Source: Argopecten irradians
Lineage: Eukaryota > Mollusca > Bivalvia > Pectinida > Pectinidae
Assembly: GCF_041381155.1 (NCBI RefSeq)
Contig: NC_091139.1
Coordinates: forward strand, 8,804,383-8,868,382
Length of the DNA: 64,000 nt
Reading direction: 5' to 3'
The translations under genes were made by a program, and so were the position numbers. The notes under the pieces were generated by a model. That model had not been told where the DNA came from. It worked only from the letters and a program-made list of their open reading frames with translations, and ran no database searches. Shown here piece after piece: positions 1-64,000 of this stretch; within the stretch, counting starts at the first letter, position 1, and every line of letters starts with the position of its first letter.

Positions 1-254
1 ATTCAACTATTTAAGAGTTTATCTAAAAACCCCTAAGCACATACAGAGGTACATCTGCCGATCGTAAAATTGGAGGAGTTGCCAATCTCTGTGTATATAT
101 GTTTCTGATAAACATGTATGAAAAAAAAAGACAAAATTACATTTGTAAAGCTACATATACACGGTAAATAATTCATGTTTGGATTTCAGAAGCAATAACT
201 TTTTTTCAGATTAATAGAGTAATGTATGAAGTTTCTAGAAAGTCGATCATTCCC

Positions 255-598
255 GCGAGTATTTGCGCTCAAAGTTTCGTTACCTTCATCAGAAACATTT
301 AAATCCTTGGTTGTCGAAGTTTTATGACATTAGTTATGTGTTACTACTAAATGTGTAAACTAACTTGCAATGGAAGTAATTTTAATATTTGTTCTGCATT
401 TACTTATAAAGAACTTGAAATAATTTTGAGAAAAGTTTAAATCTTTTACCAACTAACACTTTGAGTTACTTGATAAATTGGTATTGACAGCGATTATAAT
501 ATACTATTTAAATCGCTGGTATTGATCAGCGCAAAGTTCAATAAATGTTCTATGTTGCGGGTTACCGGGTAATGAAAATCGAGCGCAAATACGTGCGA
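255..598. repeat. Weak inverted-repeat element
   Basis: Bases 255-290 and 567-598 are imperfect reverse complements that share the core 'gcgcaaatac'. The roughly 280 bp between them is AT-rich with no coding signal. This is compatible with a decayed MITE, but no target-site duplication is visible. Confidence 0.35.
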
Positions 599-1152
599 AT
601 CTATGTTTATTTGTCTGAAATCTAAAGTCAGCCGTAAACTGAGAGGCCTAATGCTATTGATCTTTATCAAATGTTATTGGTTATCTCGATTTATCGGTTT
701 TTCATAAACTTCGAGATAATGATTACCTTTATATAAGTGACACCGGCTGCACCTTGGCGAGCGATTGTTGTGTTATCAGCAAACTTTGTCCTAGAATATG
801 TGCGCCTTAAAAATCGTTCGTTATTAATTGCCAATATGTCGCCATATTTTGTAAAGTCAAAGTATAATACTAACGTATAATTATAATTTGGCGTGCGTCT
901 ACGGATTAAATTGAAAGCATATGCATAACAATTTACCTTCCTTTGCTGCGCGATAAGAGGATTTCTTTTTATATGATAAGCCGCATAAATTAAAAATGAA
1001 AGAGTATTTCCATGTTTCTGTGCACAATAACATAGTGTAGGGGTCTGTAGGCTTACGTATTGATTAAAATATGCAGATGTATGAAAAAAAATGTTTCGCC
1101 AGCATTCCCCGACCATGTTTTGATGGAATGTGCTTCTTTTAAACCAGATTTT

Positions 1153-1232
1153 CCGCCACAAGTTTTCTATCTTTGATAAAATGACAAAGTATCCGCCACA
1201 AGTTTTCTATCTTTGATAAAATGGCAAAGTAA
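1153..1232. repeat. 40-bp tandem duplication
   Basis: Two adjacent copies of a 40-bp unit starting 'ccgccacaagttttctatc' differ at very few positions, so the duplication is recent. It overlaps the end of a 156-codon minus-strand open frame (691-1161), which I do not accept as a gene. Confidence 0.8.
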
Positions 1233-1957
1233 TTAAGGTGTCTAACTCCCTGTCAATAGTACTCTTCCATCGCCGAGTGGTTAGGTGTCCAACCTCAGGT
1301 TTTTGTTTCTAGAGATATTTTGTATATTTCGGAATCTGAAATATCCAAATACATGTATACTAATTGTTATCAAGAGAAACATACATGTACATATAATTCA
1401 TGTACAGACTCACTGGTGGCAATTATCATCGGTTATTATGCCTGCAATGTTTTTGGGATTCCACCTGGTAAACTTGTATGCAGGATACCAGAATCGACCG
1501 AGGATTGTCGAATGAAAAAATAGTTCCACGAATTAAGCCGGGAGCAACCGATCTTTGTAGGGCTAGATTAGACGGTTAGACCGATTGAATCATTAAATTT
1601 GCATTACATCATTTATAGATTAAAAGTGGAAATGACAGTTTTGCGACTCATTTCAATTCATTATTTACAGTAGGACAGTACGTATATGCAAATTAAACAA
1701 ATATGCTTGCAATATTAATAATACTTAGACGTCTAAACATTATATAGATTAATCAGTATGTTCTAACAAATGGGAAGCACACTATATGTGAGTTATATTT
1801 TCTATCCCTTTTAATTACATGTGTTACTTTTAACGTCGTTCTCCGATGTGCTATACGCAGAGACTTGGGAATTAGGGGAATTATTTGTACGTAGAAATAT
1901 ACAGTTTAATATTCTATGATATATTTTATATGATTTTTAAAGTTTTTGTTTTTTTAT

Positions 1958-3418
1958 TTAAAGACGCTCTACCGCCGACAGAGCATACATGATACCCATC
2001 ATTTGATCAATAATTGGTGTGTAATCGTGAATACATATGTCTGATTATCACAAAAAGTAACTTAAAATAATTTATTTTGCTTTCGGTACATATACAATCA
2101 GTACTGCATTCCATATAGGACAGAGTGCCACGGATTTTTTTCGGGATGCAATTAATTATTTTTATATTTTTATCTTGAAGTAAAATTAGAAGGTCAAACT
2201 TTTCAATGGCGGTAATGGTGGAAAGTGAGTAACTTTTGTAACTGAAGAAAATTACTAAATCGTCTGCTCCTGTTTCTAATAGAGAAAAAATACCATTTGG
2301 CAGCGGTGGAGCATCTTTAACACACAAAAAAAATTATATGAAATAATCTATTTTGCCTTTGGTGCATGCACAATCAGTACTTCATTTCATATAGAATATA
2401 GTGCCACGGAATTAATATATTTTTGTATATATTTTTCACTTGGAGTAAAATTGTAAGCTCAAACTTTTCAATGGTGGTAATGGTGTAAAGTAAGTAACTT
2501 TTGTAACTGAAGAAAAATACTAATTCGTCTGCTCCTGTTTTTGATAGTGAAAAAAAAACCATTTGTCAGCGTTGGAGCATCTTTATCATGCTTAATTACC
2601 ATGACTATCAGGATATGTTAAAATGTATTTATTAAGCTGATATTACTTGGCCCCTGTGATGTTGCACCACCTCGTTTATATGTTGTGCATGTACGCATTT
2701 TATTCAGATACTATGACATGTAGATTAGCATTATCGAAATTTCTTTGGGATGAACTTCCAAAAATATTTTTATATCATTTATAACACCGAAGACCAAATG
2801 TTTGGCCACGACATGAGTAAAAGAACCCCTTTAAAATGTTCTTTATCTGTCCAAGACAATCTTTTTTAAAATAAACCATTAATAATTAAACTTTTTTTTA
2901 TGATATATAAAGATCTGCTGAGCCTAAATATGTAGCGATTTCCGATGGAATAATTTTTTCGATAGTAAAACTTTCCTAGTGTCTTCATCGAACTGCAATC
3001 TCTTTCGAAACCCTGAGGATCTCCCTCATCAGTTGTAACATATCTGTCTTGAACCATTGGAATAGCAGATCGATCTACACATGTAAACACTTTCGTTATT
3101 CAATCACTCATGTATGCACGATTTATTTCCGAACACATTAGTATTGTATTATTTTTCTTGGCCACTTTTTTAATCTATCAAATTTATGTTGTTGTGACTT
3201 GCCCCAACAGCCTCTAGTAGTTTAATCATGTCCCAAAACATCATCGAGAAAAAATTGGAGTACCATATTACACAGATTAAGTGTTAACTTAAAATCATAA
3301 TGAGACATAGTTTTCAATGGTGGTAATGGTGTAAAGTAAAGTAAGATAAGAAAAATACTAAATGTCTGATCCTGTTTTTGATAGTGGTACCAATGTCGGC
3401 GGTCAGAGCATCTTTAAT
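1958..3418. mobile_element. Cluster of MITE-like elements (taaagatgctc family)
   Basis: Three related copies lie at about 2,040-2,312, 2,330-2,588 and 3,290-3,418. All share a core around 'ttttcaatggtggtaatggt' and end in a terminus of the type 'gcggtggagcatcttta'. The reverse complement of that terminus sits at 1,961-1,983 ('aaagacgctctaccgccgac'), giving terminal inverted repeats for the first copy. The copies differ by many substitutions and indels, so they are old. No transposase is visible. The flanking TTTA/TTAA-like bases could be a target-site preference, which is inference. Confidence 0.6.
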
Positions 3419-4135
3419 TATCAATAATTACTATACATTGTGTCCGTAGATGATTTTTTTCCCAGCAGGATTTCAAAGTATTTCGCGGTTTCTGCGTTCA
3501 CGACCGATTCCGGCAAACCGTTCGAGACATTACCAACCACATTCATTACCCCTGTTGTTGGTGGATATTGGTGTTTTTGTTGTATTATTTTATTGTTTCA
3601 TCATCTTTACTATCACTGATTTATATTTCACTAAATTTAGACTTCTGTGTGATGCAATGTTTTTTGGTGTATATACTAAAAGTATACAATGATGTGTAAT
3701 AATTCGTTCATGTATCTCATAGATACTTTATCTTCTTAAAATAAATTTTATGATACATGAAAATCAAGGCTTTGAGTTAACTCTCCAAATGATACATCAT
3801 ATATAAGTACAAGAAAATATTATCATATGTCATCATTGTAACAAGCCAAACAATCATGGACCTGTTTAATACTTTGTTGCAGCTATCTGTGGCGATAATT
3901 ACAGGGGTTAGTAGTAGTAATCACTATAGTATCACAAGGGTATACAGGTATAATAGAAAGAAGTCAGAGTTACCGGGATTGCCTTCACAAAGAAAAAAAA
4001 ATGAAAAATATCCCAACTCCACTTCTTAAGTGACAATATAAATCCCAACTGATTTATGAATGTTATAAACTTACTTCAAGGTGTTCTATTAATAGTTAAA
4101 GCGTTAATATTGGGCAGAGATGCAAAGATATATGT

Positions 4136-5864
4136 TTTAGCTAGTGTATTGGGGGAAAATACTCTAATGTATTCTGTGAAAAAGGTATAATCCAAAGATG
4201 ATATTCTTCTATAATTTATTACAGTCGGGTGCGGAGCGGAGAATATCCAACTCTACACTTCCAAACCTAGGCCTAAAGTGAATATACAAGTAATACAAAA
4301 TGATAATATACAAAAATATACAGGAACAAACGTTTGTAAACAGCACTTAGTTTAAACGTGAATATACAATAGTCGCTAATTAACTGACGCAAGCGTTAAT
4401 CAAAGAAGGATTTAAAAGAAACACAGTTAAATACGGCATTATACTTCTAAAGAATATTAAGTATGCTGTCTTAAACCGCGTGACAGTTTGCTCCCCTCCT
4501 TTAATAAGACACGTCCTCGTGTCGCATATTACCGACGACGACACTGTGGTCTAAATGTCCTACAGTCCCTGGGTACCACTTTTTGTCACAGCGACCTTTT
4601 TATGTCGCTCAATGTCCAGTTCTCTTTCGAGATGTTCCAATTTTTATTTTCTGTTTCTTTGTCAAGTTGATAGTATATTGTTGTTCTCCTGCTCCAAATA
4701 TTCTATTCGCGAATTTAGATATTTTCTGCGTTTTTGTTTGTGTCTATAATTCCCTGTTCCGTTGACGTCCTTTAAATGTTTACTTATTGCTTGCTAGTAG
4801 TTGCCTGTTTGTTGCTTGCAATGTTTCAATTTGGTCCGAAAGTTTTCTTTCAACGGTTCTGCGCTGTTTGAAATCGTTCACACTTTGTTTCGAGAGACTT
4901 GACAAGTTTCAGTAATTTTTCCTTTTCCGTCATTTAGCACATGGCACCTGTCACTAAGAAACGTTGATCTGCTTTTACCTGCCCGTTTGGATGTTTCACT
5001 TGTCTGTCCACTACATGGTTTAGTTTGCATCTTGATCAGCTCATCATTGGAAACAGATGCAAAGGGTGCAGAGGCGAAAAATTCCCTTTTTAATCTGAAA
5101 GTTTTAATTCTCTGTTGATCTCTTATCTTCTTAGCGCGGGACTTTGTTTTATTGCTACTTTTCACTGCCGGACATTTCCGAGCGTTGACGTTTCTCTCGT
5201 ATCACTTTTTTTGAAGCACATTCTTGAGAAATGTCCAAGATTTCCGCACTTAAAACACGACACATTTTTAGCGGGACAAGAAAAGCGATGGTCTGAATAA
5301 AGAATTCCACCTCTTCCACATTTTCTACACTCACTTAAAACTGGTCCTCCATAGTTCATCTGAGGTAGTGTCCCAAAACGCTGGCAAAGTCCATGGCTAG
5401 GGTTTTAACATGTGCATTTTACCCTGGTGAAATATCCAGTTCTCCATTTGTAAAACATTGTATGTCCCTTGCACGGATATCAAGTCTTAGTAATGAGCGA
5501 CCGTATCGTAGCCCCAGCTAAAAAGTGGACTTGCCCGGAGATTCTCACACCAACTTTCACAGAGCTATAGCTAGTGTATTGGGGAAATAGCTCTAATGTA
5601 GTCTGTGAAAAAGGATAATCCAAAAGATGATATTTTCTATATACTGATTTATTACAGTCGGGTGCGGAGCGGAGAAATATCCAACTCTACACTTCCAAAC
5701 CTAGCCTAAAGTGAATATACAAGTAATACAAAATGATAATATACAAAATATGTATTGTAAACAACTTATTGATATTTAGAAAGATCGATTTTATGTTCGA
5801 GTAGATTAAAACAAATAAATAACATCAAAAATGGTCCGAATAGGAAGTCATAAACCGCGTGACA
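4136..5864 (-). mobile_element. Fossil LTR retrotransposon, Ty3/Gypsy-like, short
   Basis: Two long terminal repeats, 4,136-4,485 and 5,566-5,864, flank about 1.1 kb. They share about 170 bp of near-identical sequence plus a common end 'ttaaaccgcgtgaca'. The duplicated target TATGT lies at 4,131-4,135 and 5,865-5,869. On the minus strand each LTR begins TGTCACGCGG, and a polypurine tract (complement of 4,488-4,504) directly precedes the downstream LTR, which fixes the orientation. Near the 5' LTR a minus-strand frame (5,162-5,359) encodes a gag-like double zinc knuckle including [14 protein letters not shown] (CX2CX4HX4C). No protease, reverse transcriptase or integrase region is present. The element is broken and old, judged by LTR divergence. 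The Ty3/Gypsy assignment rests on the knuckle pattern and is moderately sure. Confidence 0.8.
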
Positions 5865-5869
5865 TATGT

Positions 5870-7490
5870 ATTAAAAATATTGATATTTATAAAAAACGAT
5901 TTTAGTTGCTATGTATAATGAAGTTCAATTCTGGTGGTATGTTTCTTTCGTCTCTCAAACACAGGTGCATAAAGTACCAAGGTGTAATCAAAGCTCCCCT
6001 AAACCCTGATTGGCCTTCCCGTATATGTTATCCCTGACGCATCTACGTCTGTCTGCTTCTTTCGGTGATTGGGGGTCTCTAATGTGCTATGGCCAGGTGT
6101 TTTCACAATGGATACACATGCCAGCGAATCCCCTTTAACAGTGTATAACAAAATACAACCAGATCTGAAATTGCTCAGGATTTATTCACAAACAATTCAA
6201 GTCTTTGTTTCTCTCGATCAAGATATTACCTTCTTCCTACATTACATTTAATTGGGTTTATTCCATGGGGGCATGTATTGGAGAAAGGGGTGTTGAGGTA
6301 AAGGGGAGATCTCGGATTCGTACATACCGTACTTGTTCTATTTTCAGATTCCCACATAAATTCGACAATTAAGACAGGAAAACGGGGCTTGTCAGATAGC
6401 AAAGACAATGCTGATTTAACTGTGACACATGAGACAATTATAATGAATAGACAGCTTTATTATAGCATTCATTATTATACATGCCCAGTTGTGTTTCTGT
6501 GATCGTTGTTCAAACCACAAGGCTAGCTTAAGCTTTTACAAATGATGGAATATTTCGTGAAAAACATTTCAAAATAACAAATGTAAAAGGAAAGCTGTAT
6601 AGGGTTTATCTAACTTATCATTTCCAACTAGTACTGGGCTTTATACCTTTGCAGCTTTACCTAAGATGAATTGATTCGTTGCATAGCGTAATTTTCGTAC
6701 CTTAATTTACACAGAGCAGATGTAAGGAGTATTAACAAAAGCATTTATTCATGAACCTCCAACAGGTAAATGTAGCAATGGTATCTGAAATACTGCGCAC
6801 CAGCTTATTTTTGTGGTGACAATGTTTTGCGTTTTTACGCCTATTATTCATTACTGCGATATGACTTCGCGACATACAGCTTTGTTGGTACACGAATAAC
6901 ACCTTGTGGGGCGCTTAATTTCCGCAAAATCTGTTCGTCAGCGGACGCAAACATAAACGTGGTTTACAGTAGGCGCCACGAGAAGGCGCCGCAAGCCTCA
7001 TAAAGGAAAAGTTTTTTGGCGCACCAACATTTGCGCAAATAATCACAACCGCAGGCTAGGATCGTCTAAAACTTAATCAAATTGATCACATGGACAGGAA
7101 GTCAATAGTGTTTGACGCGAGTAGTCGCTAAAATATAAATAACAAATTATTCAACATTGGACGTTATAAATGTGAAAGACTTCTGGTTTATCACATAACG
7201 TGGTGGTTATAAGAGATCTATCTTTAGCACTTATTTGATTTGTCTCGTATGAAGAAACAACACCTCATGTTAGAAGTTTTTCACGCGTAAGTTGAGAGAT
7301 ATATTGTTCCTCCCGTCTTGTACATCTAAGAACTGCCGGATAATTCCAAGTATTTCCCGGAAAATGTTCCATATGACATACGTAACACCATCCACTGGTT
7401 CTATTGTATGTATGGGTATCAGCCCAATCACAAGCGAATGAATGATAATTTATATTCCAATTTTTTTCAGCAATAATCTCCAAGTTCTAC
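5870..7490. other. Intergenic stretch, no gene seen
   Basis: AT-rich sequence 3' of the minus-strand gene that ends at 7,492. I see no splice-bounded open frame, RNA gene or clear repeat. A few CG-containing patches around 6,950-7,020 have no recognisable structure. Confidence 0.5.
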
Positions 7491-7491
7491 A

Positions 7492-10400
7492 TCATTCACC
7501 AAAAGAAAGGTCTTTTGTAGACCCTTTTCTGATAGCGGGTTTGTTCCGGGATTTCTTTGCAGAACTGTCACTTTTTACAAGTTCTGGAAAGTGATTTCCG
7601 CTTCCAGGTTCCGAACCATACATAAGCCATGTCATCACAAATTCTTTGGAAGGCATATTGGCGGGAAGTGAAGTCTTACTGGGCAGTCTCCCGACTATTG
7701 CCAGATCCTCTCTAGCTTCCTTGTTAGCACTGAAATCATTGTCTAATGAAGAGTTCGACACCATTTTTCGTACCTTCCCGTTCTTTTTCACATATTGGGG
7801 AGGAGAACCGCCATGATGGTTCGACATATACATAAGATCAGTTTTCTTGTCAAATTTACTATGCATAGGACATGGCGACGCGCGCACTTCCGGTAGAATT
7901 CCGCTAGACTCTAGCCTGACGGAGTTGGCCCTGGCAACCTTGTCTATTGCATCGTCAGGGAAGTCAAGGCCGTCTTGGGAGGAACAGTCCATCGCCCTAC
8001 AACAAACAATAAAAAAAATAACATAAATAACGATATAAACAATAATATAAATAACAACATAATATCACATAACAGGATTGTAAGTGACACCGTTGACTGC
8101 ATCAAGGTTGATAAAAAGCAAACGGGAACTTGGCAAATTTTCTCAAGGACGTGTTTGCATTGTGATTGTAAGGGCTGAATGTGATTTCCAACGTTATGGT
8201 CATTACAAACATTTTATAATGGATGTGCTTTTTGAGACTTTAATTGATTCGTACATTGTGTATTATTTATAGTGATGCCTCATGAAAGTTTACTGCCAAA
8301 GACGGCCAGCAAGACAGCCAACCCATATTATGGAACCGGGCAACAGAAAGAGCAGTTGTCTCACTCATGAAACGCCGAGCGTTAGACAGGTATATAAACT
8401 CTACCATTGGTATAGACCATGATGTGTATGATTTAAGTACTCCGTAAACGTCTGGAGTACCAATAAATATCAACACTTGATTTTGAGTGGATAACAAAGT
8501 CGGTCTGTTTGTTTACACTATACAACTTTATTGTTGTAGAATGTCGGAGTCGTTGGTAGTCCAGGAATGAACTTACACAGGTAAATCATATATATCACAC
8601 CAGCGACATATTTCTCCTCATTTCCCACTAATGTGATAAGTCTCCATGTTGGTATTACACACACTAAAATCACGGGTATATTGCCTTATGAAACACCATT
8701 AGGACAACAATAGTATATACATGCACATTGTTTACGAAAGAATAAATAACATTATGTTTCCAGACAGTTCATGCTTCATTTAATGACATTTATGACATCA
8801 GGAAATGCCAAAGTGGAATATCTATGCAACTTATTCGAATTTTCACAATCTATTTTATGTATCATTTAATTCATTAGTTTTGTTGACATCACAGATTATG
8901 ATTTTGTTAGGAATACAAACAGCATATTTCACTCCTCATCGGCTAAGTAAACTGATCATATTATGTACACAGCGGTATTGATAATAAGTTATTATAAAAA
9001 TTCCGTCTTTAGGCTATCTTAGTAGTCACACATATAAATATCAATTTCATGTTTGACCAAGTGCTTATATTAAGTTTTAGGCACACATTTCTTAAATATT
9101 CTGACAAAGAAAAAAATTGAATAGAAGTTTACTTTGACAGTACTAGATACTTTGACAGGCTTTGACCTTTGACAGTACTAGTTACTTTGACAGATTTTGA
9201 CAGTACTAGTTACTATGACAGATTTTGACAGTACTAGTTACTTTGACAGCTTTTGACAGTACTAGTTACTTTGACAGCTTTTGACAGTACTAGTTACTTT
9301 GACAGACTTTGACAGTACTAGTTACTTTGACAGACTTTGACAGTACTAGTTACTTTGACAGTACTAGTTACTTTGACAGATTTTGACAGTACTAGTTACT
9401 TTGACAGATTTTGACAGTACTAGTTACTTTGACAGATTTTGACAGTACTAGTTACTTTGACAGATTTTGACAGTGCTAGTTACTTTGACAGATTTTGACA
9501 GTACTAGTTACTTTGACAGCTTTTGACAGTACTAGTTACTTTGACAGCTTTTGACAGTACTAGTTACTTTGACAGACTTTGACAGTACTAGTTACTTTGA
9601 CAGATTTTGACAGTACTAGTTACTTTGACAGTACTAGTTACTTTGACAGACTTTGACAGTACTAGTTACTTTGACAGTACAAGTTACTTTGACAGTACTA
9701 CTTACTTTGACAGTATTATCTGACAATGCAAGTTTGAAGTATTAGTTACTTTGACAGCACTAGTTAATTTGACAGTACTAGTTACTTTGACAGTTCAAGT
9801 TACTTTGACAGTACTAGTTACTTTGACAGTATTATCTGACAATGCAAGTTGAAGTATTAGTTACTTTGACAGTACTAGTTAATTTGACAGTACTAGTTAC
9901 TTTGACAGTTCAAGTTACTTTGACAGTACTATTTATTTTGACAGACTTTGATAGCACTAAATACTGTGATAGTGCTAGTTACTTTGACAGCACTATATTT
10001 TGACAGTACTAGTTGAAAAGTCTAGTTACTTTGACAGAACCAACGTGAGTCTGAGCTTCACTTGACCTTGATACACGAAAGTGGCGTTCAGAAAGATAGC
10101 CAATGCGTGCCAATGACAGACTGTGTGTAAACACATTAGTTAGAAGGCGCGATACACAATTACAAACAAAATAGGAGTTACATTTGTGTTCAACTACCGT
10201 GATTTTATCTAAATAAACTACGTCATAAGTCGACAGAATTTTAAAACAAGACAAAGGTCTCTGATCAAAAGGTGTTAGTTTGTAATGAGTGTGTATCTGA
10301 GGCGACAGAGGAGATTGCAGTTAATGTGTATACAGATCAGACAAGTATAATGGTCCTTATTGGTCCGATAGAGTCAGAAAAAACCCATCATACTAGGGAA

Positions 10401-13400
10401 GCCAACAGACCAAGCTGTGTTGTTAAAGATCAAATGATAAAAACAAAGATAGGTATCCAAGAAACACCTGCCTTTATAGGGGGACAATAAATCAATAAAC
10501 AAACTCCTATGGGATCTATACTGCATTGTTTTTGTAAGTTAGTACTCATCAAATCAATTTAAGTAATATCTATATTGTGTCGATTTTGTCGTTAGCTTAT
10601 TTTGGCGATTCGTTTACTACACGTCCGATGAACAACTCTCTTACTCTATGTTCTATTGTCATTAAAGATGTCACTATAAGCTTGCTTGTTGTGTCTTCAT
10701 ATGTGTTCTGAAGAGGGGATTGTAAAGTCTAAAAGTGAAGATACGCTAGCTGTCAGTCACTAAGGATTTAATATAAGAATGCCCAAGATGATATGTCTGC
10801 AAGAGGGAAAACAATGGTCGCAATTTCGCGATCATGCAATGACGGCATCACATACCCAAAAAAATTCATATACTATATATGCCAGTTGTTACATGAAATA
10901 ACCAAGAGAAACAAAATTACCCCTGCCTTAATAGATACGGATACTGCTTGCTCACCAGGCAAGACATTTGTTCCCAACCAGAGACCAATGTCGTATAACC
11001 AAGGGCATCTCACAGTTTTATCCCTAATGACATCAAGACAAATGATCATTTTACAGTCTACAAAGAGTGTAACGTAATCTGAAGTCTTGGCTAGCAACAA
11101 TATCTTCACGGAGGAGGCAATGGTCAAAGGGACAAGACTATTACATTTTCAATATTCATCGCTATGGCGTTAGACGAACCTGCCCTGCAAAGTTTGACTG
11201 ATTGACATATTATCATAAACTTTCAAATTCTTATTGAAGAATACCACTGGGGTAATGACATCTTGAAAACACATCACTGACCTTTTGGAGGACGGATCTT
11301 TGTCTACGACTGCTAGTCTCGCAGACAACAGACAGAAACCACTGCTGGTACGCCTTCTATGTATAGACGCCATTTGTGGATAGCTACCACAAGCAGACGA
11401 CAACTTAGATGTCCGTGTGGGAATTCATAAATGGCGGGTGGCCATTGAATACCACCAAAATGTCACTAAGATATCATATCATGAATATTTTAGCCAAAGT
11501 GTAAGAAAAAACGTATGCATCCGTGAACTATACATCAAGTCACAACACCCTATCCTTGTACAAGCGGAATGGTCCCCAATTAGGTCAGACAGTTCCGATT
11601 CATAAAGCAATGTTCAGTTTTGAAACTCAGCAAATCACCAACGGTCCATTTAAGCAACAACCTTTCACTGAATTTTGTTACCCCACAGTCATTGTATCAA
11701 CTCAAATAAGGAAATTGTCCGTGGAAAAAATCAAACAGAACAACTCTTCGTTAAGAATGAGATCCACACTTTCTCGCACTCCTTTGGTAAACTACACAAA
11801 CGTTTACGCGAGGCGAATTTTTCCTGGGATTAGTTCCTTCTTAGAAGAGATCTGCGGCGTTCGATAAGAAGCTGCCACAGGCTTCTATCATTATGAGCTC
11901 AGGAATGTCTTGAGGAGTTTTTTCATTCAACAAATATTATAAGGATCCTGTCCAACAATTTCCAATACTCCCAAGGAACAAGTCACAAATCTGACAAGTA
12001 GCAAGCAAAGCCATATTAAGCTCAACGTCAAATCCTGTTTTGAATGATAATTTCCTGAGCATCGCCCAATGGGTTTGAGTTCCGTATAGAACTAAGTTTT
12101 TCGCCTATATTGACCAGCTTTGTTATCCTTACAAATCTGTATCTTTGTATCTAACTATCTTGGGTCATGTCGACTTTTAATTTACTATTCTGTCGACACC
12201 TGTTCATGTCAATTACCCTTAATCCCCCACTTGATTCCACAAAGTCACTTTATCAGTTTCCATTCACCTGTACAGGTAGACCAATGTCAGGAATACAAAA
12301 GTCCTTTCAAAAGGTTTGGAACTAATATAAATGGAAGTCCCTCCGGAACGAAGCACCCGGTTATCCGAGCTACTTATTACAAACTCCACCTGAGGTGTCG
12401 GCGTAGAGTATATATCCTATGAGTAACTGCCACAATAAACTGGGCTAAAATGGCCATTGTTCACGACTGTATCAATAGAATAAATCAAAAAGCACCTTTA
12501 ATCTACTGTATGTACGTAGTCTTGTCTCTCGGGGGCATTCGATAACAACTTCAAATAGTCTATAAATACCTATAAATATCACAAGCTAATTGTGCATTAT
12601 TCCCGGTGTACGAAGTAACACTGCTATTTTGTTAGAACAAATGAATTGGAGTGGTTTTGTTTCGCGCGGCAATGTGAACTCGATACCCGCGGAATTAGGC
12701 CCCGTATAGTTTGTTATTGAGGTGATGTCTTATATTTGTTATCGATACCCATATATTATGTATCTGTCTGACACATAAATCATGACAAGATCACTTAACT
12801 GGTGTTAATAGAATGTTAATCAAGAATAAATCCTTCATTAAACCAGCTCCGGGCATATATAAGCATCCGAAACACACCCGACCCGATGGGGATATTCCAG
12901 GGAATACGCCCGTAATTTATAGACTTACTGACGTCAACTATGTTTTTGGACACTGCAGTATGTTGATAATGTGTCTCGATGTGATAGCGAAACTCTTTGT
13001 CTACATTATAGTGCTATCTCACTGAAGCACACTGCCGAAGACAGTACCTCATACCAGTCACATCATACCTACAATATTGTCAGACGATGGTACGCAGGCT
13101 CTATGTAGGAGCAGTAACTATCATTTTGTTCGGACTCTGCAGCGTGACGACCAGGGGAGAGAATCAGGAACCTCCCTCACAGAGTCACACGATCCGCTCG
13201 AGACCAAAATTAAGATGGTGTCAAGGAAGCACTGCTTCACATATGTAAGAAGAACAACGTCTTTGGCAATTTAAATATGGCTTTCGATTTCGTTCTGGTT
13301 GAAATTAAATATGGTTTCGATGAACAGTTCAAGTCGATTGCAATATCCTATATTACACTGGACGCTCAAATGCCAAGAAATATGTGATTTCATTGAACAT

Positions 13401-16400
13401 CGTGATATCGGACTCGGGTTTCACAATCAATATTTGTAATTATTAGATATACTAATTAATCATATTAGCTTCGTATGTTCATTGATTATTTCGTTGTTGT
13501 CGTTTCTTTGGACGCAAATTATAGAGAGAAAACATCCTTTAGACTGCCCTATCATTATGTATCCCATTACTCAATTATGTGTGGAAATATCATTTTGTAA
13601 AAAAAAAGTATGACATTGATGATATTACTTATTCAATTTCAATAAATCTGTGAAGATTGATGGCCGCTATTGATTGAGTTTTTATTCTTTGTTTGAATTC
13701 ATATTCCAAAAATAGTAGCCTATTTGGACCTTCTCGAGTTATATATGGGTCTAAATACAATATGGCCTCTGCTGGTGCCAAGGTTTTCCAAATGATTACT
13801 ATTCCTTTGTTCTCTCTTGTGTTTCAACGACACCGGTATGTGTGTTTTACAAGACGGGTAAATTGATATTTAACCTGACAATACAAACTTCTGCTTGATA
13901 AAATGTGAATAATTCTTGCTGATTAAATTCAATTTATCCAGCCTTTCAACACACGTGCCGGTAGACACGCACGACCACAGATGTTTTAGAAGACGCTACT
14001 AATAGAATTAATTCCTCTCTGGTCTGATAACTTACAGAACAAATATCTTAAGACGTATTACAAAACTATTGTGTATTTGCGTATTACAGAGTTATCCGCC
14101 CTTGTGGGTAGGTATTTATTGTGACGTCATGCGTTTGCGAGCGTAACGTCATACTTTTTGGAGAAAACGCTCACAAAATAATGACGTAACAATCGATATC
14201 TACCCACAAGGGAGGTAAATCTGTAATATGCAAAGACGGAAAAGTGAATCGGTGACATTTTCGTTTTATAATTTGGAGCTATGTTTTTCTTTGTTCCCTC
14301 AACAGCCGTCATCTGTGTGGTTATTTTGGGCACTGGACCTTGTGATTGTTGCCGACAGTTAGTTTTAAATCAGGACTTGAATTTGTACAGTTTTGTAAAT
14401 AATTATTTGCTGCTTTTGTTTGTTTTTTTTTCTTCAAAGTTTTCACGATGAATGTTATTCTTTATATAATATTCGAGTTTGAAAAAAATAAATAGATTAA
14501 TAAAATTTATGCGATCACAAAACAACCGTCAGTTGTGTACTTATTATGGGGAATGGGGACCAAGACTTGTGATTGTTGCAGACTGTATTCATGGTATTGT
14601 AGTGCTAGCATGCTGCAGCGTACCCAGTAGATCATATCCTATTGATACACTCCCTTGAAGAACGACTTGACAAATACTAGTACTACAAGGTGAAAAATAA
14701 TGTGTCATTACTTTTAAAACATTACATAACGAAACATCACGAGAAAAGATCAAGTCAGCAAGGTAGCACATTTTTGGTGCCAGAGATGAGATTCTGCACA
14801 AGTAGGCGATATCAATCATATTTAAAACCTTGGTGCAATTAAATCACGACCGAGTTTTCAGAATTTTTTTCCTGAAATGAATGACGGTTTTGTATCCTTC
14901 AGGTTAATTAAACCCCTAAAAGTTCACGACTGACAACATATAAGCTAGCATATATCTACCCGTACTGCTGACATATTGCCACATGCGGAGTTACAATTGT
15001 ACAAACGTTTTCATTATTTATTTACTGTTTTCCAGCCGTTAATATTCAGTATGTACTATACAATATACTTAGTTTGCTTTGTTTGATTTAATACGGTGGC
15101 CATTCGCCATCCATTCGTGCTTTATCAGCCATTTCGTATTCATTTTATTATTTCGACCGGGATCCGGAAATCAGAGCTAGTGGCATCCGTCCTGTGTCAT
15201 TATCCTCATACCTAACGTAAGCCAATCGTCCACAAAGATCATAAGTACAGTTATTGAATATTGACCGTATTACATTGTGTAAGAATAACACTGATATTGA
15301 CTTCCGCTGTTAAGCCCATTACAGAACAAACATGGCGGTTTCCACGCCGCGCGGCCGCATGGGATATCTATTGAGAAATCGATTGGTCCTTGATCTACTA
15401 TCATCAGGTAAGATTGGTCCTATCGACAGTAAAGTATCGAGCCCTGGGGACTGACCTGAATTGACCTCTTCAGGTACATATATATGTCCGGCAGAATTGA
15501 CAGTATGGTATATCGCACCAAATGACATCCTTACAAATTGTGCCAAACATGCCTTAATTAAATGTTCGGGAATTATTTATTTAGAGTTCATACAGGTACA
15601 GGAAAACGAGATAGAATATAAACGTTTGATTCTCGCTCACCTGTATTCAATGGTTATACGAGCATGTGTTACGCCTTAACGTTGATATAAATGTAGCTAA
15701 TGACGTAACTGATCACTCTTATAGACCGGACGGTCCATTACTCACGTGTTCACTACAACACGAGTCGATAAACCGTCTACTCTATCTCAATTGGTCTTGA
15801 GACCATGAAGTGCAATTAATGGAGAGGTTGCAAAAAGTTGCCAAACACATTCATTTTGGAATCAGCGTTCTAAGGTGCATAGATACAGTGCACAAATAAC
15901 AACAAATAAACTCACTGCAATACGAGGTAACTACGTATATATATACCATTTACGGAAACATGAACGCTATAAATCAGCCAATGACCTTGACTTTGGTATA
16001 TCAACGTGATGTTGGCGTTAGTATAATGAATATTTGAGGCTAGTAGTAAAAACCAAATGCATTAACCAACTCATTCAACTGTTTTATACTTAGTAGGACA
16101 TTATGATGCAAAAGGCAAAGTATCATTATTTCTTCATACTGGGACAAAATGTCGCTCATACATCATACAGCTGTTACGTCTTTCAAGAACTTCATGATGC
16201 AGAGAACATAAAACAGCCGGTTTCTCATTCATTCAAAACTCAATTTTGCGAAATCATCATACAGTTGTTTCGTTCTCTCATTCGAACTAAAATAATGCAA
16301 AGGTCAGCATATTCATGATTCCTCTTCTAAAACTAAAAATAATGCAAAGACCATCATACAGGCTATATACATCTATTTCCTCCTTCAAAAGGAAATAATC

Positions 16401-19400
16401 ATCAAAGACCATAATACCACGTTTCCTCCTTCTAGAACTAAATAATGCAAGACACCATACACAAAGTTTCTTCCTTCTAGAACCCAATTATGTGAAGACC
16501 ATCATGCAGCTGTTTCGGTCTTTTAGAACACATTTCTTTCAAAAAAAAATCATAATGCTGTTTCGTATGATGAAAATAACACATTTTTTAGATAGGTTTT
16601 ACATAACCAGTGTCGGAACTTTCATTTATACTTGGCTAATTATGTAGGTCAAACATAAGCTACCATAGTCAGAACTTGGTGCTGTTTGTCACTCTTGGTA
16701 TAATGACCACATCATGACTAACTTATCTTGATTCTTTTTACCCTGGACCTTTTGGTGTCTATTTTGGTATATATTCCACTAGAATCTTATATCAGGTTTA
16801 GTAGACTCAGATTACGTGTTTTAATGAATTATTCACGGATCTGTCATGGTATAAAAGTCCGCCGATAATCGATGACCTTATTGTACATGAGGATGGGTTT
16901 AGCAAGCTTTCTGCGGAATTCCCATCTCGGAACTTCAACTATTCTATCATATCATTGTTAGAAGAATTTATCTATGAATCGACAGATCAGGAACAAACAA
17001 CACCAACTACAAAACAAAAGCTGTACGGACGTTAACCAAGCACTGGAACTCTGCATAACTTTCTACAAGTAGAGGGTTCTTCTGCTTTAGTGACGACATA
17101 CGCCATACAAAGTTAGGCCTAGGTTGTGTTCGCATTCTCAAATGAGAAACACCCCCATCTCTCTTCCATTTGTGAGATGCATGGGAAGTTTTGATGGAGA
17201 TGATATTGCCATTTGAACTCTTCGTAGAGCAACATATTGCAATGAATCATTCTTCAATAATTTTTATCACGAATTAAATATCTATAAAAGATCATTACAT
17301 TGCAGGAAAAGGTACAATTCTCTGACAGAAACCGCCACCAACATTAAAATATCTACGTATACAACAATGTCAATGACCATTGATTGATTGATTCAACATA
17401 TTTAATTGTCTTAATGGATATACGATAGGATCATCAGGTATGAGTTACAGACGCCTTCTGTACAATAAATACCAACATGACGCCAACAACAAGACGAAAA
17501 CAACAACATCATGGAAAGGACGATGAAAATGACATTACAGACGACAATTACAACGACACAATGACTTTAACAACGAACATGAAAGTAACAGCAGCAACAG
17601 ACACATTAACGGCGACCATCACATTAACTAAACAATGTAGCAACGAACTGACAATGAGCCGAAACAACAAAACAACGACGATGAAAGTAACGACATCCGC
17701 AATGAAAATCGACAATGACATTATATGACAAGACTATACAAATGGCATGGTGTGATTGTTTACCTCGTCGTTCTAGTCATTCTGTGAACTTCTAAATGAA
17801 ATCGACTATCAGTAAGTATAAATACCTGTAACACGTTTCCAGACGACAACCACAGACGATGGTGGGTGAGAGTCTACCTGTTCACCTATGTAATAGTTAT
17901 ACATTAACGTGTTACACATAGCAGGACCACATAATGAACGGATCCATATCTAAACTTCAAATGTCAGATTTCTTAGGAAACATTTAAATCGTACAAAACA
18001 GCTTTTGCTGTTTCGTTACTGAAGCAGAAACATCGCGGGTCACATCTATATCCGCCTTGTGTAATGGTTAGGTGCTGGAACAGCCTGGCGCTCGTCCGAG
18101 AACCTCCCGGTACCAAATTCAGGTGTGATTTCATTTAATTAACTTTATTACTTTGGTTTTAAGGCCAATTATATTCTACGTTTTTACAAAATTCATACAA
18201 CATAATATAAATCAGAGTAATTGCATTGATCAATTAAATTGATTGATTATCTGTTGAAATAGGACAGTATGGGGTAAAACTAACAAATACAAAAGTATAT
18301 CTGTACTGATACACTACAAAGTCAGCACAACAAATCAAACTCGTGTGTTTTCTCTGGCCTAGACCTTTCCTTTTCCAATAAGACGTAGTAAATAGCATGC
18401 AGTAAAACTCGTAGAAATTTGAGGTACACGACCATTTATTACAGGTAAGCGACTAATAGGTGTATTTATGTTGATAAGATATGTAATGAAATGTCGGATA
18501 ACCAGAGGTTGTGCATGGTATGGCGAGTTTGCCTGGTTTCATTAAAGGCAAACATGGCTAAATCTTGTGTCGATTAGTAAATATGAGTTTAATTGAACAC
18601 ATTTGGCATTCTATCTTTGAAAGTTACACAGTAAAGGGGATCAATGCTTCACATTTTAAACGATCGTGAAATTTCGTTTTCTGTAAATGTTTAAGTAGGA
18701 TTAAGTAACACAGACTAACATATTGATATTGGAAGTAGGTTTATATAGGGGTTTTATACTACAAACTGGTCACGTCCATAGTGATAGTTCTAAAGAAATA
18801 AAGACTTCTGAAAATACAATGTTCGGAACAGCTGTATGGTGTCCCTAACATCACCGACAAGTTCTAGAGGGACAAAACAGCTTATGGTGTCCCTAACATC
18901 ACTGACAAGTTCTAAAGATACAAAAAAATCTGTAAGATGTCCCTAACATAATGATAGTTTTACTAAAGGAGATAAAAAGCTAAGCCAAACATCACTGACA
19001 AGTCCTAGAAAGATTAAACAGCTTATAGTGTCTGTAACATCACTGACAAATTCTAGAAAGACAAAAAAGTTGTATGTTGTCGCTAACATCACTGACAAGT
19101 TCTAGAAATACACAAAACAGCTTATGGTTTCCCTAACATCACTGATGAGTTCTAGGGGGGAAAAAGAACTGTATGTTGTCCCTAACATCACTGACAAGTC
19201 CTTGAGGGACAAAACAGCTGTATGGTGTCTCTTACATCACTGAAGAGTCCTAGGAAGACACAACAGCTGTTTGTGTCCAAAACGATAACTGACGAGTTCT
19301 AAAAAGACAAAACAGTTGTGTGGTGTCCTTAATATTACTGATAAATTGAACAGTCCGAAAGGGACGACTGTAGTAGATGTATGCTAACTCTACGGTAAAA

Positions 19401-22400
19401 CGATGCGAGTTAAGAAGAACCTTCTTTCAAGTCTCTAAACTTTACTGACGAGTCCTAAGCGGATGAAGCAGACTTTTGTTGTTCCCAGCATCACTGCAGG
19501 GTTAGATGACAAATCAATTATTCGGTGCAATTTCGAATTGAAAATACATCATTTTAACTTTGCAAAAATGAAAAGCATTTACTCCTTTCAAAATATGGAC
19601 ATGATGTAATTATAATCATAGAAAGGCCGAGTGCTGTTTACATATTGATTAGTACTTTATCTGTTCAAGTAAACATATCTCATACTAGTAATCTCATGGT
19701 AATGAATTGTAAACAGTTATCAATATCTTATCTTATTACAAGCATTTATAAACATCAAAACGTAATACGTGACACAATAGATATGAGAGAAACAAAGAAA
19801 CCTGTTCCTTTGGTGCTTACCCCTTCGTTCCGGGTAGGGTCACCCAAACTTTGGAGGGTCGGAGCATGAAGTCCTTTAAAATCCGCACCTCTGATTCACA
19901 TATATAATCCTCTTCCGTACCCGGGGGTGGGGTTTAGAGGGTGGAGCCTACCCTAGTAGGACGTAAGGGTAACCACTGTCCAGAAATAACATAGCACCAA
20001 GTGTAGAGATCTCAAAAGTGTGGGAACCAGTACTATATTCCAATTCTTTGATTTGAGGCACCCAGGGGGTATTTCTTAACAAAAACGCTAAAATCAATCA
20101 TAAAAGCAAAACGAGGTGCTTCTATTTGTCAAGGAAAACAGCATTTTATTTTCTAAGGACATGCATTACGGTCTGTATGATGCGCTGACTAGTTTTTAAA
20201 CCTATAAAATGAATTTCCCTTTGTCCGAGTTTGGCCTATTGTTTAGCGTGACATGGTACCGTAACTATATGACGTGCCGTGAAAGGTGTATAGAATACCG
20301 ATAGAAATACATAATGCATAACGGGTTAACACTTGGCAGTGGTAGCCTCTCCTGAATTATTGTAATCCGGCCTTATTCATGCTGAGTTCCCTCCTGTACT
20401 CTAAATACAATGCCGCACCCATCTGTATCAAACGCCCCCTCACAATTCTACCGCGTCACCAAACTCGAACACTTTCACAAATAGTATGCAAGTGTTTCTA
20501 ACTCATTTCTCACTTTTAAAATAACAAAAAAGAAAAAACCCAAATCAAATTGATAATCATCGTAAGGTCATGCGGTTAATTAATTAATGATATAAACCTA
20601 TTCATGTTCAACAACTGTTTAAATGACCGGGAAACTTGATACAGGGGGATTTAAAAACACTCGTCTGAGTACTGGGTTATGTTTAGTTGGTCCCGACCTG
20701 ATAGCCTATATATCTATACAGTGCCAAACAAATCCTGCAATACTTCACACCGAAATATATGGTTAATATACCCGTACAATGTCAATAGTGCACAAAGCAC
20801 AACCTCGCAATGTTTTACATGTTTGGTTAGCTTTCTTACCCGTACAATGTCAATAGTGCACAAAGCACAACCTCGCAATGTTTTACATGTTTGGTTAGCT
20901 TTCTTACCCGTACAATGTCATTAGTGCACAAAGCACAACCTCGCAATGTTTTACATGTTTGGTTAACTTTCTTACCCGTACAATGTCATTAGTGCACAAA
21001 GTACAACCTCGCAATGTTTTACATGTTTGGTTAGCTTTCTTACCCGTACAATGTCATTAGTGCACAAAGCACAGCCTCGCAATGTTTTACATGTTTGGTT
21101 AGCTTTCTTACCCGTACAATGTCAATAGTGCACCAAGCACAACCTCGCAATGTTTTACATGTTTGGTTAGCTTTCTTACCCGTACAATGTCAATAGTGCA
21201 CCAAGCACAACCTCGCAATGTTTTACATGTTTGGTTAGCTTTCTTACCCGTACAATGTCAAGAGTGCATCAAGCACAACCTCGCAATGTTTTAAATGTAT
21301 AGTTAGCTTTCTGACCTGTACCATATACAGACTATACAAAATACAACCCAAAATTTGCCCCATATTTAAAGCAGTCGCTATTGTGATGTCAGGAAAAATC
21401 ATCCGCAATTAGAGCAACAATAACACGCTGACAGAGAAATACCGCCACACCACTGTCGTAGGGAGAATTTCTCTTTCAAGTCCAATTAACGGAAGTTTAA
21501 TTAACACAACCTAATTAACAATTAATAAACTCAACTCAGTTCTTCATAACAAGATACAATTAACAAATCAAGAACAATTAACAAATCCAACCGGAAGTGA
21601 AGTAAACAGAATTATTACCTGATCCTGTGGGAAACCTTTGGTGTCGGTAAGACGAAAGGCAGCGTCCTGTATGGACCGTATTTGGACATTCTGACGTCTC
21701 CTCACACCGAACACGTAATAAAGATACCGATATCAGTGGAGACCATAAATTTCCTATCTGTACGTTGGTCAGCTTGAGTCGACAGAACCATAAAACATTA
21801 TCCAAACACTTGTACTTACACGTGTAGAGCGGTTTGTGTAAAACTCATGTTTTAGTCATAGATTTCTCTCCTTCCGAAATTACCACGCTAGGTATTGATT
21901 TTTGGCCCCGACTTACCTGGACTCCTAAATATGGACTCTAGTTTGCATGTACTTGTCACAGAAAACCTGTCCTGAGATTAAACGATTGTAAACTTGAGTA
22001 AACTTTCAGTTTTTTTAGTATAAAAATATCAAAACAATAACCCAATCCAGGTAAGAACAAACACAACCCATACATGTACCTTTGTTTTTGATATCAGAAC
22101 CAGACAAATACCAACTTCATGTCTGCTAAGAGTACTGAATTTACCACAATTACAATATTTTATCACTTTGAATATCCATCAAATGAATAATGTCACATTG
22201 TTTTTACCTTTTTCACGAACGTCTAGGAATTCCGGCAGTTTGAAGAATACTGTCCCAAGAAGACAGCGAGATTGTGACATCCGCGGAGCAAAGTAAGGCT
22301 TTAGATGACGGGTTGTAAAGATAATGCCAGTCTCTAAACTAGAGTTTCACCTTTTTTCTACAAAGTACCGTATTATCTAGGCGCACACAATAGCCATAGT

Positions 22401-25400
22401 CTACAACAGCATGACAATCACTCTCCTCCATGAATTCGTCTGCTACCTTTTCAAACTGTATACACAAAACACTTACCAGGATTCTGTTAGAATAGTATCA
22501 TTTCAAAAAGAATCGTCAGCTAGAAGCATTCAGTCATGTAAGATTATCTATCAAAATGCATATTTTTGGTTTAAAAAATCCCAAATATTATATGATGCTG
22601 CTCGACCCGTTCAACAAATTTGACAATGTATTCAGATCAAGAAGAACAATTGATTTCCGAAAAAACTGTTGTATGCAAGAGAAAGCTGCCAATGCTTTTC
22701 ACGAGCAGTTCTATTCTATTGCAATTGTAGAGCATTGGTATTGTGGTATATTAATGTATAAGTAGCAATGAAAACAAACCACTTTCCCAGGTACAATCAT
22801 GTAAAAATAGTAAGCAAATATGTATACATGAATATTTAATCGACAAACAGTTCCATTTAGGATTTCAATAGGTTTTTAATGAAGCACTGTAGGCCCTAAG
22901 CTGGAATGTTGGTTTATCTATCTCATTCCATGGTTGTTATATGTACTCTGTGCTACCCAAATACAAAATAACAATAGTATCGTATTTCTTTATTGCTCCC
23001 ACAGCAGGTAAATCAGTAAAACTTTTGTGATATTGAACAGAATTATAGTAAACATTAAATAGAAACTCCGAATTACACAACCATTGTTATCTATTCAGAG
23101 AAAATAAAAACCCACAAAAACTTAAAGGCAATAGAAATGAGTAAACGTACCTTTCATATTTGATGTCAATGATTTAGACACCCACGTGAATGACCAAAGT
23201 CGCAACTAGTCACTTCCTCAGATACATTTCAAAGTATTGTTGTGGATATTTTGGTCTTCTTTTCAACATACTTATGAAATATCCAAATACAAAATAACAG
23301 ACGTATCTTATTTATGTATTGTTTCAACAATATATTCAAATCAGTGAAACGTGTGTGATATTCGACAGTTATAGTAAGAATTCCACAACCATTGTCATCT
23401 ATCAAAAACAAATTATAGTCATATATCTATATTAACATTTTCACTGCAGTTCCACTATGTAACCTTACCAAGCGCAGTAGCGCGCTTCATGGAATTTGCC
23501 TCTGTCCAGTTGGCATTCATATTGGCTTTTGCTTAAATATATATTCATCTATCTACATGATACGTTGCAAAACCAGTTTCCAGTTTGAACACAAGACAAA
23601 TGGTAACTTTATAATTTATGTCGATGCATTTTAGACACCTAATTGAATGGTTCAAATAACACATAGCTCATTCCCCATGACACAATTAACATAAACAAAA
23701 ACTCAGTAGTCCCGTGTCCTTGCTCAGCAATACAAATCCTAAGAGAACGAATTCTCAAGTACATAATAGATGCAATTTATCTTCAGTAACTGATACTTCA
23801 TAACCGTTGCGTGAAACCAGCCGAGAAGATATACAATAATCCAAACTCAACAATGGAACAAGCTGTAAAACTGCATGGAGAATTTTTTATCAAGACCAGG
23901 TGTTGGAAAAGAAAAAGCGTCTGCGGCTTTACCAACAACACCCATCAAAGCAATCTTTGTCGATTTCGATCTTAAGACAATCTCATAGCAGTCAATGGAA
24001 GGTCATGGACAAAACAATCAACAACTACCCAGTTTTTTGTATTGCATATCGCGTAGAGGAAAACATATCGAGGTAAGCTATTAGTGATGTATTTTCGATC
24101 AATATGGTGCACTATGGTGGCATTCACATTTCATAGAAGTTATGGACTACAAAAATGTCGGTTATGCTCCATCTCATCATAACAATGTCTTTTACAAAAT
24201 GCAATAACATTTGTCACATGTAGAATTCAACTAATGATGCCTTTATCCTTCACTCTTTTCATTTTTGGCCTGTAGATAATGAGAGAGTTTTGGATTATGT
24301 CAATCATAAGGTAGACTTATACCGCGCGTTTCATTTGCAGATACAACTGGTACGAACCCGCTGTATCTGTAATGGAACGCGCTGTACCAGCCGAACCGAA
24401 CCGGTACAAGTGGTTCGTTCCACTGGATACCAAGATGGCGGACCCGAGATTCTTCGTTTGTCACCAGAATGTTTTCTTTGTTGAAAACAAGGCAGAGCGT
24501 ATTTATATCCGATAAAATTACATGGATCGTTTATTTCAATGTGTGCTGAAATTCTTTAGGTATTATTTTTATATCCATATCATAGTTAACACCGAAAATA
24601 CTTAGCTTTTATATTCGAAGCGTATCTTTCATATGGGTGCCGCCATCATGAAAAAATCCAAACGCGTTCCATTTGGCGGTGCCGTATCACTTTAGTGCAA
24701 ATGGTACGAATCCGCAAATGGAACGCACGGATGATTGGCACTTGTTGTTAGCGTGCAGCGAGAAACTTATTTCTTTTAAAGAGGAAAGAAAACAAAAACA
24801 CGTTTACGTCCTCGTGACCAAGCTGGATCATTCATTCATAAATCGTTTTTAGCTAAAGTGTCTAACATAGAAGATGATAGAATGTCGACAATATTTGATA
24901 ACCATTAATCAAATAATATTACACTTCATAGAAAGAAAGCACGTCCATTAAATGAGTAATGCTATGAAAAGAAGTAGATATAATTTTTATGAAACGGAAT
25001 GTAATATGGCTGGTTTTTTGGTAGCGAACATGAGTGATTTGAGGCGCTAGCAACTGGACCACACCGAAAAAAACCTGAAACTTTCCAAACTGATACAACT
25101 TCATGAGAGCGACGACTCGATATTTTTGACATATATATAGGATAAGTGGTTGAGGGAGATATTTTTGACATATATTTAAAGAATGATGAATGAAGAGTTT
25201 TACGTGCCAAACATATATAACGTTTCGGGGCACGCCAAATAGTAAAGTGTAAATGCGAATTTATGTATCCTACTGCCTAGACTCGTCAGTGACATTAAAA
25301 CGGTTGATGAGAATGACAACATCTCGATACAGAACACACGTGCTATGATAAAGGTTAAGTCAATCACTGAAGTGAAATCCTATAACGACTGACGAACCTA

Positions 25401-28400
25401 TTTACTTAATCATTTAAATACACACACAGGCAATGCAAATGGTGGAGGCTTTAGGCAGAACACAATAATGGAATTAAATACAACAATCAGAAGCGATATG
25501 AATAATAACGATATGGTGTGGTGATACGTAAATGATGTTTTTGTACCAAACCTGGTAATTCGTCGCATGCTACTTCGTCGCTTCTTCCTTTTCATATTTA
25601 TCACATAAAATGTACACGTTAAGCGCCTGCCACTTAACTGGTGAAGTTTGACAAGCAATGAAATATGATCTGGCAGGTATTTATGTACAGTATCGACTTA
25701 TGCAATATAAACTCTATATCTACTTAACCGATTTACAAACAGTATAGTATGTATTGGGAAACTCTAATATAGAATTACTAAATCGCTTTATATTGGATTT
25801 CTTTACTAAACTTAAATGTTAAAACGTTACAATACGGGATTAAAGAAAAAATATTACCTACAATTTACATCAATGCATAGGTAAAGATTATACGGACGGC
25901 TCCTCACAACCCGACACCGTTGCCAATTATAACACATAGAATAAATACCGCACAAATTAGCTAAAAATCGAATATTTTATGAGTGTACAAGTTTCCAATT
26001 TACAAACTAATTTGATAGTTCAATAGATAATGTATTGATAAGGTGTTTATTCACAGATCCGATGCAGCCGCTAAGTCCTTGTTAGAGTACAGCTTATTTA
26101 AATAGCTTTTGTGTTGCGTTTATTACAATGTAAACGATCGTAATTTGTACGACAATGGACCAAACTGGAGGAGATAATTGGAGGGGCAGCATGTTCAATA
26201 GTATATCATATGGAAGGCCATTCATGCATAAAACGTCTATTAACGATTTAATAAATATTTTTATTAATTTATTGTCCATTGTAACTGTCAAATGTTGCGA
26301 CATTGAACATTTTATACAACAGAACATCCTGAATTTTATATTATTATAATTAATTGTGATAAAAACTTTTAATAAAAACCTGTTTTTACATCTATGTTAA
26401 GATTATGAATAGGCTTACACGTGAATTTGATCAACTTATACAAAGAATCAGCCGCTAAGTCCATAAAGTCAACAATGTTCATGGTATTTATTTCAGCTTT
26501 GACTCATATACAGTGTACCACTTTCCCAACATAAGAAACAAATTCTCAAATATTGTTAAGGAGAACTAGATAGCTTTCTGAATAGTTAGATTATTATTTT
26601 CTTTACCGTGAGAAACGATACAAAAGAGAAAGTACGGTACAGTATATGAATATTTTCGAATTAAAATGAAACTCGGACAAAACATATTAAAGCTTCACTA
26701 AAATGTGGTTTTTAAATTGTCCAAGGTTAAAAGAAAGTAAAAGTAAATCTCTAGGTCTCATTTCAATAGAATGAAGCATCGTAAGGCCAATCTCTGCATT
26801 CCAACAAAGTCTATCTTTGAGTCTGGCTCTACAGGTTAACCTGACAAATCTCGAGTTATGAAAGATATTCATCGGAATAGATTACGTTTTAACGAAAGCG
26901 TAACAAAATAACAAATATATGACGTCATTAGATTTAGGTTAATTAGATTCATCAAATGTAGCACATCATCACAGTATCCTTTGATATCAAGTTATATTAT
27001 ATGATTTTTATCAATCAGGAAAATATAAAGGCTGAAAGTTTTGATACTATTAAATCATCAGAACAAAATCAGAAATACATTTTGAGTGAACTACTGTTTT
27101 TACTGATTATTCAAATAAAATATCTAAAATCAATGTGTGTCCTTATTGAACACTGAAAATAGAAAAACCTGAAGCAGATTTGTAGTAGCTCATTTTAAAG
27201 TTCTACATTTGTATTCCAGCCGTTATTTAAACTTTCCCGTCAATTTCCGATAACTGAATGTGATATAGTATTATCCATCTGATATTCCTCGTATAGTCAA
27301 GTCACGATTTCTCAGAAAGGATACAAGCTACGATAATTGCACTTGTGCTTCAAAACTCAAAAGTAAAATATATTTTTTGGGAGTCACATAGGATATACTC
27401 TCGTTAATCAATTGGATGTTAGCATTAAAATCAGACTTTATCACAGACATAAGATAAAAAGGTGTCATTCATTCTTACACAAACTAAAGAAATCAGTCAT
27501 TATTACTGATAATCTACACGATGTTTATTAATGTTTTGACAGACCAATACTTACAAATGTATTGTGCTTTAAAGCTAACAAATTGTATTGAAGATTAATC
27601 ACATACCAAGTTTAACTGTATTAAGTAAAAGAGAAAATCGGATTTTGTAGATTAAATAAAACGGATTAACTTCAAATATCCATTTTATAATTTAGATATA
27701 GCAAACGAAACCCTCCATAGTGTAACTGGTATACTCAATATTATATTTTCACAAAATGAAATAAAATATGTTATAAAACAGCCTTTACCTTTCGAAGAAG
27801 GCGAAGGGTGTGACCTTCTTGCGGACTATTTTAGGGAGGTAGCCTCCCGTCCGCCTGTACCTCCGAGGTGAGAACTTGATATCCAGCCTCTGTACGCCGA
27901 ACAGATTTTCCTCAGTCAGTTCACTGAGCAAGGCGGGACTGATGAAAACCTTGTCGGTCTCCACAGATCGTCTCACGACATCCCTGTTAGGCAGTGCAGG
28001 GAGTCGGTCCATGACAAAGGTGACGGGTCAGGATACCCTTTCTTCACCTTTGGTTTATTTTGGAATGACAGAAGTCTGCCAACGGGACTGGCTTCCCTGA
28101 ATATCTACCTATGTCTGTGACACTGACTTGGTATTCCCGGAGTTTCGAGAGCATTTACTTCCACGACAATATCATATTAGAACTTGTTGTTTTCTTCATG
28201 CTACGGGTTATCCAATTGAATTTTCATGATTCTGTCTTATCACAAAGGTGATTAGTGGTGATTAATCTGTTAATCCGTGAACACCTTATTAAACAATCAA
28301 CAGTTCGAACATTGACTCTCCTGAAATATTGTTTCCAATGGTACATGGATTTTCACCAAAACTTCGTCATTTTCCTTTTGCACTGTCCGTCTGTTCGTCC

Positions 28401-31400
28401 AAGCGAAGACGACGTAAGGTTTTACTTCAAGTTTCCACGTGTAACTGCATCTAGTTAGGAGGACTACAGATCTTATACGTCCAGAGTCGGTACCTACACT
28501 GGCTAAATACCCGATCTTATAACAATAATACCAACACTGCGGTCATTATCTCCACCGGTCGATGTCACCCAGGTAAAAAAACGACACGCACACCTGGTCA
28601 TACGACAGATCAATTTCAACACCTTTCCTGTGTTATTAATCAAATCGAATATGTCTGTTTACTCAAACAATACAGTCAATTGTTATTTAAAGCACGAGTA
28701 CTTAGCAGCAATACACTAATCCCCTCTGAAGTTTGCTCCAACTCTCCACCCTAACCCACTCACACGTTATATTAACACACGCCGTTTGACGAATTGCTCT
28801 CCATTGCAAGGTCGATACGATAGATCGGGTTGGACACCAACAGAGAAGGGACACTGGTTCTCATTCCGGCCTCCCGCCCAGCTGCTGGGAACGAGACATG
28901 CGAAAAACTTGTCAATCCTCATTAAGCAATCCGATACGGTAATGAGCACCGGAGACATTTTATATGCTAATTAGCTTCAAGTAGGTAGTAGAGACTTGAT
29001 TTGTGATCAATGATCATTTATTTTCAACAAAAGCGCTCTAAACTCAATAACAGACGTGTATCGGTTTTGTATACGTTTTAAAATGCAAATTTACTTTTAA
29101 CCATTTACTCAGCAGCGGATCAAAGCTGATTCACTTTCAAGCAATAGATATTATTCATACAATAACGGCGGGTATCGGTTTTAGCTCAATGAACAATTTC
29201 AGTAATATTCAGATTAAATCAGCCAGGACATCACATCACATCATTGACTTGAGGGGTTGGGGGTTGTGATCATAATTCTACATAATGAAATGTAGATCAC
29301 GTAACGTTCATGATAATAGACTCAGTGGAGCATACTCACCTTATCAAGGTCTTATATACAAAGTGCTAAGAAAGATGCTTAAAAATTATTACAATTCTTA
29401 AAGTTTTTCATCATATGGTAATTTGAATGTGTTTAATTTAAATGGAGCTTATCATCAAATCTAACTGAAGATGAATAATTAATTGTCTATGCAATTAGCT
29501 AATGTATGTAGATTATATATATCATAAAGTATTCCTATATGAATATATGATATTGAGATATTCTAAAGTAGTGTATCATTCAAACTTAAAAAGTATTTGA
29601 ACTTTATCTTTTTAATGACCAATACCTTTTAAAGCATATTTATAACGAGACAATTGTTAAATGCGACATTCAAAATGTTGTGATACTAGTATTCAGTTTA
29701 AATTTTAAGTAAGAAAGAGACCATGGAAGAGGGGCATTGATTGGTATCTTTGTAAGGTATTAGGGGAGACGGGTAGCAAATAAAAATTTAAATAGAAAAA
29801 ATAATCAAACAGAGTTGTATGAAGAAGAAATACGTATTTTTTTAAAACTCCAACGATGATCGTCAGCAATGATAGACTCCAATGGTGAGCTATATTTAAG
29901 ACCTGTTTTTTTAAGTCAAAACGTAATTAATTTATTTTAAGAAAATATGAAAATTAAAAAATAAAACAAAAGCTACGATAGGCAATGTTGTTTGCAGATA
30001 ATATATACTTTACCTGTGAAGCCAGTGCCACACCCAGCGGCGCTTCTCAGCCCTTCTACGATTCGTCAGTGACTCGTCAGAATTTTTACTACTTTTCGAC
30101 AACATAGGACAGGACACGTCTGTAATGTTTTACAAGGATACATTTTATCTTGTCGTTTTTTAAACATTCGTCATCGGTGATTATGGCATTGTATATTTAG
30201 AACTACTTTTACCGTCATTGGAACTTTTGACATCACTGTTTAATTCATTCAATTTAAATCGTTTATTTGCAAAGAATAAAACAATTAATTTACAAAGATT
30301 AAAAAGCAATTAATGACATTCAATGACCTTCCGTAAAATGTGCTGAACTTACCTGACATTCAATGACCTTCAACGCATGTACGATCACCTTAACTTCAAC
30401 GCCATCCAGACACCTTTCTTGGAACCCTAGTGACATTCAATACCGTTCAATGACATTCATTGACGTCCTGTAAGGTTCATTGACATTCAATGACGTTCTT
30501 CTTTGACATTCGGTGAATACATAGACACTTAAAGACCTTTATGAGCATTCGATGACATTCCAGGACGAGCATCCTTAATGTTTGGTGATCTCCATCAGCA
30601 TTGGGCAAGATCAATGGCATTCGGGGACCTTCATACACGCTGTGTGAAGTTCCTTCACATTTCAGTAACATAGATTTACATTTGGTGAGGGGCATGAACG
30701 TTTTGCAAGACGGTCCATTGACATTTCATGTCCTTAATAAACATTCGGTGACATTTTGTGAGGTTCTTTTCTATTCATTGATGTCCATTGATCTTCATGG
30801 ACGCTCAGTGAGGCAGGCTGAGAGGCTTAGAAATGCAGCATGGGCGAGATAAAAAGGTATATACGAGGACAGCAGAGTTCCATTAATTGCAAAACTACAG
30901 CCATAACGAGTTTGACGAGGAGATGTACAAAGATGTCTGTCAATCTAGACTGAAACAAGAACAGTGAATAGACTTTTTACTGAAATAGATGCATCTTAAG
31001 AGATATGGTGACATACATTTGGGACCAAACGATCACTATTCCGATAAACAGAATAATGACATGACTTAAGTGTTAACAATACACATTGGTATACCCCTAT
31101 ACAATCGTTTCTATATAGATTTTATTGACAAAATGCCAATAAATGAACTGTTCCGTCGAGCGGTAGAAAGAACTGTTAAAATAGACTGTTAAAATATGCT
31201 GTTGGACCGGAGTGACGTCACATCTAAAATTCGTGACGTCCATGCATTGTTTTGAGTCAATGGGTATAACAAAACCTTTATCGACTGGGTTTTCGGGCTC
31301 GGGTAACAGTTTGTTTTTGGTTCCAACAAATCATCTGTTGCCCTCAATCCCAGTCAATAACTGTACAATGTATATGAATGAAGTGGTGGAAACAACTCAA

Positions 31401-34400
31401 GACCGCGTCATTACACTTACCCACATATAGTCCTCCATCGTTTGACATACTTTCGGGATTTCTTCCCAAAACAGGTAACTACGGAAGACCGCTCCGTAGG
31501 TAGGAGTTGGCTCTGTACTGGATAAGCAGAATGGTAGGATAACATAATATTTGAATTATATGTAATAAAAATAATCGGACAATATCAACTTAATTACATT
31601 GATAACAAAATGGTCACACAAAGAGATAAAAAAAACAACAACAAATTCGTGGAATTTATAATACCCGCTTTTGTTAATCAAAGGCCCATAACTCCAGCAA
31701 ATAGGGTCCGATCCAATTTGGGCATGGCCCCGTGACATTTAACCATGTTACCAAGTTTCGAGAAAATCCGGTAGTATTTGCGAAAGTTATTGAACAGAAA
31801 CAAAATGGTGTTTTTCGTTAATCAAAGGGCCATAACTCCGCCAAATAGGCTCCAATCAAAGTCCCGCTCGAACTTGGCCAAGGCCCTGAGACATTTAACC
31901 AGTTATGTACCAACTTTCGAGAAGAATCCGCTAATATTTGCGAGTTATTAAACGGAGCCGAAAAGGTTTCGCCCAATGAAATATAAAGACTACGAAATTG
32001 AAATTTATCCTATACATAGATATAATCTTCAGATCATTTTCAATGCATACAGCGAACAATATGGGTGGTCAGTTGCCTAGCTTGACCAGGAAAATACTCC
32101 TCTAAAAAATAGAGCGAAGTCAAGCTTTACATAGAACATGACGTATTTTTTTCCAAAACGAGGCCGCAGCAACAAACGGAAGCGTGCAACAAAATGTCAG
32201 ATAGAAGTGACAGTCTTGCCACGGCATGTTTAGTTAAAAAACAACAACAACAAATCGAAGTGCGAGGGACTGTTTATACATATCATATCATACGCTCGCT
32301 AACTATGTACACCAAATATACACGTAGTTAGTCTGCGGCTGTTTGTGCGCTGGCATGTGTTGAAATTAACTCACCACGTGCCACAGGCGTCTGCATTTGG
32401 TTTTGGAAAAATACAATGTCCTAACCCTACTATATAGTAGGGGTAGGTTATTATACTTTTTTTTTTATAAAACCAGAAGCAGACGCCTGTGCCACGTGCA
32501 ATGCCGTTACACGAGTCCCAACAGATCCCGACAAGTTCCGCTTGAGATGTGGCTTCTGTTACTTCTATTGCTACATGCCATCTCTGAATTTAATTCCCTA
32601 TAGATATCCTAGGGTGCTACCTAATCCATTATAATTTCCTCCACTTTGTTGCCGATGCAGATATATTTTTTTCATCGCACACTCTTTCGTTCAGCCATTT
32701 TGTTTACTTTTAGTGCGTGACAATGCGCATGCGCCAAACTTCGACAACACAATCCATCGCAGCTTCATTTGCATATTATTTTGTCTGACGGACAACGTAA
32801 TAAATCAAGGATTTCCTTCAATTTTGTATTCAAGACACATTTGTTCAATCTCAAACACATTAAGAAATTAAATCGAGATATTTTAATATGTATTTTTCAT
32901 CTTTTCTTCCGCTTATCGCATTTCACAAAAAAATATTTATTTGGTTGGGCGAAACCTACCTTTAAACGGTAACAGCCGAAAATGCTGTTTTCCGTTAATC
33001 GAAGGGCCATAACTCCGCAAAATAGATATTGACCATGTGACCAAGTTACAAAAAAATCGCTTTAAGATTTGTGGCAGTTATTGCACAGAAACCAAGCGTT
33101 ACAGACAGAGAGACGGACAGACACGCGGACAGACCCACACTCATATCCGTCGTTCCGGTGAAAGCGGGGGATAAAAAGAACCGGAAATTCTAAAGGTTGC
33201 CCTAGTACATGTAAAAAATACGATTTCCAGGTACGTGTATTTAGTAAGTCAATATATTTAATGAAACAGACAATAATATTTTGGGTATTTTTTCAGATCT
33301 ATTCAATGATATCACAAACATGGACCTGATGGCATTAACGGACAGCCAGGAAAATTTGTTAATCCAAGAGCTTGAGATTCCGTCAGCAAATGCCGATTCC
33401 AACACGATGTCCAACTATCAGCTACCCCAATTCAACAAGACCTTATCGGGGAGACATTCGAATGTTAATTTCCATGGCATCGTCCAAAATCTGCATATTC
33501 ATTATCATTGATTATCGGTGTTGGGACCAACCTGCGGCCTCGGGAAACTGTTTCCCTCAGCCTGCGGCCTCGGGAAACAGTTCCTCAGGTTGGTCACAAC
33601 ACCTCGGGAAAAGAGTTTTGACTGTTGACTGATAAGGCATGAAACAACTGTATAATATTCACTACCACATTTTGCCAGTAAGTCAATGTTTATAAAAGTT
33701 TTTAAAATGGCTTGCCATTTCTCTGTAGTTTGGAATAACTTTCTTATCCAGTTAAGCTTTAAAGAGGAAATAATAGCATCAATATTAATCATCTTCACGC
33801 CTCCATTCAGAAAATCTTGAACTACAATATCTCTCTTAATTTTGTCAGATCCACAATTCCATAAATATTGAAATGAAATTGTATTCAACTTTTTTAAAAA
33901 AATTATTTGGATTGGGAAGAGCAGTAAAAAGATGATTAAATTGTGATACTAGTAATGATTTAATAATATAAATCCTACCAATAGGAGTTAAAGACCTCCT
34001 ACTCCAAGGTTTTTATCAGAGATTTCAGCTTAATTAATTTCTTGTCAAAATTCAGCTTTGGAAATTCATGAAGATTTACGCTAAAATCAATTCCTAAAAG
34101 TTTGAATCTGCTTCTTCCCCACTGTAAGCCCATATGAGGTAGAAAAGTATCCTGACTAAACTTGTTATGACCAATCCAAATTACTTGTGTTTAATCCACA
34201 TTTGTTTTTAACCCTGGAATTTTATCAAAATTACCTAATTCCCTAATTGACTCTGTCAGAGATTTCTCAGCTCCATCTAATATAAGTGATTTATCATCTG
34301 CGTACTTAGATACTAAAATTAGACAATGATTGACATCTAATCCCTTAACATTATCATTATGTCTTAATGTAATAGCTAAAATCTCTGCACAAAGTATGAA

Positions 34401-36270
34401 TAAATATGGAGCAATTGGGTCACCTTGACGACACCCTCGTTTAATATTAATAGAAGAATTTAAATTACCACCATGATTGATAAAAGAATAGGCATCTCTA
34501 TGCAGAGTTTTCACCCTAGACAAGATACTTCTACCAAAACCGAAAACATTTAAAACTTCAGTGACATGACACGGAGTCGAAAGCTTTTTCAAAATCTATT
34601 ATCAATAAAATCCCAGAGATATCTTTTTCCATTGCATATATCATTATATCATATACTAACCTTGTTTTAACCCAAATATACCTCCAAGAGAGAAAAACTG
34701 TTCGATCTATATCTATTAACTTATTCAAAACAATTTTTCATAAAATGCTTCGGTTTGTCCGCTTTTGGAATACAAGGAATAATCCCTTGTCTTTGAGTTA
34801 CAGATAATTCACCATTTCGATAACCATAATTATTACCATGTTTTAGTGTTTTACTCGCCTCTTCAAAAGTTATTTCCCTTCTAAATTATTTGACTCAGGT
34901 AGGAACGGTTGTGGAACCTCATAATCACAAAGAAAGTTTGTTTTAATTCAAATCCATTGGTAGATGACCGAGCAAATCATAAAGTTTTCTGTAAAAATTA
35001 CTTATTCTTCCAAAATATATTTTTGTTTAGTCAACACATCATTATCAGTAGAAAGTTTTAGAATAATTTTAGATATAAAATTCCAATTTTCCAAAATAAA
35101 AATAATTTGTAGGTTTTCCCCCTCCTTCACCCATCTTGCGCTAGAGCGAACCAAGCTACCTTTTATTTTTGCCAACCTTATTGCCTCTAATTCTTTTTTT
35201 TTCTTATTATTCAAATTTTCTATATTAACCAAGTCATCTTCCACCATCTCCTTTATAACTTTCTTAATATACTCACTGTAATATTTTGCTGGTATTTTTT
35301 CTTAAGAAGAATAAGAAATAATTTTCTCACTTATTTCCATAAGCATAGTTTCTAAAAATAGCTGATCATTTATAGTTAGTTGTAATTCAGAGACTGGTAT
35401 AAGTTTTAAATGTTATAAACTGGAATACAGTACTATTTTTTAACATTATCAATACAGTTATTAATAATATTAATATATTCAATATCATAAAGTAATGAAT
35501 TATTAAATTTCCATTATCCCTTACCTTTTTTAAATTCATTTAGTTTCAAAGGTATTTTAGCCAAAGAATGGTCCGATCGATAACCTGGATCTCTACATGA
35601 TAGATTTATACTAGACAACAGATTTTCTGTAATAAGAAAAAAAATCAAGGCGAGCTTGCAGTACTGGGTTACTTTTTCCCTACCCCCAGACGGAAACTTC
35701 CCACAACTTTATATAGGAAACAGATCTGCTATCTCCAGTATAATACTTTACCCCTAAAGGAAATTAACAAAACAGGCAGCAACGTTAATCTGTCTTATAA
35801 TACCATCAACATGACGGAAAAGTACTTATCTGAAGGTGGATGAGGATGGGACATAATGGAACAGTACTTATCTGAAGGTGTATGATGATGATGGACATGA
35901 TGGAACAGTACTTATCTGAAGTAGGGTGATGATGGACATGATGGAACAGTACTTATCTGAAGGTGGATGGTGATAATGGAACAGAACTTAACTGAAGGTG
36001 GATGGTGATGATGGAACAGAACTTCTCTGAAGGTGGATGATAATGAATTACATGATGGAACAGTACTTATCTGAGGGTGTGGATGTGATAATGGAACAGA
36101 ACTTACTGAAGGGTGGATGGTGATAATGGAACAGAACTTAACTGAAGGTGGATGATGATGATTAGAACAGAACTTACCTGAAGGTGTATGATGATGATGA
36201 TGATGATGGAACAGAACTTACCTGAAGGTATGATGATGATGATGATGATGGAACAGAACTTACCTGAAGG

Positions 36271-36308
<38 letters not shown>

Positions 36309-36573
36309 ACAGTACTTATCGGAAGGTGGGTGATGATAGACATGATTGAACAGTGCTTATCTGAGATGGAAGATAATGATGGAACAGTATTTATCTGAAG
36401 GTGGATGATGATGAACATGAAGGAACAGTTCTTACCTGAAGGTGTATGATGATGTAGAACAGTACTTACCAAGACCAGGTGTGGTAAAGTCCCCCGGCGA
36501 AAACTCTTATGATAATAAACATGATTATACCGATGAGCAGTTTTGGGATTTTCAAGTTGGATCGCGAACGCAT
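7492..36573 (-). CDS. Unrecognised secreted or signal-anchored protein, four exons
   Basis: I do not recognise the family. Exons in transcript order are 36,573-36,470, 27,983-27,789, 21,690-21,619 and 7,996-7,492 (stop). Donors are gtaagt, gtaaag and gtaata; acceptors are aacag, gtcag and tgtag. Every junction is in phase 2, and the two middle exons are multiples of three (195 and 72 nt), which supports the chain. The product is about 291 aa. Exon 1 starts MRSRSNLKIPKLL, followed by a hydrophobic run (about residues 11-26), which looks like a signal peptide or anchor. Next comes a basic stretch with several dibasic sites (SPRRYRR, VRKK). The last 166 residues are polar, Ser/Lys/Asn-rich and probably disordered, with only two cysteines there. 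Dibasic sites plus a signal would fit a processed precursor, but no known peptide is visible. The third exon has a weak polypyrimidine tract and is the least certain. Confidence 0.5.
8000..9130. other. Intronic stretch, nothing recognised
   Basis: This is the distal part of the last intron of the minus-strand secreted-protein gene. It has AT-rich and (ATAA)-like simple sequence around 8,010-8,070 and no supported gene. Confidence 0.5.
9131..10042. repeat. Minisatellite, 18/28-bp units with TACTAGTTACTTTGACAG
   Basis: A tandem array of about 0.9 kb is built from 'tactagttactttgacag' (18 bp), usually combined with a 10-bp spacer such as 'attttgacag', giving alternating 18- and 28-bp periods. 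The centre (9,200-9,660) is homogeneous and the right side (9,700-10,040) is diverged. That is the usual pattern of central homogenisation by unequal exchange. Nearly every unit carries ACTAGT. Confidence 0.95.
10043..12850. other. Intronic or intergenic stretch with weak open frames only
   Basis: Open frames occur at 10,793-11,077 (+), 11,170-11,403 (-) and 11,523-11,867 (+, 114 codons). None has a recognisable domain, splice-site support or repeat structure. They could be remains of an old mobile element or chance. No RNA gene is seen. Confidence 0.4.
12856..12863 (+). promoter_or_regulatory. TATA box candidate
   Basis: TATATAAG lies in a locally GC-richer context about 230 bp upstream of the signal-peptide ATG at 13,087. 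A start site about 30 bp downstream would give a roughly 200-nt 5' UTR. Upstream ATGs lie in that interval, so an intron or another start site may exist. Confidence 0.3.
13087..13244 (+). CDS. Candidate first exon of a small secreted protein
   Basis: The ATG opens a 52-codon frame that reads into a good donor (AT|gtaaga at 13,245) in phase 2. Residues 1-24 look like a classical signal peptide: MVRR, then the hydrophobic core LYVGAVTIILFGLCSV, then a short polar end TTRG. After it come a Gln/Ser/Pro-rich stretch and RPKLRWCQGST with one cysteine. If the donor is not used, the frame stops one codon later. I found no second exon, so the product is unknown. It lies inside the last intron of the minus-strand gene, transcribed oppositely. 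Confidence 0.35.
13245..15331. other. Gene-free stretch apart from one MITE
   Basis: Apart from the palindromic element at 14,074-14,238 this AT-rich region shows no supported gene or RNA. Confidence 0.45.
14074..14238. mobile_element. Palindromic MITE (family 1, copy 1)
   Basis: Terminal inverted repeats: 'gcgtattacagagttat' at the left and its imperfect reverse complement, ending 'ctgtaatatgcaaaga', at the right. Further inside, 'cccttgtgggtaggta' faces 'tatctacccacaaggg'. The centre carries 'gacgtcatgcgtttgcgagcg'-type and 'gctcacaaaataatgacgt' motifs shared with copies at 59,997-60,180 and, partially, 55,855-55,935. Confidence 0.8.
15332..15407 (+). CDS. Orphan first-exon candidate
   Basis: AACATGGCGG starts a 25-codon frame ending at a consensus donor, TCATCAG|gtaaga. 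The predicted N-terminus MAVSTPRGRMGYLLRNRLV is arginine-rich and lacks acidic residues early on, like a mitochondrial presequence, but no downstream exon was found. The local sequence is CpG-rich (gccgcgcggccgc) against an AT-rich background, as at promoters. A chance frame remains possible. Confidence 0.3.
15408..16100. other. No gene seen
   Basis: AT-rich DNA with no supported feature. Confidence 0.4.
16103..16575. repeat. Decayed tandem repeat, about 55-60 bp
   Basis: Six to eight diverged copies of a unit containing 'ttcctccttctagaactaa', 'ataatgcaaagacc' and 'atcatacagctgtttcg'. Heavy divergence shows that it is old. Confidence 0.7.
17460..17730 (+). repeat. Low-complexity AAC/ACG-rich tract
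   Basis: The tract is dominated by imperfect 'acaacgac' and 'gacaatgac' words. It leaves one frame (17,477-17,728) open and Thr/Asn/Asp-rich. Compositional bias explains the open frame better than selection does. Confidence 0.6.
18041..18120 (+). other. tRNA-like or SINE-head-like fragment
   Basis: 'gtgtaatggttaggtgctgg' resembles a pol III A box (compare 'gccgagtggttaggtgtc' at 1,271-1,288), and an imperfect B-box-like 'ggtaccaaattc' follows about 45 bp later. No full cloverleaf can be drawn, so at best this is a decayed tRNA-derived SINE head. Confidence 0.25.
18778..19500. repeat. Diverged minisatellite, about 48-50-bp unit
   Basis: Twelve to thirteen imperfect copies of a unit containing 'gtccctaacatcactgacaa' and 'gttctagagggacaaaacag'. 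The consensus-like copies lie in the middle, and both ends are decayed. Confidence 0.85.
19500..20770. other. No gene seen
   Basis: Contains a locally GC-rich patch (about 19,810-19,980) with no recognised feature. The rest is AT-rich. Confidence 0.4.
20771..21310. repeat. 68-bp minisatellite, about eight copies
   Basis: Copies start 'cccgtacaatgtca' at 20,771 and every 68 bp to 21,247. The copies are nearly identical with a few linked variants (aatagtg/attagtg, cacaaag/caccaag); the last is degenerate. The array lies just downstream, on the minus strand, of the third exon (21,619-21,690) of the secreted-protein gene. Confidence 0.95.
21700..24320. other. Intronic stretch with an old duplication
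   Basis: No coding exon is seen. About 22,958-23,105 and 23,279-23,412 are diverged direct copies (shared 'ccaaatacaaaataaca' and 'cacaaccattgt'). A further related block ('gatttagacaccca' / 'ttttagacacctaa') lies at about 23,165 and 23,628. Confidence 0.5.
24322..24730. mobile_element. MITE-like element with 17-bp terminal inverted repeats
   Basis: Termini 24,322-24,338 (ccgcgcgtttcatttgc) and 24,714-24,730 are reverse complements with two mismatches. The interior has a second near-inverted pair around 'actggtacgaa' and 'atggtacgaat', and an AAGATGGCGG block (24,431-24,440) like a YY1/Pho site. There is no transposase. Confidence 0.6.
24731..27788. other. AT-rich intronic stretch, nothing recognised
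   Basis: Only short open frames without splice support. No tandem array or RNA gene is seen. Confidence 0.45.
28013..31640. other. Intronic stretch; irregular CATTCAATGAC repeats
   Basis: No supported exon. Between about 30,312 and 30,800 the word 'gacattcaatgacctt' recurs irregularly, which indicates a badly decayed tandem array. A GC-richer island (28,786-28,958) is open on both strands but has no recognisable product. Confidence 0.45.
31640..33180. repeat. SINE-like 'gggccataactcc' repeats, three copies
   Basis: Two tandem copies at about 31,665-31,820 and 31,820-31,980, plus one at about 32,980-33,180. Each begins 'gttaatcaaagggccataac' or close to it and continues with 'accaagtttcgagaa'-like sequence. 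The third ends in 'gacagagagacggacagaca' and 'gcgggggataaaa', resembling the 3' end of dispersed repeats common in molluscs (from memory of the family). They are diverged. Confidence 0.6.
32375..32498. mobile_element. Foldback hairpin element, about 124 bp
   Basis: The outer arms 'cacgtgccacaggcgtctgc' and its near-perfect reverse complement (32,479-32,498) flank imperfect inner arms that meet at 'ctactatatagtag' around 32,430. The whole element folds into one hairpin, as expected for a small foldback MITE. Confidence 0.75.
33297..33511 (+). pseudogene. Orphan terminal-exon-like open frame
   Basis: A strong acceptor (attttttcag|AT) precedes a 71-codon frame in phase 1 ending at TGA. The text DLFNDITNMDLMALTDSQEN, then QLPQFNKTL and an amphipathic NVNFHGIVQNL end, reads like coding sequence. 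It faintly resembles C-terminal tails of Crypton/KIAA1958-like mollusc proteins. No upstream exon was found, so it may be a mobile-element or gene relic. Confidence 0.25.
33517..33603. repeat. GC-rich hairpin with internal direct repeat
   Basis: 'ggtgttgggaccaacctg' (33,517-33,534) faces 'caggttggtcacaacacc' (33,586-33,603). Inside, 'cctgcggcctcgggaaac' occurs twice, at 33,531 and 33,561. Confidence 0.7.
33620..35755 (-). mobile_element. LINE fragment, Tx1/L1-like, broken
   Basis: In minus-strand order the fragment shows the end of an apurinic endonuclease (QARLDFFL, GYRSDHSL near 35,570-35,640), a linker with SLVRSSARWVKEGEN (35,002-35,247), and reverse transcriptase with GCRQGDPIAPYLFILCAEIL and the catalytic YADD (34,191-34,592). 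The thumb/C-terminal region IKRDIVVQDFLNGGVKMINI lies at 33,505-33,888. Several frameshifts separate these blocks, and both ends are missing, so it is dead. It sits in intron 1 of the minus-strand secreted-protein gene, in the same orientation. Confidence 0.85.
35815..36469 (-). repeat. Donor-anchored array after exon 1 of the secreted-protein gene
   Basis: Read on the minus strand, exon 1 ends CTTG|gtaagtactgttc at 36,470. The following DNA repeats 'caccttcaggtaagtactg', then 'ttccatcatcatc', about 13 times with variable (ATC)n. Several copies keep a consensus CAG|GTAAGT or CAG|GTAAGA donor; others have the G>A variant cagataag. The array therefore starts at the true 5' splice site and extends into the intron. 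Confidence 0.8.
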
Positions 36574-36589
36574 TGTATATGATATTTCG

Positions 36590-36690
36590 AGATGAATTGT
36601 CTATAGCTATAATATAATGCTTGTTGATTGCTTGGTATCTAACAAGTGAGAAACATAGCGTCACGAATCTATGACGTCACAATGTAGCAG
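36590..36690 (-). promoter_or_regulatory. Putative promoter of the secreted-protein gene with a CRE
   Basis: About 100 bp upstream of the start codon at 36,573 lies a perfect cAMP-response element, TGACGTCA (36,672-36,679). A TATA-like AT run covers about 36,601-36,620. The TATA-like run is close to the ATG, so either the 5' UTR is very short or an upstream exon exists. CRE function is established for CREB-family factors; its use here is inference. Confidence 0.3.
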
Positions 36691-37905
36691 TTGTTCATGG
36701 TAACAACCTTTGACCTATCTTATAGGTCACTAATATTGGTGACGTCGTGAGATTTGACTTACTGTAGCATGTACTGTGTAGGAGATGAAACGAAACGGAA
36801 TCTCATACTGAAATAAAATTGATTAAAATACACGTCTTTTTTTATCAGTCCATTTAATAAAGTAGTTGGCGACATCCCGTAAGGGGTCGGGTTCTGATGA
36901 CCTTTATACCACATTTACTTCAGATAAAATGCATTTTCTACACCAAGCTACAGAAATTGAAAACGACATTTCGTTTAAAATTAGTTTTGTTCTGCTCTTT
37001 GAGTAAGACACACAAACATTCTGACTGATCTTTCAAACGATTTCGTCCCCTGAAATGCGCTTCCAAGATTCTGTCAACAACAATTGGATTGGCTGATCCG
37101 AAATGTCTGTAGAAAGTGACCCTTAATGGGATGTTGTCAGATTGATTGCCACGGGTTCGTTTTGGCAACGAATTCCCTCAATTTTCATGTGAACGTTAGA
37201 ATTATTTGCAAATTTCGTAGACGAAAATATTTGTATAATTTTCCGTTGCTTATTTCAAGACATATTTAATGTAACGCGTTTCAGAATTATGAAATAAGAA
37301 TAAATGGACATCAAATTTTTGATACACTGCATTTAATCATCTATTTTACAAAAACTAAATAAAGGAGAAATATTTAAAACGTATCTGAAGACGGATAAAG
37401 TAGTTTTCTACAAAGTTCTGCGACTTCAAGAAAATTCATTTAAAAATAAAATCACGATAGTAAATTGAAAATTTGTCAAAATGCATGAAATATATAATAA
37501 CAACACGGAGGTACTTTGTCCGGTCTCTGTACCAAATATTTTCGTGATTTCGTGCGGATGACATTTTCGCGATTTCGCGAGACATTGCTATGATCGAGAA
37601 AATTTGATAAGCGAAATATTGAAAAATGCTTCACTCATATGTACCCCGAAAGCCAGATCTCGAAAATTTTGGCAGTCGTAAATAACCGGCTATTCGGTAT
37701 CATCTAATTAAAATAACAAGGTAAGTGGTAAAACATTTTAAAGAAATTGTAACGAAGTAGACACATACATGTATATAGAAATTCTATGAAGTAGATGGCA
37801 TATAAAGGTCTATGAATAATGTATCGCTGTGTTCCCCAGCGTATTCATCGCTCTGACATCACGTGTATTGGTAAACACAATGTAAGGTAGATAACCTAAA
37901 CAAAA
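36680..37905. other. Intergenic region between divergent genes
   Basis: About 1.3 kb separate the minus-strand secreted-protein start (36,573) and the annexin start (37,906). It contains CRE-like motifs (36,672; half site near 36,738) and an inverted-looking CG-rich patch 'ttttcgcgatttcgcgag' at about 37,564. No gene is seen. Confidence 0.45.
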
Positions 37906-40900
37906 ATGGCGGCGTCATATCGACAGGTGAGTTTTACTAAAAACATTAGCCGGGATAAAAATTTGACATTTGGTGAAATCAGCGATATTGTCGGAGACAA
38001 GTCTAGAACACGTAATGGATGTATACCATTAATACTGTATTAACCGTTGACCTGTCCAGTACGACCGCGATGGTCGGACTTTTATTTTGGTATCTAGTGT
38101 AAACAATGTATTGAAAGTAACGTAAACAACCGCGAGCCCGCTACAGCTACACTGTAGATGTACATTACTATACATGTTTGCAATATATTTTTTGGTCATA
38201 GTTGTTAAGTTTACGGTAAGGAACGGCTTCTTGTTATCATATTGAATCTGTACAGTTTACAGTGAAGATAGTGAATGTAAACATAAAAAATGCACAAAGA
38301 GCAAATTGACATCAACTATAAATAGGCATACCTGTATATATCGATTTAATAATATGGGAATTTCATTGGCGCCATTTTTAAACAATTTTTTAAGCGTCAG
38401 TAATGGTTTCGTGTTAGTTTTCACTGCAATTTAATTAAAATTTGATCTTCTATAATGTCGCTCTCCGGAGACCGTCCGTTCGTCCGCTTCTAATAGTTTA
38501 GTTATACGTATTTTTCAGCACCATTAATTCAGGGTTTGGTTTCGCGTTAGTTTATATTATTTTATATTATTGTTTGTGTTAATTAAACATATATATATAC
38601 ACGATTAAACATCAATTATTTTTCAAATGATGAGTATCGTGTATGCTCTGTCGGGGGTGGAACATCTTAAATAATTCATCAGCATCAGCAATTTTGTGTT
38701 ATGTTTTGTTCAATACACACATATATGCTTACCTTGAAATAAGTACGTAATTTGTCATATACTTCTCATTATAAGACGTTATGTCCATTTCTCACTGTCA
38801 TTTTCCTCCTCTGTTTTAACTTTAACACAGGGTACGGTGAAAGCATGCGGACCAGACTTCAACCCAGAGAGCGCAGCTCAGGCTTTCCACAAGGCAATGA
38901 AGGGCCTAGGTGGGTGACGCATTTTATTTCTACCAATACAATAAACATACTAGGCTATCATCGTCTGATGGCTAGAATACTAGTACGATACACAATATTT
39001 TCCCTGTGATTTCATTTCACGATATTCAGTGACTTGTCTTGGCACTGAAACAAGAGGAAGCGCTGGAAAAGTCATAAAAGCCCGGACTTTGACGAAATAC
39101 ATGTAAATACGGAGAACATTTTATAGTACATTCTTGAAACTCGTAAAAAATTGATTTTAATAAACCTTTCGTACACGCAACAAATGTACGAACAATTTTT
39201 TTGTGTATCTTTTTTTTTTATTTTCAGAAACAACACATTGTTTCATAACCATTTTGAAATAAATATTTATACCTCATTCATCTCATTCTTTCAACAACAA
39301 TTTCAAACTCCCTGGTTTGTGTTACAAATAATCATTCATATCGCTCATTTATCTTCAATTTCAGTTTCGCCTCTAGCATAAGCATTGCTATTGGTATACA
39401 TCATAATGTACGAACAAATTTGAAACGAAATATTTTTTTTATTTCCTCGTTAAATCGCAAATCAACTAGGAGATACTTCGCTGATGGCGGCCTCGTTGAA
39501 AGTGTACACACTTGTAGACAAGCATTGATGGTATTATAGATCTTGGTGGAGATAGGGGTTTTTCCCCCTCCTACACCGACTTTTGAGTTCCGGCTATGCA
39601 CGCACAGATATTATAGTGTTATTTACAAATATTTAAAAGTATCACTATTAACAAAAAATAAAATATCTATAAATTCCAGTCATAAGGACTGAAAATATGT
39701 ATCAATTTAAAATATTGGTGTCAAATGAATTGAGGGTACCCTATGTGTATACGTACTAGTTAATAGATTTAGTTTCATAAAATTTTGATCTATTTATAGG
39801 GTAGATTGATACAATGATATATAATGGGGAACACTGATACAAGTGGCGGGGCAATCCCCAAACAACTTGTACCTACTTAATGGTAAATGAGTATATAAAC
39901 CTGAATAGACTGGGGATTAGAATTGGTCTATAGGCTGCATAGGTGTTTTATAGAGTCTCTTTTGCAGTTTCCTTAGACCAAATCTATTTTAAAAGTTACA
40001 CTACCGGCCTCACTAAGGATGTTCACTTAGGACAAACTTGTTGTTAGTCTTCCAATATTTGTTGAGCTGAGTCTTAAAGCTGTTGATTGACTTGGCGTTG
40101 ACTACCTCGTTTGGTAATGCATTCCAGTGATTGATGACTCTATTGGAGAAGTCATTTTTTGTTGTATTCAGCCTGACCTGTCTCTTGAACAGTTTGTGGG
40201 TATTTCCTCGGGTTGACTGGTATGGTCGACTACTAAACATTGTGTCTGAGACTATTTTATCATGCTTATTAATAATCTTGTATAGTTGAATCAAATCACA
40301 ACGTTTTCGTCTATACTCCAGTGTAGGGAGACCCAATGTTCTAAGTCTGTCTTCGTAGGACAAGTCTTTGATATTTTTAATCCTCTTTGTAGCTCTACGT
40401 TGGACATTTTCGATTTTGATGATATCTTTTTGTAGGAATGGTGACCAGATGGTAGTGGCATATTCTAGGTGCAGTCGTACCAGGGATTTGTAAAGAGTTC
40501 TGGATATATGTTGGTCCATGTATGTAAATGTCTTAAAAATTACTCCTATGATACGATTTCCTTTTTGTGCTGCTATGTTAGCTTGTTCCGAGAAGTTCAG
40601 CTTCTCATCTATGATCACACCTAGATCCTTTTCTGTTGAGACTTTCTGGATAGTTATGTTTGAGGATTCGTTCCGGATGTTGTATTGGGATGTTTTCTCG
40701 TTGTTACCAATCTCCATATGTTTACATTTGGTAAGATTGAGAGTCATCAGCCAGTTCTCTGCCCACTTTACCATTTTATCTATACTATTTTGTAGTTCTT
40801 GTCTGCTACCCGGAGTAGAGATTTGTTTGTAAAGTTTGGTGTCGTCAGCAAACATTTTAACAAGGCATGGCACAACTTCTGGAATATCATTTACATAGAT

Positions 40901-43900
40901 CAGAAACAGTACTGGTCCCAGAACACTTCCTTGGGGAACTCCACTTGTTACAGGTAGACTATGGGAACGTGTTCCGTTAACAATTACTCGCTGTTCCATG
41001 TCCGTGAGAAAATTTCTGATTCATTGGAGAACTCTCCCTTTAATACCATATTGTTCCAGTTTGTGTAGCAGTCAGCTGTGACATACCTTGTCAAACGCCT
41101 TGCTGAAGTCCAGGTATATCACATCGGTATTGTGGCCTTCATCCATTGATATTGTCCAGTCTTCCAGGCATTCCAGTAATTGAGTGGTGCATGAACGTCC
41201 CTGTCTGAATCCGTGTTGCTCTTTTGTGAATAGGTTGTTGGTATCCATATGTTTGACAATTTCGTCTCTCACTATTCTTTGTAAAATCTTGCTAGGTACT
41301 GAGATCAGGCTGATTGGTCTGTAGTTACTAGGGTCTTTCCTTGAACCTTTTTTGAATATCGGGCAAACGTTGGCTTTTTCCATGGGTCTGGGAGTGTCCC
41401 TTCTTGGATTGATTTGTTGAATATAATAGTTAGAACACTTTTTATTTCATTAACTGTTTTTGCCAGCAGCATTGGATGGATATTATCTGTTGGTGATTTG
41501 TTAGGGTTGATTTTATTGATGGCTTTTTCAACTTGTGTGACAGTCACAGTAATCGTCTCAAGGGGTTCAGCAGTTTCTGGTTGGAAGGTGTGGTCTTTCT
41601 GTGATTCTTTCCTCTGCAGTAAACACACTGGCGAAGTATTTATTCATAGTGTTGGCTATTTCTTCGGAGGTCGATGTTAGCTCTCCTGATGGCATTGTAA
41701 CATTTCCAATCGTTGTAGCTGTGTTGGTTTTAGTTCGAACATATTTCCAGAAAAGCTTCGGATTTGTTTTTATTTTGTCAGCCAGGTCTTTTTCGTAGTA
41801 GTATTTGGAATGCCTCAGAGTTTTTGTAGCTCGGTTCCTAGCCATTTTATATTCAGCAAAATTGTGAGCGGATTTACAATGTAGGTATTTGGACCGCATT
41901 TCCGTTTTCGTCTAACTGCATCCTTAGCTGTTTTGGATATGTATGGTTTTGAATTTCTTTGGCTGCAAGTTTGATGTAGTGGAATGTTCTCCCTAATTTC
42001 CCTATCGAGTTGTTGACTGAAGACTTCCCAGGCTTCCGATACTGGCCACAAATACGTGTACTACACAGAAACCTCATCAAAATATATTGACATTTGTTTT
42101 AGTATATATGAGATGTTTGAAGCTGTCTTTGGTAGATTAATGCTAATATCCATTTTATTTTCCGTTTCTGGTTTTCTATCCAGTATGTAGACAGATCTAT
42201 AAATTACCAACTTACAGTTTGGACGTGATAATTGGAGCTCAAATCTGGTTGCATGATCTTAAGAGGCGACTTCTTTATTTTTTACTTATTTATTTTTTTA
42301 ATCTTTATTTTTTTAATCTTTCATATCCATTTGCTTTCTAAAGATTTATGTATTTATGTATTTCGAGATATCACTAAATGACGTGGGTGAAGAATGATTT
42401 AAAAAGTCTTGAACGTTCGTCCGTCTTCCGGTGATTGTGACGTTCATAATTTGACGAAATTTCGTCACAATCACCGGAAGACACATCTTTCTGCGAGAAA
42501 AATTGAAAACGGTATTTGCCAGCTCAATGAATATGGATGTGTCATATTTTTTGTATTTGGTGGATGGACTGATGGTATAAATGACAGTCATGGGTGTTTT
42601 TTGTAAATACGTAATTTGGAAAAATTATTTAAAAAAAAAACGTGATATTTACTGGGGCCAACTCAATGAATATGGATGCTTTCCATACATTTTTTAGTAT
42701 TTTGGTGATGGACTGAAATGATTATATATGACTGGCATGTGATTTTTTTTTTTTTGAAACGAGAATTGAAATAATTAATTAAAAAAATCGGGATATTACT
42801 ATTTAAAAAAAAAAAATCACATGACTCGTCCATATATACTCATATCAGTCAAATCCACTCATATATACAAAATTCCTTAAAAAAAAAAAAAAAAATGTAT
42901 GACAACGTCCATTTTCATTTAGATGTCCCCCTGAGCGTCCTTTGACAGTTCCCCTTGACGAAACTAATTGACGTCCCAGGCTGTGACGTCAGCTTGTACA
43001 TATATATAAATATAGGACCAAATCAGTCCCTTTCCCCTGAGACGTCATAAAAAATCTGTACTTTCCGACAAACGAAGGGAAAATTGAAAACGGGATTAAT
43101 GTTTCCGAAAAATTCGACGTAAATTCGTATTTTTCACCCACGTCGTTTCAGTGATTTTGGTGTCTCGAAATCGACATATTGGGCTCAAAAAAACCAAACC
43201 AATCCACAGTGTATTTTAAGGGAAAATTTGGTTTCTACCGAGTGTACGCATGTCAGGGTATGGACCCTGTGACATACTATGTATTCCTTATTGCAACAAT
43301 TAAGAGGGTATCGCACGATGAAGACCACGGCCTCTACGATTATCGGAAGTAGCCTATATTGCTTAGCAACCATTATTCGACGCATCTGGTGCTGTATCCC
43401 GTTGTCTTTAATATGGTATTGCCTATGCAAATAGTGGAAATCAAATACAAAGTAACAACATAAATATAAAATTGGGACGTGAGCTAAAACCATTTCCATA
43501 ATTCCAATGGGTTAACAGTTTTGAAATATTTGACCTTGGACATGAGCAATACTTGTCTCTAGTGCAATTGTAACTTACATGTATATCCATATAAATTGCA
43601 TTATCAAAATGTTGATAAGTAAACCTACGTTTTGATATGTTTTAGCGTCATTATATGCGGGTACTTCTTACATTTTTATAAAGGTACGGATGAGAAGGCT
43701 ATCATTAACCTCTTGTCTGGGCATTGTAACAGCGAGCGTCAGGAGATTAACGCCATTTCAAAGTCATGTTTTGGAGCGGTAAGTACAAGGTCATAGTTTG
43801 GAGCGGTAAGTGCCAAGGTCATGTTTGGAGCGGTAAAGTTTACAAGGTCATGTTTGGGAGCGGTAAGTCGTAAAGTCATGTTTGGAGCCGTTAGTCCAAG

Positions 43901-46900
43901 GTCATGTTTGGAGCGGTAAGTTACAAGGTCATGTTTGAGCGGTAAGTCGTAAAGTCATGTTTGGAGCGGTAAGTCGTAAAGTCCCATGTTTGGAAGCTAT
44001 ATAGTTAGTCCAAGGTCATGTTTGGAGCGGTTTTAAGTCCCGAAGGTCAATGTTGGTGGTGAGCGGGGTATAAGAATCCCCCAGCGATGAGAAAGTGGTT
44101 TGTTGATGCAGTTGTAAGTGTACAAGGTGGTTTTATCTATATGATTTAGGGTCCTCAGTTTTAACGGGATAGTCTGCTTACTCTAGACTAGTAAAGGATC
44201 ATTACTCATTACTACTGTGCCAATAAGTCACAAGATTTTCCAACACGATGACATCGTCTTCTGCTCTACTTAGCAAGTTAGTTTGATCTAAGATGCATGA
44301 TCCAGCAACTCCTAACTGTGAGCTTTATGAGATTTACAATTACCGGGGATGAGGAAAAAATGGGGATCAAAGTCCATTAGATTCTGGATATGTGATTTGT
44401 AAATATATCATTAGTTAAATCAGCAGTTTTTTTAAGTAAGTGGGTTGATGAAGATGGACTTCTGGTGGACAAAAAGCCCCAGGATTATTTTTTAAACAAA
44501 CACAGGATACCAAAGTTAAGGTGCTGCAAATAGTCGTCTGGTATAGAATTTTACCAACTAAAATTTTTCTATTCAGAATTAAGGTAGTGAATTCTCCGCT
44601 ATGTAAATTCTGTAGTGATGAAAATGAAACATATATACATTTGTTTTACGAATGTTCAAGGATAGCAAAAACTTCGTAAGGAGTTTGAGAAATGGTTACA
44701 TGAGAAAACCACTTTCAATGTTAGTTTATCACCATTATCAATACTGCTTGGACATAAACAATACGTTAAAATATAATGTCATTACTTTTCAAACAATATG
44801 TATATCATTGTAGAATTAAGAAAATTTATGTATGGTTTGAAGTACTTTAATTACATATATGTAAGTATTATGAGGCGGAAAAGGTTATGTATCAATCTAA
44901 AAATGAATATACAAAATTCCTTATAAGATGGGGAGGATGGCATGCATTGTTTGAAAAAGAAAACATTGAAATGCAGTTGTCTCTTTGACAATCCACATAT
45001 TGTAGATAGATAAAATGTTGGTCTTGTAGGGTTTGTGTAAATGTGTATGTCCAATTGTTACTTGTTGCATATATACAAAAAATGTAATGTAAGACATATT
45101 ATTGGTATTGTGATGAATTGTATTCCTTGTTCTGTGTAATAACATGTTCATGAAAATCAATAAAAAATTTGAATGAGAAAAAAAAGTATTGTAAGATTCA
45201 AATTGACATATTTTGGCATAATTGGTTTCAAGGTTATGTAAATTAAGAGAAGCAGTTTTATATCTTTTTAGGGACATAAGTGCAGGGATTATAGGTACTG
45301 GTGTTTGGGACAGTAGGGTCATCATGTCATATCATAAATCATGTTGTGCATAGCAGGTGACAAGGTCATTTCTGTAAAGGTCATGCCTGTAACTTAGAGT
45401 GTACCGCTTTCAAGGTCGTCATCAGCGGGTTCTGATTTTAGTTACCTTTGTTGCTATGTTTCCGATAAACTGATGTAGTCTAATAACTAATTTACAGATA
45501 CAAATATGTTGATAAATTGTGAATCTTTTTGTTGCAGAATCTAGAAGACAAACTGAAGGGAGAGTTAGGTGGCCATTTCCTGGAGCTGTGTCTGTGTCTC
45601 TTGATGCCAAGCTGTCAATTTGATGCCTGGTGTCTCCATCAGGCCATGAAGGTCAGTCATGTATCTCCATCAGGCCATGAAGGTCAGTCATGTATCTCCA
45701 TCAGGCCAGGAAGATCAGTCATGTGCCTACATCAGGCCATGAAGGTCAGTCATGTGTCTCCATCAGGCCATGAAGGTCAGTCATGTGTCTCCATCAGGCC
45801 ATGAAGGTCAGTCATGTGTCTCCATCAGGCCATGAAGGTCAGTCATGTGTCTCCATCAGGCCATGAAGGTCAGTCATGTGTCTCCATCAGGCCATGAAGG
45901 TCTGTCATGTGTCTCCATCAGGCCATGAAGGTCAGTCATGTGTCTCCATCAGGCCATGAAGGTCAGTCATGTGTCTCCATCAGGCCATGAAGGTCAGTCA
46001 TGTGTCTCCATCAGGCCATGAAGGTCAGTCATGTGTCTCCATCAGGCCATGAAGGTCAGTCATGTGTCTCCATCAGGCCATGAAGGTCAGTCATGTGTCT
46101 CCATCAGGCCATGAAGGTCAGTCATGTGTCTCCATCAGCCATGAAGGCATCATGAAGCCATGAAGGTCATGTGTCTCCATCAGGCCATGAAGGTCAGTCA
46201 TGTGTCTCCATCAGGCCATGAAGGTCAGTCATGTGTCTCCATCAGGCCATGAAGGTCAGTCATGTGTCTCCATCAGGCCATGAAGGTCAGTCATGTGTCT
46301 CCATCAGGCCATGAAGGTCAGTCATGTGTCTCCATCAGGCCATGAAGGTCAGTCATGTGTCTCCATCAGGCCATGAAGGTCAGTCATGTGTCTCCATCAG
46401 GCCATGAAGGTCAGTCATGTGTCTCCATCAGGCCATGAAGGTCAGTCATGTGTCTCCATCAGGCCATGAAGGTCAGTCATGTGTCTCCATCAGGCCATGA
46501 AGGTCAGTCATGTGTCTCCATCAGGCCATGAAGGTCAGTCATGTGTCTCCATCAGGCCATGAAGGTCAGTCATGTGTCTCCATCAGGCCATGAAGGTCAG
46601 TCATGTGTCTCCATCAGGCCATGAAGGTCAGTCATGTGTCTCCATCAGGCCATGAAGGTCTGTCATGTGTCTCCATCAGGCCATGAAGGTCAGTCATGTG
46701 TCTCCATCAGGCCATGAAGGTCTGTCATGTGTCTCCATCAGGCCATGAAGGTCAGTCATGTGTCTCCATCAGGCCATGAAGGTCTGTCATGTGTCTCCAT
46801 CAGGCCATGAAGGTCAGTCATGTGTAAAGTTCTCTGGTGTCCCCACCAGACCATGAAGGTCAGTCATTTGTTAATGGGTCTGGTGTCTCCACCAGGCAAT

Positions 46901-49900
46901 GAAGGTCAGTCATGTGTCTCCATCAGGCCATGAAGGTCAGTCATGTGTAAAGGGGTCTGGTGTCCCCACCTGGCCATGAAGGTCAGTCATGTGCATGTGT
47001 AAAGACGTCTGGTGTCTTCAACAGGCTATGTAGGTCAGACATGTGTTAAAGAGTCTGTTGTCCCCATCAGACCATGAAGGTCAGTTATGTATAAAGGGGT
47101 CCGGTGCCCCTGTCAGGCCATGAAAGTCAGCGATGTGTCTCCATTAGGCCATGAAGGTCAATCATGTGTAAAGGGATCTGACGTCTCCATCAGGCCATGA
47201 GGGTCTGTCATATGTTAAGGGGTGTGTTGTCTCCATCAGGCCCTGAAGATCAGTCATGTATAAAGATGTCTGGTGTCTCCACTGGGCCATGAAGGTCAGG
47301 TCAGTCATGTGTAAAGGGGTTTGTTGTCCCCATCAGGCCATGAAGGTCAGTCATGTGTAAAGGTGTCTGGTGTCTCCATCAGGCCCAGAAGATCAGTCAT
47401 GTATAAAGATGTCTGGTGTCTCCACTGGGCCATGAAGGTCAGGTCAGTCATGTGTAAAGGGGTTTGGTGTCCCCATCAGGCCATGAAGGTCAGTCATGTG
47501 TAAAGGTGTCTGGTGTCTCCCATCAGGCCCAGAAGATCAGTCATGTATAAAGATGTCTGGTGTCTTCACTGGGCCATGAAGGTCAGGTCAGTCATGTGTA
47601 AAGGGGTTTGGTGTCCCCATCAGGCCATGAAGGTCAGTCATGTGTAAAGGTGTCTGGTGTCTCCCATCAGGCCCAGAAGATCAGTCATGTATAAAGATGT
47701 CTGGTGTCTTCACCAGGCCATGAAGGTCAGTCATGTGTAAAGGGGTTTGGTGTCCCCATCAGGCCATGAAGGTCAGTCATGTGTAAAGGTGTCTGGTGTC
47801 TCCCATCAGGCCCAGAAGATCAGTCATGTATAAAGATGTCTGGTGTCTCCATCAGACCATGAAGGTTAGTCATGTGTTAAGATATCTACTGTCTCCACCA
47901 GGCCATGAAAGTTAGTCATGCATAAAGGTTTCTGTTGTCTCCATTAGACAATTAAGGTCAGTCATGTGTAAAGGTGTCTATTCACTGTAAATAACAACAA
48001 TTTTTGAATGATTTAACATAGTAACTATATGTAAAATTAATGTCCACTGTCCGCATTGAGGAGCTGTCCGCTATATACATGACATTTATATAGTGATTTT
48101 TGTTGGGGATTCCTAGCACTGTCCGTTATGGACAGGTGTCCGCTATATAGAGGTGTCCGCTATTGCAGGTTTGACTGTATATACCTTTGCATGATTAAAC
48201 ATCAAAATAATTAAAATTCAATTATTGGTAATATTTAAGAACACTTGTTTACATGCAAACATTTTGTTTGTTTCATTTTCAGGGTATAGGAACCAAAGAG
48301 ATCCGACTCATTGAGGTAATCAGTACCAAGTCTAACTCTGAAATGGCCACCATCAAAACTGAGTATAAAAACAGTAAGAATCATTTAATATTTGTACTGG
48401 ATTAGTATTATGAAAACTCTGTAGTGACTTAATGTGATTAAATTTCACGATTTACAGTTAAAAGGCTCTGTTGTACTTGTAACAAATCTTTTTGGCATCA
48501 ATTTATTTCACAGTTTCTTATATCATATAATTATTGACCACGAAAAACCTACACAGAAATAAGTTTACTGTGATCATGATTTTTAATCTATATTCACAGT
48601 AATTTACTGTACTAAACTAAGTATCAGTACAAAAGACTGCTGTTGCCACACAGGGACCTGGAACAAACTTTTAACCAACGGTATATATATAAATATATTA
48701 TAGATACTATAATATACATAATGTTGGTTAGAATTTCTTGCCAGGTCCCTGTGGTTACCTTTACATGTTGTTTCTTTCTGTTTGTAGTTTATGGCAGGGA
48801 TCTGGAGGGTGATATTGTGTCAGAGACCAGCGGACACTTACGTAACATTCTGGTCTCTCTGATCCAAGGGCGGCGGGACGAGGAATGTTACCTCAACAGT
48901 GATGTCATGAAACAGGACGTCAAGGACCTGTTTGAGGTAGGGATGAGATGGTGAGAATAGGAGTCTCTAAAAGGGAAGGGGTGAGAATAGGGGTCTCTAT
49001 CAGGTAAGGGGTGAGAATAGGGGTCTCTATCAGGTAAGGGGTGAGAATAGGGGTCTATACGGGAAGGGGGGAGAATAGGGGTCTCTATAAGAAAAGGGAA
49101 TGTAGTTTTATAAGGAAACTAAATGTGTTCTGTAAGAGAAAAGGAATGTGATCTGTGCAAGGAAAGGGTATGGTTTCTAAAAGGTACCATAAGGGGTTGG
49201 TCTGTGTAAGAAAATTGAAGGGTGGTCAAAAAGGAATGGGTGTTTTCTGTACAAAGAAAATGGCATGATCTGTACAATTGGGTGTGGTCTGCAAAAGGAA
49301 TAATTGGTCTGAGATACATTTAAATGGTTCAGTAAAGTATGTTAAGAAATTTACATAATTCATGTAGATGCCTTATTTGTTTTTTAAATTCTAGGCTGGA
49401 GAAAATATGTTGGGTACGGACGAGAGTGTATTTAACAAGGTGCTAGCCCTCAGAAGTGTGGGCCATCTCCAGGAGGTGTTCAAAATTTATCGCCAGCAAC
49501 ATCAGCAAGACTTAGAAGCCGTGATCGCTTCTGAGACGAGCGGGGACACCAAGGAAGCCTATTTAGCCATAGGTGATTCTAATATTAGCTTTTACCTCCA
49601 CTTGGATTAGCTAGCATTTCATCCTTACAGGCCTGACACAAGAATCTTTCTTGTATATGTTACCAGACTGTAACATAACTAAAGGGGAATTCAGTATAGA
49701 GCATCAATGCCATGATAGCTCCGTTGTGGACTGTGCTATGGTTCGGAAACAAAAAAGCAAATCAGTAATTGTTACTCTAGTATATAATTATCTTTTCAGC
49801 AGTTGATTAGAGAGAACAGAAATAAAATTACCGGTAATTGAAGATGTTACCAAAACTAAATAAACTAAATCCCTAATTGTCAACTGAAGTTATTAAATGA

Positions 49901-50719
49901 AGAAAACAATGGACAATTTTGTAAACTATACCAATGTAGGATTGTCACCAGGGATTAAAGCATGATTTATTTCTTTTAATGTTGCCTTCTTCAGCAGTAA
50001 TTACTATACATGGGCTTTCACCTCACTCATCCCTGAAAACACAATTAAACTCTTCTAATCTAATACTGGAGCAGTTCATTATGAACATTTTAGGGGTGAA
50101 TGAGTTAGGACCTAAAATTGTTAATTGTTAATACTGTTCCAGTGAAATACATCAAGGATCCGGCAGCATACTTCGCTGAGTGTCTGCATAAGTCTATGGC
50201 TGGGATCGGAACAAGAGACGAACGACTTATACAGATCGTGGTAGATCGATCAGAGGTAAGATCTTACTGTTTCCCATACTTCATAGGGATATCCCGTGGT
50301 TGCTAGGGAAAAGATAACTCTATCTTACACAGGGGGGTGTAAGACAGCTCACATGCGCTAGACAATAACGTGACGTCATCAATACATGCGGCGTAACCGC
50401 GGCGTCCATTGTCGATGACGTTATCAATTTTGACGCATAACCACGTTCGTGCGATAATGTTGCGATGAAAAAGCTGGAAAGCAACGGGAATTTCATATTT
50501 TTTCAAATAAGTATGGGAGAAAAAGAATCTTACATGGGTCTGTGAAACGTAGTATGTGTGGAGTATTTAAACTTCCTTTCTTATGGTTTACAGTTGGACC
50601 TAAAGGACATTGCAGAGAAGTACATGGAAATGTACAAGAAGGCTCTACCGACAGCCATAGCAGACGACACAAGCGGGGACTACCGTAAATTGTTAGTGCG
50701 ACTTACTAACCTGAATTAG
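37906..50719 (+). CDS. Annexin, four repeats, complete
   Basis: Calcium-dependent phospholipid-binding protein acting at the cytoplasmic face of membranes. Nine coding exons: 37,906-37,926, 38,831-38,909, 43,684-43,778, 45,538-45,651, 48,283-48,373, 48,788-48,936, 49,395-49,572, 50,143-50,255 and 50,594-50,719, all GT-AG and phase-consistent. They give 321 aa, the normal annexin length with a short N-terminal tail. Type II calcium loops begin each repeat: KGLGTDE (31-37), KGIGTKE (103-109), MLGTDE (188-193) and AGIGTRDE (262-269). Acidic cap residues follow in SGELGG/SETSG-type turns. Repeat 3 lacks the initial lysine-glycine of the loop, which may weaken calcium binding there. The exact annexin class cannot be assigned. 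Introns 2 and 3 carry LINEs; introns 3, 4 and 6 begin with tandem arrays. Confidence 0.93.
39800..42085 (-). mobile_element. 5'-truncated CR1/Jockey-type LINE in annexin intron 2
   Basis: On the minus strand, a linker (NIPLHQTCSQR, 41,815-42,051) leads to the reverse transcriptase N-terminal part (YRPISLISV, DFSKAFDKV, 41,072-41,383). The palm follows, with SGVPQGSVLGPVLFLIYVND and catalytic FADD. The long C-terminal region EKDLGVIID ... LEYRRKRCDLIQLYKI lies in one 328-codon frame (40,013-40,999). Two or three frameshifts split the RT, and the endonuclease is absent. The 3' end near 39,800-39,860 has 'gatacaatgatatataatg'-like simple sequence. It is inserted antisense to annexin. Confidence 0.9.
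42361..43170. mobile_element. About 0.8-kb MITE-like element with internal hairpin
   Basis: The termini 42,361-42,396 (tttcgagatatcactaaatg, acgtgggtgaa) and 43,131-43,170 are imperfect reverse complements. Inside lies a perfect 20-bp hairpin, 42,423-42,442 against 42,463-42,482, and two to three diverged copies of a roughly 135-bp block containing 'caatgaatatggatg'. A-rich and T-rich runs follow. No transposase. It lies in annexin intron 2 next to the LINE's truncated end. Confidence 0.65.
43761..44065 (+). repeat. Donor-anchored array, annexin exon 3
   Basis: The last 18 nt of exon 3 plus the donor (aagtcatgttttggagcg|gtaagt) are repeated about eleven times with a 26-30-bp period. Consensus copy: 'aaggtcatgtttggagcg' then 'gtaagt'. 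Most copies keep a usable gtaagt donor; the distal copies are degenerate. The array starts at the genuine 3' end of exon 3 (43,778). Confidence 0.9.
44440..45187 (+). mobile_element. 3' fragment of a Tx1/L1-like LINE in annexin intron 3
   Basis: One plus-strand frame encodes the L1-type C-terminus: WYRILPTKIFLFRIKV, then a CCHC-like SPLCKFCSDENETYIHLFYEC. About 500 bp of 3' UTR follow, ending 'atcaataaaaaatttgaatg' and an A-rich tail. It is heavily 5'-truncated, broken by stops, and in the sense orientation of annexin. It is related to the 33.6-35.8 kb fragment but covers a different part. Confidence 0.8.
45628..47980 (+). repeat. Large donor-anchored array, annexin exon 4 (31- and 46-bp units)
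   Basis: The exon 4 end 'tgtctccatcaggccatgaag' plus its donor gtcagt is repeated for about 2.3 kb. The proximal part (to about 46,825) is a near-perfect 31-bp array of about 38 copies. The distal part has diverged 46-bp-type units with an extra 'taaaggtgtctggtg'. That insert includes the exon's CTGGTG, so the 46-bp form looks ancestral and the 31-bp form a 15-bp deletion derivative. Every unit carries both a donor (gaag|gtcagt) and an acceptor-like tctccatcag. Confidence 0.97.
48948..49300 (+). repeat. Tandem array next to the annexin exon 6 donor
   Basis: Directly after exon 6 (TTTGAG|gtagggatgagatgg) a 30-bp unit containing 'ggtgagaataggggtctct' and 'atcaggtaagg' is repeated about five times to 49,095. 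More decayed copies continue to about 49,300. Two copies contain CAG|GTAAGG, a closer match to the donor consensus than the real gtaggg site. Confidence 0.8.
50262..50550. mobile_element. MITE family 2, copy in annexin intron 8
   Basis: Shares with 61,370-61,585 (opposite orientation) the blocks 'agagttatcttttccctagc', 'catgtgagctgtc', 'gatgacgtcac' and 'ctcccatactt'. The ends 'tttcccatacttcata' and 'aaataagtatgggagaaa' form inverted repeats. Non-coding. Confidence 0.6.
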
Positions 50720-51842
50720 TGCTCAGATTTAGAAAACGACCTCAAGTGTTGCTGGTGCGACTGAAAAACTTATTTTAGTGTTCAGATTTAAAAGATGGTG
50801 CCTTGACACTGAGTACATGGATATTTACATAGAATATACATGGGAATAGACGGTAGTGCAAAAAGGAAATATAATTATATTATGGGATAAGTAATGTACA
50901 TTCTTCTGAATGACCATTCCATCAAGGAAAAATTTTAATATGATATTGATAAGAGCATCTTTACGTAGTTTTAAGCTACAGTAGCTTTTGTGCAGTTTAC
51001 TGTGACAAGGGGTAAAACTTACAAAAAAAGAAAAAGTGGAATGTTCATTTTTGTCATGAGCAATGTTGCCTTAATGTTCAATTCCTTATAGGTGCCCAGT
51101 AAAAACGATAAAGAACCACCTGTAATACCTGTAAAGTACAGGCACTGAATATAGAATTGGTGCCAGGAGCACATTTCTAACATTGTAAAGTGCCATTTTG
51201 AAGGTAGAGTAGATGCTTGCACACTTTACTTTTTAGTAATGCCTTATTAGAGATTGTAAGAATTTCTCTTTAGCCTAAGTTGTAGGATGCTTTCACCAAG
51301 TACGATGGACCACACTTGCCAGTAAAATTGTGGACATGTATATACAACTTCTTTCTATTACACTACCATGTTGTATTTTCCAAATTTTGATCTCTACATA
51401 AGAATTTTATTTGATATGATGTATCTTATCCAGCCATAGGTCCTCCTGTTGACATTGAAGTGGTTAAAGCCAAAGAAAAATCTTGGGTAAACCATTTATA
51501 CAATTCAGCAAAAACAACAGGGTTTTTGCCAGCTATTTCGGGAATAGGACCCAAAGCAAAAATTGGGAACATATCATTGGTGTTTTTCAAAATTTTCAAA
51601 AGTATAATTTGGGAAAATACAGTGCTATTTTGCAATTGGGAATGGGTCCTTTTACTGGACCCTGCAAAGGCCTGCCAAATACCCTTAACATGAAAAAATG
51701 TATGTTCCTAGACAATTGTATTGTACATATCGCAAATTTATTGCTGAATTCAACCATGTGGCAATACAATTCAAGATCACCATTACAATTTCCTACAATA
51801 CATCAACATAGATCTACGCAACATTACCAAGGCGGACCGTTC

Positions 51843-51917
51843 TCAATCCGATTAAAACCAGAGATTCAATACGCTTATAGCGCAAGCGTATTTGAAGATC
51901 TGGTTTTAATCAGATTG
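51843..51917. repeat. Hairpin with about 33-bp arms
   Basis: 'tcaatccgattaaaaccaga' (51,843 onwards) pairs with 'tctggttttaatcagattga' (ending 51,917); the loop is about 9 nt. It is probably the end of a dispersed element. Confidence 0.7.
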
Positions 51918-52673
51918 ACCCATTCTGTTCTTCTATAGACCAGAATAAGGTGGACCCGAAGAACAAGTCTGAAGTTAAAGCCTTATAGTAGAATATGAAT
52001 CTAGACAAGCCTTTTCTTAAAAATCATTTCAATAATATAAACCCATTTTTTCTATGGCATGTTTGAATGAAGAGAAAAGTTGATATCCTTTTTATATACA
52101 CTTTTACAGACCAATATTATGGTATGCAATAGCTATGACTGTAGTGCTGAGTACAGGGCAGGGTAAACTCTAAACTTTGTGATCTCATATCTACTTTTTA
52201 TAAATCATTGTTAATGTATTTCTTTTAGAATGAATAAATATTTTTTAAGAACTGATTTTTGTTGTTTCTTTGATACTAATGTGGAGGATAATCCCAGTAT
52301 CCAATGAACTTGGAACATTACATCAATATGACTTCTTTTAACTCTCTTACCCGTTTGGTAATCAACTAATAAAACTTGACTGACAAATAAAATATAATCA
52401 ATAACATATTTTCTTCTGCTGCTTCCAACGATGGTCTACCCCTGACCATTATGTAAACTTAATCATATATAAGTTGTTCGTATAGCATCATATACCTCCT
52501 GTTACATACTTGTATGTTTGAGAGTGGAATAAAATCTGAAAATCTATACATATAAAATGAAAAGTTATTGAAAAAGGTTCCCCAGATCAATTTATCGATA
52601 AAAAGAAAATACTTTTTGTATGCAACAGATTAAAAAAAAATACACTAGAATTAGTAGTCATATCGGTACATTC

Positions 52674-52866
52674 CAATGGGACTCGTTTATGTACCACGTG
52701 ATAACTGAAAACGTTTGTGTGGGATTAGTATCACCTGTGGTGATGGAACGTAACTGCTGAAATGACGTTAGCCCTGGATATCATCTTTTGATGTCAATCC
52801 ATCACCAATTGAAACAATAGTCCCGCGCAAATTCACGTAATGGTACGTAAATTTGTCCCATTTCAT
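52674..52866. mobile_element. Small inverted-repeat element
   Basis: 'aatgggactcgtttatgtac' at the left faces 'gtacgtaaatttgtcccatt' at the right. About 190 bp in total, non-coding, MITE-like. Confidence 0.5.
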
Positions 52867-53109
52867 CACTCATTGTTTTCAACAAACAGTATGCTAGCAT
52901 GGTGAATGAAGATTCACACTTTTTCTTTCATTGATCCAGGAAGAGAATTTTATGTAATAAACCTTCACATGTGGTATCTAAGTGTTGCGCATTTCATTAA
53001 AAAAAAAAGATTCGTGAATGTATATATTATATCCAATATTCTGGCTACATGGCCAGGGCATGAAGGTTCTAAAAAATATTCTTATACATTGTATATTCAA
53101 AATTCCATA

Positions 53110-55580
53110 TTACTGGGCCATGAAGTAAGACTTGAGTTTATCCACGGCTCGATATCTATGAGAAATTGTGTTCTTGGTAGACTTCGGCATCTCAGCATAT
53201 GTCTGTGTGAAACCACTGGGCTGGAAACAAGGGTCCCAGCCAAAGTCTCTCGGTCCTCGGGGATCCACGATCGACCCCTCAGTTTTACCAACGAACAATT
53301 TAACCTCTGAGTCCTTTTTTCCATCACAATAGGCAAATATACACATAGCACAGGCGGTCTTGTCCTCAAATCCGGCTAGCATCTTGTACAGACCTACAAA
53401 TCAGAATCCATAGATACAATTGACATAAGGACAAATACATACTGGGTATTACAGTGATAGCTAAGTTATTACATGACATATACCCTAATAATGATCTGAA
53501 TGGTTTTCTGACAGCCATTATAGCTGCTACTACAAAAAGTCCTTGCTTGTTTGACAGTTCTTAAGTATATGGCATTGACATAAAATGATCTTCAGTAAAT
53601 ATGTACATATATTTTTAGCTTCCAAAACCATATGGGCAATTTAGATTCTTTCAAAATTTTGAAAATTAGATTTCTCTGTAATATTTAAGATCTTTAAGAT
53701 AATATTAGGTTATCTTTCTTCATAGTGGTTAAGTTAATGACCTGTCTATCAGAATTATGGCCAGTTAGGACTTCACCTTCAAACTAAGGGCCTTTTCAAA
53801 ATTGTATGAACTCTGTAAACAAATGAATTATTACTGAACAAAAGTTCACTGACCTTCTGGTCCCACACTCTTTAGGAACCACTTGATATAGGGGCCAGGC
53901 ATACCCCCTAGGGCGTTAAAACACAGACTCGTGTCTTCCGTCAGGACCGGGCCCTTCACATGCTCAGCTGCAAGGCGACACTTGGACCGTGCTACTTCCT
54001 CTGGATCACCCTGATATTCAGGAAGGTCAATATCCATACTGGTCACCTGACAACAGGGGAGATAATCAACATCAAAGAAGGGACTTAATTTAAGGATAAA
54101 TATTGTAAACATGTGAAAACTATGTGAGGAGGAAATTAACGCTAATAATGCAGAGACTTTATGAGACTAAAAAATTAACAAGCAAATTTATTGCGAACAT
54201 AGAAACATTATGTAATGTTTTACACAAGCGAATCACGAAATAAAACACTCTCAAATATATCCACGTTTACAGCCGTATATATATCTCTCAGGAAACAATT
54301 TTAGGTGACAATTAACTCCATCTTGGGAAACCCACGGATGATCGCACAACACTACGCTACACTTATCACCCGTGGGCAAACTCCTTGTAAAATCCTCCTA
54401 AAATATGCTAATTAACATACTAAAATTGACCAATTAAAATACTCGATATATAGTTCGAAACTCTTCAGAATGAAAGCTGCTGGTTTAGTAGCTTGAAGAT
54501 AAGCAAAAAGAATATGGGGAAATATTTCAGTGTTTATCTATTGAGTCGGTGAACGGACATGTCTGTAACCAGTATGTAAACAAACTGAACAAAATAAATC
54601 AGCTGAATTGAGACATCCGAATCAAAAGGCAAGGTCACACAGACCAGGCGTTATTACGATAACATTGACGAAAATACCTTATACCTAATAACATTAAGAC
54701 TATTAGTATAAAACACTCATATGACAATACCTATTTAAGCCCTAATAAAGCATAATATTATTACAGAAATACCTAATAAAGTCCTATACTGCTATGAACG
54801 AAGCTAACAACGCTTTTGTTCATAGTTTACCTGGCCCATACACACACGTGTATACACCGCTCGTGCGCACACAGTATCGCGTACCCAAACATTCGCCAGG
54901 TGCAAGTGTTGGCCATCTTTGTTGTGCTGCCGTATACTGTACTTAACACTTACTCTGATTAGATGAAATCACATCGCAAAAATGTGCTGGAACCAATCAA
55001 ATTCTTCATGCATATAAATTACCTACGAAGAGTTTTCCCACAGGTGATAAGTGTAGCGTAGTGTAGTGCTATCACCCGTTGGTCGCCGACAAATGAATTA
55101 ACTCATACCTGTTTACAACTGTGTGGGGATAAAAACCTCTGCATCTACATAATAATAAATACTAGTGTGAAGTGACTTTACTTTGAGGAAAATATTGGGT
55201 TCCAAATTAAGCTACAATGTAATTTTTATTATACTTTTTTTTTATTTTTGCTTTTTGAAAATTAAAATGATTTTCCCCTCATATTGGAATTGTCATTAGT
55301 GAATTATGATGGATATCAAAACAAACTTGATGACAAATGGGCCATTAATTGGCCCAAAAACCTTGCAGAGAAATATCCATACTGATGATTATAATATGAG
55401 GCAATATCTATGATAATAAAATGATAAATCATATAAATACAATTCTTGTATTTTAGTACAGTATATTTTGATTATTCTCACCTTGTATTTAAAATCTGCA
55501 CCCAAAATGTCTTGAAATTCCTGCAGTTTTTTCTTATTTCCAGTCACCAGGACAATTTCTGACTGTGCAGCATTATTCAT
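53110..55580 (-). CDS. ITPA: Inosine triphosphate pyrophosphatase (ITPase)
   Basis: Cytosolic enzyme that hydrolyses ITP, dITP and XTP to monophosphates and pyrophosphate, keeping deaminated purines out of nucleic acids. Coding exons in order: 55,580-55,482, 54,046-53,854 and 53,393-53,110 (TAA), giving 191 aa (human about 194). Family motifs are intact: TGNKKK (13-18) of the nucleotide-binding loop, DLPEYQG (40-46), [20 protein letters not shown] (70-89), FGWDPCFQ (148-155) and SHRYRA (175-180). An acceptor at 55,611 in the 5' UTR implies a non-coding first exon further upstream, not located. Three coding exons is fewer than in vertebrate ITPA. Intron 1 holds a roughly 0.8-kb inverted-repeat element. 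The gene is convergent with annexin and divergent from HBS1L. Confidence 0.95.
54309..55103. mobile_element. Inverted-repeat element in ITPA intron 1
   Basis: Arms of about 80 bp, 54,309-54,391 and 55,022-55,103, are reverse complements. They are best around 'actacgctacacttatcacc', followed by 'cgtgggcaaactcctt' at the left and 'ctgtgggaaaactctt' in the complemented right arm. The interior is AT-rich with repeated 'cctaataaa'. No transposase is visible. It occupies more than half of the intron. Confidence 0.75.
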
Positions 55581-55854
55581 TTTGGAAATTTGTTTGTTTG
55601 ATGAAATAGTCTACAAGAAAATTACATATACATGTAATAATGAGTTTAAGATCAAAAGTGCCATGATAAAGTATAATTTACAATTTATTTGTTGAGAGCA
55701 GCTATTAATATCGCTGTGAAGTAAACTGACAGAATACATGATTTTTTTCTGCTAGGGATTAACCTCTGGCTTATCAGTGTAATGCTCGACTGATGGCACT
55801 ATAAAGAAGTTCTAGTCCAGAGGTATTTACTATAAGTAAATCCAAAATTGTATA

Positions 55855-55980
55855 TAACTTAGTTATTTGCCCTTGCGGGTAGGTATTGAATATGATGAAA
55901 TGTTTTTGCAAGTGTAACACCATCCTTTATAGAAAACAAGAGGCTCAGAGGGCCTGTATCACTGATCCGGGTTTTTTTAT
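55855..55980. mobile_element. Half copy of MITE family 1 joined to another repeat
   Basis: 55,860-55,935 matches the left half of the element at 59,997 ('cccttgcgggtaggtattga', 'tttgcaagtgtaac'). It breaks at about 55,938 into 'caagaggctcagagggcctg', which resembles a dispersed bivalve repeat. Confidence 0.5.
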
Positions 55981-56710
55981 TTTTTAGCAATTATAACAAA
56001 ACGCTTACAATTAGAAATAACAAAATTGACCCCACCATTTGTACAATTTTTCATCCCCACCCTATAAAGATGCTACCAAATGCATTAACTTCAAATTTCT
56101 TTTAAAGAAAACAAGATCTCAGTAAAACAAATAAGGTGTGTCCTTCACTTACGTATAAACAATGGAAATATCCGTTGTAATGTTTTCTCTTTCGATTCAG
56201 GAGATTGCTGGATAAAATAATAGTCCTCAAGCAGACCGAATTACGGATGATTGACAAAAGTTTGATGGAAGACTGTGCCAAAGGGGTAATCATGAAGAAA
56301 CCCTAAAAAGAACCAGAAAATATTGTTAGAACATCAACAACCTGGTAGTAAATACCTCAATCAGTAGCTAGAGCAACCGACTAGTAGTGCCAATATAATA
56401 ATAAATAATATTTATTGCAAATCATGGGGCATACAGTGTCGTGCAGTTACCATTTAGTACAAAATATGTACTACTATATATACAAAAGCACAGTTAAAAG
56501 AATAAATTTAAAAATACGTGCATGTAGTTATATACTGAAAGCCAAGGGAAAATGTCTTTAAACCGGATATCCCTCTGCTGTCAACAAAGACAAAGAAGGA
56601 CACATGAATAGTTTTGTAAACAGCAATGTGTATCGAGGATATAAATTATTTATCCTTGCATGATGATATTTTTTAATCAGGCAAGCAACACAACCGCTAC
56701 ACCTTAGCTG

Positions 56711-57314
56711 CTGTTGTAGCGGAAAAGATATCACCTTCTGAAGTCAGTCAGAAGGTGATATCTTTTCCGCTACAACAGTAGCCCGAGATACTCTGGCCCT
56801 GACACCAGACATAGACATTATGACAGATAAATGTCTGGTTTAGGGCCAGAGTGCAGTAGTACTCGAAAACCTGGAATAAGCCGACACCGTTTGGTATCGG
56901 GCCAGGTACTCTCCGATTCAGACTGACCACTGAGAAGCACCACTACCCTTAGTCTATACAACAAATGAATATCATATCTACCCAAATATAGCAATCCGTC
57001 GATATTAAAGATGATTTGCATACTACGAGAAAATGGCGACGACGACGAGGGAAATCTAAAGTTGCGGAAAAGAAACTACTGTGTTGACACAATAGAACGT
57101 GCATGCGTGATTGAGTAGATAAATTATTCATTTGACGATTTGTTGAAAAGACCAAGGTAAGTGGCGATTCTCGGTGGTAATATTTTGTAAGTAGTCTGAA
57201 TCGGAGAGTACCTGGCCCGATATCAAACGGTGTCGGCTTATTCCAGGTTTTCGAGTACTACTGCGCTCTGGCCCTAAACCAAGTCTGGTGTCAGGGCCAG
57301 AGTATCTCGGGCTA
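56711..57314. mobile_element. Foldback element with near-identical arms and a perfect 31-bp hairpin
   Basis: Arms 56,779-56,924 and 57,193-57,314 are almost identical reverse complements, apart from about 22 extra bases in the left arm. They share 'tagcccgagatactctggcc' through to 'cctggcccgatatcaaacgg' on the opposite strand. Abutting the left arm is a perfect 31-bp stem (56,711-56,741 / 56,748-56,778) with a 6-nt loop. The spacer contains AAAATGGCGACGACGACG (57,030-57,047). It lies between the divergent ITPA and HBS1L genes. Confidence 0.8.
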
Positions 57315-57858
57315 CTACAACAGTAGCTACATGTAGCTACACCTGATCCCTACCCTGCCTACGACAATAAGCGGACATGTCACTAAAATTCACAGCTATT
57401 TTAGCTAGACAGTTGGAAAACTAAATATAAAGAACGGACACAAACCTTTCTTCTGGTCTTTAAAAACTGTCAGTCATAAATTACCAGGCACGACTGAAAA
57501 AGTTGCACGTTGTGTCTACTTTCACTTTCCCGCTCAACTCGGATAGTTTCGTGTTTTATTAACGGTTTTAAGGAGTTCCGAATATATTTAGCTTCGTATT
57601 TTTTTTTAAAATAATGAAAACATATCTACAGATAACATATATTTGTAATAACCTCTTGTTTCATGCGAAGCAGAATCTTAAAGGATTTGAATCGGAAGAG
57701 AATATTGTGAATGGAATTTGAATATAAATATAAATATTCGTACGAAAATAAGCGCCATTGCAAATTTCATTGGAAATATGGCGGCCTACACAGACTGAAC
57801 AGATTTCGTGGTTGAAATGAGTTAGCCTAATCGATATTGCCCAAATACTCGTGTAATC
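57315..57858. other. HBS1L upstream region
   Basis: About 540 bp between the foldback element and the HBS1L start. No TATA box is evident. 'catttcattggaaatatggcggcct' near 57,770-57,790 contains an ATGGCGGC block like a YY1-type core-promoter site close to the probable start of transcription. Confidence 0.3.
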
Positions 57859-60800
57859 ATGGCCCGGCATAGAAATGTTCGGACTATGAACTACGAAGAT
57901 GGTATGGTAACATTCTTATGGAATACACTGATTTATATGCTTGGTGTCACTCATTCATGATTCAATCATTTTGAAATTGCAAGAACTGGAAGGAGTCTCA
58001 ACTCTGTTAGTGTTATGTAGACGATTAGGTCTAAATTAGGTCACAAATAGAGAAATTTGAAAGTCAAATAGGGGTAAAGAAAAAAAACACGATTTATTTA
58101 ACTGATCAAATACGCTGTCTACATAAAATTACACGCATTCATATTTATTCATCACTGTAATACACTGACACTGCAAAAAGGTTTTCAGCTGGAAATACCA
58201 AACTAAACAACTTTGATCTTTTTAAGACTGCACCGAAAAAAACCCTTAAAAAAACACTAAAAGAACTCCCTTTGAAATTTCACATCCTGCTCTCACCTCA
58301 AAACATGTCTACATATATATATATAGTGCACTGGTCTGGTATAATTCAGTGATGACTGATCATAAGCAGGCTCATGCAGCCTGATACGTCATCATTTTAT
58401 ATCATTCCTCGGAAATATACATACATCCTCGATACTCTAGGGTTTAAGATTAGGTTTGGGACACTCCCGTATATGCAGAATAGTCCTGCATTTGAGTAAC
58501 ATTCCTGTATTTGAGGGATAATTTTGTTATGCAAATGCAGGATTCGGTGAAATGAAAATGGATAAAGTTATTTTAAACATTGGTATAAAAAAGGGCGTCA
58601 AAATTTTTACATGGCATCATCACTAATACAACTTTCCATATTCTTACTCAAATGGAAACAAATTTCATAATCTAAATGTTTGTAAAAGTCACAAACAAAA
58701 TCACCTCTATTGTTTACTATGGGGCTAAAAACAGACCACAGATAAAAGTCAATCAATCATGACATTTGCACTAAATTTCCCTGATGGCTATACACTATCT
58801 ATGGAGAGCACCTAATTTGTCACTTTATTGCAAAGTGAGATAATAGAATTCAATAGTTCACACACAAAAACAAGACTTCAATCAGTTATATGGCTATCTG
58901 AAAATGATGACGCCCTTTTTTGATACAAATTTTGAAAACAACTTTATCCATTTTCATTTCACATAATCCTGCATTTCCAGGGGGGTGGATATAAAGACAG
59001 TTGTATATAAGACTAATAGTTAACCCCTGGTAGTGGAGTATCGAGGATAATATATATAAATGTCCATATGACATGTCCATTTTGTATACTATATTGACTA
59101 AATCACAGGTCCTTGAATTTTAGATTAAAACAGAAGCATTTTGTTTTTAAAATGTCAATTTCATATACCTGGTAATAGAAAGGAAGAATGGAAACAGATG
59201 CATTTGTTTTTAAAATATGAATTTCATATAATCTAACACAGAAAGAATGATGACTTAATTATGTCATCACCCTTAATTATAAGAATTTAAAAAGTAATTT
59301 GATCTAGTACATTGCTACGTTAGTAACCAGAAACTAATTTCAACTTGATTCAGAATGATACTAGGACATTTGGAACAAATGCAATGGGATATTCCATAGT
59401 TCTGTCTAGTGTCCTGGATTTGTCTCGGCACTGCCCTCTATAGGAATCTACAAGAAGCCACCTACTGTCACACTCGATATCAGGAATTGACATATAGATA
59501 TAGATCCAGTCACTATAGCACAATTTTAAACTAAAAAATATAACTGGCAATACATGTACAGGGTTCTCACTAAGTTTTTTAATAGATGGTTCAAAATAAA
59601 TAATAGGTGGTTGGGGGTCACAGGTCCCCATGGTTGTCAATACTTATTTCTGACTAAAATAGCCGGTTGTAAACAAGGAAATAGACGTCTGTTTTTGCCG
59701 GCAATCGGCTTTTAACGAGAACCCTGCATGTATATATTTTCCATATATCTGACTATATTTGTGTTTATGATGATTTCAGAGTGTTATGATGATGACGACT
59801 ACCTGGGACACTCTGTGGAAGACAACTACTGTATTTCTCCTGGCACTGGTGAGTACCACATGTACATTTGTGTAGTATAACTCTGATGGAATGGCTAAAA
59901 GGACATCTCGACCTATGTGGCTATTTTAACTTAACTGTGACATTTAATTACTTCTTACCGGGTAGCTACTATAGAGTTCAGCATTAGATATTCTGTATTT
60001 GCATATTACAGTGGTATTTTCACTTGCGGGTAGGTATTGATTGTGATGTCATGTGTTTGCAAGCGTACGCAACGTCATAATTTTTTCAGAAAATGACATG
60101 AATTGCGCTCACAAAATAATTAAGTCACAATGCATATCTACTTGCAAGGGAGCTAATTATAGCTCTGTAATATGCAAAGATGGAATATCTACTTTGGGAC
60201 CAGATATATAAAATGTTGCATGTTCTTAAAGTATTAATATATATATCTGTGAATGAGTGATACATAAATTAAACTTATAAATGTGCTGGTATATAGTGAT
60301 TTGATAAAGGAAATATTTTACATTTATCATATAGAAAGATTAAATACAATGGATATATGATAATGTTTATCTTTATAGCGGCCCAGTTTACTTTTAATCG
60401 TGAGAAAGACTTTGACCTCTCTAACTACATGGGTAATGAGAAGATCCCCGAGGAGGAAGAAGGATTTGACAGCGACACAGATGCACCATCTCTTAATGAC
60501 TCCCAGGGCTACAAAAAACCAGATCTCAGTGACGTGGAACAAGGTAAGAATCCCTGTTGTAAAGAGGTCAGGTTTAATTATGGTTACAAAAGGCCTGACC
60601 TTTGCTTTGTACATATGGTAAGATTGAATAACTGTTATAGCTACAAAAAGTATTACCTTTGGGACATGGAAAAAGTTACGATTGAAAATTTGAATTAAGG
60701 CTGCAAAAAAACCTGACCTAATAACAAGGAACATGATGTTTAATATCTAATATGAAAATGATTATCTGTCATTAGTATACTTTACTATTTTAAATGGTCA

Positions 60801-63800
60801 AGGAAGAGTTTTCACAAACTGAAACTATATATATTCAGTAATTTCATTATTTTTTTTTTCAGCTAAGTTGAATTCTTGTTTAGAAGAAATACGCAATATT
60901 CTTGGTGATAGCACTCCAGACCACATCCTGTATCAGACAATCATCAAAAACAAATTCGACTTACAAGCCAGTCTCAACGAATTACTTAAAACAGATGGTA
61001 GGTAAAAGGGAAAGACAAGTCAGTCTCAATGAATTACTTAAAACAGACGGTATGTGAAGGGGAAAGACAAGTCAGTCTCAACGAATTGCTTAAAACAGAC
61101 AGTAGGTAAATGGGAAGACAAGCCAGTCTCAATGAATAACTTAAAACAGACAGTATGTGAAAGGGAAAGACAAGCCAGTCTCAACGAATTACTTAAAACA
61201 GACTGTAGGTTAAGGGGAAAGACTAATAGAATCTTACATGGGCCTGACAGGTGGACAAGATATCTCAACCCGAGTGAAAGATTTTGGCTGTCATACTTTG
61301 GGAAGCCTCGGGTTTACAGTCAAAATCTTTCACAAGGGTTGAGATATCCTGTCCACCTGACAGACCAATGTTTGATTCTTTTCCTCCCATACTTCAATGA
61401 AATATTTTGATAATGTCGCCATCATAGGAACGTTGCAATGCTTCAAAAATTCATGACGTCATAGACAATAGTCACCCCATGTAATGATGACATCACATCA
61501 TTGTCTTGCACATGTGAACTGTCGACAGAGTTATCTTTTCCCTAGCAACTGGGGGATTAACCTGTCAAGTATGAGAGAAAAGCCAGTCTCCAAATCATTG
61601 TTATCATAAGATGGTAGTAAAGACATAGAAAGATTCAAGAAAGTCTTCACTAAAAGATTTGTTCTGATTACACAGAATTCACAGGCTTAGAGCCTCACAT
61701 TAAATAGTGTTACAGACATTCAAAGTTGAATCGCAATTTCAAAATTCAGTAAATAAAACATCTTAATTTTTAATCTTAGAAAATTAGTAGGAACTTTGTG
61801 GTCCTCCACGATTTACAAATGACATCTTCTCAAGCTGCCACTATATGGTACCACAGATTGCCGGTTGTTTGGCCTAATCTACTGTTGTGATCTTTATCTT
61901 TCTGCAAATCTTATTGATAGTTGTAACTTGTCGGATACATCAATCAAACAAAACTGCAATCATATGTTGACAATAAATAATCTACAAAATAAAGAAATGT
62001 AAGTTATTTATATATATATAAAAAGTCATGCTATATGAAAAGTTGTAAAGAGTAAAAAGATATGTCATGATAATTTTTTGTTTTTTTTTACACAGTTTTA
62101 TGTTTTTGTTACAGATGCCCCTAAACCACAGAGACAGCCGAGACAAAATCGGCGGAACAGATCACAAGGTAAACGCTTTGCTGTTACTAGTGCCGATAGA
62201 TGATATAAACCTACACTAAAATTATACTGGGAGATAAAATTTAGAGGATTGATAAACCGCCCAAAGTAATCATAATGGAGATAAATCTGTTGTGGCGATA
62301 TAGAGAATGAGATAGTTTGGTTAAGAAAAACAACATTGAAAACATTGTTGATTTTTTTTTTTTTTTTTCTTACTCAGAAATTCTAATGAAATACTTTGAT
62401 GTTTTAATGTGAAACAAAAATGCTCTGGCATATAAAGAGACCATAATACAGAATAGAGATAAATTATTCAGACTTAAGATATAGGTATTTATTCTTTACA
62501 TGCTTATCATTAGAAATTGCTTAACTAGTTGCCTTTCTTTCTTCTTCATTCTCTCGTGCTGTTTCCTTGGCTGCCGGGTTTTGTTATGAATTATCTCCCT
62601 TGGTGCTGGTGTGTGATTGCCTCCCTTTTCGGCGTCTGTAAGGTAAGGCGATGATGATGATGATGACTTAGATAGTTTTATGGAGTCACTTGAATCTGAA
62701 TCTCCAGAAAAAACACATTTTCTATCATATCAGAACAAAAATTTAGGAATATTGAAGTTTGGTAAACTCTCTCCATCTGTTGAAAGCCCTATAACAGATA
62801 TTCCGAAAAAAGGTGAAACACACCAAATAACTTCAGAATCAGCTGACTCCTCGTTAACAACAGGTGCATTTGTATCATGTAACCCTACAAAACCCAAGGG
62901 CAAGGTCGGGTTACAAGGTCAATCCCAGGGCTTAGGAGGACTTTCATTGTCCAACCTTGCTAAACAACACAGTGCTGCCAGACAGGGGGTCAGTCTGGCT
63001 TCCCTGGCAAAGCCAGATGTAAAAAAAAGTTTAGAGGGAAAGAAAGAATCAGGAAGTATAGAAAGAAAGGCTAATGTGGCAAATCTGAGCCAGCAAGCTG
63101 GTCAAGCTGTAGCTAGTGGAACCCAAAAGGGTGAGCCGTCATTGGCAGGAACACAGCTAACTGGAGAATCTAACAAGTCATCAGGGCTGTCGCTCACAGA
63201 TTTGATCAATAAAAAACAATCTGGAAATAAACCTAATGCGGTCACAAAGAGTAAACTACAAGTGTCGAGAGTGTCCCTAGCAGACCTGGCAGGTCAAAGG
63301 TCACAGTCAAATCTAGCAGGGGGGACCAGGGCTAATACCAATACCAAAGTTTCACTTGTTGATTTGGCAGCAAAATCATCAGGTCCACCGAAATCAGCAT
63401 CAACAGTAAGTCAACCATCCAGTAAGATTGGGAAATCATTGGCTGATTTAGCAAGTCAACACAAAACAACAACGGAGGGAGCAGCCAAAAAAGCAGCTAC
63501 AACAGACGCTGTGATTGGTCAAATGTCTGGTCTTTCTCTGGCCGACTTAGCCAAAAGTAATAAAACACCTCAACAAAAAGGACCGGTACCAAGTGTAAAG
63601 TCTCTTCGGGAATTGACAACGCAGCAGCAAAAATCAACAAAAACAAATACTTTATCTGATTTGACAAATCAAAGTAGATCAAAAAGACTAGAAACAGGAA
63701 GTGGGGCCGTCTTGTCAGCCGGTAGGAAAGTGCAACCTGTCTCGTTGGTACAGAGGATGGATTCCACTGTCGATGAAAGTGTTTTAAGTGATCAGTTTTC

Positions 63801-64000
63801 TGCGTTAATGAATACTAATGTAGAGTTATTTCTTGATGATAACACAGATTTAATGGAAAAGATACAAAAGGTTTCACCGTCCGTTCTGGCAAAAACAATA
63901 TCTTTTTCTAATGTCTGTTCAAAGCGACCTGGAACAACAAAACCATTGAGATTTCCAAAGTTTTCATACCAAGTACAAATGTCTCAAGTGAAGGAAAATT
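57859..64000 (+). CDS. HBS1L: HBS1-like protein, N-terminal part with Ski7-type long exon (partial)
   Basis: HBS1L rescues stalled ribosomes with Pelota. Its short splice form, built on the same N-terminus, acts as the Ski7-like bridge between the cytoplasmic exosome and the SKI complex. Exons: 57,859-57,901, 59,780-59,848, 60,379-60,543, 60,863-60,997, 62,115-62,168, and 62,648 to beyond 64,000. All internal junctions are phase 1. The N-terminus MARHRNVR and SVEDNYCISP match the family. Residues about 93-137 (CLEEIRNILGD ... NKFDLQASLNELL) are the UBA-like HBS1_N domain. The sixth exon starts G-D6, stays open for at least 1,353 nt (about residues 156-606) and is Ser/Lys/Gln-rich with nine SLADLA-like motifs. 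It carries no GTPase motif, so it is the Ski7-type exon. GTPase exons would lie beyond the window. Acceptor 62,648 was chosen because the alternative at 62,643 breaks the frame. Confidence 0.92.
58425..59048. mobile_element. Nested inverted-repeat element in HBS1L intron 1
   Basis: Outer ends 'atcctcgatactct' (58,425-58,438) and 'agtatcgaggat' (59,037-59,048) are inverted. Inner arms of about 53 bp, 58,548-58,600 and 58,908-58,961, run from 'tgaaatgaaaatggataaag' to 'aagggcgtca' and differ at a handful of positions. Non-coding, MITE-like. Confidence 0.75.
59997..60180. mobile_element. Palindromic MITE (family 1, copy 2) in HBS1L intron 2
   Basis: 'tttgcatattacag' at the left and 'ctgtaatatgcaaa' at the right are perfect terminal inverted repeats. 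'cacttgcgggtaggtat' faces 'atatctacttgcaaggg'. The interior carries the same 'gtttgcaagcg' and 'gctcacaaaataat' motifs as 14,074-14,238. Confidence 0.85.
60507..60746 (+). repeat. Decayed donor-anchored repeats, HBS1L exon 3
   Basis: The exon 3 end (GGCTACAAAAAACCAGATCT ... CAAG|gtaaga) recurs three times downstream in decayed form. Copies begin 'ggttacaaaaggcctgacct' (60,581), 'gctacaaaaagtattacct' (60,640) and 'ggctgcaaaaaaacctgacc' (60,699). The second keeps a gtaaga donor. Periods are about 74, 59 and 59 bp. Confidence 0.7.
60964..61222 (+). repeat. Donor-anchored array, HBS1L exon 4 (52 bp x 5)
   Basis: The last 34 nt of exon 4 (CAAGCCAGTCTCAACGAATT ... ACAGATG) plus about 18 nt of intron (gtaggtaaaagggaaaga) are present five times in tandem. 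The first copy is the real exon end (60,997). Copies 2-5 differ from it at only a few positions each, and each retains a GT donor (gtatgt, gtaaat, gtatgt or gtaggt). Confidence 0.95.
61244..61363. repeat. Long hairpin, about 48-bp arms
   Basis: 61,244-61,291 (ctgacaggtggacaagatat ...) pairs with 61,316-61,363 with about five mismatches and a 24-nt spacer. It lies in HBS1L intron 4, directly between the exon 4 array and the MITE family 2 copy. Confidence 0.85.
61370..61585. mobile_element. MITE family 2, copy in HBS1L intron 4
   Basis: In opposite orientation to 50,262-50,550, sharing 'tcccatactt', 'catgacgtcat', 'cacatgtgaactgtc' and 'agagttatcttttccctagc'. Non-coding. Confidence 0.6.

What the first reader, a model, noticed from the sequence alone, without database searches (positions are those of the whole stretch)
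35815..61222. Tandem arrays that start exactly at 5' splice sites, six times in three genes
Six arrays begin at an exon/donor junction and replicate that junction into the intron: annexin exons 3, 4 and 6, HBS1L exons 3 and 4, and exon 1 of the minus-strand secreted-protein gene. Unit lengths (26, 31/46, 30, about 59-74, 52 and about 45 bp) and sequences differ, so they are independent events. They range from fresh (HBS1L exon 4) to nearly decayed (HBS1L exon 3). No array in the window starts at a 3' splice site. This suggests a mutational process at donors (for example nick or R-loop-related slippage at exon-intron boundaries), or tolerance or selection for decoy donors. It may also be a route to intron gain or exon extension, as in the known tandem-duplication model of intron creation. 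The recurrence is seen directly; the mechanism is inference.
Basis: partly seen in the sequence, partly recalled or inferred. Interest (0 to 1): 0.9.

Follow-up and report, generated by a model that had tools for sequence, protein, structure and literature searches.

The report
Repeats that copy exon-intron donor junctions
Four exons in two neighbouring animal genes have their last 20-37 bases plus the start of the next intron copied in tandem, from a few to about 64 times, a kind of repeat already described in lancelet genes, whose preference here for the intron's start, if general, could show how genes tolerate extra splice signals.

Summary
The core observation holds, with corrections. Three gene models were built by homology: annexin, HBS1L (5' part) and a Ham1/ITPA-type gene. 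They give 15 donors and 15 acceptors. At 4 of 15 donors (annexin exons 3 and 4, HBS1L exons 3 and 4) the exon tail recurs downstream (each p=0.0005, the floor). None of 15 acceptors does so beyond chance. The arrays do not start at the donor: they start 20-37 bases inside the exon and straddle it. The annexin exon 6 array starts 14 bp into the intron and does not copy the junction. The minus-strand case is a real array beside an unproven exon. This is the structure called a 'mirage' in amphioxus. My reading: short tandem duplications straddle a donor, are tolerated because the first donor is used, and grow inside the intron. Donor bases in the copies vary like other bases, and 20 of 22 tested copy donors lead to a premature stop, so decoy-donor selection is not supported. 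Still interesting: the 4 TRF arrays of 200 bp or more in these genes all begin within 40 bp of a donor. No genome is held, so no genome-wide test was possible.

The parts
37906..50719 (+). Annexin gene, 9 coding exons (37906-37926, 38831-38909, 43684-43778, 45538-45651, 48283-48373, 48788-48936, 49395-49572, 50143-50255, 50594-50719)
   Evidence: Spliced ORF of 321 aa; Pfam PF00191 E 4e-78; gapless across the e3, e4 and e6 junctions against the first half of annexin VI 1m9i
43759..44074 (+). Array straddling the donor of annexin exon 3; unit about 27 bp (20 exonic + 7 intronic), 11 copies including the exonic one; none of the 10 downstream copies has the exon's TTTT run
   Evidence: (p=0.0005)
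45630..47979 (+). Array straddling the donor of annexin exon 4; 64 matched copies including the exonic one; 31-bp units near the exon (45630-46825), 46-bp units and higher-order repeats distally (46791-47979); exon copy identical to the commonest 31-bp unit
   Evidence: (p=0.0005)
48950..49277 (+). 30-bp array beginning 14 bp downstream of the annexin exon 6 donor; does not copy the junction
   Evidence: p=0.95, 0.33; p=0.89
57859..64000 (+). HBS1L gene, 5' part, exons 57859-57901, 59780-59848, 60379-60543, 60863-60997, 62115-62168, 62648->64000
   Evidence: PF08938 HBS1_N E 2e-13; PDB 5lzw E 1e-26
60507..60733 (+). Decayed array straddling the donor of HBS1L exon 3; 4 copies including the exonic one, spacing 75, 58, 59 bp, 66-75% identity; not reported by TRF at the settings used
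   Evidence: exon tail p=0.002, whole junction p=0.006; p=0.0005; did not stand out
60963..61223 (+). Array straddling the donor of HBS1L exon 4; 52-bp unit (35 exonic + 17 intronic), 5 copies including the exonic one
   Evidence: (p=0.0005)
35809..36470 (-). Array beginning at the putative donor of an unproven minus-strand exon; 17 copies with a donor column, 6 of them keep GT
36470..36573 (-). Putative first coding exon with signal-peptide-like start (MRSRSNLKIPKLLIGIIMFIIIRVFAGG...); no Pfam match
53107..55580 (-). ITPA/Ham1-type gene, 3 exons; neither of its 2 donors nor its 2 acceptors is repeated
   Evidence: (PF01725 E 9e-56)

Best explanation
These are junction-straddling minisatellites of the kind called 'mirages' in amphioxus. 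A short tandem duplication (about 27-75 bp) happens to cover an exon end and its donor. Splicing keeps using the first donor, so the mRNA is unchanged and the duplication is tolerated. The copies downstream are intronic, free to mutate, and expand or contract by slippage or unequal exchange. The exonic copy is held by protein-level selection, which is why each array seems anchored to the exon. Acceptors are spared, I infer, because a short duplication across an acceptor puts a usable AG upstream of the real one, and scanning from the branch point would take it and insert the unit into the mRNA. Shown: straddling copies at 4 of 15 donors, none at 15 acceptors, different units, interior homogenisation, no detectable constraint on donor bases, mostly premature stops if later donors are used. 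Inferred: use of the first donor in vivo, the duplication route, and the reason for the donor-acceptor asymmetry.
For: 4 of 15 donors against 0 of 15 acceptors in the same test (one-sided Fisher p=0.0498). Homology shows that the first donor gives the conserved protein. None of the 10 downstream annexin e3 copies has the exon's TTTT run that the reading frame needs, so the exon looks ancestral. Interior copies of annexin e4 average 99.3% identity to the exon unit, the three copies next to the exon 95.5%, distal copies about 91%; amphioxus BflGb6 also excludes cluster boundaries from homogenisation (PMC3087553 passages). Donor columns evolve like other columns in the 4 arrays tested. By U1 pairing the first donor is the strongest in 3 of the 4 confirmed arrays. 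PMC3087553 states that the Adh3 data and its own globin RT-PCR suggest no interference with splicing (passages).
Against: In annexin e4, 46 of 56 downstream GT copies pair with U1 at least as well as the first donor, so use of the first donor must rest on position or exon context, which was not tested. If random tolerated duplication were the whole story, large purely intronic arrays should be common in these genes, yet 4 of 4 TRF arrays of 200 bp or more begin within 40 bp of a donor (P 3.7e-5, post hoc); the annexin e6 array is near a donor without copying it, which tolerance does not explain. HBS1L e3 did not stand out in the first junction test. The donor-acceptor difference is only marginally significant. 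No transcript data.
Confidence: 0.75

Rival explanations
1. Donors are mutational targets: transcription- or U1-linked nicks, R-loops or replication stalling at exon-intron borders cause tandem duplication there preferentially. (Not exclusive of the best explanation.)
For: All 4 TRF arrays of 200 bp or more in the homology-supported genes begin within 40 bp of a donor (P 3.7e-5 at 40 bp, 1.7e-4 at 60 bp, 9e-3 with 2 of 4 at 20 bp), including annexin e6, which does not copy the junction and so gains nothing from splice tolerance.
Against: The test is post hoc on one window with 4 arrays. Unit GC skews are inconsistent (-0.47 to 0.73), so R-loop propensity is not shared. Ten of 15 donors have neither a copied junction nor an array of 200 bp or more beginning within 40 bp.
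Confidence: 0.2
2. Copies are kept because extra donors are useful: decoys that hold U1 snRNP, regulate splicing of the exon, or protect the intron from premature polyadenylation.
For: Many copies keep a usable GT (56 of 63 downstream copies in annexin e4, 8 of 10 in annexin e3, 4 of 4 in HBS1L e4).
Against: Donor columns are no more conserved than others (Fisher p 0.60, 0.26, 0.49, 0.15); 11 of 17 minus-strand copies have lost GT; HBS1L e3 copies have decayed.
Confidence: 0.06
3. Intron birth or exon extension in progress (Rogers / Zhuo / mirage model): copies become alternative exon ends or seed new introns.
For: Units of annexin e4 hold an AG 9 nt before an AAG|GTCAGT donor, so AG and GT alternate along 2.3 kb. 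Human boundary repeats can create introns (PMC2812944 passages). Annexin e4 copy 4 (+93 nt) would read through in frame.
Against: No copy at any of the 15 acceptors. 20 of 22 tested copy donors lead to a stop before the end of the next exon. Homology needs no extra residues.
Confidence: 0.1
4. Assembly artefact: repeats collapsed or expanded by the assembler.
For: Long near-identical arrays such as 45754-46822 are hard to assemble; no reads are available.
Against: Different units with graded divergence, and a decayed case (HBS1L e3), are hard to get from assembly error; the copy number in annexin e4 may still be wrong.
Confidence: 0.03

Closest known systems
Amphioxus 'mirage' minisatellites (Adh3; globins BflGb6 and BflGb9; PGBD5; other genes cited there)
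   Same: Tandem repeats whose unit spans an exon-intron boundary; units 10-72 bp in Adh3; many copies carry AG/GT signals; normal splicing reported; interior homogenised, boundary copies excluded (PMC3087553 and PMC3902484 passages)
   Different: Amphioxus cases include 3' splice sites (BflGb6, units 150-160 bp); here only donors, with units of about 27-75 bp. Polymorphism and somatic instability not testable here.
Internal tandem repeats at exon-intron boundaries in human segmental duplications
   Same: Minisatellites with units averaging 30 bp, some at exon-intron boundaries (PMC2812944 passages)
   Different: There they alter splicing and can form new introns, with transcript support; here no such evidence.
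[quoted passage not shown] potato RdRp, ATP2A1, fission-yeast 24-bp AGGT repeats)
   Same: Short tandem duplications that carry splice signals (PMC4974935 passages)
   Different: There a new intron forms between copies; here introns carry the arrays on their donor side and acceptors are unrelated to the copies.
Human IFI6 (6-16) minisatellite with multiple donor sites (recalled; the search listed three papers, two of them on IFI6/G1P3, none of which I opened; the original was not seen)
   Same: Minisatellite whose unit holds a donor (recalled)
   Different: From memory, there several donors are used; unknown here.

Membership tests
Mirage minisatellite (amphioxus) | Tandem units of minisatellite size next to an exon | tested here: met
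   Units about 27, 31/46, 52 and 58-75 bp, 4 to 64 copies
Mirage minisatellite (amphioxus) | Unit spans the exon-intron boundary | tested here: met
   Met at 4 of 6 claimed junctions; not met at annexin e6; inconclusive at the minus-strand exon
Mirage minisatellite (amphioxus) | Boundary copy excluded from homogenisation of the interior | tested here: met
   Annexin e3 and HBS1L e4 exon copies differ from the array family; annexin e4 copies next to the exon are less alike than interior ones, although its exon copy itself equals the commonest unit. Too few and too decayed to judge at HBS1L e3.
Mirage minisatellite (amphioxus) | Normal splicing despite copies | not testable with these tools
   No RNA data; homology favours the first donor
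Mirage minisatellite (amphioxus) | Copy-number polymorphism, somatic instability | not testable with these tools
   One haplotype only; no whole genome held
Intron gain by tandem duplication | Matching sequence at the 5' and 3' ends of the same intron | tested here: not met
   None of 15 acceptor heads recurs in its intron beyond chance; no array found reaches an acceptor of these genes
Intron gain by tandem duplication | Intron absent from relatives | not tested
   No related genomes available
Selected decoy donors | Donor bases conserved among copies more than other bases | tested here: not met
   Fisher p 0.60, 0.26, 0.49, 0.15 in four arrays; HBS1L e3 not tested

The most novel reading that the evidence does not exclude
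In this animal lineage, short minisatellites anchored at 5' but not 3' splice sites are a genome-wide class, produced by duplication that is favoured near donors and shaped by a rule of splice-site choice: short units survive only at donors, and acceptor arrays must be long enough to carry their own branch point.
Probability: 0.3. Interest if true: 0.72.

Novelty: new member of a known kind. Interest (0 to 1): 0.42.

Why it matters
If general, such arrays are natural experiments in splice-site choice: annexin exon 4 has 56 downstream GT copies, 46 of them at least as strong as the real donor by U1 pairing, so strength alone cannot pick the donor. The donor-acceptor and unit-length asymmetry can be tested in any genome with RNA-seq, and would also show how far boundary duplications feed intron gain. 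They may also mislead gene predictors: in lancelet PGBD5 an exon predicted inside such repeats was judged doubtful and left out (PMC3902484 passages).

Tried and rejected
Annexin e6 as a junction copy: rejected (p=0.95 for the exon tail, 0.33 for the junction; 0.89). Its best partial match (TCAGGTAAGGGGTGAGA-like) is not in register with the 30-bp period by my reading of the coordinates.

Decoy-donor selection: donor columns compared with the rest in 4 arrays; not supported. In the distal, older part of annexin e4 alone the donor columns vary 0.062 against 0.093 (p=0.20), in the direction of constraint but not significant.

R-loop signature: GC skew of units inconsistent.

Acceptor arrays: 15 acceptor heads tested; lowest p 0.034 (HBS1L e3) and 0.048 (HBS1L e5), expected by chance in 15 tests. 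At the loosest TRF setting 20 arrays lie in the three genes; of the 16 under 100 bp one begins 48 bp from a donor (ITPA) and two lie 19 and 49 bp from an acceptor (HBS1L e2, ITPA e2), none crossing it.

A first junction test (50-base query) separated only annexin e3, e4 and HBS1L e4; HBS1L e3 did not stand out there (score 13, 26% of background positions as high) and was recovered only with other queries. With its whole 84-base junction as query p was 0.006: 2 of 500 target shuffles reached its score of 36 (maximum 38), and query shuffles went up to 41.

Microhomology at duplication breakpoints: printed but not interpretable at HBS1L e4, because an inverted repeat begins within 4 bases of the array end.

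Exon models were out of frame and were replaced by those.

Genome-wide test, orthologues, RNA: not possible; no genome is held for this window.

Rfam: no match at gathering thresholds. Earthworm metallothionein minisatellites (PMC12783039 passages) lie in intron 1, with no statement seen that they copy a splice site; a TERT paper (PMC5405514 passages) had nothing relevant.
Full report
WHAT IS THERE. The window carries three genes that can be modelled by homology: an annexin of nine coding exons (Pfam PF00191, E 4e-78; annexin VI in the PDB), the 5' part of HBS1L (PF08938, E 2e-13; PDB 5lzw, E 1e-26) and, between them on the minus strand, a three-exon Ham1/ITPA-type gene (PF01725, E 9e-56). They give 15 donors and 15 acceptors, all GT-AG. 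No whole genome is held for the window, and I could not verify that the host is a bivalve.

THE TEST. For each donor I aligned the last 40 exonic bases (21 for annexin exon 1) to up to 350 intronic bases beyond the first 16, and for each acceptor the first 40 exonic bases to up to 350 intronic bases upstream, against 2000 dinucleotide shuffles. Four of 15 donors reach the floor of the test (p=0.0005): annexin exons 3 and 4, HBS1L exons 3 and 4. The other 11 donors have p from 0.43 to 0.999, including annexin exon 6 (0.89). Of 15 acceptors none is below 0.03; the two lowest are 0.034 and 0.048. One-sided Fisher for 4/15 against 0/15 is 0.0498. An earlier 50-base junction test found only three of the four; HBS1L exon 3 did not stand out in it. 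With other queries HBS1L exon 3 gave p=0.006 and 0.002.

ANATOMY. Annexin exon 3: 11 copies including the exonic one, about 27 bp, 20 exonic and 7 intronic bases; 9 of 11 keep GT; none of the 10 downstream copies has the exon's TTTT run, which its reading frame needs, so the exon looks ancestral. Annexin exon 4: 64 matched copies over 2.35 kb; 57 of 64 keep GT; the exon copy equals the commonest unit. The 35 interior 31-bp copies average 99.3% identity to it, the three next to the exon 95.5%, and the distal ones, where 46-bp units predominate, about 91%. HBS1L exon 3: 4 copies, 66-75% identity; of 3 with a donor column 2 keep GT. HBS1L exon 4: 5 copies of 52 bp, the downstream four 88-92%, all with GT. 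So arrays begin 20-37 bases inside the exon and straddle the donor; they do not start at it. The annexin exon 6 array begins 14 bp into the intron and does not copy the junction. The minus-strand array 35809-36470 is real, but the exon beside it rests on a signal-peptide-like ORF with no family match, its exon shares only about 12 imperfectly aligned bases with the unit, and 11 of its 17 copies with a donor column have lost GT.

FIRST DONOR. Alignments to annexin VI and mammalian HBS1L run without a gap through the annexin e3, e4 and HBS1L e3 junctions when the first donor is used; for HBS1L e4 only two residues beyond the junction align, so the frame decides. If a later donor were used, 20 of the 22 copies tested (copies 2-9 of each array, where present and with a donor column; 3 of the 22 have lost GT) would meet a stop before the end of the next exon. 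The exceptions are annexin e4 copy 4 (+93 nt) and HBS1L e3 copy 3, whose GT is gone. By U1 pairing the first donor is strongest in three of the four arrays, but in annexin e4 46 of 56 downstream GT copies are as strong or stronger, and in the minus-strand array 4 of 5. Position or exon context must decide there (inference).

SELECTION ON COPIES. Mismatch rates in the nine donor columns against the others: 0.034 v 0.040 (annexin e4), 0.046 v 0.019 (e3), 0.111 v 0.071 (HBS1L e4), 0.110 v 0.069 (minus array); none differs significantly. HBS1L e3 was not included (too few copies). Power is low in the small arrays. Decoy selection is not supported.

CLUSTERING. With TRF at match 2, mismatch 3, indel 5, score 50, nine arrays with units of 10 bp or more and at least 2.5 copies lie in the three genes. 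The four of 200 bp or more all begin within 40 bp of a donor; the other five (40-93 bp) lie within 60 bp of no junction. At score 40 eleven more short arrays appear; one begins 48 bp from a donor and two lie 19 and 49 bp from an acceptor, without crossing it. With array-free intron length as the space, the chance of 4 of 4 large arrays is 3.7e-5 at 40 bp, 1.7e-4 at 60 bp, and 9e-3 for the 2 of 4 within 20 bp. This is post hoc, from one window. Arrays of 200 bp or more also lie outside these genes (at the stricter setting 9130-10014, 18827-19341, 20769-21321, 35809-36470; three more at the laxer one), where donors are unknown.

WHAT IS KNOWN. [quoted passage not shown] they occur at both 5' and 3' boundaries, are said not to disturb regular splicing, and have boundary units excluded from homogenisation (PMC3087553: passages read). 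Lancelet PGBD5 has 60- and 108-bp repeats abutting 5' splice sites (PMC3902484: passages). The original Adh paper (NAR 2002, PMC117041) is not held. [quoted passage not shown] Ten literature searches showed no title or abstract start that reports such arrays in molluscs; one search listed 15 of 92 papers and 20 of 24, and most listed papers were not opened. An abalone gene has a 27-bp minisatellite in intron 3, position relative to the splice site not seen (PMC6905558: passages). The searches cover open-licence papers only.

MECHANISM. Best supported: random short tandem duplication across a donor, tolerated because the first donor is used; then growth, homogenisation and decay in the intron, with the exonic copy held by protein selection. 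The donor-only pattern would follow if short duplications across acceptors are harmful, because they place a usable AG upstream of the true one; the amphioxus acceptor mirage BflGb6 has long units (150-160 bp), which fits units that carry their own branch point. That last step is inference. A donor-linked mutational process is the main rival: the annexin exon 6 array and the clustering of large arrays favour it, and only a genome-wide survey can decide.

Noticed in passing
window 61225-61382 (arms 61225-61291 and 61316-61382): A 67-nt inverted repeat (85% complementary) starts within 4 bases of the end of the HBS1L exon 4 array; by eye, AATCTTACATGGG from it also occurs in annexin intron 8 (about 50524-50540), and CCTAGCAAC near 61541 occurs there as its reverse complement, suggesting a dispersed element.
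   Followed up: partly
window 56777-57316: Foldback element with long near-perfect inverted arms (89 nt 98% and 34 nt 100%) and a further 35-nt hairpin at 56707-56782, between the ITPA and HBS1L genes.
   Followed up: partly
window 40013-42060 (minus): Decayed LINE-like reverse transcriptase ORFs inside annexin intron 2 (RVT_1 in 40016-41020; neighbouring ORFs); a second RVT_1 fragment at 34194-34595 minus.
   Followed up: partly
window 45630-47979 and 43759-44074: Units of both annexin arrays contain AAGGTCA, which resembles an extended nuclear-receptor half-site (recalled), so the arrays also multiply that motif many times.
   Followed up: no
window 8004-8074: AT-rich 12/24-bp array directly upstream of a putative acceptor (TTGTTGTAG) of an unassigned minus-strand ORF 7495-7995; it resembles an expanded pyrimidine tract rather than a junction copy.
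   Followed up: no
window 46791-47979: By eye, the 31-bp unit of annexin e4 looks like the 46-bp unit minus 15 bp between GTGT repeats; the more diverged 46-bp units lie distal and the young 31-bp expansion lies on the exon side.
   Followed up: partly
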